Below are positions 1 to 64,000 of a DNA stretch of 64,000 bases, piece by piece (the first letter of the stretch is position 1; each line of letters starts with the position of its first letter). A model generated the notes under the pieces. It did not search any database. It saw only the letters and a program-made list of their open reading frames with translations, and was not told the DNA's origin. Source of the stretch: Denitrovibrio sp. (GTDB lineage Bacteria > Chrysiogenota > Deferribacteres > Deferribacterales > Geovibrionaceae); NCBI GenBank assembly GCA_002869145.1, contig PKTM01000012.1:182507-246506 (forward strand), read 5' to 3'. Position numbers and translations under genes: made by a program.

Positions 1-1375
1 TGACAGAGATAAATGTCTGACAGCCCGGCGTTACAGGTGATATCTTTCCGCGTTCGTTTAATGCCAGAGCAAATGGGTAAAGTGTACGCAGGTCTTCTTT
101 TTCACTGAAAAAGCCTCTCGTGGATTCACCTTTTATGGGGTCCGGCTGTGTCTTACCCATATCCACAGATGTGTGACAGCCGTAGCACTGCGGAACAGCT
201 TTCGAATGACATGAATAGCACTCCAGCCTGTCATGACCATAAACTTTATGATTATCTGTATTTTTTATTGTTTTAGCTTTCAGTCTTTTTCCTGTCTTTT
301 TTACATAAAGGACAATTTCACCATCCTCATAAAACACGTTTGAATACATACGCCCTTTTTTGGTGAGCACAGCCTTGTCACCGAATTTAGCTTTTTTCAC
401 ATAACTCTTCGACTCAATTAGCGGTGAATCTGATTCTGATGTTATCTCTTTGTAAACAGGTTCAGAGTTTTCATCTCCGTGGCAGTCAGCGCAGGATATC
501 TCTATTTGTTCATAAAGGTTTTCGTAAGCATACCCGTCACCCATAATGTCTCTGGATGTGTGACAGTCAACACAATCAATGCCGTTAACTGAGTGAATGT
601 CGGGGTGTATAGCTGTCAGATTCCGCTCACCACTGGTCAGTTTTCGGGGTCGTCCATTTTTTGTGGGAATTAAACCTGTTTCGAGATCTGCTTCGCCGAA
701 ATAACTGAGAGCGATGCGTCCGCTTCTGTTGTGGCATGTGTAACACATTTCACCATCAGGAACTTTCACAATCTCATGAGTTCTGCTGTATCCTCCCCTC
801 CCCTTCATAGATTTGTCTGTTCCCTTATATTTAAGATCTGCATCGTAACGAAAATGGCATGCAGCGCACCCTGTAGAGTGGGCAGTGTCATAGCCGCCCA
901 TCTTGCTGAAAGAGATGTGGCACACACCGCATAATTTACGGTATAGGTCTGCCGGAAGCTCTTCCATATCTGCAACATCAGCTAGCTCCATCTCTTCTCC
1001 GTCTTTTCCGTATACCTTTGCACCTTTTACGGATGCGAGCACCTTTTCGTGTACGCCCCATGCGTAAAAAGTATTTTTGATCATACCTGTATTTGTATAC
1101 ATCAGAGTTGAAGTGACTCTTTTGTGCTGATACTCGTGACAGTTTATGCAGGTTTTATCCCATACTGATGGATCTGAAGGATTTTTTCCACCTAGCATGC
1201 TTTTGTGAGAAATATCTTTGTCAGCAGATGTATTATCACCGCCATGACATGAAATACAGGAGATATTGTGGTTTTCGCTTATCTGTTCTATGCCAGTGTG
1301 ACAATCGACGCATGTAGATGAGTATGCAGAAAAGAAGATAAGCAAAAAGAGGGTTGTGCAGAAAGTTTTTGCCAT
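1..1375 (-). CDS. Multihaem c-type cytochrome, 3' end beyond window
   Basis: The frame opens with a Sec signal peptide (MAKTFCTTLFLLIFFSAYSS) and then shows ten CXXCH haem-binding motifs in the visible 458 codons (CVDCH, CISCH, CINCH, CGVCH, CAACH, CYTCH, CVDCH, CADCH, CYSCH, CYGCH). It is therefore a periplasmic multihaem electron carrier. The gene runs off the left edge, so the C-terminus and total haem number are unknown. It is the last visible gene of the operon that encodes a molybdopterin reductase, so it probably passes electrons to or from that enzyme or the quinone pool; the partner is inference. There is no convincing Shine-Dalgarno sequence before the ATG, and a hairpin with a short T-rich tail lies just upstream. 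Confidence 0.9.
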   Translation of the reverse strand, partial: MAKTFCTTLFLLIFFSAYSSTCVDCHTGIEQISENHNISCISCHGGDNTSADKDISHKSMLGGKNPSDPSVWDKTCINCHEYQHKRVTSTLMYTNTGMIKNTFYAWGVHEKVLASVKGAKVYGKDGEEMELADVADMEELPADLYRKLCGVCHISFSKMGGYDTAHSTGCAACHFRYDADLKYKGTDKSMKGRGGYSRTHEIVKVPDGEMCYTCHNRSGRIALSYFGEADLETGLIPTKNGRPRKLTSGERNLTAIHPDIHSVNGIDCVDCHTSRDIMGDGYAYENLYEQIEISCADCHGDENSEPVYKEITSESDSPLIESKSYVKKAKFGDKAVLTKKGRMYSNVFYEDGEIVLYVKKTGKRLKAKTIKNTDNHKVYGHDRLECYSCHSKAVPQCYGCHTSVDMGKTQPDPIKGESTRGFFSEKEDLRTLYPFALALNERGKISPVTPGCQTFISV

Positions 1376-1390
1376 AAAGATATATTACAA

Positions 1391-1420
1391 CAAAACGGGG
1401 CGGATGTACCGCCCCATTTT
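1391..1420 (-). terminator. Intrinsic-terminator-like hairpin inside the reductase operon
   Basis: Seven perfect GC-rich base pairs (GGGGCGG 1397-1403 with CCGCCCC 1409-1415) close a 5-nt loop. Read on the minus strand the stem is followed by GTTTTGTTG. It lies between the TPR-like gene and the cytochrome gene, so it may attenuate transcription into the cytochrome. Confidence 0.55.
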
Positions 1421-1433
1421 AAATCGGAGGTTT

Positions 1434-1823
1434 CTAGCAGCCTTCGAAAGTTGGAGCGCTTACACTGCCTCCACTGCTGCCGCCGCCAAACAGGTCATCC
1501 AGATCTTCTTCCTCTTGTTCCTGTTTCGGAGAATCACCAGATGCAGAGAAATCGAATCCTGAAAGATCAACGGTGCCTTCGCCGCTAGTTATTTGTACCA
1601 GCACATCATACTTTCCCCATGCAGCCCTGCTCCATGGGTCGTACTGGAGTGCTCTTTTGTAGTAATTTTTAGCTACGTCAAACTTCTCTTCTGACATTGC
1701 CTGATCACCGAGAGCAAGCATTTGTCTGCACTGCTCTTTGCTTATATCCACAGCATGAGCCTGAGGCATAGCAACAAGCGCGAGCAGACTAAGCATCATT
1801 ATTCCAATTATGTATTTTTTCAT
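1434..1823 (-). CDS. Small exported TPR-like protein of the reductase operon
   Basis: The 129-residue product has a clear signal peptide with an AHA cleavage site near residue 24. Residues 29-75 form a helical pair resembling one tetratricopeptide repeat (EEKFDVAKNYYKRALQYDP). The tail is acidic, then glycine/serine-rich, and ends in a terminal cysteine (EGC). It is probably a periplasmic protein-protein interaction factor. Its position, 5 nt after the NrfD-like membrane subunit and just before the multihaem cytochrome, suggests a role in assembling the reductase or docking the cytochrome. I do not recognise a named family. Confidence 0.75.
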   Translation of the reverse strand: MKKYIIGIMMLSLLALVAMPQAHAVDISKEQCRQMLALGDQAMSEEKFDVAKNYYKRALQYDPWSRAAWGKYDVLVQITSGEGTVDLSGFDFSASGDSPKQEQEEEDLDDLFGGGSSGGSVSAPTFEGC

Positions 1824-1828
1824 TTTCG

Positions 1829-2716
1829 TTACCTCACTATATATTCAGCAAATTTCTTGGTATATACCCCTGCGTGTATTATAAGATAACGCATGAGGTA
1901 ACCGCCAAGCAGAACCATAATTTCCAGGGTGACTACCGTTTTAGTTTTCATGTGCAGCTTGTGCGCCTCTTCCATTCCAAAAGCAATAGCAGGAACCAGA
2001 AGCCCAGTGAAAACCAGAAGGAACCAGAAAAGAAACGCATAGTCTCCAAAAAGAAGAGACTCAGCAGCGTATTTCATTTCGGGAACACCCTGAAGAGCAA
2101 TAAGCATCATTCCTATAAGCATGATTATTTCCAGCACTATAAGATATAGATGCGCAGTCTCAATCGGCTTAATATTTGCATCACTTTTCAGGAAAATAAG
2201 CTTCACAATCATAGCACCGGATATTCCGGTGGAAGTGGCTGATATTATGAAAAGTATCGGCAGTGCTGTCTGATGCCAGAAAGGTATTGCTTTCAAAGAT
2301 CCCAAAAGCACAGCTGTATATCCGGCAGTGCATATACCCGTAATGATCAGCAACCAGTTAAGGCATCTGCTGCATCCTATCTTCAGATATCCGAGGTTAT
2401 ATGCCCCGTATATAAAAGACAGTATTGTGAATATTGTAAGTATAGCCGTACCCCATGTAATGGCTGAGGCAGGGTTTGCAAAGAGGAATATTAAAAGCCA
2501 AGGCTTCCACATCCCCTGTCCTAGATCGATGTATAAAAAGAATATACCTATGCTGACAAGAGGCATGCCTATTAAGCTTGCCGCTTTGATAAAGGAGAGG
2601 TATTTTTCTCTGTCGTACATATCGGCAACAGCAGCCACAACCATAGAACCAGCGCCGACACCGGCGAGGAACAGGTAGACCGCAATGTACCATTCAAAGG
2701 CTTCCTGATGTACCAT
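1829..2716 (-). CDS. NrfD/PsrC-family membrane anchor subunit
   Basis: The 295-residue protein is almost entirely transmembrane helices (about eight), with the NrfD/PsrC-type N-terminal pattern EWYIAVYLFLAGVGAGS. This family binds quinone in the membrane and exchanges electrons with a ferredoxin-like subunit. It follows the Fe-S subunit by 9 nt and the molybdopterin subunit before that, giving the classic catalytic/Fe-S/membrane order of polysulfide, thiosulfate, tetrathionate and selenite/arsenate-type reductases. The sequence alone does not tell which substrate is used. Confidence 0.88.
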   Translation of the reverse strand: MVHQEAFEWYIAVYLFLAGVGAGSMVVAAVADMYDREKYLSFIKAASLIGMPLVSIGIFFLYIDLGQGMWKPWLLIFLFANPASAITWGTAILTIFTILSFIYGAYNLGYLKIGCSRCLNWLLIITGICTAGYTAVLLGSLKAIPFWHQTALPILFIISATSTGISGAMIVKLIFLKSDANIKPIETAHLYLIVLEIIMLIGMMLIALQGVPEMKYAAESLLFGDYAFLFWFLLVFTGLLVPAIAFGMEEAHKLHMKTKTVVTLEIMVLLGGYLMRYLIIHAGVYTKKFAEYIVR

Positions 2717-2725
2717 TTCTGCCCC

Positions 2726-3289
2726 CTATTTCTGTATGTAGTATATGTTCGGCAAGGTTCCGAGATCTTCGCGGAGTTTCCAAACTTTCTGTTTGTTCTC
2801 TTTCGCTGCTCCCAGCACCATAGAGATTTCGCTTGCCGGATCGTTAATGTCGCCGAATACTCTGACATTTCCGGGGCATGTTGTAGCACATGCCGGTTCC
2901 AGCCCATCTGCAATCCTCGGCAGACAGAAAGTACATTTCTCTGCCACCCCTAAATCATGATTGTAAAATCGTGCATCATAAGGGCATGATGGAATGCAGT
3001 ATTTACATCCTACGCATCTGCTGCGGTCTACGTACACAATGCCGTCTTCTCTATTGTGGCTTGCTTTTGTAGGGCAGACTGTTACACAGGGTGCTTTGTC
3101 GCAGTGATTGCACTGAGATGGGAGAAAATCCATACGGAATTTTCCGTGGAGTTCCTTTTTCAGACCCTGATCGATATGCGTACGGAAAAAGTCCTCAGGC
3201 ACATTCCACTCGGCCTTGCATGATACCATGCAGGCTTTGCAGTCTATGCATCTGTCTATTATGTATGCCATTGCATATTTCTTATTCAT
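2726..3289 (-). CDS. Four-cluster ferredoxin-like electron-transfer subunit (PsrB/PhsB type)
   Basis: The 187-residue protein carries sixteen cysteines in four groups: CIDCKACMVSC, CNHCDKAPCVTVC, CVGCKYCIPSC and CTFC...CATTC. This is the standard signature for four [4Fe-4S] clusters in the NrfC/PsrB/DmsB family. There is no signal peptide of its own, so it would be exported by hitch-hiking with the Tat-signal catalytic subunit. It lies between the catalytic and membrane genes and should wire the molybdenum site to the quinone site. Confidence 0.92.
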   Translation of the reverse strand: MNKKYAMAYIIDRCIDCKACMVSCKAEWNVPEDFFRTHIDQGLKKELHGKFRMDFLPSQCNHCDKAPCVTVCPTKASHNREDGIVYVDRSRCVGCKYCIPSCPYDARFYNHDLGVAEKCTFCLPRIADGLEPACATTCPGNVRVFGDINDPASEISMVLGAAKENKQKVWKLREDLGTLPNIYYIQK

Positions 3290-3303
3290 AAGTTACTGCC
3301 CCC

Positions 3304-5496
3304 TTACACTTTCTCTATCTTGACAAAGCCGTTCTGAAGTCCGGCGCCGCCGCTGATAGGGTCTGTTTCGTTAGAGCAGAAGTCGCTTGTTCTGGCACCT
3401 TTGCCTGACATACGGGTCATCATAGTGCTCTCGTGTCCAAATCCCTGCGGGGTAAAAACCGCTTCCGGATGGATATAGTCCACGACTTTTGCAACCAGCT
3501 CGCCGCTTGTATTGTTTCCGTTGGTCACTCTGACTTTATCACCGTTTTTGATGCCTAGTTTTTTGGCACGTTCGGTATTTATCCAGAGCGGAACCTCGTA
3601 GTCGTGGAGCGCCAGCAGCCAGGCGTTGTTCTGAGAACGTGCATGTGTATGGTAGCTTATACGACCAAAGAGAAAACGGAACTCGTTATCGGAAGGCCTT
3701 GGCACAGGAGTATATTCCGGCAATGCAGAATATCCGAGCGCTTCTATATTTGAGCTTTTCAGCTCTACTTTGCCGGATGGAGTGAAAAACCTAGGTCTCT
3801 CACCAACAGCTCTAGGGAAAGGTTCACCCACAGCTTTAACAATACATCCGTGCTTTTTCATATATTCTTCGGTAGTGCCAGCTTCTTTGAAAAGTACATA
3901 GTTGAAATCCTCTATGGCTGTGAAGTGATTTGTATACCCCATAGCTTTGGATATCAGCTCTGCTATTTCCCAGCCTCCTTTTGTGTCGTGGACTGGATCT
4001 ACAGCCGGTTCACGGTACTGGATGTAACCCTCTTTTCTGCTTGTTACTATCGCAGGGTCATACCTTTCCAGATATGTAGATTCAGGCAATACCACGTCGG
4101 AGTAGTAAGCTGTATCTGTCATATAGATATCGCAGGTAACAACAAGCTCACTTTCTGCAATCGCTTTTTCCACTAATGCAGAATCCGCCTGATGATGAAA
4201 GAGGTTTGTCCCATAGGAAAACAGAGCTTTCATAGGATGAGGATCCTGATTAGCTATAGCTTCGAGCTGTTTGTTTGCCAGACCGAGGTTTTTCGGAGCC
4301 ATAGGAAACGTTGTCCCTGCACCGTCTGCTCTGTCGTGTGTTGGGTGGTGGTCTATGGAGACCATGTGAGGCTTTTTCACAGGGTATTTGACAGGGGTGT
4401 AAAAACCGCCAGGCATATCCCAGTTGCCGAAAAGTGCGTTTAAAACTGCAATAGCTCTCACAAACTGGACATCTGTGCCGTATCTGGAAAGCCTTCTGCC
4501 TGGGTGTATGTAGCAGCTAGGTGCTGCTTTTGCCAGAGATTTGCAGGCATTCACTATCATATAAGCAGGTATACCAGTCTCTTTTTCGGTATATTCGAGA
4601 GAGTTTTTCTTGACATGCTCAGCAAGCTCGTCAAATCCTTTAGTATACTTTTTAACAAATTCGCTGTCGTATAAATTGTTTGATATAACGTAGTTGATCA
4701 TCCCTAAAAGCAGAGCAGTGTCTGTACCTGGGCGTATCATCATAAACTGATTAGCTTTTGCCGCAGTTTTAGAGAAACGCACATCAACATATATAAGCTC
4801 TGCGCCTTTAGAAAGACCGCTTACAAAATCCTGAACTTCCCCAACATGTAGTGCTTCAGCAATATTTCTTCCAAGCATCATCATGCATTTCGAGTTATCA
4901 GAATCTACCGGCTCTTTTCCGCCAACAGGCTTTCCATAGGTAGCCGCCCATGCTATCTCTCTGCTTCCTGTGCATTGCGAGAAAGCAGGAATAGCAATGT
5001 TTGGTGAACCTATTATCTCAATGAGGTTCATAAAAGAGTGCTCGCCTGAGCCATGCGCAAAAAGCGAGAAGGATTCTGGGCCGTACTGGTCCCTGATAGC
5101 TACAGATTTTTCAGCTATATACTGGATAGCTTCTTCCCACGTAGCTTTGCGGAATTTTCCTTCCCCTCTTTTTCCTGTCCTAATCATCGGGTACTTTACT
5201 CTGTCAGAATCGTAGAGTTGAAATACTCCAGAGTTGCCTTTTGCACAGAGTTTACCGTAGTTGCTCGGACATTTTGCCTGCCCTTCCAGCTTTTGCACCC
5301 GTCCATTTACTGTTTTGGCTGTTAAGCCGCATTTCCAGAAACACATCTCACACCAGTTCTGAGAGTATGACACTCCAGACTTTGCAGATTCTTTATCTGA
5401 GTTTGCAGAAACTTTCAAAACAGGAAGACCCATGATGCAGGCCCCAGCAGAAGCTGCTTGTAAAAAGCGTCTTCGGGATAACCTAGTCCTTATCAT
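3304..5496 (-). CDS. Molybdopterin oxidoreductase catalytic subunit, Psr/Phs/Srr type
   Basis: The 730-residue protein begins with a Tat signal (LSRRRFLQAA, residues 6-15). An N-terminal [4Fe-4S] site follows with cysteines 49, 52, 56 and 84. Cys175 (SQCTGSRE) is the likely molybdenum ligand, which places it with the cysteine-ligated sulfur/selenium/arsenic oxyanion reductases rather than the aspartate-ligated NarG group. A C-terminal molybdopterin-dinucleotide-binding domain lies near residues 610-725. The start is supported by a GAGGG Shine-Dalgarno. The divergent ArsR regulator and the nearby exported rhodanese point to a sulfur substrate (polysulfide or thiosulfate), but selenite or arsenate cannot be excluded. 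Confidence 0.9.
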   Translation of the reverse strand: MIRTRLSRRRFLQAASAGACIMGLPVLKVSANSDKESAKSGVSYSQNWCEMCFWKCGLTAKTVNGRVQKLEGQAKCPSNYGKLCAKGNSGVFQLYDSDRVKYPMIRTGKRGEGKFRKATWEEAIQYIAEKSVAIRDQYGPESFSLFAHGSGEHSFMNLIEIIGSPNIAIPAFSQCTGSREIAWAATYGKPVGGKEPVDSDNSKCMMMLGRNIAEALHVGEVQDFVSGLSKGAELIYVDVRFSKTAAKANQFMMIRPGTDTALLLGMINYVISNNLYDSEFVKKYTKGFDELAEHVKKNSLEYTEKETGIPAYMIVNACKSLAKAAPSCYIHPGRRLSRYGTDVQFVRAIAVLNALFGNWDMPGGFYTPVKYPVKKPHMVSIDHHPTHDRADGAGTTFPMAPKNLGLANKQLEAIANQDPHPMKALFSYGTNLFHHQADSALVEKAIAESELVVTCDIYMTDTAYYSDVVLPESTYLERYDPAIVTSRKEGYIQYREPAVDPVHDTKGGWEIAELISKAMGYTNHFTAIEDFNYVLFKEAGTTEEYMKKHGCIVKAVGEPFPRAVGERPRFFTPSGKVELKSSNIEALGYSALPEYTPVPRPSDNEFRFLFGRISYHTHARSQNNAWLLALHDYEVPLWINTERAKKLGIKNGDKVRVTNGNNTSGELVAKVVDYIHPEAVFTPQGFGHESTMMTRMSGKGARTSDFCSNETDPISGGAGLQNGFVKIEKV

Positions 5497-5567
5497 TGAT
5501 TCCCTCTTTATTGTGTAGTTTTGCCGGATCTGAAATTGAAAAGATCAATAACATCTCCAAACATGAA

Positions 5568-5597
5568 TATATAAACAATAAATTAAATAAAAGTCAA
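5568..5597 (-). promoter_or_regulatory. Predicted sigma-70 promoter of the reductase operon
   Basis: On the minus strand TTGACT (5592-5597) is followed after about 17-18 bp by an AT-rich TTATATAT block that serves as the -10 element. It lies about 75-100 bp upstream of the catalytic-subunit ATG. Confidence 0.5.
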
Positions 5598-5603
5598 CAT
5601 ATA

Positions 5604-5621
5604 CGTGAATTCTTTCTCACT
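5604..5621. promoter_or_regulatory. Dyad operator upstream of the reductase promoter
   Basis: The site CGTGAATTCTTTCTCACT has GTGA/TCAC arms separated by 8 bp. It matches the rhodanese-promoter dyad at 13 of 18 positions and lies exactly 6 bp upstream of the predicted -35 box, the same spacing as there. The binding protein is unknown; the adjacent ArsR-family regulator is a candidate. Confidence 0.5.
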
Positions 5622-5677
5622 AATCGTAGCAGCATTATATACAAATATTCCGCTATTTATATCTCTTTACAAAATTT

Positions 5678-5721
5678 AACTAAATATTAGTTTGACTAGT
5701 TTATGGCATTTACTATATAAC
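5678..5721 (+). promoter_or_regulatory. Promoter and dyad of the ArsR-family gene
   Basis: A perfect dyad AACTAAATATTAGTT (5678-5692) abuts TTGACT (5692-5697), which is followed after 16-18 bp by TATATAAC (5714-5721). The -10 element is only 5-7 bp from the ATG at 5727, so the transcript would be leaderless or nearly so. Confidence 0.45.
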
Positions 5722-5726
5722 AACTC

Positions 5727-6053
5727 ATGGCACTTAGAGACTGCTCTGAATCAGAGCTTGAAAACTTATTGGAATTTTTTAAAGCTATGTCTAATCCATT
5801 GCGCCTTAAAATGGCTCGCATGATATGCATGCAGCCAAGGTACAGCCACGAGCTTGAAGCGGCTTTCGACTGCGAGAGGTCAAACATTACCAAGCATATT
5901 AATGTCCTTAAAAATGCTGGCGTCATAAAAGCTTATAAAGAAGGAAGAAAAACGCTTTACGTAATGCAAGCTGTTCGAATAAAATCCCTTATGCTTTGCT
6001 TAGATCAGGAAAATTACCTAAAATATAAGCAAGAGCAGGAAAACTCAAAATAA
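5727..6053 (+). CDS. ArsR/SmtB-family winged-helix regulator
   Basis: The 108-residue protein has the ArsR-type opening (FFKAMSNPLRLKMARMIC) and a recognition-helix/wing region (RSNITKHINVLKNAGVIKAYKEGRKTLYVM). Cys34 and Cys49 lie in and before the recognition helix and could be ligand- or thiol-sensing residues, but the classical CVCDL metal site is absent. It is divergent from the reductase operon and upstream of an exported rhodanese, so it probably controls sulfur or metalloid respiration. Signal and direction of control are not known. No Shine-Dalgarno is visible, and the promoter position suggests a leaderless message. Confidence 0.85.
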   Translation: MALRDCSESELENLLEFFKAMSNPLRLKMARMICMQPRYSHELEAAFDCERSNITKHINVLKNAGVIKAYKEGRKTLYVMQAVRIKSLMLCLDQENYLKYKQEQENSK

Positions 6054-6219
6054 CTTTTTATAAATACTAATATTCCTCACTATTAGCCTATTACAGCATC
6101 ATACTGCTAAAGCCGACCATTCTTTTTAACAAATGCGAAACTTTTATATATTCAATTAAAAGCATAATAGCGTTTATTACATGGTTATATTGCTAGATAT
6201 AAATTTTTTTATGTTAACT

Positions 6220-6237
6220 AGTGAATATTTATTCACT
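6220..6237. promoter_or_regulatory. Perfect 18-bp dyad upstream of the rhodanese promoter
   Basis: AGTGAATATTTATTCACT consists of two perfect 8-bp arms around a 2-bp centre. It ends 6 bp before the predicted -35 TTGACC. A position just upstream of -35 is more typical of an activator than a repressor. Confidence 0.6.
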
Positions 6238-6243
6238 TTTTTA

Positions 6244-6270
6244 TTGACCAAAATATATTTTATATATACC
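6244..6270 (+). promoter_or_regulatory. Predicted rhodanese promoter
   Basis: TTGACC (6244-6249) is followed by an AT-rich segment with TATACC (6265-6270, spacer 15) or overlapping alternatives as the -10. The downstream gene has a clear GGAGG (6289-6293) before its ATG. Confidence 0.4.
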
Positions 6271-6301
6271 CTTATCTTAGACAAAAACGGAGGTTGTAAG
6301 C

Positions 6302-6793
6302 ATGAAAAGACTTACCACAATTATATTTGTATTGATTTTTACAATGACATGTTTCACTGCATTTGCCGCAGCACCAACAGAGCCTGCTTCTATCACTAAA
6401 GCAAGAGATGCTATGGTTGACGCAGCTGTTAAGCAGATCAAAGAAATTGAAGTAGCTGACGTTATCAGTATGATGAAAAACAAAGAAAGCTTTGTACTTC
6501 TAGATATCAGAGAAGCAGCAGAGCAGGGTTTCATTATTCCTGGCAACACTAAAAAGATCCCTAGAGGTCTTGTGGAGTGGCTTGTTGGCAAGCAGGTTAA
6601 ACTTAACGAAACTGTTGTAGTTTACTGCAAAACAGGTCTCAGAGGCGCTTTTACTACTAAAGTACTTAACGACCTCGGTTACAGTAAAGCTGTAAACCTT
6701 AAGGGCGGAATAGTTGCATGGCTTGAAGCTGGTTATCCAGTTGAAACATACATCGGCAACATTAAGCCTGACGGATACAAATTCGCAAAATAA
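6302..6793 (+). CDS. Exported single-domain rhodanese (sulfurtransferase)
   Basis: The 163-residue protein has a Sec signal peptide (cleavage after about residue 22-23, FAA-AP) and one rhodanese domain from about residue 50. The active-site loop is CKTGLRG with the persulfide-forming Cys109. Family members bind or transfer sulfane sulfur, and a periplasmic copy can carry polysulfide sulfur to a respiratory reductase, as proposed for Sud-type proteins in polysulfide respiration. The start is supported by GGAGG. It is followed by an intrinsic terminator, so it is probably monocistronic, but its upstream dyad links it to the reductase operon. Confidence 0.88.
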   Translation: MKRLTTIIFVLIFTMTCFTAFAAAPTEPASITKARDAMVDAAVKQIKEIEVADVISMMKNKESFVLLDIREAAEQGFIIPGNTKKIPRGLVEWLVGKQVKLNETVVVYCKTGLRGAFTTKVLNDLGYSKAVNLKGGIVAWLEAGYPVETYIGNIKPDGYKFAK

Positions 6794-6818
6794 TTCAAAT
6801 TAGCTTTAACTTAAAAAA

Positions 6819-6845
6819 GGGCACTGTAACAGGTGCCCTTTTTTT
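6819..6845 (+). terminator. Rho-independent terminator after the rhodanese gene
   Basis: A stem of GGGCAC and GTGCCC, extended by TGT/ACA with one bulged base, is followed by seven T residues. Confidence 0.85.
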
Positions 6846-6888
6846 ATGCATTAATTTATCGATTACTGCTTTTTACAGATACACTTAC

Positions 6889-7164
6889 TTACCCACCTAG
6901 TCTTTTCAGTGCCTGAGCACAAGCTATACGGACATTTTCATCAGGATCATCTTTGCGCTCTCTTATAAAAGCCATGCTTTCAGGAGCCATAGCTGCAATA
7001 GATATTATTTCTTCACATGCGTTGAAAGCGTTCAAGCCCTGATGCAATTGAGCAAGATATGAAACATGTGAAATTAAAAACTGTTCACTGCTCTTTTGTA
7101 AAATAACCTGAGACAATTCCGCATACAGCTTCGATGTTTTTGAACAGATAGAAATGTCCGCCAC
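6889..7164 (-). CDS. Possible small HEAT-repeat-like ORF or gene remnant
   Basis: The last 35 residues (PESMAFIRERKDDPDENVRIACAQALKRLG, taken in pieces) look like the final helical pair of a HEAT-repeat protein. The only long start is a GTG at 7164, whose first 27 codons lie inside the thioesterase gene in another frame, and no good Shine-Dalgarno is seen. It may be a real short gene starting at a non-standard codon near 7040, or the decayed 3' end of a larger gene. Function cannot be assigned. Confidence 0.25.
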   Translation of the reverse strand: MADISICSKTSKLYAELSQVILQKSSEQFLISHVSYLAQLHQGLNAFNACEEIISIAAMAPESMAFIRERKDDPDENVRIACAQALKRLGG

Positions 7165-7831
7165 TAAAATAGTGTGATCCAGTAATACCTTTCAGATGTA
7201 TACCCCAGTCCGGAGGATTAAGCCCGGAAACTGCGCCATCCTGCCTGCCATTAAGAAGAACAGCTTCAACATCAGCAAAAACATTAACATCCGGAGAGTA
7301 ATCCACTAAAAGCTGATAGTCATTTCTCAGTGTATTTATAAGGAGCTGCCCTATGTCTCCAGATTTAATAACTTCTGCGGGCAAAGGCTGATATGTATTT
7401 TGAATCCAGTCAATAAAGTCACTGTCATCTTTTTTAAGGCAATCTGCATAATATTTACGGTCTATCAGCTCCGGCGGTTTCTGTCCTGACAGAAACAATT
7501 TACAAGGAAAGGCTCCGAAATCAGCTAGAATTCTGGTCGCTTCAAAGGCTACATAGCCTCCAAGACTATGCCCTAAAAGAGCGAACCTTCCGCTGTATTC
7601 AGAAATATATTTTGCAGCTTCGGCGGCAAGCTCCAGAAGTGAATCCGCTTTCTCATTTATTCTCGATTCCCGCCCCGGATATCTGAAGATAAAAGTATTT
7701 ATATCATACTTAGCAAGCTCCTGTGCTACTTCGAAATATTGACCTGCACCAGAGCCTGCATGTGGAAATATAAATAGACCTCTTTTGCAGCTCTCACTAT
7801 AAAAAGGTTTAAGAAAAATCCTGTCATCCAT
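7085..7831 (-). CDS. Type II thioesterase (NRPS/PKS editing)
   Basis: The 248-residue protein is an alpha/beta-hydrolase of the GrsT/SrfAD family. It has FPHAGSGAG near residue 22, the nucleophile motif GHSLGG (Ser89), Asp198 (GRQDGAV) and His226 (GGHFYLF), so the triad looks complete. Such enzymes free mis-primed or stalled carrier proteins in nonribosomal peptide and polyketide lines. It overlaps the phosphopantetheinyl transferase gene by 8 nt on the minus strand and faces away from the large NRPS operon, which it most likely serves. Confidence 0.92.
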   Translation of the reverse strand: MDDRIFLKPFYSESCKRGLFIFPHAGSGAGQYFEVAQELAKYDINTFIFRYPGRESRINEKADSLLELAAEAAKYISEYSGRFALLGHSLGGYVAFEATRILADFGAFPCKLFLSGQKPPELIDRKYYADCLKKDDSDFIDWIQNTYQPLPAEVIKSGDIGQLLINTLRNDYQLLVDYSPDVNVFADVEAVLLNGRQDGAVSGLNPPDWGIHLKGITGSHYFSGGHFYLFKNIEAVCGIVSGYFTKEQ

Positions 7832-8486
7832 TTTTCACCATATATGAAATTGTTAGTACATGGGTGTCATGCGCCATGAAATGTCCACTGCTTAACGATT
7901 TTTCAAATACTTTATTTTGCCCTTTAAAGCCAACATCAAAAGAACGGCCATCCAGTTTGATTTCCACATCTTTGAAATCCAGCATTTTTCCCGTCAAAGG
8001 ATACTGCATTTTATAAAATGTCTCTTTTGCCGAGAAAATTACAGCCGCAGTCATTGAAGGTGACGAACTCTCTTTGATATATAATATCTCATCGGCACTG
8101 AAAATATGCTCCCACAAGTCTGGGGTTACCCCGTATTGATTCTCTATATCTACCCCCACAGACAATATTTCTTCTCTGTCTGTAACAACAGCTACGCAGA
8201 GACTGTAAGTGTGAGATATAGAGCCTTTAAGTCCTTCAGGCCATAACGGTTCTCTGTTTGTGCCTTGCAAAACTGCAGCATGTTCCTTTCCAAGAATATC
8301 AAAACATTTACGACAAAGCATTCTCCCTGTTGAAAATTCTTTTCTTCTTTTGCTCACAGCATTTTTTATGCAAACTGACTCATCATCAAACAACATGTTT
8401 TCATAATCTGCAACAGGGGAAACTGCAATAGCGATACCATTTGGAGAGAGTGTATGCGTAGAAGAATTCCAACACCTATTAAGCAT
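7824..8486 (-). CDS. Sfp-type 4'-phosphopantetheinyl transferase
   Basis: The 220-residue protein shows the core motifs of the Sfp/EntD family: GVDIE with Asp113 and Glu115 (magnesium ligands) and FSAKETFYK with Lys154 and Glu155. It would transfer the phosphopantetheine arm from coenzyme A to the carrier domains encoded in the adjacent operon. Length fits the Sfp group rather than AcpS. The ATG at 8486 lacks a strong Shine-Dalgarno, so the exact start is less sure than the identity. Confidence 0.9.
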   Translation of the reverse strand: MLNRCWNSSTHTLSPNGIAIAVSPVADYENMLFDDESVCIKNAVSKRRKEFSTGRMLCRKCFDILGKEHAAVLQGTNREPLWPEGLKGSISHTYSLCVAVVTDREEILSVGVDIENQYGVTPDLWEHIFSADEILYIKESSSPSMTAAVIFSAKETFYKMQYPLTGKMLDFKDVEIKLDGRSFDVGFKGQNKVFEKSLSSGHFMAHDTHVLTISYMVKNG

Positions 8487-8626
8487 ATTAAGCCATTAGT
8501 AAATCAACAGGAACGCCCCTTCTGCCCACTGCAGCAGCACTAAACAAAATCAAAGCTTATCTTATTGCACATAGCCGTTTTATACATTATACTCAATAAA
8601 ATAAAATTAAATAAGCGGGTAACAAC

Positions 8627-9748
8627 ATGCCCTTAGACTCTAAAGACTCTAAAAATGAAATCCAGAAGAAACGAGGCATTTTTCATAATATACCAAAAAA
8701 CTGGAAACATGTCAGAGGGAAAATATATCTATTTCTCACTGTTTCCGTACTGGTACTGCTTGTAGTTTTTGCATATTTTTTCAACAGCATATTCATTAAC
8801 ATATATCCCGGAGAGGCAGGAGTGCTCTGGAAACGCTTTTCAGGCGGAACAGAGATGGACTATGTTTACAACGAAGGACTCCAGATAATCTTTCCATGGG
8901 ACAAAATGTATAAATATGACATCCGTGTTCAGCAGTATTCATATGATTTTGAAGCACTTTCAAAAGACGGACTTATAATAAAATTTGACTTGTCTGTAAG
9001 GTTTTTTCCTCAAAGATTAAACCTGCCTAAACTTCACAAAGAGATAGGCCCCGATTATATAGAAAAAGTAGTTAAGCCTGAGGTACAGGCTCACCTTCGT
9101 AAAGTTGTAGCTAACTATACTCCTGAAGAAATATACACTTCTGAAGGTTATCTGCTGCAAATCATAATTCAGGGTTCAATGGGCGCTTTTTCAGACAGAT
9201 ATCTTAATCTGGAAAACCTGCTGGTCAAAAAGATGACTCTACCTGCATCAATACGTGATGCTATAGAACGCAAACTGACTCAGGAACAAAAAGTTAAAGA
9301 ATATGACTACAGGCTGATGAGAGAGGCTAAGGAAGCACAAAGGAAATCTATTGAAGCAGAAGGTATCAAGAGATTTCAGGAGATTGTTAAATCTGGAAAA
9401 TTCTTTGACAAATACATTCAGTACAAAGGGATTGACGCCACTTTAGAACTATCGAAGTCTAATAATTCAAAGGTTGTTGTTGTAGGCAGTAACGGTAATC
9501 TGCCGCTGATTATGAATCTTGATTCTGCTGGGAAAGCGCCGGATATGCCGGCAGAAGCTGCGAAAATAGCTCCGCAAGAAACAACAAGAGACAATAAAGA
9601 GACTTCATCACCTGAACAAGGGAGTTCTGTAGAAGATATAGTTGGCGAAACAGAAAGTGCAAGCGACTTTTTATCCAGGATAAAAGGATATTTCAACCCT
9701 CCCGAAAAAATGAATAAAGAACCTATCAATAAGACTCCAGGTAACTAA
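8627..9748 (+). CDS. SPFH/prohibitin-family membrane protein
   Basis: The 373-residue protein has one transmembrane helix near residues 31-55 followed by an SPFH (band 7) domain to about residue 200 (IYPGEAGVLWKRF, YDIRVQQYSYDFEALSKDG, PEVQAHLRKVVANYTPEEI). A charged coiled-coil stretch and a low-complexity acidic tail follow. Members form membrane-bound oligomers that organise or protect other membrane proteins. It is the first gene of the plus-strand NRPS operon, overlapping the next gene by one base (TAATG). A role in organising the biosynthetic or export complex is inference; SPFH proteins are not usual NRPS partners. Confidence 0.85.
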   Translation: MPLDSKDSKNEIQKKRGIFHNIPKNWKHVRGKIYLFLTVSVLVLLVVFAYFFNSIFINIYPGEAGVLWKRFSGGTEMDYVYNEGLQIIFPWDKMYKYDIRVQQYSYDFEALSKDGLIIKFDLSVRFFPQRLNLPKLHKEIGPDYIEKVVKPEVQAHLRKVVANYTPEEIYTSEGYLLQIIIQGSMGAFSDRYLNLENLLVKKMTLPASIRDAIERKLTQEQKVKEYDYRLMREAKEAQRKSIEAEGIKRFQEIVKSGKFFDKYIQYKGIDATLELSKSNNSKVVVVGSNGNLPLIMNLDSAGKAPDMPAEAAKIAPQETTRDNKETSSPEQGSSVEDIVGETESASDFLSRIKGYFNPPEKMNKEPINKTPGN

Positions 9749-10959
9749 TGCTTATGAACAGCTTAACCAGATTAGCCTATATATTTTTAGCGTTATTCAT
9801 CATAACAGGCTGCGACAGAACAGACCTGAGAAAAGCTGAAGAGAAACAGTGGGACTCAGGAATCACATTCCACAATCCCAGCTTTAAGCCTGCTGAATCT
9901 TTAAATATTATTACATGGAATGAGTACATTCCTGATGAGGTTTTCGACAAATTTACAGAAGCTTACGGGACAAAAATAGATGTAACATACATCCACAGCA
10001 ACGAAGAGATGTACAGGCTTCTTAAAAAAAATCCTGAAAAATATGATCTGATAATGCCTAGCGACTATATGCTTGTAAAACTGAAAGATGAATCTATGCT
10101 GCAAAAAATAAATCTTGATAATATACCAAATGCAGTCTATCTGGATGAGAGCATCCGTAGAATGAAGCAGGATTTTGGGCTTAAATACAGCGTACCTCTA
10201 TTTTATAGCAGTATAGGAATTGGTTTTAATATAAAATACATACCCGGCTTTCCCAGATCGTGGGCCTTCATTTCAAATCTGGCAAAAAATGATTATTTAA
10301 ATTATCGAATAAGCCTGAGAAAAGACATGCGGGTCGCACTAGGTGTGGCGCTGATGTCTATGGGGTTTTCTCCAAACACTGTCAACCCTGCTGAAATTGA
10401 AGCCGCTAAGAACACACTAATAGATTCAATAGAAAACACAGGGCTTCAGCTTATTGACAACGCAATAACTAAAAAAATTGTAAACAAAGAAGTTCTTCTG
10501 GGAGTTATATGGAACGGTACAGCTTCAGAAGCTTTGAAACAGAATACAAACATCCGCTTTATATACCCCGAAGGGGATGTTATTACAACATATGAAAGCG
10601 GTGTTATTCCAGTACATAGCAAAAACTTGCAAACCGGAGAGCTTCTGCTTAACTTCCTGCTTAACGACCGTGTAATCGGGCACATATCAAATTACAATTT
10701 TTTCTCAAACTCTAACCCCAACTCGGCTCAATACATTGATATTCAGATAAAAAACGGCCCCGGCTATATTATACCTGAGGAGGAGTTTAGAGTTTATATT
10801 GAAGATGTGGGTGAAAATATTAAGCTTTATAACGCTGCATGGGAAGAAATTCTTGCTGCAAAGCCAAATGAAAACCTGGTCTCACTCCCGCTTCCGAAGC
10901 ATGGTTTATTTCAGGGGACTAATGTCTCTTCAAAAACTGCAAAACAGCTGAAGGAATAA
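9748..10959 (+). CDS. PotD-like periplasmic binding lipoprotein
   Basis: The 403-residue protein carries a lipoprotein signal (IITGC, lipidated Cys22). The mature part is homologous to spermidine/putrescine-binding proteins (LNIITWNEYIPDEVFDKF at about 52-69, YDLIMPSDYMLVK at about 104-116). No permease or ATPase of a polyamine importer is nearby. It lies between the SPFH gene (1-nt overlap) and the peptide exporter (1-nt gap), so it is co-transcribed with the NRPS genes. It could bind the product, a precursor or a polyamine, or take part in export; none of this is shown by the sequence. Confidence 0.82.
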   Translation: MLMNSLTRLAYIFLALFIITGCDRTDLRKAEEKQWDSGITFHNPSFKPAESLNIITWNEYIPDEVFDKFTEAYGTKIDVTYIHSNEEMYRLLKKNPEKYDLIMPSDYMLVKLKDESMLQKINLDNIPNAVYLDESIRRMKQDFGLKYSVPLFYSSIGIGFNIKYIPGFPRSWAFISNLAKNDYLNYRISLRKDMRVALGVALMSMGFSPNTVNPAEIEAAKNTLIDSIENTGLQLIDNAITKKIVNKEVLLGVIWNGTASEALKQNTNIRFIYPEGDVITTYESGVIPVHSKNLQTGELLLNFLLNDRVIGHISNYNFFSNSNPNSAQYIDIQIKNGPGYIIPEEEFRVYIEDVGENIKLYNAAWEEILAAKPNENLVSLPLPKHGLFQGTNVSSKTAKQLKE

Positions 10960-10960
10960 G

Positions 10961-12604
10961 ATGAAAAATTATATAAATTTTATCAGGGAAGAATCAGGAG
11001 CTATCAAGAAGTCTATGATTTTAATGACTTCGATTGCAGGCATAGCAAACGGACTTGCGATATCGACTGCTATACATACAGCTGAAAAGATTAAACCAGG
11101 CGAACTGCATTTCAGAGAATTTTTAATGTTTTGCTCGCTTATGCTTCTGTTTTGGTATTGTAAACGATTTTCTATGAACGAAAGCACAAAGATGGTTGAA
11201 AAGATTATCTCTTCTTTGAGAATGCGCATACTCGGAAAACTTAAAACAACTAACCTTGTAAATTTTGAATCCATTGATAAGGGAGTATTTTACTCCTCAC
11301 TTTCCGAAGACGCCTCCACAATATCGGCGTCAACAAACCTTGCAGTAAACGCCATGTCGTCCGCTGTAATGCTTATTTTTATCATCTGCTATATCGCTAT
11401 TTTGTCAATAAAAGGACTTATAATAAGTCTTGGAATAATAGCCCTTATGGTGCTGATGTATCTAAGAAATGAAAAAAAGATAGCTGAACTGTTCAAAAAA
11501 TCAACAGTTGCCGAAAACACTTTTATGGACAATCTAGGCGGTCTTTTGCTTGGGTTCAAAGACCTTAAACTCAACAGGCGTAAATACAAAGAATTTAATA
11601 AATGCGAACTCGAAGATGTTATCACGGAATCAGCAGATCACAGGGTAGATGCCGGACTGAGAATGAACATAACAATCCTTTTGGCTCAGACATTTCTGCT
11701 TTTGGCCATAGGGGGCATGCTCTTTATCCTGCCACAGTTTGACAGTGACAATGTTTACATAATACCTAAACTGATAGCACTTTTAATATTTGCTTCTGCT
11801 CCTATAAGCGATTTTGCTGTTGCTATTCCTGCCATGGCAAGAGCGGAAGCAGCTATAAACAACATCAGGTATCTGGAAGAACTAATAGACGAAGGACAAA
11901 GCAGAAGTGAAAAAATAGCTGATGAGCAGGCTATAAGAGACCTTAAGTGGGACACAATTTCTCTTAATGATGTAAGTTTTCAGTTTCCTCATAAATTTAA
12001 TGGGCGCCCGTTTAAAATTGGACCTGTTAATCTTGAATTTAAAAAAGGCGAAATCACTTTTATTGTTGGCGGAAATGGTTCAGGCAAATCGACCTTTCTA
12101 AAGGTTCTTACAAGCCTTTACTCGCCTGAAAGCGGCACAATATGCATTGATGATACTGAAATAGATGCATTCAATAAAGCTTCTTACCGAAACCTGTTTT
12201 CCACAATATTTTCTGACTACACACTTTTCAGAAGACTCTTAGGTATAGATATGCCGGAGGATTCTTTACTGAACGAGCTGTTGAAAAAGATGGAGCTGGC
12301 AGAAAAAACAACTATCGAAGCCGGCGCTATTACCAACAGAGACCTTTCATCTGGTCAGAAAAAGAGGCTGGCTCTTATTGTCTCAATTTTAGAAGACAAG
12401 CCTGTTATGGTTTTTGACGAATGTGCAGCGGATCAGGATCCTGTTTTTAGAAAGTTCTTTTATGACAACCTGCTCCCAGAGCTTAAAGCAAAAGGCAAAA
12501 CTATTATCGCAGTGACCCACGATGATAAATATTTCTATGCAGCAGACAGCATATTTAAGATGGAATACGGTAAATTTATCCCATTCAACGAAGATCTGAG
12601 CTAA
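10961..12604 (+). CDS. Cyclic-peptide-type ABC exporter (PvdE/SyrD/YojI family)
   Basis: The 547-residue half-transporter joins six predicted transmembrane helices to an ATPase domain. The ATPase has Walker A GGNGSGKST (near 370), the family-specific segment YRNLFSTIFSDYTLFRRLLG, signature LSSGQKKR, Walker B VMVFDE (near 483) and the switch histidine in VTHDD. This family exports nonribosomal peptides and siderophore precursors to the periplasm. Its place directly upstream of the NRPS genes makes it the likely exporter of the product. An AAGGAAT Shine-Dalgarno lies in the end of the preceding gene. Confidence 0.92.
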   Translation: MKNYINFIREESGAIKKSMILMTSIAGIANGLAISTAIHTAEKIKPGELHFREFLMFCSLMLLFWYCKRFSMNESTKMVEKIISSLRMRILGKLKTTNLVNFESIDKGVFYSSLSEDASTISASTNLAVNAMSSAVMLIFIICYIAILSIKGLIISLGIIALMVLMYLRNEKKIAELFKKSTVAENTFMDNLGGLLLGFKDLKLNRRKYKEFNKCELEDVITESADHRVDAGLRMNITILLAQTFLLLAIGGMLFILPQFDSDNVYIIPKLIALLIFASAPISDFAVAIPAMARAEAAINNIRYLEELIDEGQSRSEKIADEQAIRDLKWDTISLNDVSFQFPHKFNGRPFKIGPVNLEFKKGEITFIVGGNGSGKSTFLKVLTSLYSPESGTICIDDTEIDAFNKASYRNLFSTIFSDYTLFRRLLGIDMPEDSLLNELLKKMELAEKTTIEAGAITNRDLSSGQKKRLALIVSILEDKPVMVFDECAADQDPVFRKFFYDNLLPELKAKGKTIIAVTHDDKYFYAADSIFKMEYGKFIPFNEDLS

Positions 12605-12620
12605 TCACATAAAAACTGCC

Positions 12621-12636
12621 CGGAGGTTTTTTTTTG
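12621..12636 (+). promoter_or_regulatory. Ribosome-binding site deciding a TTG start
   Basis: GGAGG (12622-12626), a run of T and then TTG at 12634 give normal spacing. The first ATG in frame is 33 nt further on and would cut off the conserved N-terminal condensation-domain segment (SFIQKGLMF). Confidence 0.65.
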
Positions 12637-14601
12637 ATACCTTTTTCTTTTATACAAAAAGGACTTATGTTTGATGTTCTGAACATTGGCAACAATGTCC
12701 CCATATATAACAACGGCGGAATGGTCGACATGAGGGGCTTTGTTGATACTGACCTCCTCGAAAAAGCTGTCCGCCTGTCCATAAAAAGATGCAACATTAT
12801 AAGTGCTTGCATCATAGATAAAGATTGTGAATATTTTTTCGAATATGGCCGTTTTGAAACTCCAGCTATAGACTTTGTTGATTTCTCTGAGGAACTGAAC
12901 CCAGAAAAGGAAGCACACTCTTACTGTAGTAAATCAGTTGCTGAGTCTTTCGGTAATCTGATAAACATGCCTTTGTACCGATTCTCTATACTCAAACTAT
13001 CTGAAAATCACTACGCTCTTCATATGAAGTACCATCAGATAATTAATGACGGATGGGGGATTGTAAGGCATCTTACAGACATTGCAGAGTGCTACACAGC
13101 TTTGCTGAATGGTGACGAAGACAAACTTCCGCCAATGAATGACTATGAAATCTTTCAGTCAGCCCAAGCAGAATACATTAATTCTGATAAGTTTAAAAAA
13201 GACCTCCAGTTTATGACATCCTATTATGAAGACACTTCAGAAAAGCTTTTTCCTTTAGCAAAGCTAGGCTCCAGAGAAAGCTTCAGAAGCATTGAATCAG
13301 ACTATGTTCTAACTCTCCCATTTTTAAACAGTTTAAAAAATACCGCCTCAGCTTCCGGAGTATCCCTCACAAATATTCTTTACATTGCTACATATCTGGC
13401 AGTCTTTAAATTTTTCGGAGTTAAAAACCAGACATATTCATACATCAACCTGAACCGCAGAGGGCATGTCCAGAAAAATACTGTGGGCTCATTTGTAAAT
13501 GTGCTTGCGATGAAAGCTGGATTTGGAACAGACTGTACAATGAAAGAACTAGGGGTGAGATTCGCCAGAGAATCAATGAGCCTGATGCGCCACACTGCTT
13601 GCCCTTCAGTTTTTGTTAGCTCAGAGCTGACAAAAAACGGACAAAAGGGTCAGCATGTAGGCGAAATTTCCGTTAATCACATAACACCGAAACTTCCTCA
13701 GAAAATAGGGGGTGTTGATCTTAAAATAATATATACCCCAAGCGGTTTTAGCGGATACCCTCTGGATATTATTGTTCAGGAAACGACAGAAAACAAAGAT
13801 GTGCTCCTGCGTACAGTAAAAAAACGCAACATCATGTCCGAAAACGACAGCCTGCTTTTCGACAGATACCTGTGGAACCTGCTTAACCTTTTTACGGTTG
13901 AACCCAATATGGCATGCAGTGAAGCCCTTGATAAGTGTGAAAACGACAACGTTCCTTCACCTTTTAAAAATCCTTATAATCAGCCAGATTTCTCAGGATT
14001 CGAAGAGGAAGAGCCAGAAAATGGTATTTCAAGCCTTTCCGAAGGACCTAAAAACAGAACAGAAATGACAGAGACCGAAGCCAAGCTGAAGTCAATATGG
14101 GAAAAGCTGACTAATTTAAAAATAGATGACCCATACACAAACTTCTTTGCCGTTGGCGGGCACTCTCTTCTTGTAATACAGATGGTAAAAGAGATAAAAA
14201 ACGCCACTGGAGTCATACTGAAAGCTAAAGATATTTTTGAGATGCAGACCCTCGAAAAAATCTCAAAAATAGTCGATATCAGCATCAATGCCAGACGAAA
14301 CATCGCCATTGAACATATAATGAATGATTTCGCTGCAGCCTTGGATATTGACATAGAAAAAATAGCAAAAGACACTGCTTTCTCTGAGTACTGCGACAAC
14401 ACCACACAACTTGATAATCTTTACAAAATAATCAACGATAAGTATCATTTAAGTATCAATGAGCAAGCCACTTCTGATATACTTACACCAGAAAAAATAT
14501 ACCGCATGGTTCGTTTTGAAACGGAAAATGAAGACGAAGATTCCACCGAAGCTCTCTCCTTAGAGGAGATAGAACAACTAAATAAGCTATTGGAAAATTA
14601 A
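12634..14601 (+). CDS. Starter NRPS protein: degenerate condensation domain, carrier domain, second carrier-like domain
   Basis: The 655-residue protein has a condensation-type domain (about 1-440) in which the HHxxxDG motif reads HQIINDG, so the catalytic second histidine is glutamine. A carrier domain follows at about 478-553 with FFAVGGHSL (attachment Ser511). A second carrier-like fold at about 555-625 has NTTQ where the DSL serine would be (FSEYCDNTTQLDNLYKIIN). There is no adenylation domain, so Ser511 would have to be charged in trans. The acidic tail ends in SLEEIEQLNKLLEN, a possible docking helix for the next protein. It overlaps that gene by one base. Confidence 0.85.
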   Translation: MIPFSFIQKGLMFDVLNIGNNVPIYNNGGMVDMRGFVDTDLLEKAVRLSIKRCNIISACIIDKDCEYFFEYGRFETPAIDFVDFSEELNPEKEAHSYCSKSVAESFGNLINMPLYRFSILKLSENHYALHMKYHQIINDGWGIVRHLTDIAECYTALLNGDEDKLPPMNDYEIFQSAQAEYINSDKFKKDLQFMTSYYEDTSEKLFPLAKLGSRESFRSIESDYVLTLPFLNSLKNTASASGVSLTNILYIATYLAVFKFFGVKNQTYSYINLNRRGHVQKNTVGSFVNVLAMKAGFGTDCTMKELGVRFARESMSLMRHTACPSVFVSSELTKNGQKGQHVGEISVNHITPKLPQKIGGVDLKIIYTPSGFSGYPLDIIVQETTENKDVLLRTVKKRNIMSENDSLLFDRYLWNLLNLFTVEPNMACSEALDKCENDNVPSPFKNPYNQPDFSGFEEEEPENGISSLSEGPKNRTEMTETEAKLKSIWEKLTNLKIDDPYTNFFAVGGHSLLVIQMVKEIKNATGVILKAKDIFEMQTLEKISKIVDISINARRNIAIEHIMNDFAAALDIDIEKIAKDTAFSEYCDNTTQLDNLYKIINDKYHLSINEQATSDILTPEKIYRMVRFETENEDEDSTEALSLEEIEQLNKLLEN

Positions 14602-17600
14602 TGAAAAACATAAACCCATACGACTCTAGTGTTTCACATTTCTCTCTTACTATGAACCAGAAACGCCTCTGGTTTTTACAGGCACTCGCCCCTGAATCTT
14701 TAGACTTTGTCCTCACCCACGCTTTTTCTATCCCCATAGACAAATCTGTCACCACTGAAAAGATAGAAAGCACTCTGAATATGCTTTTCAAAAATAATCA
14801 ATCTCTAAGAGGTGCTTTGACACTTACGGAAAACAATACGGCAAGGCAGTTCTTTCACAGTGCTGAACTAGATTTCCTGCCGGAACCCTTCAATAAGCCT
14901 GTGGAAAACTTCATAAAAGAGGTCTCAGAAAAGCCTTTTGATATAAAATCCGGAAAATGTGCCGAGTGCTATTACACTGTTACACAACAAAACACTTTAA
15001 CTGTAATAATAAGGGTTCATGCAATATTTGTGAACAAACTTACCCTGCCTTTACTGGCTGCGGATTTTGAAAATATATTAAACGGAGCCGGCGTTTCGAA
15101 AGACAGCTCCCTAAGCGATTTCACAGAGTACCAGTATAAATTTCTAAGCTCCGAATCTGCCACAGAGAAGACCCTCTACTGGAAGAGTAAATTTTCTAAA
15201 CAGCCACAAGAGCTTGATTTGCCCGCAGACAGAGGCAGACCTCAGATGAAAAACCATAGCGGCTCAGTTTTTGAGCACGCTTTTCCAGAATCTCTTACCA
15301 ATAAGATAAAAGAATATACTTCAAAAAATAATCTAAGCGTTTTCCAGTTTGTATTCAGCTCTGTTTCTGCTTTGTTTCACAGATACACAGGCAACACTGA
15401 GATCACCGCAGGAACAGAAATGCTGTTTTCTGAAGCTCCAAACGGTAAAGCCGGAGCTTTTCTGAATTATGTCCCTGTAAAGCTGAACTTTAAAACATCC
15501 ACAGACTTTGATGTTTTTTACAGACATTCAGCGGCAGAGATGATGAAATCCGCAGACAACGGCGACATCCCTTTTTCAGATATTATAGACAATTCTCACA
15601 GTGTAAAAAACACCTCCAGAAACCCGCTTTTCGACTTCGCTGTTTCAGAAAAAATATCTGCTGAGACTGAAAGAGTTAACCTGATCAAACAAGAGAAAAC
15701 CCATTCAGATTACGATCTGGAAATATCAGTTGAGTGTTCGGAAAGTGTCTTATTCGAAATTGTTTATGACAATGCTCTTTTTGACCGGAGCAGGATAGAA
15801 AAACTTATGCTTCATTTGGAAGTATTTATCTCCTCCGCGCTGAAAAATACAAAAATGACAATCTCTGAAGCAGAGATACTTACTGAAAACGAGAAAAAAC
15901 TTTTAATAAAATATAACAGCACAGACCACCCGTTCCCTGACACTGAGACCCTTGCCTCTGCTTTTGAAACAACGGCTAAAAAGAACTCTGACTGTGCTGC
16001 ACTTCTTTTTGACGGCAAAAGCACCACTTATTCTGAACTCGAAAAAATGAGCGGCAATATAGCTGCCGCACTGAAAAATAGAGATACAAAAAATTATATA
16101 GGGATAATGGCTGAAAGATCTATCGAGATGATAGCAGGGATACTGGGTATAATCCGCGCAGGGATGGCATATGTCCCGCTTAACCCTGACTATCCTGCAC
16201 AGCGTACCCAATGGATGCTTGAAGATACCGACTATCCGCAGGTTTTAACCTCAAAAAAATATGCTGACAAATTTTCAGACTCCAAATGCGAACTGCTCTT
16301 TTTTGAAGATATAAAAGACTCTGCCTATTCAAAATCAGAGATAACTCCTGACGATTCTGCATATATTATTTTCACTTCCGGCTCAACAGGCAGACCAAAA
16401 GGGGTGGAGATTCAGCACAAAGCCATTATGAACAGGCTATTTTGGATGCAGGACACTTTCACACTGGACAGCAGTGACGTTATCTTGCAGAAGACTCCAT
16501 ACAGCTTTGACGTTTCAGTGTGGGAGATATTCTGGTGGTCACACTGCGGAGCATCACTCGCGATACTCCCGCCCGGCGCAGAAAAAAACCCCGAGTCCAT
16601 AGTCGAGTTTATATCTGAAAACTGCTGCACAGTTCTCCACTTTGTCCCCTCCATGCTGAACCAGTTTCTTAATTATCTCGAAATGGAACCCGCACAAACA
16701 GCAAAGCTTAAGACACTGAAATATGTTTTTGCAAGCGGAGAGGCACTCACAGCAGAACTCTCGGCAAAATTCGACCGTATCATCGGCAAGCATATGCAAG
16801 CCGAACTGCACAACCTGTACGGACCGACAGAAGCAGCTGTTGATGTAACATGGCACCCCTGCACGCCTCACAATGAAAAACAGACAGAGATCCCTATCGG
16901 AAAACCTGTTTATAATACAAAAATCCATATCCTCGACCAAAACGGTAATGAGATGCCACCCGGTGTTGATGGAGAAATTCATCTCGGCGGGGTGCAGCTG
17001 GCAAAAGGATATATAAACAGAGAAAAACTGACCTCTGAAAAATTCGTTACAATAAGAGGCGAACGTCTTTATAAAACCGGAGACAAGGGCCGCATAGGTG
17101 ATGACGGGTCAATTATTTTCCTCGGAAGGCTGGATGGTCAGGTAAAAGTGCGAGGATTTCGCATAGAAACCGGCGAAGTGGAAAACGCACTGATGAAGGT
17201 CAAAGGTATCAAAGAGTGTGCTGTAGATGTTGTTACTCTCAGCTCAAAAGTCGCAGAACTTGCGGCTTGGGTTTCAGCAGATGATGGACTAAGCACAAAA
17301 GACATAAAGGGAGCACTCAGCAGAACATTGCAGGACTACATGATCCCTACCAAAATTTTCAGCGTGGACAATATCCCGCTGAACCCGAACGGCAAGGCAG
17401 ATAAGAAAGCACTACTGAAGCAGAACAGACTGCTGGATGTAACAGTTTCTTCATCTGACATCACAGAAACCGAACAAACAGTTTCAGACATATGGAAAAA
17501 ACTACTGGAAGTTCCGGAAGTCGGGCTTGACGTAAACTTTTTCGACTCCGGCGGCAACTCACTGCTGCTGCTAAGCCTTCATGAAGCACTGGAAGCCAGA

Positions 17601-19952
17601 TGGAAAGGGGTTTTCAGAATAGCCGAGCTTTTCACCTATACAACAATAAAAGAGATAAGCGCTGAGATAGACGCTAAAAATGTATCAAAAACTGCTGCGG
17701 ATAAACGCAAAGACCCTAAAGAACTCAGCAGAAGAGCACTCAAAGGTGACAAAGAAGCAATCCGCATGCTCAAAGAGATGGGCTATCTAAAAACAGGCGG
17801 CTCAAAGACATATCTCGCACCACAAGGGCAGGTTGCACTGTGGGCGTGGGAGCAGTTTAACCCTGAATCATCCGTATACCATATACCGCACTCATTCGAG
17901 ATCCCTTTTGAAACAACCGTTGCAGATGTAAAAAATGCACTCGTAAAATTAGCGGATAGACAGCAAATCCTGAAATCTTGCATAATCTTCGAAGACGGAA
18001 AGAATCTTTTAAAAGTAGAAAATAAATTAAACATTGATATTGATAATGTAGTTATAGAAAACGAGAAAGAATATCACAAGCTTCTGGAGAAAAAATTTAT
18101 CCAGAGGTTTAATTTAGCCGCAGTTCCCCTCTTCCGAGCCACTATTGCTCAGAGCAAATCCGAAAAAAGTAAAAAATTAGTTTTAATATTTCATCATATA
18201 ATAATAGACGGCTGGTCAATAAACATCTTTACCAGCGAGTTTCTTGAGATACTTAAGTCCGGTTCTGACAGGAATCTGCCAAAACTGAACGCACAATACT
18301 TCGACTATGCTGACAATTATAATAAACTTCTGAATTCGCCCAAAGCGGACAAACTGAAAAATTTCTGGAAAGAATATGCTTCCAATTTCAAAAAAATTGA
18401 GATGCCGTACGATTTCCCAAAGTCATCTATAAAAAGCTCCAAAGGCGGACTAATAATGTATAAGCCTTATGCAGGAGCATCGAAAGCTGTCAGCAGTCTT
18501 ATTAAAAAAGAGAACACAGCCTTTGCTGTTTTCACTTCTGCACTGAATATTATGTTCGGCAAGCTATGCGGAGCCGAAACCCTTGCTGTAAGTGTTCCTG
18601 CCCACGGCAGATATTCTGAAGAATATTATCCGCTCATAGGCTATTTTGTAAATATGATCCCTATCATCACAAAAATAGAGGATGGCACAACTGTAGAAGA
18701 ACTGATCAAAAAGACATCTAGCAACATTTTCTCTGTTCTCGACCATCAGGAATATCCTCACAGCATGATTGCAGATATTGTTAAAGATACTGCAAATGAC
18801 AGCAATGCCGGATTTCTTGATATAGTTGTAAACATTGCAGAGGACGTGGCAGAAATATTGGCACTGACAGATATTAAAAAAGTCAGCCTTGGAAGCCGGT
18901 TTGATCTCAGTTTTTATATAACCCGCTCAGGAGATGAGTGGGTAGCCGGTATAGAATATAACTCCGGTCTTTATACAGAAAGGACGATAAATCTGTTTTG
19001 CGAACGTCTCTTTTATGTCCTTTGCGAAATGGAAGAAAAATACACTTCCCCGGTAAGCGAGGTTGCGGTCGTTGCGCCTGAAGAGCTTGAAAGTCTTAAA
19101 AATCTGAACCCTAAACCTTCGGCGATGCCGGAAACAAATGTCATAGACAGATTTGATGAAATTGCAGAGAGATACCCCGATAAAACAGCAGTCAGACTCC
19201 TGCCGAAAGAGCTCAGTTATAAAGAGCTGAAAGCAGAATCTATAAAAATTGCCTCATTCCTTCAAAATGATAAAAGTGCCGAACCTGGCGATATTATATG
19301 TGTGCTTTGTGACCGGATATTTGAGATTCCAGCTATTTATCTAGGTATACTGCGAAGCGGATGCATATTTATGCCTGCTGACCCTAACTGGCCTGATTCC
19401 AGACTGGACTTTCTCATAAAAGACAGCGGCTGCAAAACTGTTATATCCAACCGAGCTGATAAAAAAATATCAGGCGTACAGGTAATAGATATAAAAACAG
19501 CATACTCAGAAAAGCCTTTGAGAAGTATCGACATATCCCCGTCAGAAATTGCTTACATAATATATACTTCCGGTTCTACAGGAACCCCAAAGGGTGTCAA
19601 GATTCGGCACGGCTCACTTACCTCTGCTTCAGAATCCGGTTCTTTAACAGGATTTGACCCCAAAGGCTGCTTTATCCAAGCAGTTCCACTTATTTTTGAT
19701 GCCTCAATTCTCGGCATATTCTTACCTCTGCTTAATGGGGGCTGCTTTACGCCGCTTACAATACTAAACATGGCAGACGTGGATGAGTTTAGAAACGTTG
19801 CTGAAGCAAACAGATGCACTGACATGGTAACCTCGTACGGTATATTCAAATCTTTCGTTTCAAGCGGAAGCGACATCTTCAAATATATAAAAAGGCTAAT
19901 GGTGGGAGGCGAAATATTAAACCCTTCTCTGGTGGGAAGAGCTACTGACTAA
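14601..19952 (+). CDS. NRPS-PKS hybrid synthetase, part before an in-frame TAA (C*-A(Ser)-PCP-C-A')
   Basis: Domain order: a condensation domain with an eroded motif (HAIFVNK in place of HHxxxDG, His140); adenylation domain 1 (about 450-940, FTSGSTGRPKG at 590-600); carrier domain (GGNS, Ser987); condensation domain 2 with intact HHIIIDG (His1198-1199); and the first half of adenylation domain 2 (YTSGSTGTPKG near 1655). My hand-read specificity code for domain 1 is DVWHFSLVDK with Lys932, the code known for serine in EntF, and the surrounding sequence is EntF-like. Translation stops at TAA 19950-19952, seven residues before the A5 motif NGYGPTE of domain 2. The reading frame continues unbroken afterwards, so this is one gene interrupted by a single stop. 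Confidence 0.88.
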   Translation: MKNINPYDSSVSHFSLTMNQKRLWFLQALAPESLDFVLTHAFSIPIDKSVTTEKIESTLNMLFKNNQSLRGALTLTENNTARQFFHSAELDFLPEPFNKPVENFIKEVSEKPFDIKSGKCAECYYTVTQQNTLTVIIRVHAIFVNKLTLPLLAADFENILNGAGVSKDSSLSDFTEYQYKFLSSESATEKTLYWKSKFSKQPQELDLPADRGRPQMKNHSGSVFEHAFPESLTNKIKEYTSKNNLSVFQFVFSSVSALFHRYTGNTEITAGTEMLFSEAPNGKAGAFLNYVPVKLNFKTSTDFDVFYRHSAAEMMKSADNGDIPFSDIIDNSHSVKNTSRNPLFDFAVSEKISAETERVNLIKQEKTHSDYDLEISVECSESVLFEIVYDNALFDRSRIEKLMLHLEVFISSALKNTKMTISEAEILTENEKKLLIKYNSTDHPFPDTETLASAFETTAKKNSDCAALLFDGKSTTYSELEKMSGNIAAALKNRDTKNYIGIMAERSIEMIAGILGIIRAGMAYVPLNPDYPAQRTQWMLEDTDYPQVLTSKKYADKFSDSKCELLFFEDIKDSAYSKSEITPDDSAYIIFTSGSTGRPKGVEIQHKAIMNRLFWMQDTFTLDSSDVILQKTPYSFDVSVWEIFWWSHCGASLAILPPGAEKNPESIVEFISENCCTVLHFVPSMLNQFLNYLEMEPAQTAKLKTLKYVFASGEALTAELSAKFDRIIGKHMQAELHNLYGPTEAAVDVTWHPCTPHNEKQTEIPIGKPVYNTKIHILDQNGNEMPPGVDGEIHLGGVQLAKGYINREKLTSEKFVTIRGERLYKTGDKGRIGDDGSIIFLGRLDGQVKVRGFRIETGEVENALMKVKGIKECAVDVVTLSSKVAELAAWVSADDGLSTKDIKGALSRTLQDYMIPTKIFSVDNIPLNPNGKADKKALLKQNRLLDVTVSSSDITETEQTVSDIWKKLLEVPEVGLDVNFFDSGGNSLLLLSLHEALEARWKGVFRIAELFTYTTIKEISAEIDAKNVSKTAADKRKDPKELSRRALKGDKEAIRMLKEMGYLKTGGSKTYLAPQGQVALWAWEQFNPESSVYHIPHSFEIPFETTVADVKNALVKLADRQQILKSCIIFEDGKNLLKVENKLNIDIDNVVIENEKEYHKLLEKKFIQRFNLAAVPLFRATIAQSKSEKSKKLVLIFHHIIIDGWSINIFTSEFLEILKSGSDRNLPKLNAQYFDYADNYNKLLNSPKADKLKNFWKEYASNFKKIEMPYDFPKSSIKSSKGGLIMYKPYAGASKAVSSLIKKENTAFAVFTSALNIMFGKLCGAETLAVSVPAHGRYSEEYYPLIGYFVNMIPIITKIEDGTTVEELIKKTSSNIFSVLDHQEYPHSMIADIVKDTANDSNAGFLDIVVNIAEDVAEILALTDIKKVSLGSRFDLSFYITRSGDEWVAGIEYNSGLYTERTINLFCERLFYVLCEMEEKYTSPVSEVAVVAPEELESLKNLNPKPSAMPETNVIDRFDEIAERYPDKTAVRLLPKELSYKELKAESIKIASFLQNDKSAEPGDIICVLCDRIFEIPAIYLGILRSGCIFMPADPNWPDSRLDFLIKDSGCKTVISNRADKKISGVQVIDIKTAYSEKPLRSIDISPSEIAYIIYTSGSTGTPKGVKIRHGSLTSASESGSLTGFDPKGCFIQAVPLIFDASILGIFLPLLNGGCFTPLTILNMADVDEFRNVAEANRCTDMVTSYGIFKSFVSSGSDIFKYIKRLMVGGEILNPSLVGRATD

Positions 19953-22900
19953 TACCCTGACCTTGTTATTATCAACGGATACGGGCCGACAGAATCCACC
20001 GTAATATGCGCTACCCATAAAATAGACAATACTAAAAGCTACGACACGATACCTATCGGCAGGCCTGTAAAGGACGCCAGAATATATATTGTTGATTCAA
20101 ATAGAAACATACTCCCGAGAGGCGCTTGGGGAGAGCTTTGTGTTGCTGGAAATATCCTTTCATCGGGCTATCTGAACCGCGAAGAGCTAAACGCTAAGCA
20201 TTTCGCACCGCTTATCTCTGTTGACGAAGAGCGAGTTTATTTCACTGGCGACATCGCCAAATGGAACAGAAACGATGAGTTGGAATTCAAAGGGAGAAAA
20301 GACAGTCAGGTAAAAATAAGAGGCGTAAGGATTGAGATAGGCGAGATTGAACACTCTTTACTCTCTAACCCTTCTGTAAAAGACTGCGTTGTTGTAAAAA
20401 CCGAACTCAGTGACGAAGTTGTTGAGCTAGTCGCTTTTGTAACTGCTTCCTGTAATATGACAGAGCAAACACTTAAAAAGTATCTGGGTACAATACTGCC
20501 CGCATCGAACGTACCATCAAGGATTATTTTTCTGGATTCTATCCCGCTTAACTCATCCAGCAAGGCAGATAGGGATAAGCTGACACAAATTGCATTAAAA
20601 GCTCTGCAAAATCAAAGCATCAGTGAGCATAAAGATTACTCAGAAATACATGAACAGATCTACAGTATACTTCAAGCTGTCCTGCCCGATACAGAGTTCG
20701 ACATGGACTCTAACTTTTTTGACATAAGCGGAAACTCAATCCTTGTGATTGACCTGTTTAACAGAATAAACGCCATCTATCCTGATAAGATAAAAATCCC
20801 TGACCTTTTCAGATATACCACGGTAAACGAGATATCCTCTTTTATAAAAGGGGAACAAGAAGAGACAGTCTCAGCCAAAACTATTAATAATAGCGGAGAT
20901 ATCGCTGTAATAGGCATGGCTGTGCGTCTTTCGGATTATGATGATACCGAATCACTATGGACAGACCTTTTATACGCATGCGACAAAGTGGGTGAAATAC
21001 CACCTGAGAGGAAAAAACAGACTCTTGACATTATCGATTCTGATGGCGCTGGTGTAAACTTTTTTGAGTCAGCCTACCTGAACGATATATCACTGTTTGA
21101 TCCGCTCAGATACGGAATTTCTCCGGCAGAAGCAGTTCTTATGGACAGCGAACAGAAACTTTTTATGATGCTGTGTATGTCTGCCCTTGACGATGCCGGA
21201 AGCGGCGGCGAAACTTTAAGACACAAAAAAGTCGGTGTTTTTGCTGGCTCATCACCATCAAGCATATACAGAGACTTCATAATAAGAAAATACCCAGAGA
21301 GAATCGAGCAGGCTTTCTCTGTTACAGTGCCATCATCAACAGCCACCAGACTTTCATACCTTATGGACTGGAAAGGTCCTGCTGCTATGGTGGACACCGC
21401 ATGCTCATCTTCTCTGAACGCAGTACATCTGGCATGTAATGCCCTTAGAAACGGAGAATGCGAGTATGCACTTGCCGGAGGCGTGAAAGTCAGCTACGTT
21501 CCTGTGGACGAGGGGCTGGACTTCGCAATACAGTCTAAAAAGTCCCGTGCATACACTTTTGATGATAACGCAGACGGAACAGGTATGGGCGAAGGCGGCT
21601 GTGCTATCTTGCTCAAGCCACTTTCAAAGGCTGTGGAAGATGGAGACAGCATACACGCTGTTATCAAAGGGAGTGCGGTTAATCAGGACGGGCGCTCCAG
21701 CGGCCCTGCTGCACCAAACCCAAAGGCACAGACGGAGCTGATACTAAACGCATGGGCTAACGCAGTGGTTACAGCAGACACAATAGGATATATCGAAGCC
21801 CACGGGACAGGCACAAAACTGGGCGACCCTATAGAGATAGATGCCATCACAAAAGCATTCAATAACCAGACAAGTATGAAACAATTTGCAGCCATCGGCT
21901 CTGTTAAAGGCAATTTCGGACATCTCGATTCTGCGGCAGGTATATTAGGATTTGTAAAAGCTGTACTTTGTGTGAAAAACGAGAAAATTCCACCACAGCC
22001 ATTTTATACCACTCCAAACAAAGAGATAGATTTTGAAAATTCACCTGTTTTTGTTCCTGAAAGTATTATCCCATTCCCTAAAGTCTTTTCAAAGAGGCGT
22101 GCAGGGGTAAGCTCTTTCGGACTTAGCGGTGTAAACTGCCATGTAATCATCGAAGAAGCTCCAAAGCAGATGATGACAGAAGATGAAGGCATGCAGTTTT
22201 TCCTTTTATCCGCACCAGATGATGAACTGCTTAGAGATTACTGCGGAAGGCTTGCGATCTCGCTTGTGAAAAACAGCTGCTCATTAACTGATCTGGCATA
22301 CACTCTGGCGTACGGCAGACCTGTGCTTAAAAAGCGTATAGTTATCATCACAAAAGGCAAAGAAATTTTAATAAAGGCTCTCACATCGGTTTCAGCTGGT
22401 GTTGAGTTTGATGAAGGGGCGGAAATCTATTTTGACGCAGAGGGCGAGCATAAAATTTTCGGCTCATTAATCATAGATTTTATTAAAAAAGCAAAACTGC
22501 CAGCATCTTTAACAGGGAAAAGAATACATATTCCATACAGCAAAAATAAACAGATATCAGTGTGGCCAAAGAAAACAGCGGTAAAGAAACAGTCGGCAGT
22601 ATCAAGCCAGCTGATCTCTGCTCCGGTAGAAACACCTGATGGTTTTAGTTTTTCTATGAATGTAAGCTCGGCAGAATTCTGGCCTATACACGAACATATA
22701 CTCTCAGGCTCACCGGTAATGGCGGGTATGGCTGTTATAAACATTTTAAAATCAGCAGCTCAGCAGGCAGGGCTCGCAGGCAGTGTGGAAGTAACAAATC
22801 TAAAATGGCTTTCACCTTTACGCCCGGAAGATTTCCTCTCCCCTAATTGTCTGCTAAAACTTGATACTAAAAACCAATCATTTGCTGCATCTTTGATGTA

Positions 22901-25900
22901 TAAGGCGAAATCCGGTGCATGGAACACTGTACTGATGGCAGACATTTCTCCACTTACAAAATTTTCAGAAAAAGCTGACGTCAAGCGCTGGCAAAATTCG
23001 TGCAGTGTAAAAAACGACGTAACCTTTTTAAATGATAACCCGATAATAAATGTTTCTGATAAATGGCTATGCCTCAAAGAAAAGCGGTCTGACTCTAACG
23101 GAATTTTACAATACGGCGAACTGGAACTGACAGGTGCTTCTGGTGATACATGGCGGGATTTTAATCCTGCGGTTATAGACTGCGGGGTCAGCATGGGGCT
23201 GAAAGAGCAGTATGTACCAGCATTCTGTAAGTCGGTGGAAATAATTAAACCTCTGCCGGAAAAGATTTTCTGCCTTACTGAAACGAAATATAACGAGAGA
23301 AACAAGACAATATACACTGATGCTCTTTTTACTGACGACAAAGGAGATGTCTCCCTAAGGTTTAAAGAGATAGGTTTTAAAAAAATATCACTTCAAAACA
23401 TTCCGTTATTCAGAAAAATGTGGCAGGAGAAACCTGTTAACTCAGAAGCCCAAACTGTTCTGCCGAAGCTGCTTATTGCTTGCGGAGAGCAGAAATACCT
23501 GAAAAAGTTCAAACCAGAACTTGAAGATGCCGGGGCTTTTGTACCGGAAACAGCATCGATAGATAAAAGCTTAACAGACATCATAAACTCATCCGAAGGG
23601 GCAAGACTCATTTATTTCCATGAAACTGATGAGTCGCTTTTTAAGTTTATTTCAGAGCTTAAAACAGTTCTGAAATATGTTCGTAAACCCCTCTTTTTCC
23701 TCTCTGTGACCACCGGCTCATTTAGAGTGAAAAATGAAATTCACAATTTTGAAAATATTAAAAGATCGCTCTTTAACGGAATGATGAGGGCCGTCGGCCA
23801 CGAATCAGCATTTCTAAAAGCAGCAAGTATTGACTGTGACGAAAATACCGATTTCAGAACTATCATAGCAGAATTTAATGAATTCACCCCTGAAAACATT
23901 CCTATGAAAACAAGGGCTGTAAGAAACGGCAAAAGATATGTCCGAAGCTATGAAATAGCACCAGAAGCTGAAGGCCCAGACCTTGTTACAGAGGGGGGGA
24001 GCTACCTTATAACCGGAGGCTCCGGAGGAGTTGGTTCAGCTTTTGCAGCATATCTGTCTGAAAAAGGCGCAAAACATATAGGTATTTTAAGCAAAAACCC
24101 GAAAGATCTATCCGCATGTGTTCATACAAAACAAACTAACATGCATTATATTAAATGTGACGCAGGTGATAAAGAGCAGTTGAAATCCGCCGTCAAATCT
24201 TTTGCAGATACAGCAGGACTTATTAACGGCGTTATACATGCCGCAGGCGTACCTGGGGACGGATTCCTTGTAAACAAGGACGATGCTACCTTTGAATCTG
24301 TGCTTCGGCCAAAAGTTGAGGCAACAATAAATCTTTACGAAGCTGTAAGTGACTACTCACCAGAATACATTATCCTCTGCTCATCCGGAACTGCTCTCAC
24401 AGGAGCCCCCGGACAGACTGACTATACATCAGCAAATACATTTCATGACTTTTTCGCCGAATCACTCTCAGACGACAAAATCCATATAATAAGCATAAAC
24501 TGGCCAATGTGGCTAGACACGGGGATGGCGAAAAACCTGCCGGAGGAGCTTAGCAGCAAATACGGAGTGACACCGAAAAATGGCCCGGAAGTGGCTGAGA
24601 CAGCCCTGAAAACAGGCGCATCAGGCATCATCCCTGCTGCAGACCCAAGGCTCTTAAGCTGGCTCACAGACGAAAATGGCAACCGACAGAGCAACAGTGA
24701 AAAAGAGGTCTCTAAAGAAAAGAAAAGCAGTGCTTCTATCATTAAGCAGATAACAGACACATGGTGCAGAGAGCTTGATTATAAAAAACTGGATATTGAC
24801 GATGATTTTTATGAGATAGGCGGTGATTCGCTAAGTGCCATGAGGATAGCCAGCAAACTTACCACTGAGCTGGGAAAACCAGTAACAGTGACAGACATCT
24901 TTGCAAACCCTACCATCAAAGAACTGACTCTTTTTCTGGGTGGAGACCTTGCAGAAAACAATCCAACAAGCGGCGTACAGAAAGCTCCTGAGCAGGAATA
25001 TTATTTGATAACCTCCGGTCAGGAGGATATTTTCAGATATCAGACAATCTCTCCGGAAAACACTTCCTTTAATCTGTCCTACTTTGCAAGTTTTAACACC
25101 ACTATAGAAGCGGATAGGCTCATAAAATCCTTAAAAGTGCTTTTTGATCGTCATAAAATTTTCAAAGCATCTTTTAAAGAGGTCTCCGGCGAAATCCGTA
25201 TGTACATTAATGAAGACAGAGAACTCCCTTTTGAAATTTTTGACTTAGGCAGCACTGACAAAAGAATTGAAACAGCTGAAAATTTCATTCAGCCTTTCAA
25301 TCTGGAAAAGGACACTCTGATAAGAACAGCACTGCTCAAATGCGACAATAAAAAAGATGTTCTGCTGTTCGATCTTCACCACATCATCGGCGACGGCAAC
25401 ACACTCGAAATATTAATGGACGAGCTGAAAAATATATATTTTGGAAATGAACTGCCTGATAAATATACCGATACTATAGATTTTATTCACTGGATGAAGT
25501 CTATTGAATCATCAAAGGTGTGGGAGCAGGAGAAGAAATTCTGGCTTGCTAAATTTCCTGACGGGATAACAGATATTTACTTTCCAGAGGACAGGATACG
25601 GCCGTCAAAGCTCACTTTCAAAGGCGCCTTAACCTCTATAATCATAGAAGCTGATAAGCTGAAGCGCATCAGAGATTATGCAAAAAAAGCAAAGACAACT
25701 GTTTACACTTTAATGACTACTGCTTTGGCTCTGGTTCTTACACGGCAGGCCGGCAGAGAAGATATGGTGATATACTCAGCATCCAGCCTACGAGACAAGC
25801 AGGAGTTTGTAAATGTACCCGGACTGCTTATTAACACTGTGCCACTCTGCATCGAAACAAAACCAGACAGCAGCATTTCAGAAAATATTAAAAATGTCGC

Positions 25901-28900
25901 TTCAATCATTGGGGATTCGTTAAGATATAAGCTGGTAGGCTCAGGCGATATCAAAAAAGAGCTGGGCAACAGCTACTCCGAAAACAGGTTCAAATTTGGT
26001 GAGATCATTTTCTCATACATGAATTATTCTCAATCAGAAGCATCATCAGGCGAAAATCCGTGGTTGGAAATGCTTGGAACAGGTGATAAAGCATCAGCAA
26101 AAGCGGAAATGAGCTTTTTTGGTCTCGAAACTGACAACAAACTGCACATTACCGTTGAATATTATGCAGACGCATACAGTAAAAACTATATAGATCGGAT
26201 ATGTTCACTCTATTCCAGTCTTATAGATGTGATACTCGATTCTGACCCTCAGACTTTAATTAAAGATATTTCAGAAATACCTGCTGAAGAAAACGAAAAA
26301 CTGCTTAATGAATTTAGCGGACAGTTTATGGGTTTTCCTCAGGATAAATCACTTGTAGCTCTTTTTCAGGAGACAGCACTGAAACATCCGGATAATATCG
26401 CCATAGAAGATGACGGTAAAAAACTAAGCTATCGCGAGCTTGACCGCATATCAAATTATTCAGCAAAGATTATCAAAAAGCTAGGCACAAAACATGGCGA
26501 ACCTGTGGCGGTATACGCAGACAGGAGCATAGATTCTGTCACAGCTATTTTGGGTATTATAAAAGCAGATTGCTGCTACTTGCCGATAGATGATTCTGCA
26601 CCAGCAGACAGAGTTAACTCCATTATTAAGTCAGCAGGGTGCTCTATTATTATATCCGAAGACAATTACAAAAATTCGGAGCTGACCAATATTCTGCTGA
26701 AAGATATTGTTAGCGGCGGCGAAGACGAAGCCCAAGTGACTGAATCTGATGGAAATTCTATGGCATATATTATGTTTACATCCGGTTCCACAGGCGAGCC
26801 AAAAGGCACAATGATAAAACACCTGTCAGTTACAAGGCTGGTACGAAATACAAACTATATAGAATTTGGCTCAGACGATAAGATACTAATGGGTGGCACT
26901 CTGGCATTTGATGCCTCTACACTGGAGATATGGGGCGCACTTCTTAACGGCGGGACACTGCATATAGCCAGAAAAGATCAGCTTCTAAGCAGAACAGGTC
27001 TGAGGGAGATAATTAACAGCCATGGTATAACTAAAATGTGGCTCACAGCGAGCCTCTTCAACGCAGAAGCGGACAAGGACCCTTCAATATTTGCAAACCT
27101 GAAAGTGCTTATGACTGGGGGAGAAAGGCTCAGCGTTAAACATGTTGAAAAAGTTATGAATGCATGCCCAGAGCTGACTCTAATGAACTGCTACGGCCCA
27201 ACAGAAAATACTACATTTACTACCACCCACGTCATTACACGTGACGATTTGAAGAGCAACATACCTATTGGAAGACCTATAGCAAACACAAGTGTTTACA
27301 TACTAGACAACAGACAAAGACCTGCTCCTGTAGGCGTATGGGGCGAGATAGCAACAGGCGGGTATGGTGTTGGAGAAGGCTATATAAATGACAAAGAGCT
27401 CACTAACAAAGTATTTATAGACAACCCTTTCAGTGAAGGTAAACTCTACCTTTCTGGTGACATCGGCAGGTTCAGAGAAGACGGTGTTATTGAGTTTTTC
27501 GGAAGAAAGGATGCTCAGATAAAAATCCGTGGAAACAGAGTGGAGCTTTCGGAGGTTGAAACAGCAGTGACAGCTTCCGGATATGCCAAGCAGGCGGCAG
27601 CCTTTATTGAAAACAGTGAGACTGATAAATTTCTTTCTGTATGTGTCACCGGCTTTGATGAAAATAACCTGAGCTCACTCAGAGCCTATCTCATGCGGAC
27701 AATCCCTACATATATGATCCCATCCAGATATTATCTGGTAGAAGAGATTCCGGTGAACAAAAACGGAAAAACAGAGAGAGCATCACTTCCGGAGTGTGCT
27801 GCAAATGGAAAATTAATAAAGCAAACAGTAGAAAACACTGACGATCTGGATGCTAAAGAGAAGATGGTCATAGAGTGTTTTCAGAAAATAATGGAGCTAG
27901 AAAACATAAGCTCTGAGGACAACTTTTTCAGCCTTGGCGGGCACAGTCTTCAAGCTGCTAAAATCATTGCTATGATTCAGGATAAATGCGGATATGAACT
28001 TTCTATCAGCAAATTTATGCTGAACCCGGTAGTTAAAAATATTGCAGCACTGATAGAAGACACTGTAAACACATACGAAATACCGAAAGCTGAAGCCGCA
28101 GAAGATTACCCTTTAAGTTATGCACAGAGAATACTTTACTCTGTCTGTCAGCTCGAAGGAGCAAGCGCAGCATATAATATCAACTCCATAGTAAAAGTAG
28201 ACTCATCACTGGATCTGGAAATATTTAAGAAAACAGCCCGAATACTCATTGAAAAACATGAAATACTAAGAACATATTTCATAGAAAAAGATGGGGATAT
28301 CAGACAAAAAGTTGCTGAGAATGTGCCGCTCCCATTAAAGATTGTATATCTGGATGAAGTGGGAGAGAAGAACATAAAAGACATAATAAGCAAGGAGCTA
28401 GACAGGTCTTTCGACCTTTCAGAACCGCCTCTTATAAGGTTTTGCATGTGGAAACACCTTGATGGTACATGGACTTTAACCTTTGTTATCCACCATATAG
28501 CTGCGGACGGGACCTCTTTTGAAATATTTCTCAGCGACATGACTGAAATTTATGAATCTCTACTCACAAAAGGGGAGTACATTTACGATGAAGAATCTAT
28601 TAATTATAAAGATTTTTCTATCTGGCAGAATAAGTTCGACTTCACAGAAGAACTAGAATCATGGCAGTATAAGCTCAGGGATGTACCAGAATCTGTGGAG
28701 CTTCCGCACGATTTTGATGTCCCTCTACGGAGAAAATTCACTGGAAAGACTATTCTGAGAGATTTTGATAAAGAGCTTTCAGATAAGCTTCATGAGATTT
28801 CATCCAGACTGAATATAACTTTTAACAGCATGATGATGGGTATATTTGCCCTGCTCATAAACAAGCTAAGCAATCAGGACGATTTCTGTATTGCACTGGG

Positions 28901-29396
28901 CAGTGCCTCCAGACATCACCCTGCTCTACAGAATATTCTTGGATTTTTTGTAAATCTGATGCCTATCCGCTTTAAATTTGACGAAGAGCTTGACGTTCAG
29001 GAATACTTCACCAAAACATATAGTGAGATCTTAGCCGCTCTGGAGCTTCAGCACTGTCCTTTTGACCTTGTTATTGACAAAGTGCTTACTTCCAGATCAA
29101 GCGGCAGGCAGCCTTTGACTAATATCGGTTTCGAATACGAAACATTTGATATGGACAATTCTGACAAATCCACCCTTCAGTTTATCGAGATGGATAAGGA
29201 TCTGGGAACTATCATTTTTCAGGATTCATCTAAATTTGACGCAACTCTTTATGTTGTTGAATCAAGTGTGGGACTCCACCTGAAACTGGAGTTCGACACG
29301 GAACTATTCTCTCAACAGAGTGCCGAAAGGTGGCTTGATTACTATAATGAATTTTGTGAAAATATTGCAGAAATGCTCTATGAGCAGGAGATATAA
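19953..29396 (+). CDS. NRPS-PKS hybrid synthetase, part after the in-frame TAA (A'-PCP-KS-DH?-KR-ACP-C-A-PCP-C)
   Basis: The frame resumes with NGYGPTE of adenylation domain 2, so no sensible initiation site exists; the first in-frame TTG/ATG lies inside the domain. Numbering the interrupted protein as one of 4931 residues, it contains carrier Ser2046 (ISGNS), ketosynthase (Cys2268 DTACSSS, His2401 EAHGTGT, His2441), no acyltransferase, a dehydratase-like double-hotdog (His2699, Asp2860; the usual proline of HxxxGxxxxP is alanine), ketoreductase (GGSGGVG; Ser3261/3262, Tyr3275), carrier Ser3410, condensation HHIIGDG (3593-), adenylation with code DALWMGCTFK (valine-like), carrier Ser4449 and condensation HHIAADG (4631-). 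Domain 2 reads DALTMGGVIK, which I cannot assign. Confidence 0.88.
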   Translation, partial: YPDLVIINGYGPTESTVICATHKIDNTKSYDTIPIGRPVKDARIYIVDSNRNILPRGAWGELCVAGNILSSGYLNREELNAKHFAPLISVDEERVYFTGDIAKWNRNDELEFKGRKDSQVKIRGVRIEIGEIEHSLLSNPSVKDCVVVKTELSDEVVELVAFVTASCNMTEQTLKKYLGTILPASNVPSRIIFLDSIPLNSSSKADRDKLTQIALKALQNQSISEHKDYSEIHEQIYSILQAVLPDTEFDMDSNFFDISGNSILVIDLFNRINAIYPDKIKIPDLFRYTTVNEISSFIKGEQEETVSAKTINNSGDIAVIGMAVRLSDYDDTESLWTDLLYACDKVGEIPPERKKQTLDIIDSDGAGVNFFESAYLNDISLFDPLRYGISPAEAVLMDSEQKLFMMLCMSALDDAGSGGETLRHKKVGVFAGSSPSSIYRDFIIRKYPERIEQAFSVTVPSSTATRLSYLMDWKGPAAMVDTACSSSLNAVHLACNALRNGECEYALAGGVKVSYVPVDEGLDFAIQSKKSRAYTFDDNADGTGMGEGGCAILLKPLSKAVEDGDSIHAVIKGSAVNQDGRSSGPAAPNPKAQTELILNAWANAVVTADTIGYIEAHGTGTKLGDPIEIDAITKAFNNQTSMKQFAAIGSVKGNFGHLDSAAGILGFVKAVLCVKNEKIPPQPFYTTPNKEIDFENSPVFVPESIIPFPKVFSKRRAGVSSFGLSGVNCHVIIEEAPKQMMTEDEGMQFFLLSAPDDELLRDYCGRLAISLVKNSCSLTDLAYTLAYGRPVLKKRIVIITKGKEILIKALTSVSAGVEFDEGAEIYFDAEGEHKIFGSLIIDFIKKAKLPASLTGKRIHIPYSKNKQISVWPKKTAVKKQSAVSSQLISAPVETPDGFSFSMNVSSAEFWPIHEHILSGSPVMAGMAVINILKSAAQQAGLAGSVEVTNLKWLSPLRPEDFLSPNCLLKLDTKNQSFAASLMYKAKSGAWNTVLMADISPLTKFSEKADVKRWQNSCSVKNDVTFLNDNPIINVSDKWLCLKEKRSDSNGILQYGELELTGASGDTWRDFNPAVIDCGVSMGLKEQYVPAFCKSVEIIKPLPEKIFCLTETKYNERNKTIYTDALFTDDKGDVSLRFKEIGFKKISLQNIPLFRKMWQEKPVNSEAQTVLPKLLIACGEQKYLKKFKPELEDAGAFVPETASIDKSLTDIINSSEGARLIYFHETDESLFKFISELKTVLKYVRKPLFFLSVTTGSFRVKNEIHNFENIKRSLFNGMMRAVGHESAFLKAASIDCDENTDFRTIIAEFNEFTPENIPMKTRAVRNGKRYVRSYEIAPEAEGPDLVTEGGSYLITGGSGGVGSAFAAYLSEKGAKHIGILSKNPKDLSACVHTKQTNMHYIKCDAGDKEQLKSAVKSFADTAGLINGVIHAAGVPGDGFLVNKDDATFESVLRPKVEATINLYEAVSDYSPEYIILCSSGTALTGAPGQTDYTSANTFHDFFAESLSDDKIHIISINWPMWLDTGMAKNLPEELSSKYGVTPKNGPEVAETALKTGASGIIPAADPRLLSWLTDENGNRQSNSEKEVSKEKKSSASIIKQITDTWCRELDYKKLDIDDDFYEIGGDSLSAMRIASKLTTELGKPVTVTDIFANPTIKELTLFLGGDLAENNPTSGVQKAPEQEYYLITSGQEDIFRYQTISPENTSFNLSYFASFNTTIEADRLIKSLKVLFDRHKIFKASFKEVSGEIRMYINEDRELPFEIFDLGSTDKRIETAENFIQPFNLEKDTLIRTALLKCDNKKDVLLFDLHHIIGDGNTLEILMDELKNIYFGNELPDKYTDTIDFIHWMKSIESSKVWEQEKKFWLAKFPDGITDIYFPEDRIRPSKLTFKGALTSIIIEADKLKRIRDYAKKAKTTVYTLMTTALALVLTRQAGREDMVIYSASSLRDKQEFVNVPGLLINTVPLCIETKPDSSISENIKNVASIIGDSLRYKLVGSGDIKKELGNSYSENRFKFGEIIFSYMNYSQSEASSGENPWLEMLGTGDKASAKAEMSFFGLETDNKLHITVEYYADAYSKNYIDRICSLYSSLIDVILDSDPQTLIKDISEIPAEENEKLLNEFSGQFMGFPQDKSLVALFQETALKHPDNIAIEDDGKKLSYRELDRISNYSAKIIKKLGTKHGEPVAVYADRSIDSVTAILGIIKADCCYLPIDDSAPADRVNSIIKSAGCSIIISEDNYKNSELTNILLKDIVSGGEDEAQVTESDGNSMAYIMFTSGSTGEPKGTMIKHLSVTRLVRNTNYIEFGSDDKILMGGTLAFDASTLEIWGALLNGGTLHIARKDQLLSRTGLREIINSHGITKMWLTASLFNAEADKDPSIFANLKVLMTGGERLSVKHVEKVMNACPELTLMNCYGPTENTTFTTTHVITRDDLKSNIPIGRPIANTSVYILDNRQRPAPVGVWGEIATGGYGVGEGYINDKELTNKVFIDNPFSEGKLYLSGDIGRFREDGVIEFFGRKDAQIKIRGNRVELSEVETAVTASGYAKQAAAFIENSETDKFLSVCVTGFDENNLSSLRAYLMRTIPTYMIPSRYYLVEEIPVNKNGKTERASLPECAANGKLIKQTVENTDDLDAKEKMVIECFQKIMELENISSEDNFFSLGGHSLQAAKIIAMIQDKCGYELSISKFMLNPVVKNIAALIEDTVNTYEIPKAEAAEDYPLSYAQRILYSVCQLEGASAAYNINSIVKVDSSLDLEIFKKTARILIEKHEILRTYFIEKDGDIRQKVAENVPLPLKIVYLDEVGEKNIKDIISKELDRSFDLSEPPLIRFCMWKHLDGTWTLTFVIHHIAADGTSFEIFLSDMTEIYESLLTKGEYIYDEESINYKDFSIWQNKFDFTEELESWQYKLRDVPESVELPHDFDVPLRRKFTGKTILRDFDKELSDKLHEISSRLNITFNSMMMGIFALLINKLSNQDDFCIALGSASRHHPALQNILGFFVNLMPIRFKFDEELDVQEYFTKTYSEILAALELQHCPFDLVIDKVLTSRSSGRQPLTNIGFEYETFDMDNSDKSTLQFIEMDKDLGTIIFQDSSKFDATLYVVESSVGLHLKLEFDTELFSQQSAERWLDYYNEFCENIAEMLYEQEI

Positions 29397-32300
29397 TGAA
29401 GATCGGAGATCTCAAGCTTAGCCTGAACAAACAAGATAAAAACAATATTTCTACATTTATAAAAGACAATACAATAATATCCGCTTTCGAAAAAACCGCT
29501 GAAAAACAACCTGATAAAAACGCTGTATACGACGGCACAGACTGGATAACTTACGGAGCACTGAAAGCTTCTGCTGATTCGATATCTTCGTTCATACAGT
29601 CTCTTAGCATAGAAAAAGGCTCATTCATTGCTATCATGGCAGAGCGAAAAAATGTCGCAGTGGCAGTTATGCTTGGGATTATGAAAGCGGGATGTGCATA
29701 TGTACCTATAGATCCTGAGCTCCCTGAGAAAAGAATCCTTCAAATGATAAATGAATGCAGCTCCCCGCTGCTGTTTTTCACCAGCAAATACATGAGAGGC
29801 GCTAATATCCTTCAATGGAACTCTGCGTCAATGAATAATATCTGCTGTGTGGATACAGATGATTTTTACTCTGTTATCGAATCCACTGGCGAGATTATGG
29901 ACGAAGCGCTTTGGGATGCTGTGGCTGAAAATGCAGATACAGATGTTCAGGCCGGAGGGTGGAAAGACCCGTACAGCGGAGAATGGATTAGCGATGATAT
30001 TATGGACAGCTTCTCTGTTAATGTTTTCGAAAAACTTCAAAAATATACAGACAAAAACTCCGTGATAATGGAGATAGGTTCTGCAAGCGGGCTTTCGCTT
30101 AAAAGACTGGCTCCGCTTTGCAGTAAATATTTCGCAACAGACATCTCTTCCTCTATGCTTGATTTTCTGAAAAGCAATCTCGTAAGCAGGTTTGCCAACG
30201 TGGAGACATTCCACACACCTGCTCACAACATAGACACTTTAAAGCCAAATACATTTGATGTCATAATCATAAACAGCGTTGCGCAGAGTTTCCCCGGGCA
30301 TAACTATATGCGGGATGTAATGAAAAAGTGCGACAGCATGCTTAATGACTGCGGCGTTATTTTCTTGGGCAACATTTACGATGCATCTAAAAAGGGCGAG
30401 TTCGAAAAATCATTTATAAAATATAAGATGACGCACCCTGAGTCTAATGTTAAAGCACATTTTGATGCCGAACTATTTTTTCATCAAGACTTCTTCGCTG
30501 ACTGGGCGGCAAATCATTCATACACAACTCAGTTTTCTGATACAAATGTTGAGGCCGATTTTTTCAGCTACGGATACGATGTTGTTCTGGTAAAAAACGG
30601 AAAAGAACAGCAAGCAGTCCGGGCTAAAAGACAATTTAGCAGAAGCGACCTGACAGAGTCCTCATGTGCAGACCTTTCTGAAAACGGCGATAACGCTTAC
30701 GGGATATTTACCAGCGGAACAACAGGCACACCAAAAGGAGTACAGATAGCTCACAGGTCTGTGCTTAATCTGGCAGAAACACTTTACGACATGATATATA
30801 AAGACGGCGCTGTCAGAACGGGAGTTTTCCCATCTTTCAGTTTTGACCCGTCAGTACAGCAGATATTCCCAGCTCTTATATACGGCTCAGAGGTTGTAAT
30901 AATCCCTGAGACATTCAGGAAAGACCCTGTAGAGCTATACTCTTTTGTAAAAGACAGCGGAATAGAGTTTATGGACTTAACCCCAGCCATGGCATCCGTG
31001 TTCACAGACTACGCCATCGGGAACGGTCTGAAGTGCCCTTTGACGCATCTGATTGTTGGCGGTGAACAGTTTTCTAAAAATCTTGCCAAAGAGATTTTCA
31101 GATGGAACTCATCGCTGCACCTCATAAATGCTTACGGACCAACCGAGTGCTGTGTAAGTGCAACCTACTATGAACTTGATGCCGACAAGCTGGACAAGCT
31201 TCCTTCCATACATATCGGTTCGCCGGTTAAAAATACAGAAATATTTATCTTTGACGATGCAGGAAACCCTATTCCTGAAGGATTGCAGGGCGAAATATGT
31301 GTTAGCGGAGAAGGTGTCAGCAGAGGCTACATAAACGACAGCAAGCTCACTGATGAAAAATTCACACCCCACCCTTTTAATCCCGATAAAAAAGTGTACC
31401 GCACTGGTGATATAGGGCGTGAATTCAGTCCGAATCTATTTATGTTCAACGGCCGTAAAGATACTCAGGTAAAGGTGCGGGGCTACCGCATTGAGCTTGC
31501 AGAGATAGAAAATACAGCACTGAAACTTGCTGAACTCAACAACTGTGCAGTAGTATGCAGAGACTTTTCCGAAAGCGGAAATCCCGCCATCGTTCTATAT
31601 TTCACATCAGATACCCCACAGGAGCCGGCACATATAAAAGCATCTCTGATAGAAACTCTCCCTGAATACATGATACCTGAATACGTTATACAGATAGAAT
31701 CTATCCCCCTGAACTCAAGCGGGAAAATCGATTATAAAGCACTTCCAAATCCTCAGATAGAGTCTGAGAAAATCTCAGACGGAGAGAAACCGTCGACAAA
31801 GAACCAGATTAAAATTGCTGATTTTATAAAACAGCTTACCGGACTGCCGAACTGGACAATAGACGATAACTTTTTCGACTCAGGCGGCAACAGCATTCTG
31901 GCTGTCAGACTTATCAGCATGATACACACTTACTCTGGGAAAAGAATACCCCTTACATACCTTATGAAACATCCTACCATAAGGCTGCTTGCGGCATATC
32001 TGGAAAACAGAGTTTCTACAGAAAAATGGACACCTCTGATACCAGTGAGTACCTGCGAACAGTCCACAGATGACCTTTTCTGTTTTCATCCGGTAGGTGG
32101 GAGTAACTTCTGCTATCACCATCTGTCTGTTGCATTAAAAAATATGTATAACATCACAATGACACAATCGCCAGGCATGTCCGGAAACAGCAAACCTATG
32201 TCAGACTGCAAAGAAATAGGAAGACTTTTTTGTGATGAGATTTTACAGAACTTTCCAGATTCGCCAAAAATACTTATAGGCTGGAGTTTCGGTGCGCTTA

Positions 32301-32836
32301 TTGCCCTTGAAACTGCCAGAGAGATGATAGAGAGAGGGCTCAGACCAAAATGTGTAGTTATTATTGATATGACCTCCGGAAACAATAGAATTTCTAAAGA
32401 GATGCTGTCCAGTGAGACGGGTATTAATAAGCTATTCATAGACTTATTCGGTTTAAACGACCTGAACCCTGAAGAAACAACAAGAGAGCAGATCAGAGAG
32501 CGTGTTCTTAAGCTTGGCATTGAGACAGGTTTTTTTCCTGAAGGTATGGAAGATGAAATATGCAACCGTCTGCTTGATGTTGCTATGGCAAATGCTCATG
32601 CAAGCGTAACATACACACCGCAGAAATATGACGGTGAAGTGCTTTTAATAAGAGCAACAGAGATTACCAGATCTTCTTTTATAGATTCCGGAGAGGATGC
32701 ATTTCTCGGATGGAAAAACTATCTGAGTAACATAACACTGAAATGGGTTGATGCTACTCACGAAACAATACTTTCGCCGGATGTCATCCCTGAAACAGCA
32801 AGGCATATAAAAGATTTTATAAAGAGGCTGAAATAA
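29396..32836 (+). CDS. Terminal NRPS protein: adenylation domain interrupted by methyltransferase, carrier, thioesterase
   Basis: The 1146-residue protein starts directly with an adenylation domain (A2 AGCAYVPIDP near 98-107). A SAM-dependent methyltransferase of the NRPS type (GGWKDPYSGEW at 187, motif I EIGSASG at 226-232) occupies about 187-400, and the adenylation domain then resumes at A3 (FTSGTTGTPKG, 438-448). A carrier domain (GGNS, Ser833) and a type I thioesterase (GWSFG, Ser964; His1122) end the line. The condensation domain for this module is the last domain of the preceding protein. The hand-read code is DPQDIGAVSK, unassigned. The thioesterase should release or cyclise the product. 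Confidence 0.9.
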   Translation: MKIGDLKLSLNKQDKNNISTFIKDNTIISAFEKTAEKQPDKNAVYDGTDWITYGALKASADSISSFIQSLSIEKGSFIAIMAERKNVAVAVMLGIMKAGCAYVPIDPELPEKRILQMINECSSPLLFFTSKYMRGANILQWNSASMNNICCVDTDDFYSVIESTGEIMDEALWDAVAENADTDVQAGGWKDPYSGEWISDDIMDSFSVNVFEKLQKYTDKNSVIMEIGSASGLSLKRLAPLCSKYFATDISSSMLDFLKSNLVSRFANVETFHTPAHNIDTLKPNTFDVIIINSVAQSFPGHNYMRDVMKKCDSMLNDCGVIFLGNIYDASKKGEFEKSFIKYKMTHPESNVKAHFDAELFFHQDFFADWAANHSYTTQFSDTNVEADFFSYGYDVVLVKNGKEQQAVRAKRQFSRSDLTESSCADLSENGDNAYGIFTSGTTGTPKGVQIAHRSVLNLAETLYDMIYKDGAVRTGVFPSFSFDPSVQQIFPALIYGSEVVIIPETFRKDPVELYSFVKDSGIEFMDLTPAMASVFTDYAIGNGLKCPLTHLIVGGEQFSKNLAKEIFRWNSSLHLINAYGPTECCVSATYYELDADKLDKLPSIHIGSPVKNTEIFIFDDAGNPIPEGLQGEICVSGEGVSRGYINDSKLTDEKFTPHPFNPDKKVYRTGDIGREFSPNLFMFNGRKDTQVKVRGYRIELAEIENTALKLAELNNCAVVCRDFSESGNPAIVLYFTSDTPQEPAHIKASLIETLPEYMIPEYVIQIESIPLNSSGKIDYKALPNPQIESEKISDGEKPSTKNQIKIADFIKQLTGLPNWTIDDNFFDSGGNSILAVRLISMIHTYSGKRIPLTYLMKHPTIRLLAAYLENRVSTEKWTPLIPVSTCEQSTDDLFCFHPVGGSNFCYHHLSVALKNMYNITMTQSPGMSGNSKPMSDCKEIGRLFCDEILQNFPDSPKILIGWSFGALIALETAREMIERGLRPKCVVIIDMTSGNNRISKEMLSSETGINKLFIDLFGLNDLNPEETTREQIRERVLKLGIETGFFPEGMEDEICNRLLDVAMANAHASVTYTPQKYDGEVLLIRATEITRSSFIDSGEDAFLGWKNYLSNITLKWVDATHETILSPDVIPETARHIKDFIKRLK

Positions 32837-33726
32837 TGAGCAGCAAAACAGCAGCCCTCTTCCCGGGGCAGGGCAGCCAGAAGCAGAACATGGCAGACAG
32901 TCTGGTTAAAAACCATAAAATAGCAATGGATGTTTTCTGTGAGTGCTCAGACATTCTGGGAACAGACGTTCTGGCTCTTACACGACTAAGTGAAAAAGAG
33001 ATAGCTCAGCCTGCCGTAACACATAAAATAATACCTGTTTCATCACTTGCCGCCTGGGCAGTTTTCAAGGAAACATCCAAAGCTGATTTTGCAGCTGGAC
33101 ACAGCCTTGGCGAGCTGACAGCATTAGCGGCTGCCGGAGCCTGCTCAGTGAAAGATATGCTTAGCCTCTGCTCAGTTCGTGGTGAGCTTATGCAAAATAC
33201 CACGTCAACTGTCAGCGGCGGAATGACCGCTGTCCTTAATTCCTCTCTGAGTGACATTTCAGAAGTCTGCGAAGCGACAAATGGAGCTGATAACGACAAA
33301 ACATGGATAGCCAACATAAACTCTTATAATCAGATTGTGATAGCTGGTGCAAAAGATAAGCTTGATGAAGCTGAGAAATTACTTACCGAAAAAGGTGCAA
33401 GCTGTATACGGCTGAAAACTGCCTGTGCATTTCATACACCCCACATGGGTACGGCAGTTAAAAAATTGATGGAGAAGGCTGCAAAAATAAAATGGCAGCA
33501 GCCAGAAATAACTATTGTTTCTGCACGCACTGGAAAACCTTATGAAAACCACAGCACAATCCCGTATGAACTATCCTTGCAGCTTGTGCAGCCGGTGTTA
33601 TGGCTGAACACTGTACAGTTTCTGAGAAACGCCCATGTGAAAACAGTATATGAAATGACACCAGCAGGAACTCTCACCGGTCTTATTAAATCGATTGAAA
33701 AAAATATAAGTTGTCACAATATTTGA
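32836..33726 (+). CDS. Discrete malonyl-type acyltransferase (trans-AT)
   Basis: The 296-residue protein is FabD-like: it opens with FPGQGSQ, carries the nucleophile motif GHSLGE (Ser90) and a CAFHTPHM segment of the malonyl-selective AFH type. It starts one base inside the preceding stop codon overlap and is the last gene of the NRPS operon. The polyketide module in that operon has no acyltransferase of its own, so this enzyme most likely loads malonate onto its carrier Ser3410 in trans. A housekeeping FabD role is possible but less likely given the position. Confidence 0.9.
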   Translation: MSSKTAALFPGQGSQKQNMADSLVKNHKIAMDVFCECSDILGTDVLALTRLSEKEIAQPAVTHKIIPVSSLAAWAVFKETSKADFAAGHSLGELTALAAAGACSVKDMLSLCSVRGELMQNTTSTVSGGMTAVLNSSLSDISEVCEATNGADNDKTWIANINSYNQIVIAGAKDKLDEAEKLLTEKGASCIRLKTACAFHTPHMGTAVKKLMEKAAKIKWQQPEITIVSARTGKPYENHSTIPYELSLQLVQPVLWLNTVQFLRNAHVKTVYEMTPAGTLTGLIKSIEKNISCHNI

Positions 33727-33751
33727 ATTTAAGAGATGTTTTTAGTATTTA

Positions 33752-33781
33752 TTGACATAAAGTTTCATTTAGAGGTATACT
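33752..33781 (+). promoter_or_regulatory. Strong sigma-70 promoter
   Basis: TTGACA (33752-33757), an 18-bp spacer and TATACT (33776-33781) match the consensus almost perfectly. It separates transcription of the downstream DUF697 gene from the NRPS operon and gives a leader of roughly 65-70 nt. Confidence 0.75.
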
Positions 33782-33855
33782 TATATGTGTAGAAATGTTT
33801 TTAATCATCTCTATATACGTAGTTTAGATACATATAATAATACGGAGGATGCATC

Positions 33856-34374
33856 GTGAGCACAAAAACTGAAGAGGTAAAAGGTCCGGAAATTAATGCC
33901 GAAGAGCTCGAGGGTCTTACTACTCTTGAGAAGTCTAACAAAATCACAAAAACTTTTGTTCTGTGGAGTGCAGGAGGCGGTCTTATTCCGTTTCCACTAG
34001 TAGACATTGCAGCAATCTACGCTGCTCAAATAACAATGATTACAAAGATGACTCATGTATACGGCATCACCTTCTCTGAGCATAAATTTAAAAATATCAT
34101 TTATCCGCTTGTAGGCTCACTTGGTGTTGTTCCTGCTACTACTAGTCTGCTTGCATCTCTTGTGAAACTTATACCTGGCGTAGGACAGTTTGCAGGCGGC
34201 ATCAGCATGTCTGTTATGGCTGGCGCTATCACATATGCAACTGGTAAAATATTCACTATGCATTTTGAAGCTGGCGGTACTCTGCTTGATTTCGACGCTG
34301 ATAAGATGAAAGAGTACTACAAAGAGCTATACGAAGAAGGTAAAAAAGTAGCAAAAGAAGCTGCTAAGTCATAG
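33856..34374 (+). CDS. DUF697-like membrane-associated protein A
   Basis: The 172-residue protein begins at GTG with GGAGG 7 bp upstream. The core (about 35-150) is a glycine-rich hydrophobic domain typical of DUF697 (LIPFPLVDIAAIYAAQITMI, GQFAGGISMSVMAGAITYATGKIF). DUF697 domains are best known fused to or near dynamin-like or small GTPases; none is here. A paralog lies in convergent orientation at 34614-35243. The function is unknown; helical membrane association is likely. Confidence 0.7.
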   Translation: MSTKTEEVKGPEINAEELEGLTTLEKSNKITKTFVLWSAGGGLIPFPLVDIAAIYAAQITMITKMTHVYGITFSEHKFKNIIYPLVGSLGVVPATTSLLASLVKLIPGVGQFAGGISMSVMAGAITYATGKIFTMHFEAGGTLLDFDADKMKEYYKELYEEGKKVAKEAAKS

Positions 34375-34381
34375 GTGCGTC

Positions 34382-34582
34382 ATGACAATACCTATTCCTC
34401 CTCAACTTTTATCGGTTCTTATATACCTGATATTCTGCTATTGTCTTGGAATGATAGGTCGGGAATATAAGTTTGGGTTCTGGGGTAATTTTCTGCTGAG
34501 TATAGTTTTCACACCTGTGATTGGGTTGTTAATAGTACTGGCACAGGACAGACGCCCAATATGCATACATGAAAAAGAATAA
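34382..34582 (+). CDS. Small two-helix membrane protein
   Basis: The 66-residue product has two hydrophobic segments (LSVLIYLIFCYCLGMIG and FLLSIVFTPVIGLLIVLAQ) separated by a short charged turn (REYKFGFWGN), and a charged tail. It begins 7 nt after the DUF697 gene and is followed by a terminator, so the two are probably co-transcribed. It is not recognised as a named family. Confidence 0.6.
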   Translation: MTIPIPPQLLSVLIYLIFCYCLGMIGREYKFGFWGNFLLSIVFTPVIGLLIVLAQDRRPICIHEKE

Positions 34583-34584
34583 AT

Positions 34585-34615
34585 AAAAAGCCCGTAGCAA
34601 TACGGGCTTTTTTTT
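34585..34615. terminator. Bidirectional intrinsic terminator
   Basis: AGCCCGTA and TACGGGCT form a perfect 8-bp stem around GCAA, flanked by an A run on one side and a T run on the other, so it can serve both convergent operons. Confidence 0.85.
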
Positions 34616-35243
34616 ATGCTGTTTGTGGACCTTTTTTATAAAATCCCTTAACATCGTTTTTCATCTTTTCCGTATCAACAGTTAAAAGAGTCCCGCCGCT
34701 TTTATAATGAGTCATAAAAGCCATCCCTATGGCATATGTTAAAGCTGCGTTGCTTATGAGAATGATTCCTTTCAAAGTCCCTACAACCGGAATAAAGTTT
34801 AATATATTTGCAAGAGGCTTAGCAGACACCACAGGTATAACAGCGCCTAAGAGCGACGTTAGAACTTTTTTGCCTAAATCCTCTTTGAATGGCACACCAT
34901 ATATTCTGCTGAGCTCGCTCAGCATCTCTAACTGGACAGCGGCAGCAACTGCGGTATCTAGATATGGAACAGGAATAAGGCCTGTCGCCGCACTAAATGC
35001 ACTGTTTCTTAATATCAAGTTTTTTGCTTTACGATTTCTTGCAGTATCATTATAAAAACTTTTCCTTATTATCTTGCGATCTTCCGGTGCATCATCTGAA
35101 TTCTGCAACACTTCTGGTTCTATAACTTCAGATTTAATGTCTTCTTGCTCAGGGTTTACTATATCTTCTATTACATCAGACATCTGACTTTCGTTTTTAT
35201 CTGATGCCAGTGGGTCCACAGGCATTCTTTTCTTACCAGCCAT
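34614..35243 (-). CDS. DUF697-like membrane-associated protein B
   Basis: I place the start at the ATG at 35243 (MAGKKRMPVDPL), which has GGAGG 8 nt upstream and overlaps the ParA stop codon (TGATG); a longer start at 35273 would overlap more. The N-terminal 60 residues are polar and acidic. The rest is a DUF697-type domain (AFSAATGLIPVPYLDTAVAA, ALTYAIGMAFMTHYKSGGTLL) closely resembling the convergent gene at 33856, including the shared end pattern HF/HYxxGGTLL-D/VD. It is co-transcribed with an orphan ParA. Function is unknown. Confidence 0.7.
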   Translation of the reverse strand: MAGKKRMPVDPLASDKNESQMSDVIEDIVNPEQEDIKSEVIEPEVLQNSDDAPEDRKIIRKSFYNDTARNRKAKNLILRNSAFSAATGLIPVPYLDTAVAAAVQLEMLSELSRIYGVPFKEDLGKKVLTSLLGAVIPVVSAKPLANILNFIPVVGTLKGIILISNAALTYAIGMAFMTHYKSGGTLLTVDTEKMKNDVKGFYKKGPQTA

Positions 35244-35998
35244 CAAACACCTCCAGTGTTTTTCATTACCCAAGCTGCAACTTTTTTATAATCCATAGAA
35301 CCGTTAGATTTTGGTGCGTAAATATTTATCGGTTTGCAGTGAGCAGGAGCCTCCGCCAGAGATACGTTTTCTCTGATGACAGGCGTAATTTTATTTGGAA
35401 AAGATTTTTCAAGAGATTCCATAACTTCTTTGTGCAGGGCTCTTCTGGTGTGAACTCGGCAAGGGACTATACCAAGTATGTCCACATCACTTTCTGAACG
35501 GCTGCTGATAGCACTTATAATGCGCTTCATATCAACAATGCCTCTAAGACTAAGCGGGTGAGCCTCAAGCGGCAGAAGTATGCCAGAGGACGCACTAATT
35601 GCGCTCACAGTGAGAAATCCTAGCCCCGGCGGGCAGTCTATGAAAATGTATGAGTATTTTTCTTTCAGTTTTAATATAGATTTATAAAGGTTAAACTCAG
35701 AACCTTTTGTTCCTGTAATCTTGTTTTCGACGGTTGCAAGGCTGTAGCTGCCGGAAACGATATCCAGATTTTTAAACTCTGTCTTTTCGGTTTCAAGCGG
35801 AGCAGCATTGTATACTGAATTATAAAGGGAATCACTTTTATTGTCTGAACCGATCCAAGAGCTTGAGCTCCCCTGAGGATCCATATCAATAAGTAAAACT
35901 TTTTTATTTTTTGATGCTATTATTGCAGACAAATTTACTGAAGTTGCAGTTTTGCCAACACCACCTTTATGATTTGCCACAGCGATAATTTCAGCCAT
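35243..35998 (-). CDS. Orphan ParA/MinD-type ATPase
   Basis: The 251-residue protein has the deviant Walker A KGGVGKT at residues 11-17, a switch region with DMDPQGSSSSW and FIDCPPGLG, all typical of ParA/Soj ATPases. No ParB or centromere-like repeat is seen beside it, and the partner gene is a DUF697-like membrane protein. It may position a membrane or protein cargo rather than segregate DNA; that is inference. It overlaps the downstream gene by one base. Confidence 0.85.
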   Translation of the reverse strand: MAEIIAVANHKGGVGKTATSVNLSAIIASKNKKVLLIDMDPQGSSSSWIGSDNKSDSLYNSVYNAAPLETEKTEFKNLDIVSGSYSLATVENKITGTKGSEFNLYKSILKLKEKYSYIFIDCPPGLGFLTVSAISASSGILLPLEAHPLSLRGIVDMKRIISAISSRSESDVDILGIVPCRVHTRRALHKEVMESLEKSFPNKITPVIRENVSLAEAPAHCKPINIYAPKSNGSMDYKKVAAWVMKNTGGV

Positions 35999-36115
35999 TT
36001 CGCACCGCCTACACTTAGCTAAAGCTAATTATACCGCTCATATGATGATGCCGTCAATTGCAACCTCTGTAGTTTCACTGAGCAGTGGCCTTAAATATGA
36101 CAACGGCTTTGCAGA

Positions 36116-37426
36116 TTAAAGCGGCTTTGTTTGCTGCTTGAAAGAGAGAGTAAATTCTGCGCCCTTCCCATTATTTTTAAAAGATATCTCACCGTCAAAA
36201 CGATCATTTATGATGCTTCGAACCATACTGAGTCCAATGCCTGTGCCTTTATTACTTTTAGTTGTGAAATATGCGTCGAAGATTTTTTCCTGAATATCAT
36301 TAGGTATCCCGCCTGCAGTATCAGAAACAACAACTTTGACCACACCACCTGCAGATTTAGAGGCAATAAGGATTTCGTTATCTTTAAGCAACTCTCGGTT
36401 GCTGCCTTTCATCTCTATAGCGTCTCTAGCATTATGTATTAGGTTGATAAGCACTTGCTTGAATTCATTAACAGCGCCTTTGATAAGAAGCTCTGAATCT
36501 TTTTCACATTCTTCGCATTCCATAGAGCCGGTTTCGCATTCATAAACTATATTGTTACTAACCTCAACTTCTTTACTGTCACCACATGCACAGGCAAACC
36601 TGAGCTGCACCCCGTCCTTTGTAACGTATGAACCTATAAGCTTGATAACTTCCATTATGGCGGCATTTACATTAAACAAAACTAATGTATTGTTTGGCTT
36701 AACATAATTCCTAAAGTCGTCGATAGTTTGAGCCATATAATCAATCTGGCTTAAGCCCTGTGAAATGGATAATTCTAGTTCTTCGTCTTTGTTGTATTTT
36801 TCATTGATAGTCTCATGTATTAATTGAAAGCAAAGGTGAAGCACATTAATAGGCTGACTCCACTGGTGCGCCATATAGCCCAGCATCTCGCCCATAGTTG
36901 CCAGTTTCGACTGTTCAACAAGAAGTGCTTCGTTTGCTTTTAGAGCTTCATTTTGTATTTCATACATTTCGGTCAGCTCGGCATTTGCAGTTTTCAGCTT
37001 TTCCGCCTGAGTCTTTATAAGTATGTTCTGTTCGTGTAGTTTCTTAAATATTAATACTTTGTGGCGTAAAATATCAGGGTTTGCAGGTTTAAGAATATAG
37101 TCAACAGCACCGCTCTTATACCCTTTTTCAATATATTTATCCTCTTTGCTCAAAGCAGTTAGAAATATTATAGGGATATTTCGAGTTTTCTCGTAACCCC
37201 CCATAAGCTCAGCTGTTTCGAAACCATCCATACCGGGCATCTGTACATCAAGCAAAACAAGAGCGAAATCTTCTTTTAGCATTAACCTGAGAGCTTCTTC
37301 ACCATTAAGTGCTGTCATTATAATGACATCCATCCCAGTGAGAATTGCCTCCATAGCAATGAGGTTTTCCTTTCTGTCGTCAACTATCAGTATTTTTGTT
37401 ACTATCCGGGAAGTCTCTGTCATCAT
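36116..37426 (-). CDS. Response regulator-histidine kinase fusion with cysteine-rich insertion
   Basis: The 436-residue soluble protein has a receiver domain (Asp60 in LLDVQMPG), a coiled coil (about 125-175), a dimerisation helix with phospho-acceptor His187 (AHQWSQPIN) and an ATPase domain (NLIHNARD, DTAGGIPND, KGTGIGLSM). Between the H and N boxes there is an insertion with cysteines 279, 281, 297, 304 and 307 (CxC-x15-C-x6-CxxC), which suggests a metal or redox site. It is the last gene of the CheR/CheB/hybrid-kinase operon and probably receives and passes on phosphate from it. Confidence 0.88.
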   Translation of the reverse strand: MMTETSRIVTKILIVDDRKENLIAMEAILTGMDVIIMTALNGEEALRLMLKEDFALVLLDVQMPGMDGFETAELMGGYEKTRNIPIIFLTALSKEDKYIEKGYKSGAVDYILKPANPDILRHKVLIFKKLHEQNILIKTQAEKLKTANAELTEMYEIQNEALKANEALLVEQSKLATMGEMLGYMAHQWSQPINVLHLCFQLIHETINEKYNKDEELELSISQGLSQIDYMAQTIDDFRNYVKPNNTLVLFNVNAAIMEVIKLIGSYVTKDGVQLRFACACGDSKEVEVSNNIVYECETGSMECEECEKDSELLIKGAVNEFKQVLINLIHNARDAIEMKGSNRELLKDNEILIASKSAGGVVKVVVSDTAGGIPNDIQEKIFDAYFTTKSNKGTGIGLSMVRSIINDRFDGEISFKNNGKGAEFTLSFKQQTKPL

Positions 37427-37433
37427 CTACCAC

Positions 37434-38015
37434 CTAAACCGTATCAGCTAATTGCTTTTTTAAATAATCTGCAATCTCTTTAATAGTGCCGGTAAAACTT
37501 GTGTCTACTCTCTTCAAAGCCGCTAAAGGCATAATTGAATACTCCGCCTCATCTGGACTTTGAACTATGGTACAGCCCCCCAGATCACGTATCTGTGCAA
37601 GACCTTCAGCACCATCGTGGCTGGAGCCTGTCAGAACAATTCCTATAAGGGACTCTCTATAAACTTCTGCTGCGGTTTTAAAAAGAACATCTATGGATGG
37701 TCTTGAGTAGTTAATCGGTTCTGTAGCCAAAAGTGTTAGAGTTCTACCCTGTTCCACTGCCAAATGATAATCAGCTGGTGCAAAATATATCGTTGCAGGC
37801 AAAACAGGTTCGTTCGGGGCAGCCTCTCGAACATTAAGCCCGCTCATGCCCGAAAACAATTCGGCAAGGTTAGAGTTTTTACTTTTTTTTATGTGTTGCA
37901 CTATCATAACCGGGATATCCAAAAAATCCCCAATCTCTTCCAGTAGCTTTTTAAAGGACTCTATACCGCCGGCAGAAGCTCCAATAACCACTGCCTGATA
38001 CTTTAACCTTACCAT
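37434..38015 (-). CDS. CheB-type methylesterase domain protein
   Basis: The 193-residue protein is a stand-alone CheB catalytic domain without a receiver. Motifs are GASAGG (Ser15 region), IVQHIKK and LTGSSHDGAEG, giving the Ser-His-Asp triad. Family members demethylate or deamidate glutamate residues on chemoreceptors. No receptor or CheA/CheW lies nearby. Together with CheR it may modify the adjacent hybrid kinase, as in other CheB-CheR-kinase operons outside chemotaxis; this is inference. Confidence 0.88.
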   Translation of the reverse strand: MVRLKYQAVVIGASAGGIESFKKLLEEIGDFLDIPVMIVQHIKKSKNSNLAELFSGMSGLNVREAAPNEPVLPATIYFAPADYHLAVEQGRTLTLLATEPINYSRPSIDVLFKTAAEVYRESLIGIVLTGSSHDGAEGLAQIRDLGGCTIVQSPDEAEYSIMPLAALKRVDTSFTGTIKEIADYLKKQLADTV

Positions 38016-38026
38016 CTTTTTACACC

Positions 38027-38863
38027 TTAATATTTTAACCTGTATATTTTCAGTTTTTTGTCCAAAGTCTCAAAGTCACTTTCAGCTGTGCTGTTCTCTA
38101 TGGTTTCTTTTGTCCCAAGACATAAAACTCCACCATTACACAGACTATCTTTAAAAAGATGAAGCACCCTGTCCTGAAGGTTTTTGTTAAAATATATCAG
38201 GACATTTCTGCACATTATCAAGTGTATCTCTCCAAAAACCCCATCTGTTACAAGGTTATGGTTGGCAAAAACGACTTTTTTTCTCAGCGAGCTATCCATG
38301 ATGACATTGTTATCGTCTGCAATGTAATAGTCAGAAAATGATTCCTTCCCGCCAGCCTGCTGATAATTTGATGTATAATTTTTTACATATTCTATAGGAT
38401 AAATCCCATCCTCAGCCATCTTCAGAACTTTGTCGTTAAAATCTGTTGCATAGATCTGTGTTTTGTTATAAATCCCGGCCTCTTTAAGCATTATAGCAAG
38501 TGAGTATACCTCTTCGCCTGTGGAGCACCCTGCGTGCCATATTTTTACAAAAGGAAACGTCCGAAGCAAATCTATTATCTCATTTCGCATGAACAGATAT
38601 ACATCCGGGTCACGAAACATTTCAGTATAGTTTATCGAAAATGACAAAAGAAGCTTATTCAAAAACTCTCTGTCATATATAATATCTTTAATCATCATAG
38701 ATATAGATTCGTATCTCAGCCTTTGCTTTACTTCCAGAATCCGGCGTTTAATATGAACACGGGAATAATCCCTAAAATCGAAGCCGTGCTTTTTCACCAA
38801 AGCTTCAATCAAAAGCTCAACCTCAATATTTTCGTTCTCCAGCTCTATCTCTCTGTCCGTCAT
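38027..38863 (-). CDS. CheR-type methyltransferase
   Basis: The 278-residue protein has the CheR N-terminal helical domain (about 14-75) and a SAM-binding fold (IWHAGCSTGEEVYSLAI near 118, ATDFNDKVL, LIMCRNVLIYF). It would methylate glutamates of a receptor-like substrate. Its ATG overlaps the stop of the hybrid kinase gene by 4 nt, and CheB follows 11 nt later, so the three are translated together. Confidence 0.9.
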   Translation of the reverse strand: MTDREIELENENIEVELLIEALVKKHGFDFRDYSRVHIKRRILEVKQRLRYESISMMIKDIIYDREFLNKLLLSFSINYTEMFRDPDVYLFMRNEIIDLLRTFPFVKIWHAGCSTGEEVYSLAIMLKEAGIYNKTQIYATDFNDKVLKMAEDGIYPIEYVKNYTSNYQQAGGKESFSDYYIADDNNVIMDSSLRKKVVFANHNLVTDGVFGEIHLIMCRNVLIYFNKNLQDRVLHLFKDSLCNGGVLCLGTKETIENSTAESDFETLDKKLKIYRLKY

Positions 38864-41800
38864 TTATATAACCACACCCTTAAAAGCGACAAGAGCTTTT
38901 CAACATTTATGGGTTTTGCCATATATTCATTTGCTCCGGCTTCAATACACTTGTCTCTGTCTGTGTGCATAGCTTTTGCGGTAAGAGCTATTATTGGCAG
39001 CTTTGAACCTCTCTCGTCTTTGCGTATCTCTCTTATGGCCTCGTATCCGTCCATAACAGGCATCATTATGTCCATCAGAACAAGGTCGATAGTTTCATTT
39101 GCCAGTGCTTTTTCAACACCTTCTTTACCGTCTTGCGCCATAAGAACTTTTATCCCCTGCTCTTCCAAAACGCTGGAGAGAGCAAAAACGTTGCGTATAT
39201 CATCATCAACAATAAGTATCTCTTTACCCTTTAGAACAGATTCATCACTATTGACATTAAGTATTTTCTTTTGAAAATCAGGTAGATTCTTCTCTATTCT
39301 ATGCAGAAAGAGCGATGTCTCCGCCAACAATCTTTCAGGTGATTTTGCACCTTTTATAACTATACTTCCAGCATACTTCTGTAGAACTTTCTCTTCTTTA
39401 TGGGTCAGGTCTTGACCCGTATAAATAATTACAGGCATGTCAGCAATGTCCTTATTGCTTTTTATCCTGTTGAGAAACTGAAGTCCATCCATGTCCTCAA
39501 GTCCCAGATCAAGTATCATACAGTCAAATTCATTTTTCAGAAGAAGGTTGTAAGCCTCCTCCGCTGTTGCAACAGCCGTTGTAATAACATCACCGTTGCC
39601 GATAAGCTCAACAATGCTTTGCCTCTGGATATCATTATCTTCCACAACAAGAAGATTTTTTACAGCTTTTTGGATAACACTTTCGATTTTTTGAAATGCA
39701 TCATCCAGAGTTGATGTTGTGACAGGTTTTTTAAGGAAGCCGATAGCACCCATCTGCATAGCTTTCATTGTGTTATCCGAGCCAGAGATGAAATGTACAG
39801 GTATACTCTTGGTTTCAGAGTTTTCTTTAAGTCTTCTCATAACTTCAAAACCGTCTATCCCGGGCAGAGAGATATCAAGAATAATAGCTTTTGGCTTATA
39901 GTAATCTGCAAAGAATAATCCCTCTTCTCCATCAGATGCTATGGCTGGCACAAAGCCTTTCTTAACAGCTATTTCACTCAGCACTTTAACAAAATTACTA
40001 TCGTCTTCTATGATTAAAAGGACGTTTTTCCCTATAAGTGATTCGTCCTTCGCATAGGTTTTGGCTGGCTCGGTAACTGAAGAAGATTCAATCACTTTCT
40101 CCTCTTCTTCTAATGTTTCTGTATTAATCTCACCAGCGACAGCCACTTCAGTATTAAGAGGGAGCATTACTGTAAATGTTGTCCCTTCATGCAACTTACT
40201 TTCAACACTGATATCGCCACCTAGCAGCTCGCATACCTTTTTGCAGATAGTTAGCCCCAGACCTGTTCCGCCATATTTTCTGCTTGTGGTTCCGTCAACC
40301 TGTCTGAAAGCTTCAAATATGTGCTGAAGCTTATCATTAGGTATGCCCACTCCCGTATCGCTGACTGAAAAAAGAAGAATTTCACCAGGCATATATTTAT
40401 AACCTTTTATATCAATATCTTCCTCTGAAAGTTTCGCTGAAAGCACCACTTCCCCTTTCTCAGTAAATTTAACCGAATTAGACAGTAGATTCTTTATTAC
40501 CTGCACCAGTTTAAACTGGTCTGTCTTTATGACTTCAGGTATATTCTCAGCATAATCCACACTGAAAGAGATTTTTTTATCATCAGCAATAGGCTTTATC
40601 TCTGCCTCAATCTCCTGCATAAATTCTTTCAGATCGACATCAGTTATATCAACGTCAAGGCGTCCGGCTTCAATCTTTGAAAGATCGAGTATGTCATTAA
40701 TAAGGTTAAGCAGGTTATTTCCTGAAGCATAAATTGTTTTTGCGTAATCTATCTGTTTCTGATCCAGAGTTCCCATTTTATCTTCGCCTAGAAGCTGGGA
40801 AAGAATTAAGATGCTGTTCAAAGGGGTTCTAAGCTCGTGGGACATATTCGCGAGAAATTCTGACTTGTATCTGCTTGCATCTTCGAGGTCTTTAGCCTTT
40901 CTGAGCACCTCTGTTTGAACCTCTGTCAAAAGGTCGTTCTGTCTGTACATCTCGTCCCGCTGTTTCTCTATTGCTATTGAGCGTTCCTGCAGCTCTTCGT
41001 TTGTAACCCTAAGCTCTTCCTGCTGCTGCTGAAGCCTTTTTTCTGATTCTTTCAGTAGTGTTGTCTGCTCTGCAAGCTCTTCGTTCGAAACCCGCAGCTC
41101 TTCCTGCTGTTGCTGTAGCTCTTCGTTTGAAACCCTAAGCTCTTCTTCTTGCTGCTGAGTTTGTTCCAGCAAATCTGCTACTTTAGTTTGGGCTTTTGCC
41201 ATGTTTAACGTAATGCCGATAATTTCAGCAGCTCTGGATAAAAACTCAAGCTCAACTTTGGTAAACTCTGAACTTTTGCCCAGCTCTATGGCGGCGACAA
41301 CATCATTTTTATAAAACACTGGAAGGATATGTATCTCTGTAGGCAAAACTTTGCCTATTCTTGAACTGATCTTAATATAATTATCTGGAAGATCTCTAAA
41401 GGTCACAGCTTCTCCGCTTTTCGCTGCTGCGCCAACCAAACCTTCACCCATCTTGATTTTACTGCTTATTTTGAATTCTGGGTCAGTGGCATAACCTGCC
41501 AAAAGCCCTAGTCCTTTATTTTCTTCTACAAGATAAATCGAGCCGACCATAGATTCGGTATAAGCAGCCAGGTGACTTATTATTAAGTCTCCTATAGCTT
41601 TCAGATCGTTTTCGCCTCTGACAGCACTATCAAGATTTACCAATCCCTGCCGCAGCCACATCCTCTCTTCATCACTTTGTTTGGAGCTTTTAAGTGCTGT
41701 TGCCATGGTGCACATAACTTTGTAAACACCAGTCTTTTTTTCATCTGAATCATCAATGTCAAAATCCCCATCAGATACTCTCTTTGTAACTTTACTAAGC

Positions 41801-42465
41801 AAATTAGGGTCTGCACCAAGCTGTGCTAAAATATTTCTGCCGAAAATAATTGCTGAGGTCACGCATATTGTTAATATTAGGAATGCAAAAATCAGACTAT
41901 TGCGAAAGTTAGCGGTTCTACTTTCCAAAGACTCAGATATGAAATTATCAGCCTTATTTCTGGCATATTTATAAAGAGCCAGCACATTTTCATCAAGCTC
42001 AGTCATAATGACCTTACCGTGAACGCTGGCCATGTCTTTTGCTTCTTTAAGGTTTCCTGCTTTTGCAACAGCTATAAAAGTCTCTCGGTGGGGTGCCCAT
42101 GATTTGAAATGTTTAACAGTGACTGCTGCAAGCGTTTTCCCCTCTTCACCCAGAATATTATCTGTTATAATCTGAAGATCCCTAAAGACTTCCTGCTCGC
42201 TATCTTCTATTTCATGCACATTGGTCATAAAATGATTTTCATCTGTTATTATCAAAAGTTCGTCCAAAGCCATCTTCATGCGATATATATGGATAAGCAC
42301 TTCCAGTGAAGCGTTTGATACCCGCAGCGGATGCTTATATATCTTATCAGTAAGATTAGTAAATTTTACAGAAGAATAGATCGAGTAAACGCCGAAAATT
42401 GAAAAAAGTATTATTAGGCTTCCAAAGATAACGATAAGTTTCTTTTTTAATGAAAAATCTGTCAT
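38860..42465 (-). CDS. Hybrid histidine kinase with GAF domain and three receiver domains
   Basis: The 1201-residue protein has a membrane helix near 10-30, a periplasmic four-helix-type region, a second helix near 190-210, a HAMP-like linker, a GAF domain (about 285-425), a glutamine/glutamate-rich coiled coil with three EELRVS/TNEEL repeats (about 440-500), kinase core (MSHELRTPLN; NLLSNSVKF; DTGVGIPND; GGTGLGL), and three receivers with LDISLPG, LDLGLED and MDIMMPV aspartate loops. The coiled-coil repeat pattern is common in large hybrid kinases of this kind. It starts the operon with CheR, CheB and the receiver-kinase, suggesting a methylation-tuned phosphorelay. Confidence 0.9.
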   Translation of the reverse strand: MTDFSLKKKLIVIFGSLIILFSIFGVYSIYSSVKFTNLTDKIYKHPLRVSNASLEVLIHIYRMKMALDELLIITDENHFMTNVHEIEDSEQEVFRDLQIITDNILGEEGKTLAAVTVKHFKSWAPHRETFIAVAKAGNLKEAKDMASVHGKVIMTELDENVLALYKYARNKADNFISESLESRTANFRNSLIFAFLILTICVTSAIIFGRNILAQLGADPNLLSKVTKRVSDGDFDIDDSDEKKTGVYKVMCTMATALKSSKQSDEERMWLRQGLVNLDSAVRGENDLKAIGDLIISHLAAYTESMVGSIYLVEENKGLGLLAGYATDPEFKISSKIKMGEGLVGAAAKSGEAVTFRDLPDNYIKISSRIGKVLPTEIHILPVFYKNDVVAAIELGKSSEFTKVELEFLSRAAEIIGITLNMAKAQTKVADLLEQTQQQEEELRVSNEELQQQQEELRVSNEELAEQTTLLKESEKRLQQQQEELRVTNEELQERSIAIEKQRDEMYRQNDLLTEVQTEVLRKAKDLEDASRYKSEFLANMSHELRTPLNSILILSQLLGEDKMGTLDQKQIDYAKTIYASGNNLLNLINDILDLSKIEAGRLDVDITDVDLKEFMQEIEAEIKPIADDKKISFSVDYAENIPEVIKTDQFKLVQVIKNLLSNSVKFTEKGEVVLSAKLSEEDIDIKGYKYMPGEILLFSVSDTGVGIPNDKLQHIFEAFRQVDGTTSRKYGGTGLGLTICKKVCELLGGDISVESKLHEGTTFTVMLPLNTEVAVAGEINTETLEEEEKVIESSSVTEPAKTYAKDESLIGKNVLLIIEDDSNFVKVLSEIAVKKGFVPAIASDGEEGLFFADYYKPKAIILDISLPGIDGFEVMRRLKENSETKSIPVHFISGSDNTMKAMQMGAIGFLKKPVTTSTLDDAFQKIESVIQKAVKNLLVVEDNDIQRQSIVELIGNGDVITTAVATAEEAYNLLLKNEFDCMILDLGLEDMDGLQFLNRIKSNKDIADMPVIIYTGQDLTHKEEKVLQKYAGSIVIKGAKSPERLLAETSLFLHRIEKNLPDFQKKILNVNSDESVLKGKEILIVDDDIRNVFALSSVLEEQGIKVLMAQDGKEGVEKALANETIDLVLMDIMMPVMDGYEAIREIRKDERGSKLPIIALTAKAMHTDRDKCIEAGANEYMAKPINVEKLLSLLRVWLYK

Positions 42466-42647
42466 AACATCAACCTCTGTCTTTGAGAACTAATTATATA
42501 CAGTTATTTTATAAGTATCTATCTTTAATCGCAGCAATCATTAAACTACTCAATTATAAAACAGACAGTCTCACTGTTTGATGTGAACATTATCCAGATG
42601 AATCGGTTACGTTAAGAATCATCTTGTTACAAAAATACACTTAAGCT

Positions 42648-43532
42648 CTACCAGTAAAAACGCACAATATCCTTGAAACGTTTAGATACGTATTCGGAGG
42701 GCGTCATACCAGTGAATCTTTTAAACTCTTTAATAAAGTGTGCCTGATCATAATATTCATGATCCTGTGCAAAGCTACTGAAATTTATCTCTTTTCTGGA
42801 GGCTGCAAGCTTGTTCAAATGTTCAAGCGTGCTGAGAAAACGCATATTGTTCTGCATCATTTTAAAAGACACCCCAAAGACCTCCTGATGTTTTTTCTGA
42901 ATCCATCTGGGGGAGTAACCTAATGTTTTAGAAAATACTTTAAGGTCAGGCTGCTTATTGAGGAAAAAAGGTGTGTAAGGATCTGCAATTGTAATATCTT
43001 TAAGCCTGAGCAGTAAATATTTCTCAAATATCTTCACCATATTCATACCTGAGCTTTCTTTTTCAAGCTCTTCGCAAAGCAGCAGGCACTCACTTCTGTT
43101 TCCCCATATGTCCTCCACTCTGATGTCAGAGTCTATCAGTTCAAAAGGCGATATGCCGAAAATGTCAAAAACTGCATTCGGGTAAAAATCCACTTTTAGG
43201 TTTTTAATAGGCCTGCTGGAGTTTGAAGGTATTTGAAATATGTCCATCCAGCTTCCGATACCGCTGTTCACGTATGTTCTGCGGTCTATGCTTGTTATTT
43301 TGTTATCAGTGTGTATTTCGCTGAGATTTCCACAGAACTCAAACATGAAATTTGTTAGAAATGTAGGGAAAGCTCTGGTGATATACTTCCCTTCTTTTTC
43401 AGAAATATCCCCTATTGAATAGGTATAGCTGTGGACATACCTGCTAATAAGCGGATGCTCCGGTTTAACTTCTTTATAGTTTATCAAGTGATGGCCTTTA
43501 AGCAGAAATATTATATGTAAGGTTACCTTCAC
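42648..43532 (-). CDS. AraC-family transcriptional regulator
   Basis: The last ~100 residues of this 294-residue protein form a double helix-turn-helix of the AraC/XylS type (LGYSPRWIQKKHQEVFG and FAQDHEYYDQAHFIKEFKRF, TGMTPSEYV). The N-terminal ~190 residues would bind the effector and are not recognisable. The GTG start at 43532 has no clear Shine-Dalgarno, so the N-terminus is uncertain. It is divergent from the CPBP protease/outer-membrane protein operon, which it may control. Confidence 0.8.
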   Translation of the reverse strand: MKVTLHIIFLLKGHHLINYKEVKPEHPLISRYVHSYTYSIGDISEKEGKYITRAFPTFLTNFMFEFCGNLSEIHTDNKITSIDRRTYVNSGIGSWMDIFQIPSNSSRPIKNLKVDFYPNAVFDIFGISPFELIDSDIRVEDIWGNRSECLLLCEELEKESSGMNMVKIFEKYLLLRLKDITIADPYTPFFLNKQPDLKVFSKTLGYSPRWIQKKHQEVFGVSFKMMQNNMRFLSTLEHLNKLAASRKEINFSSFAQDHEYYDQAHFIKEFKRFTGMTPSEYVSKRFKDIVRFYW

Positions 43533-43645
43533 TGTAATGTTTTCGCAATAATTATTGAAAAGGCTGTTTTGTGCGTGTTTTTACAATCTATCCCGAAAAT
43601 TAAACACTATATTTCTCACATAAATCTGAACTAAAGGAGTATATC

Positions 43646-44461
43646 GTGAGCAATTTTTACAGTCCTAAAAAATATTTTACAGCGACTTTCGTTTTAACGA
43701 CATTTTTTTGGAGCATAGGAGCTTATTATAGTTTTCGCCCGGACAGCGGTTTCTATATGGCTTTTATGCTGATTGGACTTACAATGCCATTCGTAGTGGC
43801 GCTGGCAATGCTTATAGGAAAAAACAGCCGTAGTGAACTGAGGAATTTTCTTAATAAGCTTTTTAACATCAAACTAATAAGATTAAAGATGATTCCGGCT
43901 ATGCTTTTTCTCATCCCGTTTTCAGTGGTGGTATCTATCTTTATCTCAACATTTTTCGGCGGATCTTTTAATCAGTTTCAATTATCAGAGCATTTTTCAT
44001 TTTCTACAGGATTTGTTCCTGTTCTGCTTTTGTTGATGCTTGCCGCTGTTTTCGAAGAGTTGGGCTGGCGGGGATACGCTTTTGAGAGCCTGGCAGAGAG
44101 ATACTCAATGTTCAGCTCATCAATAATTTTCAGCATACTATGGTCAGCGTGGCATCTGCCCCTCATCTTTGTAAACAACTCATACCAGTACGAGCTTCTT
44201 AACGAAAACATTTGGTACTGCATTAACTTTTTCTGGAGCATTGTGCCTCTTGGGGTGATTGTAAGCTGGTTCTGCCTTCGTAACAACAAGAGCATTATAT
44301 CTGCAGTTATCTTTCACTTTGTAATAAATATTTCACAGGAAGCACTCGAAATAACCCAGGTCACTAAATCGATACAAAGCTTTGTTCTTTTGATAATGGC
44401 AATAATCATTATTTACGCTGACCGGGAGCTGTTTTTCAACAAGGCGGTAAACAATGCATAA
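43646..44461 (+). CDS. CPBP-family intramembrane metalloprotease
   Basis: The 271-residue protein has about eight transmembrane helices and the CAAX-protease/bacteriocin-processing motifs: EELGWRG (motif 1, two glutamates and arginine), WHLPLIF (motif 2) and HFVINI (motif 3). The start is GTG preceded by AAGGAG. Members of this family cut membrane proteins or give bacteriocin immunity; the substrate here is unknown. It overlaps the next membrane gene by 8 nt. Confidence 0.85.
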   Translation: MSNFYSPKKYFTATFVLTTFFWSIGAYYSFRPDSGFYMAFMLIGLTMPFVVALAMLIGKNSRSELRNFLNKLFNIKLIRLKMIPAMLFLIPFSVVVSIFISTFFGGSFNQFQLSEHFSFSTGFVPVLLLLMLAAVFEELGWRGYAFESLAERYSMFSSSIIFSILWSAWHLPLIFVNNSYQYELLNENIWYCINFFWSIVPLGVIVSWFCLRNNKSIISAVIFHFVINISQEALEITQVTKSIQSFVLLIMAIIIIYADRELFFNKAVNNA

Positions 44462-44828
44462 GCTAAGGCATTTGTACCTTATTTTGATTGGTGTAAGCGG
44501 TTTTATAATCAACTCTGTATACGCTTACGAGACTTCGGTATTTCTTTTTAGCGAACACACAGCAGAGCTTACAAAAGAAATATATATATCTGCATTTGCC
44601 ATGCAGGTTTCATGGGCAATCCTTTTTTTCTGGTACCTATTCAGCCCTTACAAAAGACGGATAGTGCTGCTTATTTCTCTTGTGCCCATGATTATCGCAA
44701 ACACACTGTTCAGCCTTACTTTAAGGATTGAACAAATGCTGAGCAACACTCTGGTGCTTATGGTCTTCATCGCAGTCCATATATCCGGCTATCTGCTCGC
44801 ACAAAAATATATTAACAAGGAGATATAA
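44454..44828 (+). CDS. Small four-helix membrane protein, unknown
   Basis: The 124-residue product has about four hydrophobic helices with short charged loops (FSPYKRR, LRIEQM). No family is recognised. It sits between the CPBP protease (8-nt overlap) and the outer-membrane protein gene (1-nt gap), so it belongs to the same operon. Confidence 0.6.
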   Translation: MHKLRHLYLILIGVSGFIINSVYAYETSVFLFSEHTAELTKEIYISAFAMQVSWAILFFWYLFSPYKRRIVLLISLVPMIIANTLFSLTLRIEQMLSNTLVLMVFIAVHISGYLLAQKYINKEI

Positions 44829-44829
44829 A

Positions 44830-45741
44830 ATGAGAATTTTTTTAGTAACTTTGGTTGGGCTTTTTATGGGATTTCAGGCTTTTGCAGGCGAACTGCATGG
44901 CGAGGCTGGTGCAGGTGCAATCTATATTACAGGCACAGACAGAACAAGTGTCTCCGACAAAACTTCAGCTGCAGTAACTGCCAATGGAAGCAGTTACAGT
45001 GAGACAATGCCTGCTCTGTTTTTTAAGATGAGCTATAAAGCGTCAGATAATTCTGAAATATATGCAGGCATACCTATTTAGGATCTTGACCCAAAGCTTA
45101 AACTAGGCGGGAAATATCAAAGCAGCGCAGGGGAGACTGAACTTTATGCTCATTTTTCGCTAATGAAAGAGATATGGGACAACCCCTATTCCACTGAAAA
45201 GAGCGAGACAGACCTTTCAGAAAACGGATTTGGGCTTAAGCACAGCTTTAAAAACGGATTTGGCGCTGAATACATCTTCACTTCTGTAAATGTAAAAGAT
45301 GACAAACTGGGCGAGGCTCATAGCGAACTTGACCGCTCCGGCCAACGACATCAGGTTGAGCTTTCCTATGTACACACCCTGGACGGCAAGAACATACTTA
45401 TTCCGGCTTTTTACATGGGAATATCACAAATGAAAGGTGAAGCTCAGCAAAGCATAAAAGCCGGACTAAAAACCGCATATCTGCGCAATATATCTGGTAA
45501 TGTTCTTACTTTCGCCGTGAGTGCTGAGAGTGAAAGGTTCGTTGAAGAAAACCCTGTTTTCATGAAAAAAAGAAGTGATAACTCTGCAAGTATGTATGTT
45601 TCTTTTCGTAAAAACGGCATTGGAGGAAGTGAAGCAGTTTTTTTATCCGGCGGGTTATTTTACATGCATAAAAATTCAAACATTTCATTCTATGACTCAG
45701 ATGCAACAGGAGTAATATTTACTGCGGGTTATCAGTTCTAA
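44830..45741 (+). pseudogene. Outer-membrane beta-barrel protein gene (DUF2860-like) with in-frame TAG
   Basis: The frame opens with a signal peptide (FMGFQAFAG) and is read to TAG at 45079-45081. Beyond it the same frame continues without a break to 45741, with alternating polar/hydrophobic strands and a terminal aromatic residue (GYQF), as expected for an outer-membrane barrel recognised by the BAM complex. The ENPVFMKKR segment reminds me of DUF2860 proteins, weakly. A restart at ATG 45163 would lack a signal peptide, so the stop should abolish the protein unless it is misread or a sequence error. Confidence 0.65.
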
Positions 45742-45788
45742 AGGTTGTCCGCTCTTCATAATTGAGGTCGGTCAGACATAGGCAGGCC

Positions 45789-47564
45789 TTAATTATTGTC
45801 AGTATTTACTGCATTTTCGCTTGGCACTTTTGGCAAATATATTAAAAACTCTGCACCTTCCGCCGTGTTGCTTGCTGTGATTTTTCCATCAAAGTGATCT
45901 TCAATCATAGTCTTAGACATATAAAGCCCAATGCCTGTCCCCATCTTTTTCTCTTTGGTCGTAAAATATGGCTCAAATATCTTATCCAGTATCTCTTCAG
46001 GAATACCTGGGCCGGTATCATTATACCTGATGATCAGGCAATCGGCTGAATCTTCAATGCAAACTGTAATTTTACCCTGCTTTTCTTCTGATTCTTCGAT
46101 TGAATCGAGTGAATTTTGGAATAAATTAAGTAAAATCTGCTGGAATTCCCCTATAAAGCCTTTGCAGGAGCATTCTTTCATATCGCAAGCAGTCTTTGCA
46201 TCACTGATCAAACAAAACTTGCTGTTTATTTCGCACAGCTTACACTTCAAAAAAATTTCGATGTTATGACTTAAGTATCTTAAATTAACTAAGTTTATGC
46301 TTCTTTTGATTATATTGTATAAGTTAAAGAGCTCTTTCTCTTTGTTTGGCAAAAAGAATGTTCTGAAATCATTAACTGTTGATGTCATGTGGTCAACAAG
46401 ATTCATACCAAGATCGCTGTATTCATCAATTTTATCGCTGGGTAATTCTGTATATCCGCTTTTACGGTGCAGACTTTGCAGAATAAGTCCCAGAGAATTT
46501 AACGGTTGCCTCCATTGGTGGGTTATTGAGTTAATCATTTGCCCCATCTCAACAAACCGCATCTGATTAAAAAGCGTCCTCTCGGAGTGTACTCTTTTCG
46601 CCACTTCGTCCTGCACTAATATTTCCAGATGATTGTTAGATTCCTCGACCTTTTTCAATGTCTGTATTAAATGTAATGCCGCTGCACTGTACCTAGACAA
46701 TAATTCAGCCACAGAAGCGTAGTGGTCTATGTACTGGGGATACAAAATTTCTTTAACTTTTATATTTCCGAAGCAGACACCGCTATGGATCAGCGGAATT
46801 TGAAAACTATCATCATTTTTTACAACATTACTGTATTTTTCTTCTGTAAGAGATATTTCTATTTGTCCTGAAAAAAGCATTTTGAAAAAAATCTTAATTG
46901 AATTCACTACGTCATCGATCTCATTACTCTCTAAAACGGTCTTAATAAACTCAGTAATCATTAAATGTTCAGCATTGCTGGCACTCAGCTCTTTTATTTC
47001 ATTTTTTTTATTTTTAAGCTGAATATTTTTTAATATCTCAGATAAATTCTTTACTGCATAATCAGTGCCAATCTCTAAGACTGTCACCGATCTGCCACTG
47101 AAAGTTTCAAACGCATCAATTTTATCAGCCAACTCATCTATCTCACCAGTATCTAAAAGCAAAATGCCTGATGAGAAATCACGAAAAAAGGCTGATGCAA
47201 TATCTTGCTTAACCCCCCATTCTTCTAATTTCTGTTTCCAGTCATTTATCCATGATGAAGTTACTAAAAAATAACCTCGCTTAATATATGAGTCAGCAAG
47301 AGTAGGCGGAGCTACAAAATCCACACATCTATCATATTTGATCTGAGTAAAGTTATCTGGTAGTTTTTTATCGGGCTTTATGCAAGAGCATCCTATAATG
47401 ATGACGTTGTTATATGAGTCTGCGGTATCTATTGAATCATAGTCAAGCCCGGCACAAGAGGCAGAAAATTCATTAATTGAAAAGGAGTATTCAGGAAATT
47501 GCTTGGCAGTTTCTTTTAAAACCGAAATGTAGTTTTGACATATACACAGCTGAATATCACTCAT
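45789..47564 (-). CDS. Histidine kinase with DUF1638-like N-terminus and cysteine-rich insertion
   Basis: I use the ATG at 47564, one base after the upstream stop, rather than a TTG at 47591. The 591-residue protein has no membrane helix. Residues 1-175 resemble DUF1638 (VIIIGCSC, RCVDFVAPP, GYFLVTSSWINDW), a domain found beside corrinoid methyltransferases; the match is moderate. A linker and GAF-like segment follow, then His349 (THQWRQPLN) and an ATPase domain (NLFQNSLD, DTGPGIPEE, KMGTGIGLY). Cysteines 441, 444, 451, 460, 465 and 467 form an insertion between the H and N boxes. No response regulator gene is adjacent. Confidence 0.8.
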   Translation of the reverse strand: MSDIQLCICQNYISVLKETAKQFPEYSFSINEFSASCAGLDYDSIDTADSYNNVIIIGCSCIKPDKKLPDNFTQIKYDRCVDFVAPPTLADSYIKRGYFLVTSSWINDWKQKLEEWGVKQDIASAFFRDFSSGILLLDTGEIDELADKIDAFETFSGRSVTVLEIGTDYAVKNLSEILKNIQLKNKKNEIKELSASNAEHLMITEFIKTVLESNEIDDVVNSIKIFFKMLFSGQIEISLTEEKYSNVVKNDDSFQIPLIHSGVCFGNIKVKEILYPQYIDHYASVAELLSRYSAAALHLIQTLKKVEESNNHLEILVQDEVAKRVHSERTLFNQMRFVEMGQMINSITHQWRQPLNSLGLILQSLHRKSGYTELPSDKIDEYSDLGMNLVDHMTSTVNDFRTFFLPNKEKELFNLYNIIKRSINLVNLRYLSHNIEIFLKCKLCEINSKFCLISDAKTACDMKECSCKGFIGEFQQILLNLFQNSLDSIEESEEKQGKITVCIEDSADCLIIRYNDTGPGIPEEILDKIFEPYFTTKEKKMGTGIGLYMSKTMIEDHFDGKITASNTAEGAEFLIYLPKVPSENAVNTDNN

Positions 47565-47565
47565 C

Positions 47566-48588
47566 TTAAGAGTTGAAATTTCCAAATTCAAACACAGCTT
47601 CTCTTATAGCCTCAAGCACATCATCTTTTACTTGATAAGGTATCTCACCATGAACATCAGACAAAATAAAGCCTCCGCCCTTGGCAGCATGTTTAATACT
47701 TTCTTTAACTTTCATACGTGCAGTGTCAGCATCCCAGTTACACATTTCAAGCCCATTCAAGTTTCCGATAATTGTTATTTTGTTATAGAACTCTTTTTTC
47801 AAATCCGCAAGATTTTCGTCGCACCCCACACCAATACCTGCCGTTCCTGTTTGAGAAAGCAACGATGCTACTTTCAACACTCTGCCTGAAGCAAAATGAG
47901 TGACCGTTGGACCATTTATCTGAGAGAGTGTTTCTTTCGCAATTTTGAAACCTGTATTTTCATAATTTTCCGGGGGAGTTATCGTTGGTGATGACACCGG
48001 GTCAAAATAACATATTGCTGTGGCGCCTGCATCAAGCTGAGCATTTGCCCAGTTAACACAAAACTCTTTATTAACATTCATTAAATGTTCAAAAGCCTTC
48101 GGTTCTTCGTACATTAGTTTCAAATACCCCTCGAAACCCAACTGCATTACAGGTAAAGAGAATGGCGACATAACAACGCCTATTACTGGTCTTTCTCCAT
48201 TTGCTGCCTGTTGCAGACCTGATGTGGCTTTCAGGATATTCTGAAGAACTTTAGAGCGTGAAATATCTGGAGATTTCGCAGCTAGTACTTCTTGAATATT
48301 TTTAAAAACCGGCGGACCTGCATTTGGAGCACTATCATCGTAAAAAACAGTATCTCCGCCAAATGCCTCTGTTTCTGCTGATGCATAATGAAAAGAATAA
48401 TAGCAGTCATGCTGATATTTTTCCTGAAGTCTTCTCTGACCTTCTATGACGGAATCAGGGTTTGAATAATAGTCTTTAATAGTTTCGCCTAGCTCTTTCG
48501 CTCCGTGCATAGTGAGCAACAGTAAAAAAGGAACTCTATCAGGCTCTTTAAAGCTCAAAGCAGTCAGTATTCTTTCCAGTGAATTCAT
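47566..48588 (-). CDS. UroD/MtaA-family protein lacking the zinc cysteines
   Basis: The 340-residue protein belongs to the uroporphyrinogen decarboxylase/methylcobamide:CoM methyltransferase superfamily (RILTALSFKEPDRVPF at the start, FDPVSSPTITPPE, IIGNLNGLEM). In MtaA/MtbA a HxC motif and a later cysteine bind zinc that activates the thiol. Here the first reads HFAS (His231, Ala233) and the second DVHGE (His313), so both cysteines are missing. It may therefore use another acceptor or have a binding or sensory role. It overlaps the corrinoid protein gene by 4 nt and precedes the kinase directly. Confidence 0.82.
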   Translation of the reverse strand: MNSLERILTALSFKEPDRVPFLLLLTMHGAKELGETIKDYYSNPDSVIEGQRRLQEKYQHDCYYSFHYASAETEAFGGDTVFYDDSAPNAGPPVFKNIQEVLAAKSPDISRSKVLQNILKATSGLQQAANGERPVIGVVMSPFSLPVMQLGFEGYLKLMYEEPKAFEHLMNVNKEFCVNWANAQLDAGATAICYFDPVSSPTITPPENYENTGFKIAKETLSQINGPTVTHFASGRVLKVASLLSQTGTAGIGVGCDENLADLKKEFYNKITIIGNLNGLEMCNWDADTARMKVKESIKHAAKGGGFILSDVHGEIPYQVKDDVLEAIREAVFEFGNFNS

Positions 48589-49226
48589 ACTAACTTCTCC
48601 GTTTTGATGTATTCATTTACAATTCGAACACCATCAAAAGCATTATATGCAACGGCGTCAGCACCTACTAAGTCAGCTAAATCTTTGTCTAACCGAAAAG
48701 GAGCACCGCCCACTACTACTTTTAAATCAGGCTTGATCTGTTTTCCTTTCTGCACAACCTGCTGCACTTTTAAAGCAGAACCGATCATCAGAGTAGATAT
48801 CATTAATATGTCAGGCATGTCATTTTTAATAACTTCAAGCATACTGCCCACATCTAAAACCCCACAATCATCGGCATGAATTACTGATGATGACAATACT
48901 GAAAGGACAATCCGCTTACCTAAAACATGGTGGTCTTCCAGTGCAGCTATAACTATTTTAAGGTCTTCGGGGTTAGAAACGTTAGATTTCGGAAAGTGTT
49001 TATCAGCAAGTTTTTCACAAATAACACCGCTCATATAGACCTGAGCTAAGGAAGCATCTCCCGCTTCCCACTCTTTTCCTAGTGTTTCAAGGCTTTCATA
49101 CATCACTTCTTCCAAAGATATACCAGACGTGTTAATTATATCTTCAGCGATTTTGAATATGACATTATTATCCATCTTTATCATAGCATCAAAAAAACCT
49201 CTGGTTAATTCTGATTTTGAATGCAC
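48585..49226 (-). CDS. Corrinoid (B12)-binding protein of the MtaC/MtbC type
   Basis: The 213-residue protein has the helical cap of methyltransferase corrinoid proteins (about 1-85) and a Rossmann B12-binding domain. The domain shows the lower-ligand motif DxHxxG (Asp98, His100, Gly103), SxL (Ser144-Leu146) and GG (173-174), so cobalamin binding should be intact. Such proteins carry methyl groups between methyltransferases. It is the first gene of an operon with the UroD/MtaA-like protein and a histidine kinase. No substrate-specific methyltransferase (MtaB/MttB type) is nearby. Confidence 0.88.
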   Translation of the reverse strand: MHSKSELTRGFFDAMIKMDNNVIFKIAEDIINTSGISLEEVMYESLETLGKEWEAGDASLAQVYMSGVICEKLADKHFPKSNVSNPEDLKIVIAALEDHHVLGKRIVLSVLSSSVIHADDCGVLDVGSMLEVIKNDMPDILMISTLMIGSALKVQQVVQKGKQIKPDLKVVVGGAPFRLDKDLADLVGADAVAYNAFDGVRIVNEYIKTEKLV

Positions 49227-49691
49227 AATTTTCTCCGCAAGCTAATTCAAACAAGACTAAACGTCTGCTGTTTTATATAATAGATTTAGTTTTCTCGCCA
49301 CACTATCTTTATAATTCTTATTTTACCACAAATATTCTTTTTTACTGCGGTAATAATACCCCTACACTACAAAGATGTTAGCTTAAAAGCACTATAATTT
49401 CATAATTTATTGTGAAACTTAAGTAAATAACACTTGCTATATTAGATTATCTGCCTATAGTGTCTTTAGTCACACAGTACTTGATATAAGTTTTAAAACT
49501 TGTTACTAATTTGGATTTTAGAATCATAACCGACAGTTTACTAAGCCTATCAATTGAATCACTTCAATAAAGCCCACATAAATTTGTTTCAGTTCATGCT
49601 TCAAAAGGTTAAAAACCTCTTTCCACTATTTTGTACCAAAGTCCGAACTCCATCAGACATGTTTTGACAAAAAAAATATACGGAGCATAAA
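49227..49691. other. 465-bp AT-rich intergenic region
   Basis: No credible coding frame is seen. It must hold the divergent promoters of the corrinoid operon and the RRM protein. A perfect 14-bp palindrome AAGTTTTAAAACTT lies at 49488-49501, and a TATAAT hexamer at 49393-49398. A long leader for the RRM mRNA is possible, but nothing is certain. Confidence 0.4.
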
Positions 49692-49964
49692 ATGAACATT
49701 TATGTAGGCAACCTTAGCTTCTCAACAAGAGAAGAGGAAATTACAGCACTTTTTAGCAATATTGGTGAAGTAGAATCAACAAGAATAATATCTGACAGAG
49801 ACACTGGCCGCTCTAAAGGCTTCGGCTTTGTAGAGATGAATGACTCTGAGCAGGCAAAAGCTGCTATAGAAAAACTTAACGGAACAGAGCTTGACGGCAG
49901 AAACCTCACAGTAAACGAGGCTAAACCAAAAAGCAATGATCGCGGCAACTCCAGAAGATACTAG
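49692..49964 (+). CDS. Single-RRM RNA-binding protein
   Basis: The 90-residue protein is one RNA-recognition motif with RNP2 IYVGNL at residues 2-7 and RNP1 KGFGFVEM near 40-47, plus a short basic tail. Bacterial members bind single-stranded RNA and are often cold- or stress-induced. A Shine-Dalgarno (CGGAG) precedes the ATG, and an intrinsic terminator follows, so it is monocistronic. Confidence 0.92.
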   Translation: MNIYVGNLSFSTREEEITALFSNIGEVESTRIISDRDTGRSKGFGFVEMNDSEQAKAAIEKLNGTELDGRNLTVNEAKPKSNDRGNSRRY

Positions 49965-50015
49965 TAAATCTTCCAACTGACAGCATACGTGTTGTCAGAT
50001 ATGGCCACACTAACA

Positions 50016-50042
50016 AACCGGACAGCAATGTCCGGTTTTTTT
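50016..50042 (+). terminator. Terminator after the RRM gene
   Basis: AACCGGACA and TGTCCGGTT form a perfect 9-bp stem around GCAA, followed by T residues. Confidence 0.88.
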
Positions 50043-50066
50043 ATTAATTATCATCCTATAACACAT

Positions 50067-50095
50067 AAAAAAAGGGCACCAAACGATGCCCTTCT
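50067..50095 (-). terminator. Terminator of the 70-aa gene
   Basis: GGGCA and TGCCC pair across an 8-nt loop; on the minus strand the stem is followed by a T run. Confidence 0.65.
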
Positions 50096-50124
50096 TTATC
50101 ACACTATAAATTATCAATGAGCCT

Positions 50125-50337
50125 TTATCTATGAAACTGGGCTCCATGATCAGAGTATTTATCATTTACTTTGAAGTGTATGGCCTTTTTAAAGAAGCTG
50201 CCCACTTTTCTAAACATGCTGGAAAAAGAATCGTGCACACTTTTGCTGCGCATCTCTCTCGCATGCTGAGTAAGCTGAAGAATCTCGTCATATGTTAGTT
50301 TTTCCTGTGAACCGTAAAATTCTTTAGCTGATCTCAT
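50125..50337 (-). CDS. Small basic protein, unknown
   Basis: The 70-residue product is helical and charged (YDEILQLTQHAREMRSKSV, FRKVGSFFKKA). Its ATG has a strong GGAGGT Shine-Dalgarno and its own terminator follows, so it is probably expressed. It is divergent from a LysR regulator 150 bp away. No family is recognised. Confidence 0.6.
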   Translation of the reverse strand: MRSAKEFYGSQEKLTYDEILQLTQHAREMRSKSVHDSFSSMFRKVGSFFKKAIHFKVNDKYSDHGAQFHR

Positions 50338-50488
50338 AAAGCACCTCCGTGTATTTGATTGCTTAATTCTTTGTTTAATCTTATGTGTAATTATGCTATA
50401 TATTTATCATCAGTAAATAACCAAAAACGATCACCTGATGTGCAAAAACGCACAGCATGCTGTAGAATTTGCCACCTAAGGAGATTTG

Positions 50489-51400
50489 ATGTACCAAAAC
50501 TGGGATGACCTAAGATATTTTTTAGCAGTGAGCCGGACTAACTCATTTGCCGGAGCGGCCTCCCGCCTTCAGGTAACCCACAGCACAGTTGCTAGAAGGA
50601 TTACATCAATGGAAGAATCCCTCAACACAACCCTGTTTCTGCGAACTGAGAAAGGCTGCCGTCTGACCCCTGCTGGCGAAGAACTGCTCCCTTATGCTGA
50701 GGAGCTTGAAACAACAGTAATGAATCTTGAGGAGAAGGTGCACGGTAAGGACAGTCAGCTCTCTGGCATAGTCCGTATAGGCACTCCCGACGGACTGGGC
50801 AATTGTTTTCTGGCAAACCATCTGGGAAAGTTTCAGCGTATGCATCCAGAGCTGGAGGTTGAGCTCATTGCTGTGCCCATGTACTACAGCCTGTCCAAAC
50901 GTGAAGTGGATATACTGATAACCATAACTAAACCATCTTCCGGCAACGTAGTTTCCCGAAAGATAACCAAATACCGCTTGGGCTTATTTGCATCCAAAGA
51001 TTATCTGGCAGGACATAGCAAAATAGCAAACAAAGCAGACCTTGCCAGTCATAACATGGTGGATTATATCGAAGACCTGCTTTATGACGCTGACCTAAAG
51101 TTTTTTAGTGAATTTGCTCCTGATCTAAAGGCAAAATTCCGAAGCTCCACGGTGGTAGGGCAGATGTTTGCAATAGCCGCAGGCTCAGGAGTGGGAGTTA
51201 TACCATATTTCATGGCGTACACAGAACCTGAGCTGGTACCAGTACTCCCGGAACTATATATAGAGCGAAATTTCTGGCTACAGGTAAATCCGGATTCCAG
51301 ACAGCTGGCACGTGTCAGAACGACAATAGATTTTATTGTGAACGAGATAGAGAGCGACAAAGAGAGATTTCTCTCACTGCCAACACAGCCTGACAGCTAA
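50489..51400 (+). CDS. LysR-family transcriptional regulator
   Basis: I choose the ATG at 50489 (AAGGAG upstream) over the TTG just before it. The 303-residue protein has the LysR helix-turn-helix (DDLRYFLAVSRTNSFAGAASRLQVTHSTVARRI, read in parts) followed by a substrate-binding-like effector domain (GIVRIGTPDGLG onward). The effector is unknown. It ends with a 4-nt convergent overlap with the DUF1499 gene. Confidence 0.9.
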   Translation: MYQNWDDLRYFLAVSRTNSFAGAASRLQVTHSTVARRITSMEESLNTTLFLRTEKGCRLTPAGEELLPYAEELETTVMNLEEKVHGKDSQLSGIVRIGTPDGLGNCFLANHLGKFQRMHPELEVELIAVPMYYSLSKREVDILITITKPSSGNVVSRKITKYRLGLFASKDYLAGHSKIANKADLASHNMVDYIEDLLYDADLKFFSEFAPDLKAKFRSSTVVGQMFAIAAGSGVGVIPYFMAYTEPELVPVLPELYIERNFWLQVNPDSRQLARVRTTIDFIVNEIESDKERFLSLPTQPDS

Positions 51401-51834
51401 AACTCCTCTCTGATCTTCTCAATATGCTTACGGTTCACTCCAAAATCTGAGTACCCTAAACGGGCTGAAGAGCGCAGATGGATAATGCCTTGTTCTTTTG
51501 CCAGAACAAAAAACATATCATCCTTAAAGCCGAAAAAAGCGGATTTACGCAAAGCATGGATGCGTGTTGGAAGCACTTCCAGCACCTCTGTTCTGTCCTG
51601 ATTATTCAGTACCTGTACCAAACGATCCATAGCCTCTTCAGGTGAGTCATTAAAATACAGCGGATCAATGCTGAATTTTTCTCTGTCATCAGTTGAAGAG
51701 ACACAGTTAGGGCGGTTGCCGCATTTTAAAAGCTTGTCAGTGTTTATTGTACGCCAGTTTTCAGGCGGGCTGACAGCACACCCCATAAGGGCTAGAGAGC
51801 TCACAATTATTATCTGTTTAAGTTTGTTCTTCAT
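51397..51834 (-). CDS. DUF1499-family lipoprotein
   Basis: I place the start at the ATG at 51834, giving a clean lipoprotein signal (MKNKLKQIIIVSSLALMGC); an ATG 27 nt upstream is possible. The mature part is a DUF1499 domain with CGNRPNCVSS and the ending RSSARLGYSDFGVNRKHIEKI. The function of this family is unknown. Confidence 0.82.
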   Translation of the reverse strand: MKNKLKQIIIVSSLALMGCAVSPPENWRTINTDKLLKCGNRPNCVSSTDDREKFSIDPLYFNDSPEEAMDRLVQVLNNQDRTEVLEVLPTRIHALRKSAFFGFKDDMFFVLAKEQGIIHLRSSARLGYSDFGVNRKHIEKIREEF

Positions 51835-51983
51835 GACACTAACATTATCATATATGAACATCTCACAAGCTTTTATTAAGATACTTTTATAATATTATCT
51901 ATTTCCCCTTGAATATATGCAAACTTGACACATCTTAAAATAGAACAGTTTTAATTTCTGTCTCATACTTAACGGAGAAAATA

Positions 51984-52493
51984 ATGACAGTAAATGATTT
52001 GCGACCCATACATGAAACATCAAAACACGTCTGGCTAATACACTCGGCTACAACAGCCATCGCAGCAACCATAGCCCTTGCTGTGGCGAATCTGCTGAAT
52101 CTGGGTGAAAGCTACTGGGCGCCCATATCAACCATAATAGTTATGCAGTCTACACTTGGCGCATCATGGGACACATCGAAACAAAGATTTGCAGGCACTG
52201 TAATAGGTGCTTTGGTGGCGGGAATAATGTATGATTTACCTGTTCCTATCCCTGTCTCACTTGGCATAGGCATATTCATAATGGGGCTTATCTGTGCCGG
52301 CCTGAAAATGGTCTTGAGCGCATTCCGGTTTGCCGGGGTAACATATGCAATAATCATCCTCCTTCCGCACACTGAAACAGCCTGGCGCATTGGGCTCCAC
52401 AGGTTTATAGAGGTTTCTTTGGGGATTGCCGTTGCACTTGTTGTAACAGCTATAGCTCCTGACCACCCTTTTAAAAAGTCCCGAAACAAATAA
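51984..52493 (+). CDS. FUSC/aromatic-acid-exporter-like membrane protein
   Basis: The 169-residue protein has about five to six transmembrane helices with the FUSC-type signature near residues 40-75 (YWAPISTIIVMQSTLGASWDTSKQRFAGTVIGAL, in parts). It contains only the membrane half of the exporter family and lacks the long cytoplasmic region of full-size AaeB-type pumps. A GGAG Shine-Dalgarno precedes it. Substrate is unknown. Confidence 0.8.
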   Translation: MTVNDLRPIHETSKHVWLIHSATTAIAATIALAVANLLNLGESYWAPISTIIVMQSTLGASWDTSKQRFAGTVIGALVAGIMYDLPVPIPVSLGIGIFIMGLICAGLKMVLSAFRFAGVTYAIIILLPHTETAWRIGLHRFIEVSLGIAVALVVTAIAPDHPFKKSRNK

Positions 52494-52642
52494 CAATGCA
52501 GCAAAGAGATACCGTTAAGAAGCCTGCCCAGCTCCATAAAATGCATAATATACTGAAAATAACTTAGACTCCTCTCACGTTTAGTAATTTCAAAAATCTA
52601 CTTCATGTGTTATGTTTTAAAAAACTTATATGTGAGGGAAAA

Positions 52643-53545
52643 ATGGAACTTAAAGGTATATATCCTATAGTACCGACACCTTTTTATGATGATGGCGCAG
52701 TGGATTATAAAAGTATAGAGCGTCTCATTGATCTGATGGCTGGTAAGGGTGTGCATGGTCTTGCCATCATGGGAGCACTTGGCGAAGGGCCAAAGATCAC
52801 TGATGATGAACGCTCAAAGATAATAAGCCTATACAGAAGCCATATGCCTAAAGATATGCATCTGGTGGTGGGTGTACGAGCTCCTGCCACAGACCCAGCA
52901 AAACTTATGGCTGAAAAGGCTCGCGAGCTTGGCGCTGATGCGCTCCTTCTGGGGCCTCACGGCATTCAGAAAGACAAACCTCTGCTGGAATACTATCAGC
53001 AGGTTTCAGATGCTGCAAAAATACCCTGCATAATCCACGATTACCCCGCTGTAACCGGCATAACCATGACGGTTGATCTAATCACAAAGATGTTTGAGAC
53101 AGCGGAAAACGTAAAATATATCAAACTGGAAGAGCCGCCCACAGGAGCGAAGATTCAGGCACTCCAAAAAACGCTCGGTAAAAAACTGAAAGTTTTCGGT
53201 GCACTAGGCGGTATGTATGCCTTTGAAGAGCTACAGCTTGGAGCTGTAGGGATAATGACAGGCTTTGTTTATGCGGAGCTTCTGGTTCAGCTTTATAACC
53301 TGACTCAAGCAAACAAGTGGGATGAGGCCGCAGAGCTTTTCTATGACTTTCTGCCCCTGAACCGCTGGGAATTTCAGCCGGGAATCGGCATATCACTGCG
53401 GAAAAAACTGCTTCAGAGAATCGGCGTTTTCGAATCTGCAAAAGTTCGCCATCCAGGTGCAGACGCAGACGAAAAAACAGTCGAACAGATGCTGCAGATC
53501 ATTAAACACCTGCAAAAAAAGGGTTACGCACTAAAGCCAGATTAA
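52643..53545 (+). CDS. DapA-family lyase/aldolase
   Basis: I place the start at ATG 52643 (GAGGG upstream; MELKGIYPIVPTPF), 36 nt inside the longest frame. The 300-residue TIM-barrel protein has the DapA-family opening, GALGEGPKIT, the YPAVTG segment and the Schiff-base lysine in YIKLEEPP. Family members cleave or form C-C bonds of 2-keto acids (DapA, NanA, keto-deoxysugar aldolases). Its place directly before selenium-hydroxylase maturation genes suggests a catabolic role, not lysine synthesis. The substrate is unknown. Confidence 0.82.
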   Translation: MELKGIYPIVPTPFYDDGAVDYKSIERLIDLMAGKGVHGLAIMGALGEGPKITDDERSKIISLYRSHMPKDMHLVVGVRAPATDPAKLMAEKARELGADALLLGPHGIQKDKPLLEYYQQVSDAAKIPCIIHDYPAVTGITMTVDLITKMFETAENVKYIKLEEPPTGAKIQALQKTLGKKLKVFGALGGMYAFEELQLGAVGIMTGFVYAELLVQLYNLTQANKWDEAAELFYDFLPLNRWEFQPGIGISLRKKLLQRIGVFESAKVRHPGADADEKTVEQMLQIIKHLQKKGYALKPD

Positions 53546-53559
53546 ATGGACGCTAAAAG

Positions 53560-54756
53560 ATGAAATTCTTTGAAATATTTGGAATAAAAAAAGGGGACGT
53601 TGTCTGCATAGTTGGGGCAGGCGGCAAGACCTCCCTTATGCTGCATCTTGCAAAAGAGCTTACAGAAGCAGGTCACTCTGTACTGGTAACAACAACCACA
53701 AGACTTGCTTCAAATGAGATAACATCAGATTTTGATTTCCTAGTTAACATTAATGGCGAAAAAGCGGAATCTCCTGACATTTCTGCCATAAAAAACTCTG
53801 ATCATGACGTAAAACTTATAGAAGCAGATGGTTCAGCCCGTAAGCCTTTAAAGTGCTGGCTTGACAGCGAACCTGTTATTCCAGAATTTGCAACCTTAAC
53901 AATAGGCGTTTTAGATATAAGCACCATTGACAAAAGTCCTGACATCCATAGACCGGAACAGTTTAAAGCGCTCACCGGATATAAAGATAAAATAACCGTT
54001 AAAAACCTCGCAGAAGTCCTTAACAGCAGTGACGGAATATTCAGAAACTCCTCTCACACCAGAAACATCGTCTTTCTGTCGAAGTGCGAATCTGAAAAAG
54101 ATATCAAAAACAGCATCAGGCTCTCACCCTTCACACACAAAAAACTCACATATGGAAGCGTTTTCAATAAAACAATAGCAAACATTCCAAAGCTGAGTGC
54201 TGTTATAATGGCGGCAGGCACATCAAGCAGAATGGGCGAGAACAAACTCCTTATGCAGATAGATGAAAAAGCTATGATCACTCACCTGCTTGATAATCTT
54301 CCAGCCGAAGTGTTTAACAAAATATCAATGATATACGCTGATGATGCATTAGCAGAGCTGTGTAACAAGTCATGGCTTAGAATGATAAAAACTGACGGTG
54401 GACATGAAAAAAATATTACAATAAAATTAGGCACTGAATCATGTTCAGATTCAGACGGTATAATGTTCTTTGTGGCTGACCAGCCATTTCTAAAAAAGGA
54501 CACTATCATAAAGCTAGCTGACTCTTTTTTTAAAAATACTTCGAAGATATTAATACCAGTATGCTGCGGCAGACAGAGAAACCCTGTGATTTTTCCACAA
54601 AAAGTCTTTGCGCAGCTCATGAACCTTAAAGGAGACAGAGGCGGAAGGACCGTTATAGATAACCACCCCGAGCTGTGCATCTGCATAGATTTTGAAGATG
54701 AAAAACAGTTCACATACATAGACACGAGGCAGGAATATGAGCGATATGCAAAATAA
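53560..54756 (+). CDS. YqeC-MocA fusion: selenium-dependent hydroxylase accessory and cytidylyltransferase-like protein
   Basis: The 398-residue protein joins two families. Residues 1-200 are YqeC-like with a P-loop (GAGGKTSLMLHLAKEL near 18-33) and TTTTRLA. Residues 210-398 are MocA/MobA-like with the nucleotide-binding motif AVIMAAGTSSRMGENKLLM. In other bacteria these are separate genes (yqeC and ygfJ) beside molybdenum hydroxylases that need labile selenium. The fusion should act in cofactor maturation for the xanthine dehydrogenase at the end of the window. It overlaps yqeB by 20 nt. Confidence 0.88.
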   Translation: MKFFEIFGIKKGDVVCIVGAGGKTSLMLHLAKELTEAGHSVLVTTTTRLASNEITSDFDFLVNINGEKAESPDISAIKNSDHDVKLIEADGSARKPLKCWLDSEPVIPEFATLTIGVLDISTIDKSPDIHRPEQFKALTGYKDKITVKNLAEVLNSSDGIFRNSSHTRNIVFLSKCESEKDIKNSIRLSPFTHKKLTYGSVFNKTIANIPKLSAVIMAAGTSSRMGENKLLMQIDEKAMITHLLDNLPAEVFNKISMIYADDALAELCNKSWLRMIKTDGGHEKNITIKLGTESCSDSDGIMFFVADQPFLKKDTIIKLADSFFKNTSKILIPVCCGRQRNPVIFPQKVFAQLMNLKGDRGGRTVIDNHPELCICIDFEDEKQFTYIDTRQEYERYAK

Positions 54757-55534
54757 CCTGATAATAATCAGAGGCGGCGGTGACATAGCAACAGGGGTGG
54801 CGGTGAGGCTCTTCAACTCAGGCTATGATATTTTGATACTGGAAACAGAAAAACCATCCTCCATAAGAAGAACTGTAAGCTTAAGCCAGGCAGTTTATGA
54901 TGGAGAAATGACTGTGGAAGGTGTTTCCGCAAAGCTGACGGACACATTTGAATATCCGCAAAACCATATACCTGTGATGATAGACCCGCAGATGCAGATA
55001 CTTGATACAATTCAGCCCCTCGCTCTGGTTGACGCAATTATTGCAAAAAAAAATCTCGGGCTAAATAAAGACCTCGCAAATATAGTGATAGCTCTCGGCC
55101 CCGGTTTCAAAGCCGGCATAGATTGTCACGCCGTTATTGAAACCATGCGCGGACACAACCTCGGCAGAGTTATTTACAATGGCGAAGCGATCGCAAATAC
55201 AGGCACACCGGGAGACATTGCCGGCTACACATCTGAGCGGGTATTGCACGCATCTGATGATGGAATGTTCAAGATAACGTCAGACATAGGAAGCATTGTT
55301 CAAAAAGGCGATACTATCGCACACATGAACAGCGTCCCAGTGAAAACGTCCATAGACGGACTGGTGCGAGGTATCATAAATGACGGTCATATTGTTCACA
55401 AAGGCATGAAGATAGCAGACATAGACCCCAGAATAGAAGAGATAAAAAACTATACCACTATATCAGATAAAGCTCGGGCAATAGGCGGAAGTGTTCTTGA
55501 AGCTATACTCCATCTAAATGAAAAGGGCAGGTAA
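54737..55534 (+). CDS. yqeB: YqeB-type selenium-dependent molybdenum hydroxylase maturation protein
   Basis: The 265-residue protein has an N-terminal Rossmann motif (IIRGGGDIATGVAVRL) and the ETEKPSSIRRTVSLSQAVYDG block of the YqeB/EF2563 family. This family marks genomes with selenium-dependent molybdenum hydroxylases and is thought to help insert selenium in the cofactor. It is the last gene of this operon; its stop codon lies in the loop of the terminator. Confidence 0.9.
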   Translation: MSDMQNNLIIIRGGGDIATGVAVRLFNSGYDILILETEKPSSIRRTVSLSQAVYDGEMTVEGVSAKLTDTFEYPQNHIPVMIDPQMQILDTIQPLALVDAIIAKKNLGLNKDLANIVIALGPGFKAGIDCHAVIETMRGHNLGRVIYNGEAIANTGTPGDIAGYTSERVLHASDDGMFKITSDIGSIVQKGDTIAHMNSVPVKTSIDGLVRGIINDGHIVHKGMKIADIDPRIEEIKNYTTISDKARAIGGSVLEAILHLNEKGR

Positions 55535-55548
55535 AAACCTGCCCTTTT
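55521..55548. terminator. Bidirectional terminator after yqeB
   Basis: AAAAGGGCAGG pairs with CCTGCCCTTTT around TAAAAA. The A and T flanks let it work for the convergent PLP-enzyme operon as well. Confidence 0.88.
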
Positions 55549-55577
55549 AAGAGAGTATATAACATTGAGAATGTACG

Positions 55578-57041
55578 TCAGTCTTTTGCAAGACTGTTAA
55601 ACTCTTTGATAAGTTCATCAATTTCTGAGGCCTGATTCAAAGTTTTACCCCAGAAATTTTTATGGTCATACAACTGTGCATTCAGCTCGGAAATATCTTT
55701 CTGCTGCTGCTCTATCAACGTGTAGTATTTTAGGTTATGGATAGCTTTCTTATCGTAGTATGTCAGTTCTTTTGTGTTATCATAAGTGACTGAGCGCAGT
55801 AGCTGTATGTCACGCTCAGCGTGGGAATTAGTATAAACCCCCTGCTGCTCTTCGAGCTCTTTCAATCGTGAGCCGTAAAGCTGCATAGAATCGGTGGCAA
55901 TGGTAACCACATAATCATTTTCAGTAAGTTCATTATACTTCGAAAACTTGATAGAAGCAAGAACATTTCCTATACCGGAAATGCCAAGCAGGTCAAGCTT
56001 CTCCACCAGCTCAGGGTCGACTCCTTCTGATTTAAGCAGCTCACGTCCTTTCTTTTCGTTAAAAAGCCTAAGTAAGCGTATAGCCTTCTCGTCATCCACA
56101 GCAACAGCAAAATCTGTGTCCTTGCAGTCGTGCACCCAGGGGATGTGTTTATCACCAATGCCCTCAATTCTGTGGTCACCAAAACCGTTGTTCAGAAGTG
56201 TCGGACACTGAAGAGCTTCGGCGGCGGCAAGCTTCATTTTAGGGAATTTTGTTTTCAGATAGTAGCCCGCAGCGAGAGTGCCTCCGGAACCTGATGATGA
56301 AATATATCCTGCAAAATTATCGTCCACGCCAACATACTTATTAACAAGCTCTTCAACTGCGCTCCCTGTAACATTGTAATGCCAGAGCGGGTTCCCCATC
56401 TCGTCAAACTGATTAAATATCTGAAGGTCTTCACCGGAGCGTCTAAGCTCCCAGCATTTGTCAAAAATCTCTTTAACATTTGACTCGCAGCCCGGCGTCG
56501 CTATAACCTCTCCAGCCACAGTTTTCAGCCACTCGAAACGCTCTTTTGACATCTCCTCCGGAAGTATAGCTATGGAGCTGTTTGCAAGGAGAGCGGATAC
56601 ATAAGCACCGCCACGGCAGTAGTTACCTGTGGACGGCCAAACGGCTTTTGTTGTCTGGGGATCGAATTGCCCCGTCACAAGTCTGGGAGCTAGGCATCCG
56701 TAAGTAGCCCCAACTTTATGAGCTCCCGTAGGGAACCATTTCCCCACCATTACTATTATATTAGCCTTACAACCAGTTAATTCCGGCGGAAGTACAAAAT
56801 GGTTCACGTCCCCGTAAAGACCGCCTGTCTCCTTCGCCTCATTTTTCCATGATATACGGTAAAGGTTCAGCGGATTCACTTCCCAGAGCCCTACATTTTT
56901 CAGTTTTTCTTTAATATTCGCAGGAATCAGTTCCGGATTTTTCATCATCTCAAAAGTAGGCAGTGTTATCCCCTGATCTTTGCAGTATTTCGCGTTTTTA
57001 TCTCTTGTCTCTTTATTAATACTCAAATCTATCATTATCAA
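55578..57041 (-). CDS. Fold-type-II PLP-dependent enzyme, substrate unassigned
   Basis: The 487-residue protein belongs to the tryptophan-synthase-beta/cysteine-synthase superfamily: PLP lysine in GAHKVGATYG, substrate loop STGNYCRGG, phosphate-binding SSSGSGGTLAAG. It is longer than YgeX (about 400) and has a C-terminal helical extension. In YgeW/YgeY clusters a PLP lyase (YgeX) splits 2,3-diaminopropionate; this gene or the neighbouring threonine-synthase-like gene could fill that step, but I cannot prove it. It overlaps the upstream gene by 4 nt. Confidence 0.75.
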   Translation of the reverse strand: MIMIDLSINKETRDKNAKYCKDQGITLPTFEMMKNPELIPANIKEKLKNVGLWEVNPLNLYRISWKNEAKETGGLYGDVNHFVLPPELTGCKANIIVMVGKWFPTGAHKVGATYGCLAPRLVTGQFDPQTTKAVWPSTGNYCRGGAYVSALLANSSIAILPEEMSKERFEWLKTVAGEVIATPGCESNVKEIFDKCWELRRSGEDLQIFNQFDEMGNPLWHYNVTGSAVEELVNKYVGVDDNFAGYISSSGSGGTLAAGYYLKTKFPKMKLAAAEALQCPTLLNNGFGDHRIEGIGDKHIPWVHDCKDTDFAVAVDDEKAIRLLRLFNEKKGRELLKSEGVDPELVEKLDLLGISGIGNVLASIKFSKYNELTENDYVVTIATDSMQLYGSRLKELEEQQGVYTNSHAERDIQLLRSVTYDNTKELTYYDKKAIHNLKYYTLIEQQQKDISELNAQLYDHKNFWGKTLNQASEIDELIKEFNSLAKD

Positions 57042-58222
57042 ATCTCCTTAATGGCTTCTTCTACTGAAGCGATCATTTTGCTTTTACCTTTCATAAGCTT
57101 TGAAGCTGAGGAAACATCCTTTAATCCGTTACCTGTACATAGCACTGCGACAACTGCATCTTTTTCTATTTTACCCGTCTCTGAAATAAAACCGGCATAT
57201 GCAGCAGCGCCCGCTGGCTCTGTAAAAAGCCCGGCTGCTGATGCGAGTTCATGCTGTGCATTTAATATGGCATCATCAGACACTCTAATAACCCTTCCGT
57301 CATGTTCTTTTAGCAGTTTCAGAGCGTGGTAACCGTTTCTCGGCACGTCCACACAAATAGAATCAGCCACAGTAGATGTTGATATATTTTCAAATTTTCC
57401 AGTCTTTTCTGCACGGTAAAGTGCGTCACTGGTCTCAGCCTGAACAGAATATATAACAGGCATCTTTTTAATAACGCCAAGCTTCACCAAATCTGCAAAT
57501 CCCTTAAACACTCCAGCCAGAATACACCCATCACCCGTGGAGACAAAAACATAATCTGGAGCCTGATGAAGCTGTTTGAAAAGCTCCAGTGAAACAGTTT
57601 TCTTCCCCTCTATGGTCATAGGGTTATAGGCAGTGTTCCGGTTCATCCCGCCTTTTATCTTTGAGTATTCCAGTGAAAAGTCGTAAGCCAGGTCGTAGTT
57701 ACCCTTAACACGGAAAACATTAGCTCCGTACTGCATTGCCTGAACCAGTTTCGCCTCAGGAGCAGTTTCCGGAAGGAATATCGTTATCTTCTGCCCGGCA
57801 GCAGCTCCTACACCAGCCATTGACGAGCCTGCATTGCCCGTTGAGGCGAGTGCTATCTCACCTATGCCGTGCATCTTTGCAAAGGCTGACACGAGAAACG
57901 ATGCTCTGTCTTTAAATGAAAATGTAGGATTAACGCCATCATCCTTTATATAAAGGTTCTTGAAACCTGTCTTTTTTCTAAGGTTTTCCGGAGCCCACAA
58001 TGGTGTGCCTCCGACCGGAATGGATGGGAAATATTTTTTGTCCACAGGAAGCAGATCAAAAACATCAAAACTGCCGTCCGCAGACCCGTCAAGCTCTACC
58101 TCAAGTATACCTCTGACAGGTTCGTCACCCTTCTGGGCTTTTGAGCAGACGGGGCAGACCATCAGGTCAGGTTTAATGTCATATTGTTTACTGCACTGTG
58201 TACATATATAATTGAATTTCAT
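57038..58222 (-). CDS. Threonine-synthase-like PLP enzyme with zinc ribbon
   Basis: The 394-residue protein starts with a four-cysteine zinc ribbon (CTQC...CPVC, residues 7-24) and has the threonine-synthase fold: PLP lysine in PTFSFKDRAS, ASTGNAGSSMAG, and VSTGDGCILAG. The family makes threonine from phosphohomoserine, but the operon (YheO-like regulator upstream, second PLP enzyme downstream, 4-nt overlaps on both sides) suggests a catabolic ammonia-lyase-type role. Both readings remain open. Confidence 0.82.
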   Translation of the reverse strand: MKFNYICTQCSKQYDIKPDLMVCPVCSKAQKGDEPVRGILEVELDGSADGSFDVFDLLPVDKKYFPSIPVGGTPLWAPENLRKKTGFKNLYIKDDGVNPTFSFKDRASFLVSAFAKMHGIGEIALASTGNAGSSMAGVGAAAGQKITIFLPETAPEAKLVQAMQYGANVFRVKGNYDLAYDFSLEYSKIKGGMNRNTAYNPMTIEGKKTVSLELFKQLHQAPDYVFVSTGDGCILAGVFKGFADLVKLGVIKKMPVIYSVQAETSDALYRAEKTGKFENISTSTVADSICVDVPRNGYHALKLLKEHDGRVIRVSDDAILNAQHELASAAGLFTEPAGAAAYAGFISETGKIEKDAVVAVLCTGNGLKDVSSASKLMKGKSKMIASVEEAIKEI

Positions 58223-58881
58223 ACTTTGCTCTTCTCTTTAAGCTCTCTGACATAGCTGTATATGGTGTATTTAGAAAGTTTCAGCTCTTTAGCAACCAAA
58301 ACCACTGAACCCTTTATCTCAAAGACGCCCTTCTCGTAAAGTCCGTAAACTATGTATTTATTTTTTTCGTGGTTTGGTATGTTTATATTTGTGCTGATGT
58401 CTTTGACAATATCATCTACTGCATTGTGTATAAGGTCTTCCACACTGTCAGCCACCATAACCTCTTTGACAGGTGCATGCTCAGGCTGATGAAACAGGCT
58501 GAATGTAGAGATAAACTCTGTGAGCGGCACTGTCATGTTAAAACTGATAGACAGCAGACCTATAGCCTGCCCTTCATTTGTTATTACCGTTTGAATGGTG
58601 CGCATAGGCTCACCGGACTCTGTGCTAGTGGTGTAGCATGTATGATCCTGCCTGCCTGTCTCGTTATATTCAGAAACAGCCTGAAGACCATGCTCGCTTA
58701 TAGAATCGCCCACTTTCCTTCTGGTGTGGTGAGAGTTCTCGATCTTTATTATAGCATTGTCGGGGTTTTCGAGACTATGAAGGGTTACTTCGCAGTAAGA
58801 ACCGAAAAAGGCGGCAATTGCACTTACAGTATCTTCATAAGATTTTAAGATTTTTTTATCAGCGCTGTTCAGTTTGGTCAT
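58219..58881 (-). CDS. YheO/DauR-type PAS-HTH regulator
   Basis: The 220-residue protein has the YheO-like N-terminal PAS-type domain (GSYCEVTLHSLENPDNAIIKIEN and ITNEGQAIGLLSISFNM, in parts) and a C-terminal helix-turn-helix (VAKELKLSKYTIYSYVRELK). Relatives such as DauR control amino-acid catabolic genes in response to a metabolite. It is divergent from ygeY; three TTG-N8-CAA dyads lie between them. AAGGA precedes the ATG. Confidence 0.88.
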   Translation of the reverse strand: MTKLNSADKKILKSYEDTVSAIAAFFGSYCEVTLHSLENPDNAIIKIENSHHTRRKVGDSISEHGLQAVSEYNETGRQDHTCYTTSTESGEPMRTIQTVITNEGQAIGLLSISFNMTVPLTEFISTFSLFHQPEHAPVKEVMVADSVEDLIHNAVDDIVKDISTNINIPNHEKNKYIVYGLYEKGVFEIKGSVVLVAKELKLSKYTIYSYVRELKEKSKV

Positions 58882-58923
58882 ATCATTGTCCTTCTGAAAT
58901 ATAATTACATACTATAAAATAAA

Positions 58924-58999
58924 TTGTATAAAATCAACAAATTTCCGTCTATTTTATCTAATTTATTTGACATAACCCAATTTTGTTGACGATATACAA
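58924..58999. promoter_or_regulatory. Three TTG-N8-CAA dyads, candidate operators
   Basis: Copies lie at 58924-58937, 58967-58980 and 58986-58999. The first and third are part of a longer inverted repeat (16-bp arms, 13 matches). Spacings of 43 and 19 bp put them on roughly the same face of the helix. The third overlaps the predicted -35 of ygeY, suggesting repression by the adjacent regulator. Confidence 0.5.
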
Positions 59000-59014
59000 A
59001 AAATTGTGTAGATT
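58986..59014 (+). promoter_or_regulatory. Predicted ygeY promoter
   Basis: TTGACG (58986-58991), 17-bp spacer, TAGATT (59009-59014). The ATG follows about 35 bp downstream with a CGGAGG Shine-Dalgarno. Confidence 0.5.
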
Positions 59015-59053
59015 ATTTAATGAATAAAAACATATACAACCGGAGGCTTATAA

Positions 59054-60253
59054 ATGCAGGATTTTGCAAAAATTTTAGAAAAAGCGGAAAGCTATAAAGA
59101 GGACATGACAAAATTCCTCAGAGACATGGTTCGCATACCAAGCGAGAGCGGACAAGAGGGAGCAGTGGTCGCCCGTATAAAGCAGGAGATGGAAAAGGTA
59201 GGTTTTGACAAGGTAGAAATCGACCCGCAAGGCAACATCCATGGAACCATAGGTCATGGAAAACGACTGATAGCTTATGATGCTCACATAGACACTGTTG
59301 GCATTGGCAACATGGCTAACTGGAAATTTGACCCATACGAAGGCTATGAAGACGAAGAAACCATAGGCGGCAGAGGAACATCCGACCAGGAGGGTGGAAT
59401 GGCCTCTATGGTATACGCAGGCAAGATAATAAAAGACCTCGGACTGGAGGATGACTATACACTTGTTATGGTGGGCTCTGTTCAGGAGGAGGACTGCGAT
59501 GGACTCTGCTGGCAGTACATTATCAAAGAGATGAATCTCAAACCGGAATTTGTAATATCCACAGAGCCAACAGACGGCGGGATATACAGAGGACAGCGTG
59601 GACGCATGGAGATAAAGGTCACAACATCAGGCGTTAGCTGTCACGGCTCCGCACCAGAACGCGGTGATAACGCAATATTTAAAATGGCTCCTATCCTCAC
59701 CGAGCTGGAAGAGCTTCACACAAAGCTGCACGATGACGAATTCCTTGGAAAAGGCTCACTTACTGTTTCAGAGATTTTTCACTCATCACCTTCCAGATGT
59801 GCTGTGGCTGACGGATGCACAATATCTATAGACCGCAGACTAACCAAAGGCGAAGACAAAGACTACGCAATAGGCCAGATACAAAACCTCCCATCTGTAC
59901 AAAAAGCAAATGCAAAAGTAGAGATGTACACTTATGAAACCCCTTCCTACACTGGGTTAGTCTACCCAACTGATTGCTACTTCCCTTCATGGGTAGTAGA
60001 GCAGGATGATATCTCCTGTGAAAGTGTGGCTGAAACATACAGAAGACTTTTCAAAAATGAACCAAGAATAGATAAGTGGACATTCTCCACAAACGGGGTA
60101 TCCATAACAGGGCTTTTCGGGATCCCGACCATAGGATTCGGCCCCGGCAAAGAGGCTCAGGCGCATGCTCCGAACGAGATAACATGGAAACAGGATATGG
60201 TAAACTGCGCGGCACTTTATGCGGCGCTGCCGAAAGTATATCTGGAAATGTAA
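59054..60253 (+). CDS. ygeY: YgeY-family M20 hydrolase of selenium/purine metabolism clusters
   Basis: The 399-residue protein is an M20 metallopeptidase-type hydrolase: metal ligands in YDAHIDTVG (His/Asp), [11 protein letters not shown], and QEEDCDG, with a closing [13 protein letters not shown]. The YgeY group lies in clusters with YgeW and selenium-dependent xanthine dehydrogenase, where it is thought to deacylate a carbamoyl or amino acid intermediate. It opens the plus-strand catabolic operon with carbamate kinase and YgeW. Confidence 0.88.
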
Positions 60254-60266
60254 CAAGGCGGACAAA

Positions 60267-61214
60267 ATGAAAAAAACGGTAGTTGTGGCTATTGGGGGTA
60301 ATTCGCTCATTAAAGACGAAGCCCATAAATCTGTAGAGGATCAGTACGAGACCGTAATGGTGACCTGCAAGCATCTGGCTGACATAGTAGAATCAGGACG
60401 AAAGCTTGTTATAGTCCACGGAAACGGTCCGCAGGTGGGGTTTATCCTGCACCGATCATCAGTCTCTTTTGAAGCAGCAGGAATCCACGAGGTTCCTCTG
60501 TCAAGCTGTGTTGCTGACACTCAGGGAGCCATCGGCTTTCAGATACAGATAGCTCTGGAAAACGAACTCCGGAAAAGAGGTTTGAAAGAGCAGACATCTA
60601 CCATCATAACAAGGGTTCTGGTAGACAAAGATGATGAACACTTCCAAAATCCATCAAAACCTATCGGTTCATTTTTTACCGCCGAAAAAGCAGAAGAGCT
60701 GAAAAGCAACCATCCTCACTGGAGCTTTATAGAAGATTCCGGCCGTGGATACAGAAGGGTTGTGCCCTCCCCTGTTCCGCTGGAGATACTTGAGATAAAC
60801 GCCATATCAGATATGGTAGAAAAAGGCTATGTGATGATAGCCTGCGGAGGAGGCGGTATTCCCGTTATAAAGTCGAAAGACGGCTTTGCAGCAGCAGACG
60901 CTGTTATCGACAAAGATCTTGCCTCTGCTATGCTCGCGGAAAAGCTTCAGGCTGACCAGTTTATTATCTCTACCGGAGTGAGCCACGTTTCTGTAAATTT
61001 TGGAAAAGAAAATGAAAAAAAACTGGAACATGTAAAGCTTTCCCAGATGAAGCAGTATGTAACAGAAGGTCACTTTGCACCCGGCAGTATGCTGCCAAAG
61101 ATAGAGGCTGCGATAAACTTTATAGAAAACGGCGGCAAAGAGGTGATAATCACCACGCCCGAGAATCTGAAAGACGCCATAGAGTATAAAACAGGAACAA
61201 GAATAACAAGATAA
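60267..61214 (+). CDS. Carbamate kinase
   Basis: I choose ATG 60267 (AAGGCGG upstream; MKKTVVVAIGGNSL) rather than an in-frame ATG 48 nt upstream within ygeY, giving the normal family length of 315 residues. Motifs are VVAIGGNSL, VHGNGPQVG, RRVVPSP and CGGGGIPV. It makes ATP and ammonia/CO2 from carbamoyl phosphate and ADP. Next to YgeW it should be the energy-conserving last step of purine-derived carbamoyl breakdown. Confidence 0.93.
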   Translation: MKKTVVVAIGGNSLIKDEAHKSVEDQYETVMVTCKHLADIVESGRKLVIVHGNGPQVGFILHRSSVSFEAAGIHEVPLSSCVADTQGAIGFQIQIALENELRKRGLKEQTSTIITRVLVDKDDEHFQNPSKPIGSFFTAEKAEELKSNHPHWSFIEDSGRGYRRVVPSPVPLEILEINAISDMVEKGYVMIACGGGGIPVIKSKDGFAAADAVIDKDLASAMLAEKLQADQFIISTGVSHVSVNFGKENEKKLEHVKLSQMKQYVTEGHFAPGSMLPKIEAAINFIENGGKEVIITTPENLKDAIEYKTGTRITR

Positions 61215-61228
61215 AAGGAGACTCATAA

Positions 61229-62416
61229 ATGAGCATTAAGAAACTGATTAAACAGCTTGATAAACTAGACACTAAAAATATGTATCTGAACGACTTCCTT
61301 CTAACATGGGAAAAATCCGCAGACGAACTTGCTGCCGTTTTTCAAACAGCAGAAATTTTGAAGGCTATGAGAGAGAAGAACATCTCATCAAAGGTTTTCG
61401 ACAGCGGACTTGCTATCTCGGTGTTTCGTGATAACTCCACAAGAACAAGATTCAGCTTCGCTAGTGCAGCTAACCTTCTTGGGCTCGAAGTGCAGGATCT
61501 CGAAGAAGGCAAATCTCAGATAGCCCACGGTGAAACAGTCAGAGAGACAGCAAACATGGTCTCTTTCATGGCGGACGTCATAGGTATACGTGACGACATG
61601 TACATCGGCAAAGGTAACGCATATATGCGTGAAGTCTCGAAGTCTGTTCAGGACGGATATGACGAAGGAGTTCTGGAACAGCGCCCAACCCTTGTGAACC
61701 TTCAGTGCGACATAGACCACCCAACACAGTCAATGGCTGATGCCATGCACCTGATAAACACTTTCGGCGGCGTAGAAAACCTTAAGGGTAAAAAAATTGC
61801 GATGACATGGGCATATTCTCCATCATATGGAAAGCCGCTTTCTGTTCCACAGGGTATAATAGGTCTTATGACTCGTTTCGGAATGGATGTGACACTTGCT
61901 CACCCTGAAGGTTACGAGGTAATGCCTGAAGTGGAGGCTGTGGCAAAAGGCAACGCTGACAGTTATGGCGGAACATTTACCAAGACCAACAACATGGCAG
62001 AAGCCTTTGAAGGAGCGGATATAGTATATCCTAAAAGCTGGGCTCCGTTTGCTGCTATGGAAAAAAGAACGAACCTATACGGTCAGGGCGATTTTGAAGG
62101 CATAGACGCACTCGAAAAAGAGCTGCTTATCCAAAATGCAAACCATAAAGACTGGGAGTGCACAGAGGATCTGATGTCTAAAACTAAAGACGGCAAAGCG
62201 CTTTATATGCACTGTCTCCCCGCAGACATAACAGACGTTTCCTGCAAGCAGGGGGAAGTTGCAGCATCTGTTTTTGACAGATACAGAGCACCGCTATACA
62301 AAGAAGCCAGTTACAAACCTTATGTTATCGCAGCGATGATCTTCCTCAGCAAGTTTGAAAACCCTGCTGAAACTTTGGAAAAAATTAAGAAAATGGACAA
62401 AAATAGAATAAAATAG
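61229..62416 (+). CDS. ygeW: YgeW knotted carbamoyltransferase
   Basis: The 395-residue protein has the carbamoyl-phosphate site STRTRFSF (near 68-75), HPTQSMADA and the HCLPAD loop of the ornithine/aspartate carbamoyltransferase superfamily, and the length of the knotted YgeW subgroup. It is believed to phosphorolyse a carbamoylated diamino acid to carbamoyl phosphate, feeding the carbamate kinase encoded just before it. AAAGGAG precedes the ATG. It ends with TAG, a normal stop here. Confidence 0.9.
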   Translation: MSIKKLIKQLDKLDTKNMYLNDFLLTWEKSADELAAVFQTAEILKAMREKNISSKVFDSGLAISVFRDNSTRTRFSFASAANLLGLEVQDLEEGKSQIAHGETVRETANMVSFMADVIGIRDDMYIGKGNAYMREVSKSVQDGYDEGVLEQRPTLVNLQCDIDHPTQSMADAMHLINTFGGVENLKGKKIAMTWAYSPSYGKPLSVPQGIIGLMTRFGMDVTLAHPEGYEVMPEVEAVAKGNADSYGGTFTKTNNMAEAFEGADIVYPKSWAPFAAMEKRTNLYGQGDFEGIDALEKELLIQNANHKDWECTEDLMSKTKDGKALYMHCLPADITDVSCKQGEVAASVFDRYRAPLYKEASYKPYVIAAMIFLSKFENPAETLEKIKKMDKNRIK

Positions 62417-62425
62417 AGAGAATAT

Positions 62426-64000
62426 ATGGTTAGGTTTACGCTAAACGGAAAAAACATTGAATATGATGGCGAAGAGATATCTCTGCTCAGGTGGCTGAGG
62501 TATACTCTGCGCATTGCCAGCGTAAAAGACGGCTGTTCCGGTCAAGGCGCATGCGGTGCATGCCTTATAGAGATAGATGGCAAAGCAAAGCTTGCATGCA
62601 GACAAAAGATGGCCGACATGGAAGGCAAGAATATGGTTACAATAGAAGGTTTTCCAAAAGAGCTGAAAGAGACACTGGGAAGAGCTTTTGTTGCATCTGG
62701 AGCTGTTCAGTGCGGATTCTGTTCACCGGGAATGCTAACCAGAACAAAAAACCTGCTGACGAACAATCCTAACCCAACAAGACAAGAGGCAGCTCAGGCG
62801 GTCAAGCCTCATCTTTGCAGATGCACAGGCTATGTTAAGATTGTCGATGCTATACTTCTGGCGGCGGAAAAACTGAGAGACGGAAAATCTGTTGAATACG
62901 ACACGCACGAAATAGGTAAGTCCGCTCCGAAATTTCAAGCATATGAGAGAGCAGTTGGCGAACCGCTCTTTGCTGATGGAATGTACTTCGACGATCAATA
63001 TCTCGGTGCACTGCATCTGAGCGAACACCCCAGAGCCCGCATTTTAAAGATAGACACTTCGAAAGCGGAAGCTGTGGAAGGTGTTGTAAAAGTTTTAACA
63101 TATAAAGATGTCCCCGGTAAACGCCGCATAGGAATGATAACCAAAGACTGGGACGCATATATCGCAGAAGGGGAAATAACCAGATATGTGGGCGATGTTA
63201 TCGCCTGCGTGATTGCTGATAAAATGCTCACCGCAAGACATGCGGCAACCCTTATAGATGTAGAATATGAGGTTTTAGAACCTCTCACCGACATGACACT
63301 GGCAGAGCACTCCGACATCAGGATACACGAATCAGGAAACCTGCTGAAATAGACGAACATTTGCTACGGCGAAAGTGTTGATGATGTTTTTGCAAAATCA
63401 GCGCACGTTGTCTCAGGCAGGTACGAAACACAGCTTATAGAACACGCATTTCTTGAGGTTGAAAGCAGTCTGGCAAGATACGAAGACGGTGTGATGACAG
63501 TCTATTCTCAGGGTCAGGGGATATACGAAGACAGACACCAGCTGGCAGATTTGCTTGGCTTAAAAACAGAAGATGTTAATGTAAAGCTTGTCCCCTCTGG
63601 CGGTGCTTTCGGCGGAAAGGAAGACCTTATCGCTCAAGGACACGCTGCCCTAGGAGCTTTTCACCTGAAAAGACCTGTAAAAGTAACCATAACAAGAGAA
63701 CAGTCCATAAGAATGCATGCGAAAAGACATCCGATGATACTAGACTATAAACTTGGCTGTGACGAAAGCGGCAAATTCACTGGACTTTATGCCAGAATAC
63801 TCGGCGACACAGGTGCATACGCATCTGCCGGCGGACCTGTTATGGAACGTGCTGCAACACACGCCGGTGGGGCATATTTCATCCCAAATATTGACGTGCA
63901 GTCAAAAGCTGTTTACACAAACAATCTTCCGGCGGGAGCCATGCGTGGCTTCGGTGTAAATCAGGTCACTTTCGCCATAGAAAGCCTTATTGACGAGCTT
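62426..64000 (+). pseudogene. Selenium-dependent xanthine dehydrogenase gene with in-frame TAG, 3' end beyond window
   Basis: The frame starts with a [2Fe-2S] ferredoxin domain (Cys37, 43, 46, 58) and a second four-cysteine domain (CGFCSPGM, CRCTGY), then enters the molybdopterin-binding part fused in the same chain, as in the Se-dependent xanthine dehydrogenase family. TAG at 63350-63352 interrupts it after 308 residues; the same frame then runs open to the window edge with clear family sequence (GGAFGGKEDL, PAGAMRGFG). The gene would oxidise hypoxanthine/xanthine with YqeB/YqeC support. It is broken, mis-sequenced or read through. Confidence 0.82.

What the first reader, a model, noticed from the sequence alone, without database searches (positions are those of the whole stretch)
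8627..33726. Large hybrid trans-AT polyketide/nonribosomal peptide operon
One operon encodes exporter, three synthetase proteins, a KS-DH-KR-ACP module without its own acyltransferase and a discrete acyltransferase at the end. Editing thioesterase and Sfp-type transferase lie opposite. Predicted line: starter carrier, serine, an unassigned residue, one reduced malonate unit, a valine-like residue, and a last residue methylated in the line, released by thioesterase. Such clusters are not typical of anaerobic sulfur/selenium respirers.
Basis: partly seen in the sequence, partly recalled or inferred. Interest (0 to 1): 0.72.

Follow-up and report, generated by a model that had tools for sequence, protein, structure and literature searches.

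The report
Thalassospiramide-like peptide operon with internal stop
This anaerobic bacterium carries a gene cluster built, part for part, like the marine lipopeptide (protease-inhibitor) assembly lines called thalassospiramides, which the papers read report only from Alphaproteobacteria, but its largest gene is cut in two by a stop codon, so in the sequence as given the product probably cannot be completed.

Summary
Two corrections matter. (1) The central synthetase is not intact: one in-frame TAA (19950-19952) lies in the module-3 adenylation domain. The same frame is otherwise open from 14601 to 29396, and no usable start follows the stop before the rest of that domain is lost. (2) It is not an isolated trans-AT hybrid. 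Domain by domain (C-T / C-A-T-C-A-T-KS-DH-KR-T-C-A-T-C / A-MT-A-T-TE) it is colinear with alphaproteobacterial thalassospiramide-type lines. It shares their methyltransferase inserted between motifs a2 and a3, the same C|A gene split with the MKIGD start, and a KS clade with 100/99 support. Identity is only about 31%. It differs in substrate order (Ser-X instead of Val-Ser before the ketide), in a discrete AT of its own, and in an SPFH/binding-protein/cyclic-peptide-exporter set. A genome of the same family has a barnesin-type cluster with similar accessories, so such clusters are not foreign to these anaerobes. An SPFH + DUF697 + exporter set recurs beside such clusters; I found no paper describing it. 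Verdict: new variant of a known kind, probably silent as sequenced.

The parts
7085..7831 (-). type II (editing) thioesterase
   Evidence: PF00975, E 1.6e-28
7824..8486 (-). Sfp/EntD-type 4'-phosphopantetheinyl transferase
   Evidence: PF17837 + PF01648
8627..9748 (+). SPFH/Band 7 (prohibitin-like) membrane protein; first gene of the operon
   Evidence: PF01145 E 5e-27; relatives beside NRPS and exporter genes
9748..10959 (+). PotD-like periplasmic binding protein without its own importer genes
   Evidence: PF13416, PotD model E 9e-41
10961..12604 (+). cyclic-peptide ABC exporter (SyrD/PvdE type)
   Evidence: TIGR01194, 318 bits, cut-off 286
12634..14601 (+). module 1: C (12640-13809, motif YHxxxDG) - T (14092-14265), no A domain; C-terminal degenerate carrier-like tail. 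TTG start after GGAGG
14601..19949 (+). modules 2-3, first part: C (14643-15833; HHxxxDG partly lost, VHAIFVNK) - A Ser (15975-17414; DVWHFSLVDK) - T (17487-17660) - C (17817-19028) - first part of A3 (from 19164)
19950..19952 (+). in-frame TAA stop inside the module-3 A domain, between the GGE segment and motif A5
   Evidence: no in-frame ATG/GTG/TTG until 20280
19953..29396 (+). same frame continued: rest of A3 (to 20582; code DALVMGGVIK) - T (20664-20837) - KS (20901-22166) - DH (22635-23369) - KR (23766-24533) - T (24756-24929) - C (25008-26228) - A Val-like (26376-27788; DALWMGCTFK) - T (27873-28046) - C (28110-29360)
29396..32836 (+). module 6: A (29498-29890) interrupted between a2 and a3 by an SAM methyltransferase (29999-30601), A continued (to 31744; code DPQDIGAVSK), T (31820-31993), TE (32075-32818); starts MKIGDL
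32836..33726 (+). discrete malonyl-CoA acyltransferase, distinct from the housekeeping FabD (30% identity)
33856..34374 (+). DUF697 membrane protein, own promoter-like -35/-10 (33752-33781)
   Evidence: PF05128
34382..34582 (+). 66-aa membrane protein, relatives beside DUF697/SPFH in Azospirillum and Telmatospirillum; terminator-like hairpin follows
34614..35273 (-). second DUF697 protein
   Evidence: PF05128; only two DUF697 places in the genome, both here

Best explanation
The operon is a deep-branching relative of the thalassospiramide assembly lines. Intended working, by homology: the PPTase arms the carriers; a fatty-acyl/amino-acyl starter passes through C-T (module 1, loaded in trans) to Ser (module 2) and an amino acid X (module 3); KS-DH-KR-T adds one malonate supplied by the discrete AT and turns X into a vinylogous (alpha,beta-unsaturated) gamma-amino acid; Val (module 5) and an N-methylated, probably Tyr-like residue (module 6) follow; the TE releases the chain, probably as a macrocycle; the ABC exporter with SPFH, DUF697 and a binding protein exports it or protects the cell. 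Such vinylogous peptides act as Michael acceptors on proteases. In the sequence as given, one TAA ends translation inside the module-3 A domain, so everything from there to the last C domain is not made and the full product probably is not either. Shown: gene order, domains, motifs, stop, colinearity. Inferred: substrates, product, cyclisation, silence.
For: Same domain order as Tistrella pTM1 TMO_RS20815/TMO_RS31725 and, in the core, unnamed alphaproteobacterial genomes G113, G379, G095, G224. Terminal protein aligns end to end (31%) with the methyltransferase at the same a2-a3 site and the same MKIGD start after the C|A split; PMC11355689 lists this insertion for thalassospiramide TtcC/TtmB as N-methylating. 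Module-6 code DPQDIGAVSK matches the relatives' DxxDxGAVxK. KS groups with Ttm and Telmatospirillum KSs, 100/99. KS, KR, carrier, TE and MT motifs kept; DH keeps His and Asp. Stop: same frame before and after, same codon-position GC on both sides, no start until 20280, no other break in the operon's genes.
Against: Only about 31% identity; Ser is one module early and the unit before KS is unassigned, so the vinylogous Ser and 12-membered lactone of thalassospiramides are not predicted. The locus tags of TtmA/B were matched through described architecture, not read in a paper. The C domain of module 2 has lost D and G of HHxxxDG. No product is known, and the stop could be a sequence error.
Confidence: 0.78

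Rival explanations
1. The same assembly line, intact and working: the TAA is a base-call or assembly error, or a rare variant in the sequenced culture, and the middle protein is a single 4931-aa synthetase.
For: One isolated stop in a 14.8-kb frame; everything else open with motifs kept and the same codon-position GC on both sides; the stop lies in a variable loop.
Against: Genome is 99.4% complete with 29 contigs and 0.35% contamination. A suspected second stop in another gene of this assembly proved to lie upstream of its start, so no sign of poor base quality was found. No reads or sister strain were available.
Confidence: 0.35
2. The stop is read through (suppressor tRNA or recoding), or translation restarts after it, so a working split or full protein is made.
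For: The downstream frame shows no decay.
Against: UAA is not a known Sec or Pyl codon and the next base is U, usually a strong terminator (own knowledge); no in-frame ATG/GTG/TTG before 20280, after motif A5 and the pocket residues are lost. tRNAs of the genome were not surveyed.
Confidence: 0.04
3. A generic trans-AT PKS-NRPS hybrid of no particular family.
For: KS-DH-KR-T without AT, discrete AT at the end.
Against: Colinearity, a2-a3 methyltransferase, MKIGD start and KS clade tie it to one family.
Confidence: 0.07
4. A long-dead remnant under no selection.
For: In-frame stop; degenerate C domain in module 2.
Against: No other stop or frameshift in the genes of a 25-kb operon and catalytic motifs kept.
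Confidence: 0.05

Closest known systems
Thalassospiramide assembly lines (ttc of Thalassospira, ttm of Tistrella)
   Same: Module order, A-less first C-T (as in Ttm), KS-DH-KR-T, Val-type module 5, terminal A-MT(a2-a3)-A-T-TE with MKIGD start, KS clade.
   Different: About 31% identity; Ser-X instead of Val-Ser before the ketide; intact A in module 5 where Ttm has a remnant; one ACP instead of two; separate module-1 protein; discrete AT in the operon; in-frame stop; host in another phylum.
Barnesin cluster brn of Sulfurospirillum barnesii and gvb of Geovibrio (G003 here is of this type)
   Same: Vinylogous amino-acid module KS-DH-KR-T without AT; cyclic-peptide exporter and PPTase; in G003 two DUF697, an SPFH and a binding-protein gene; anaerobic host, same family.
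   Different: brn is a two-residue line ending in KS-DH-KR-T-TE with no methylating module; AT comes from primary metabolism; the G003 binding protein is LivJ-like, not PotD-like.
Iturin-type hybrids (BamA with BamD)
   Same: Related KS and a discrete malonyl transacylase in the operon.
   Different: Different lipopeptide line and module order, no terminal a2-a3 methyltransferase (own knowledge; only the KS and AT were compared here).
Didemnin-like cluster region of Tistrella pTM3
   Same: Same SPFH + DUF697 + cyclic-peptide ABC genes next to NRPS-PKS genes.
   Different: Different, much longer assembly line; cluster identity inferred from the literature, not tested.

Membership tests
Thalassospiramide-type (ttc/ttm) assembly line | Terminal protein A-MT-A-T-TE with methyltransferase between a2 and a3, split from its C domain | tested here: met
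   PMC11355689 Table 2
Thalassospiramide-type (ttc/ttm) assembly line | C-A-T, C-A-T, KS-DH-KR-T, C-(A)-T, C in this order upstream | tested here: met
Thalassospiramide-type (ttc/ttm) assembly line | KS in the same clade | tested here: met
   100/99 with Ttm and Telmatospirillum KSs, 24-row tree
Thalassospiramide-type (ttc/ttm) assembly line | Ser directly before KS-DH-KR (vinylogous Ser, 12-membered lactone) | tested here: not met
   Window Ser code in module 2; module 3 is DALVMGGVIK
Thalassospiramide-type (ttc/ttm) assembly line | Malonate AT taken from primary metabolism | tested here: not met
   Discrete AT in the operon besides FabD elsewhere; PMC5577590
Thalassospiramide-type (ttc/ttm) assembly line | Product with alpha,beta-unsaturated ring and N-methyl-Tyr | not testable with these tools
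   No metabolite data
Barnesin-type (brn/gvb) cluster | Two-residue NRPS then KS-DH-KR-T-TE | tested here: not met
Barnesin-type (brn/gvb) cluster | Cyclic-peptide transporter genes and own PPTase | tested here: met
Canonical trans-AT PKS | AT-less KS module served by a discrete AT | tested here: met
   Anatomy only: no AT in the module, discrete AT in the operon
Canonical trans-AT PKS | KS nested in the trans-AT KS radiation | tested here: inconclusive
   Does not join the two sampled trans-AT KSs, but sampling is small

The most novel reading that the evidence does not exclude
The SPFH + DUF697 + small membrane protein + cyclic-peptide exporter set is an undescribed export or self-protection unit that marks gene clusters for cyclic or protease-inhibiting hybrid peptides across at least two phyla, and the window's line makes a new thalassospiramide-like scaffold with a non-serine vinylogous unit in an anaerobe.
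Probability: 0.35. Interest if true: 0.65.

Novelty: new variant of a known kind. Interest (0 to 1): 0.52.

Why it matters
It extends a family of covalent protease inhibitors with drug interest (thalassospiramides inhibit calpain 1 at nanomolar level, PMC4350077) from Alphaproteobacteria to an anaerobic lineage, with a different predicted warhead residue. It ties that family to barnesin through neighbouring genes, and it points to a conserved membrane-protein set beside such clusters that can be tested directly. The in-frame stop also warns that cluster presence does not mean product: anyone mining this genome should resequence 19950-19952 first.

Tried and rejected
A first genome-contig scan with the 3038-aa protein found no relative because the patterns were poorly suited. 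I first took the Tistrella pTM1 protein for a didemnin gene; rejected because it is on pTM1, its architecture is that described for TtmB, and the didemnin-like region is on pTM3. I considered side-chain methylation for the a2-a3 methyltransferase (as in TioN and MarQ); rejected in favour of N-methylation because TtcC/TtmB are listed as N-methylating at this site (PMC11355689). I considered a clean insertion into a congener's locus: left synteny with G002 ends between 6793 and 7085, but the next congener gene lies on another contig here, so no empty site could be shown. A suspected second nonsense codon in the genome was an artefact. The Rce1/CAAX gene at 43646 as a DidK-like maturase: no relatives beside the other clusters. 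No Rfam family in 5-45 kb, no tRNA in the window.

Full report
OBSERVATION. The operon described is present. On the + strand, joined by stop/start overlaps (TAATG-type at 9748, 14601, 29396 and 32836; 1-29 bases between the others), lie an SPFH/Band 7 gene, a PotD-like binding-protein gene, a cyclic-peptide ABC exporter, three synthetase reading frames and a discrete acyltransferase; a type II thioesterase and a PPTase lie opposite. All five condensation domains of the 2.88-Mb genome are here. The genome has a housekeeping FabD elsewhere; the operon's AT is a second, divergent copy (30% identity).

THE STOP. The middle synthetase is interrupted. A TAA at 19950-19952 lies in the same frame as the 14601 gene and the 20280 ORF; reading 14601-29396 in one frame gives 4931 codons with this single interruption. 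It falls in the module-3 adenylation domain, in a variable loop before motif A5. No in-frame ATG, GTG or TTG occurs before 20280, so a restart would lack A5 and the pocket residues around it. Codon-position GC is alike on both sides, and no other gene of the operon is broken. This fits a recent nonsense mutation, or an error in the sequence; the tools cannot separate these. Homologous lines in other genomes are open here.

ARCHITECTURE AND RELATIVES. With domain profiles built here, the window reads C-T / C-A-T-C-A-T-KS-DH-KR-T-C-A-T-C / A-MT-A-T-TE. Tistrella mobilis pTM1 (TMO_RS20815 and TMO_RS31725, adjacent across the origin of the circular record) reads C-T-C-A-T-C-A-T-KS-DH-KR-T-T-C-(A remnant)-T-C / A-MT-A-T-TE. 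The last protein aligns end to end at 30-32% with all seven relatives, with the methyltransferase at the same place; six of the eight begin MKIGD and two MRIAD. A review lists exactly this a2-a3 insertion, N-methylating, for thalassospiramide TtcC and TtmB (PMC11355689), and another describes a truncated first A domain in the Tistrella pathway and AT supply from primary metabolism (PMC5577590). I therefore take pTM1 as ttm; the locus tags themselves were not read in a paper. The KS tree joins the window KS to the Tistrella and Telmatospirillum KSs at 100/99, then the barnesin-type KS of G003 (92/88), then iturin-type.

SUBSTRATES. Pocket codes: module 2 DVWHFSLVDK (the Ser code), module 3 DALVMGGVIK (unassigned), module 5 DALWMGCTFK (Val-like), module 6 DPQDIGAVSK, which matches the relatives' DxxDxGAVxK, the site of N-methyl-Tyr in thalassospiramides (PMC3705361). 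Reading codes as amino acids rests on general knowledge of the Stachelhaus codes; no predictor was run. The relatives read Val-Ser before the ketide, so the window's vinylogous unit is not Ser, and the 12-membered lactone cannot be assumed. KS, KR, T, MT and TE motifs are kept; the DH keeps its His and Asp; the module-2 C domain has lost D and G of HHxxxDG.

WORKING. By homology the KS-DH-KR-T module should make an alpha,beta-unsaturated gamma-amino acid. In thalassospiramides this group binds calpain's catalytic cysteine by Michael addition (PMC4350077); barnesin carries a vinylogous Arg and inhibits cysteine proteases (PMC13096860). A protease-inhibiting lipopeptide is thus the likely design. 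In the sequence as given it is probably not completed.

ANAEROBES. PMC13096860 reports brn in Sulfurospirillum barnesii, a homolog gvb in Geovibrio, and no others found by BLAST. G003, in the window's own family, holds DUF697-ABC-SPFH-LivJ-type binding protein-NRPS (codes DASTIAAVCK, DVKDLGCVEK)-PKS (KS-DH-KR-T-TE)-DUF697-PPTase, which fits that description. Two congeners lack the cluster; left synteny with G002 ends between 6793 and 7085.

THE MEMBRANE SET. Relatives of the SPFH gene lie beside cyclic-peptide exporters and NRPS genes in Azospirillum, Tistrella pTM3, Caballeronia, Telmatospirillum, G113, G003 and, apart from the PKS contig, G049; DUF697 accompanies it in most. A 66-aa membrane protein recurs in three. 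In the window's phylum this SPFH subfamily (over 280 bits) occurs in G000, G003 and G049 only, the same three genomes with a strong assembly-line KS match among 51. DUF697 occurs in the window's genome only at this locus. No paper listed held both 'DUF697' and 'nonribosomal peptide synthetase'. Its role, export platform or self-protection, is inference. It is absent near the G379, G095 and G224 lines in the stretches read, so it is not essential to the family.

VERDICT. A new, deeply divergent variant of a known kind, in an unexpected but not unprecedented host, probably silent in this sequence.

Noticed in passing
L021, L023, L034, L046, L049, L083-L085, window 8627-9748 and 33856-35273: SPFH + DUF697 + cyclic-peptide exporter recur beside NRPS or NRPS-PKS clusters in two or more phyla; a small membrane protein accompanies them in three.
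   Followed up: partly
window 43646-44461: Rce1-like CAAX protease gene near an AraC-type regulator, 10 kb from the cluster; didemnin maturation uses a CAAX-type protease (DidK, PMC10811503), but no relatives sit beside the other clusters.
   Followed up: partly
window 12634-14601, residues 545-655: Carrier-like tail after the T domain in the module-1 protein without the serine attachment motif.
   Followed up: no
L046, L047, L054, L030 (Telmatospirillum MAG contig, 80.8 kb): One contig carries two successive thalassospiramide-like lines plus an upstream A-T-KS module, two exporters, SPFH and DUF697.
   Followed up: partly
window 35243-42465: ParA-like gene next to the second DUF697 gene, then a two-component/CheR set with a 1201-aa hybrid kinase not found at E 1e-120 in five relatives.
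   Followed up: no
G049:C7:52116-93113: A genome of the same phylum has three type I KS modules in another KS clade, with a DUF697 gene between two PKS genes.
   Followed up: no
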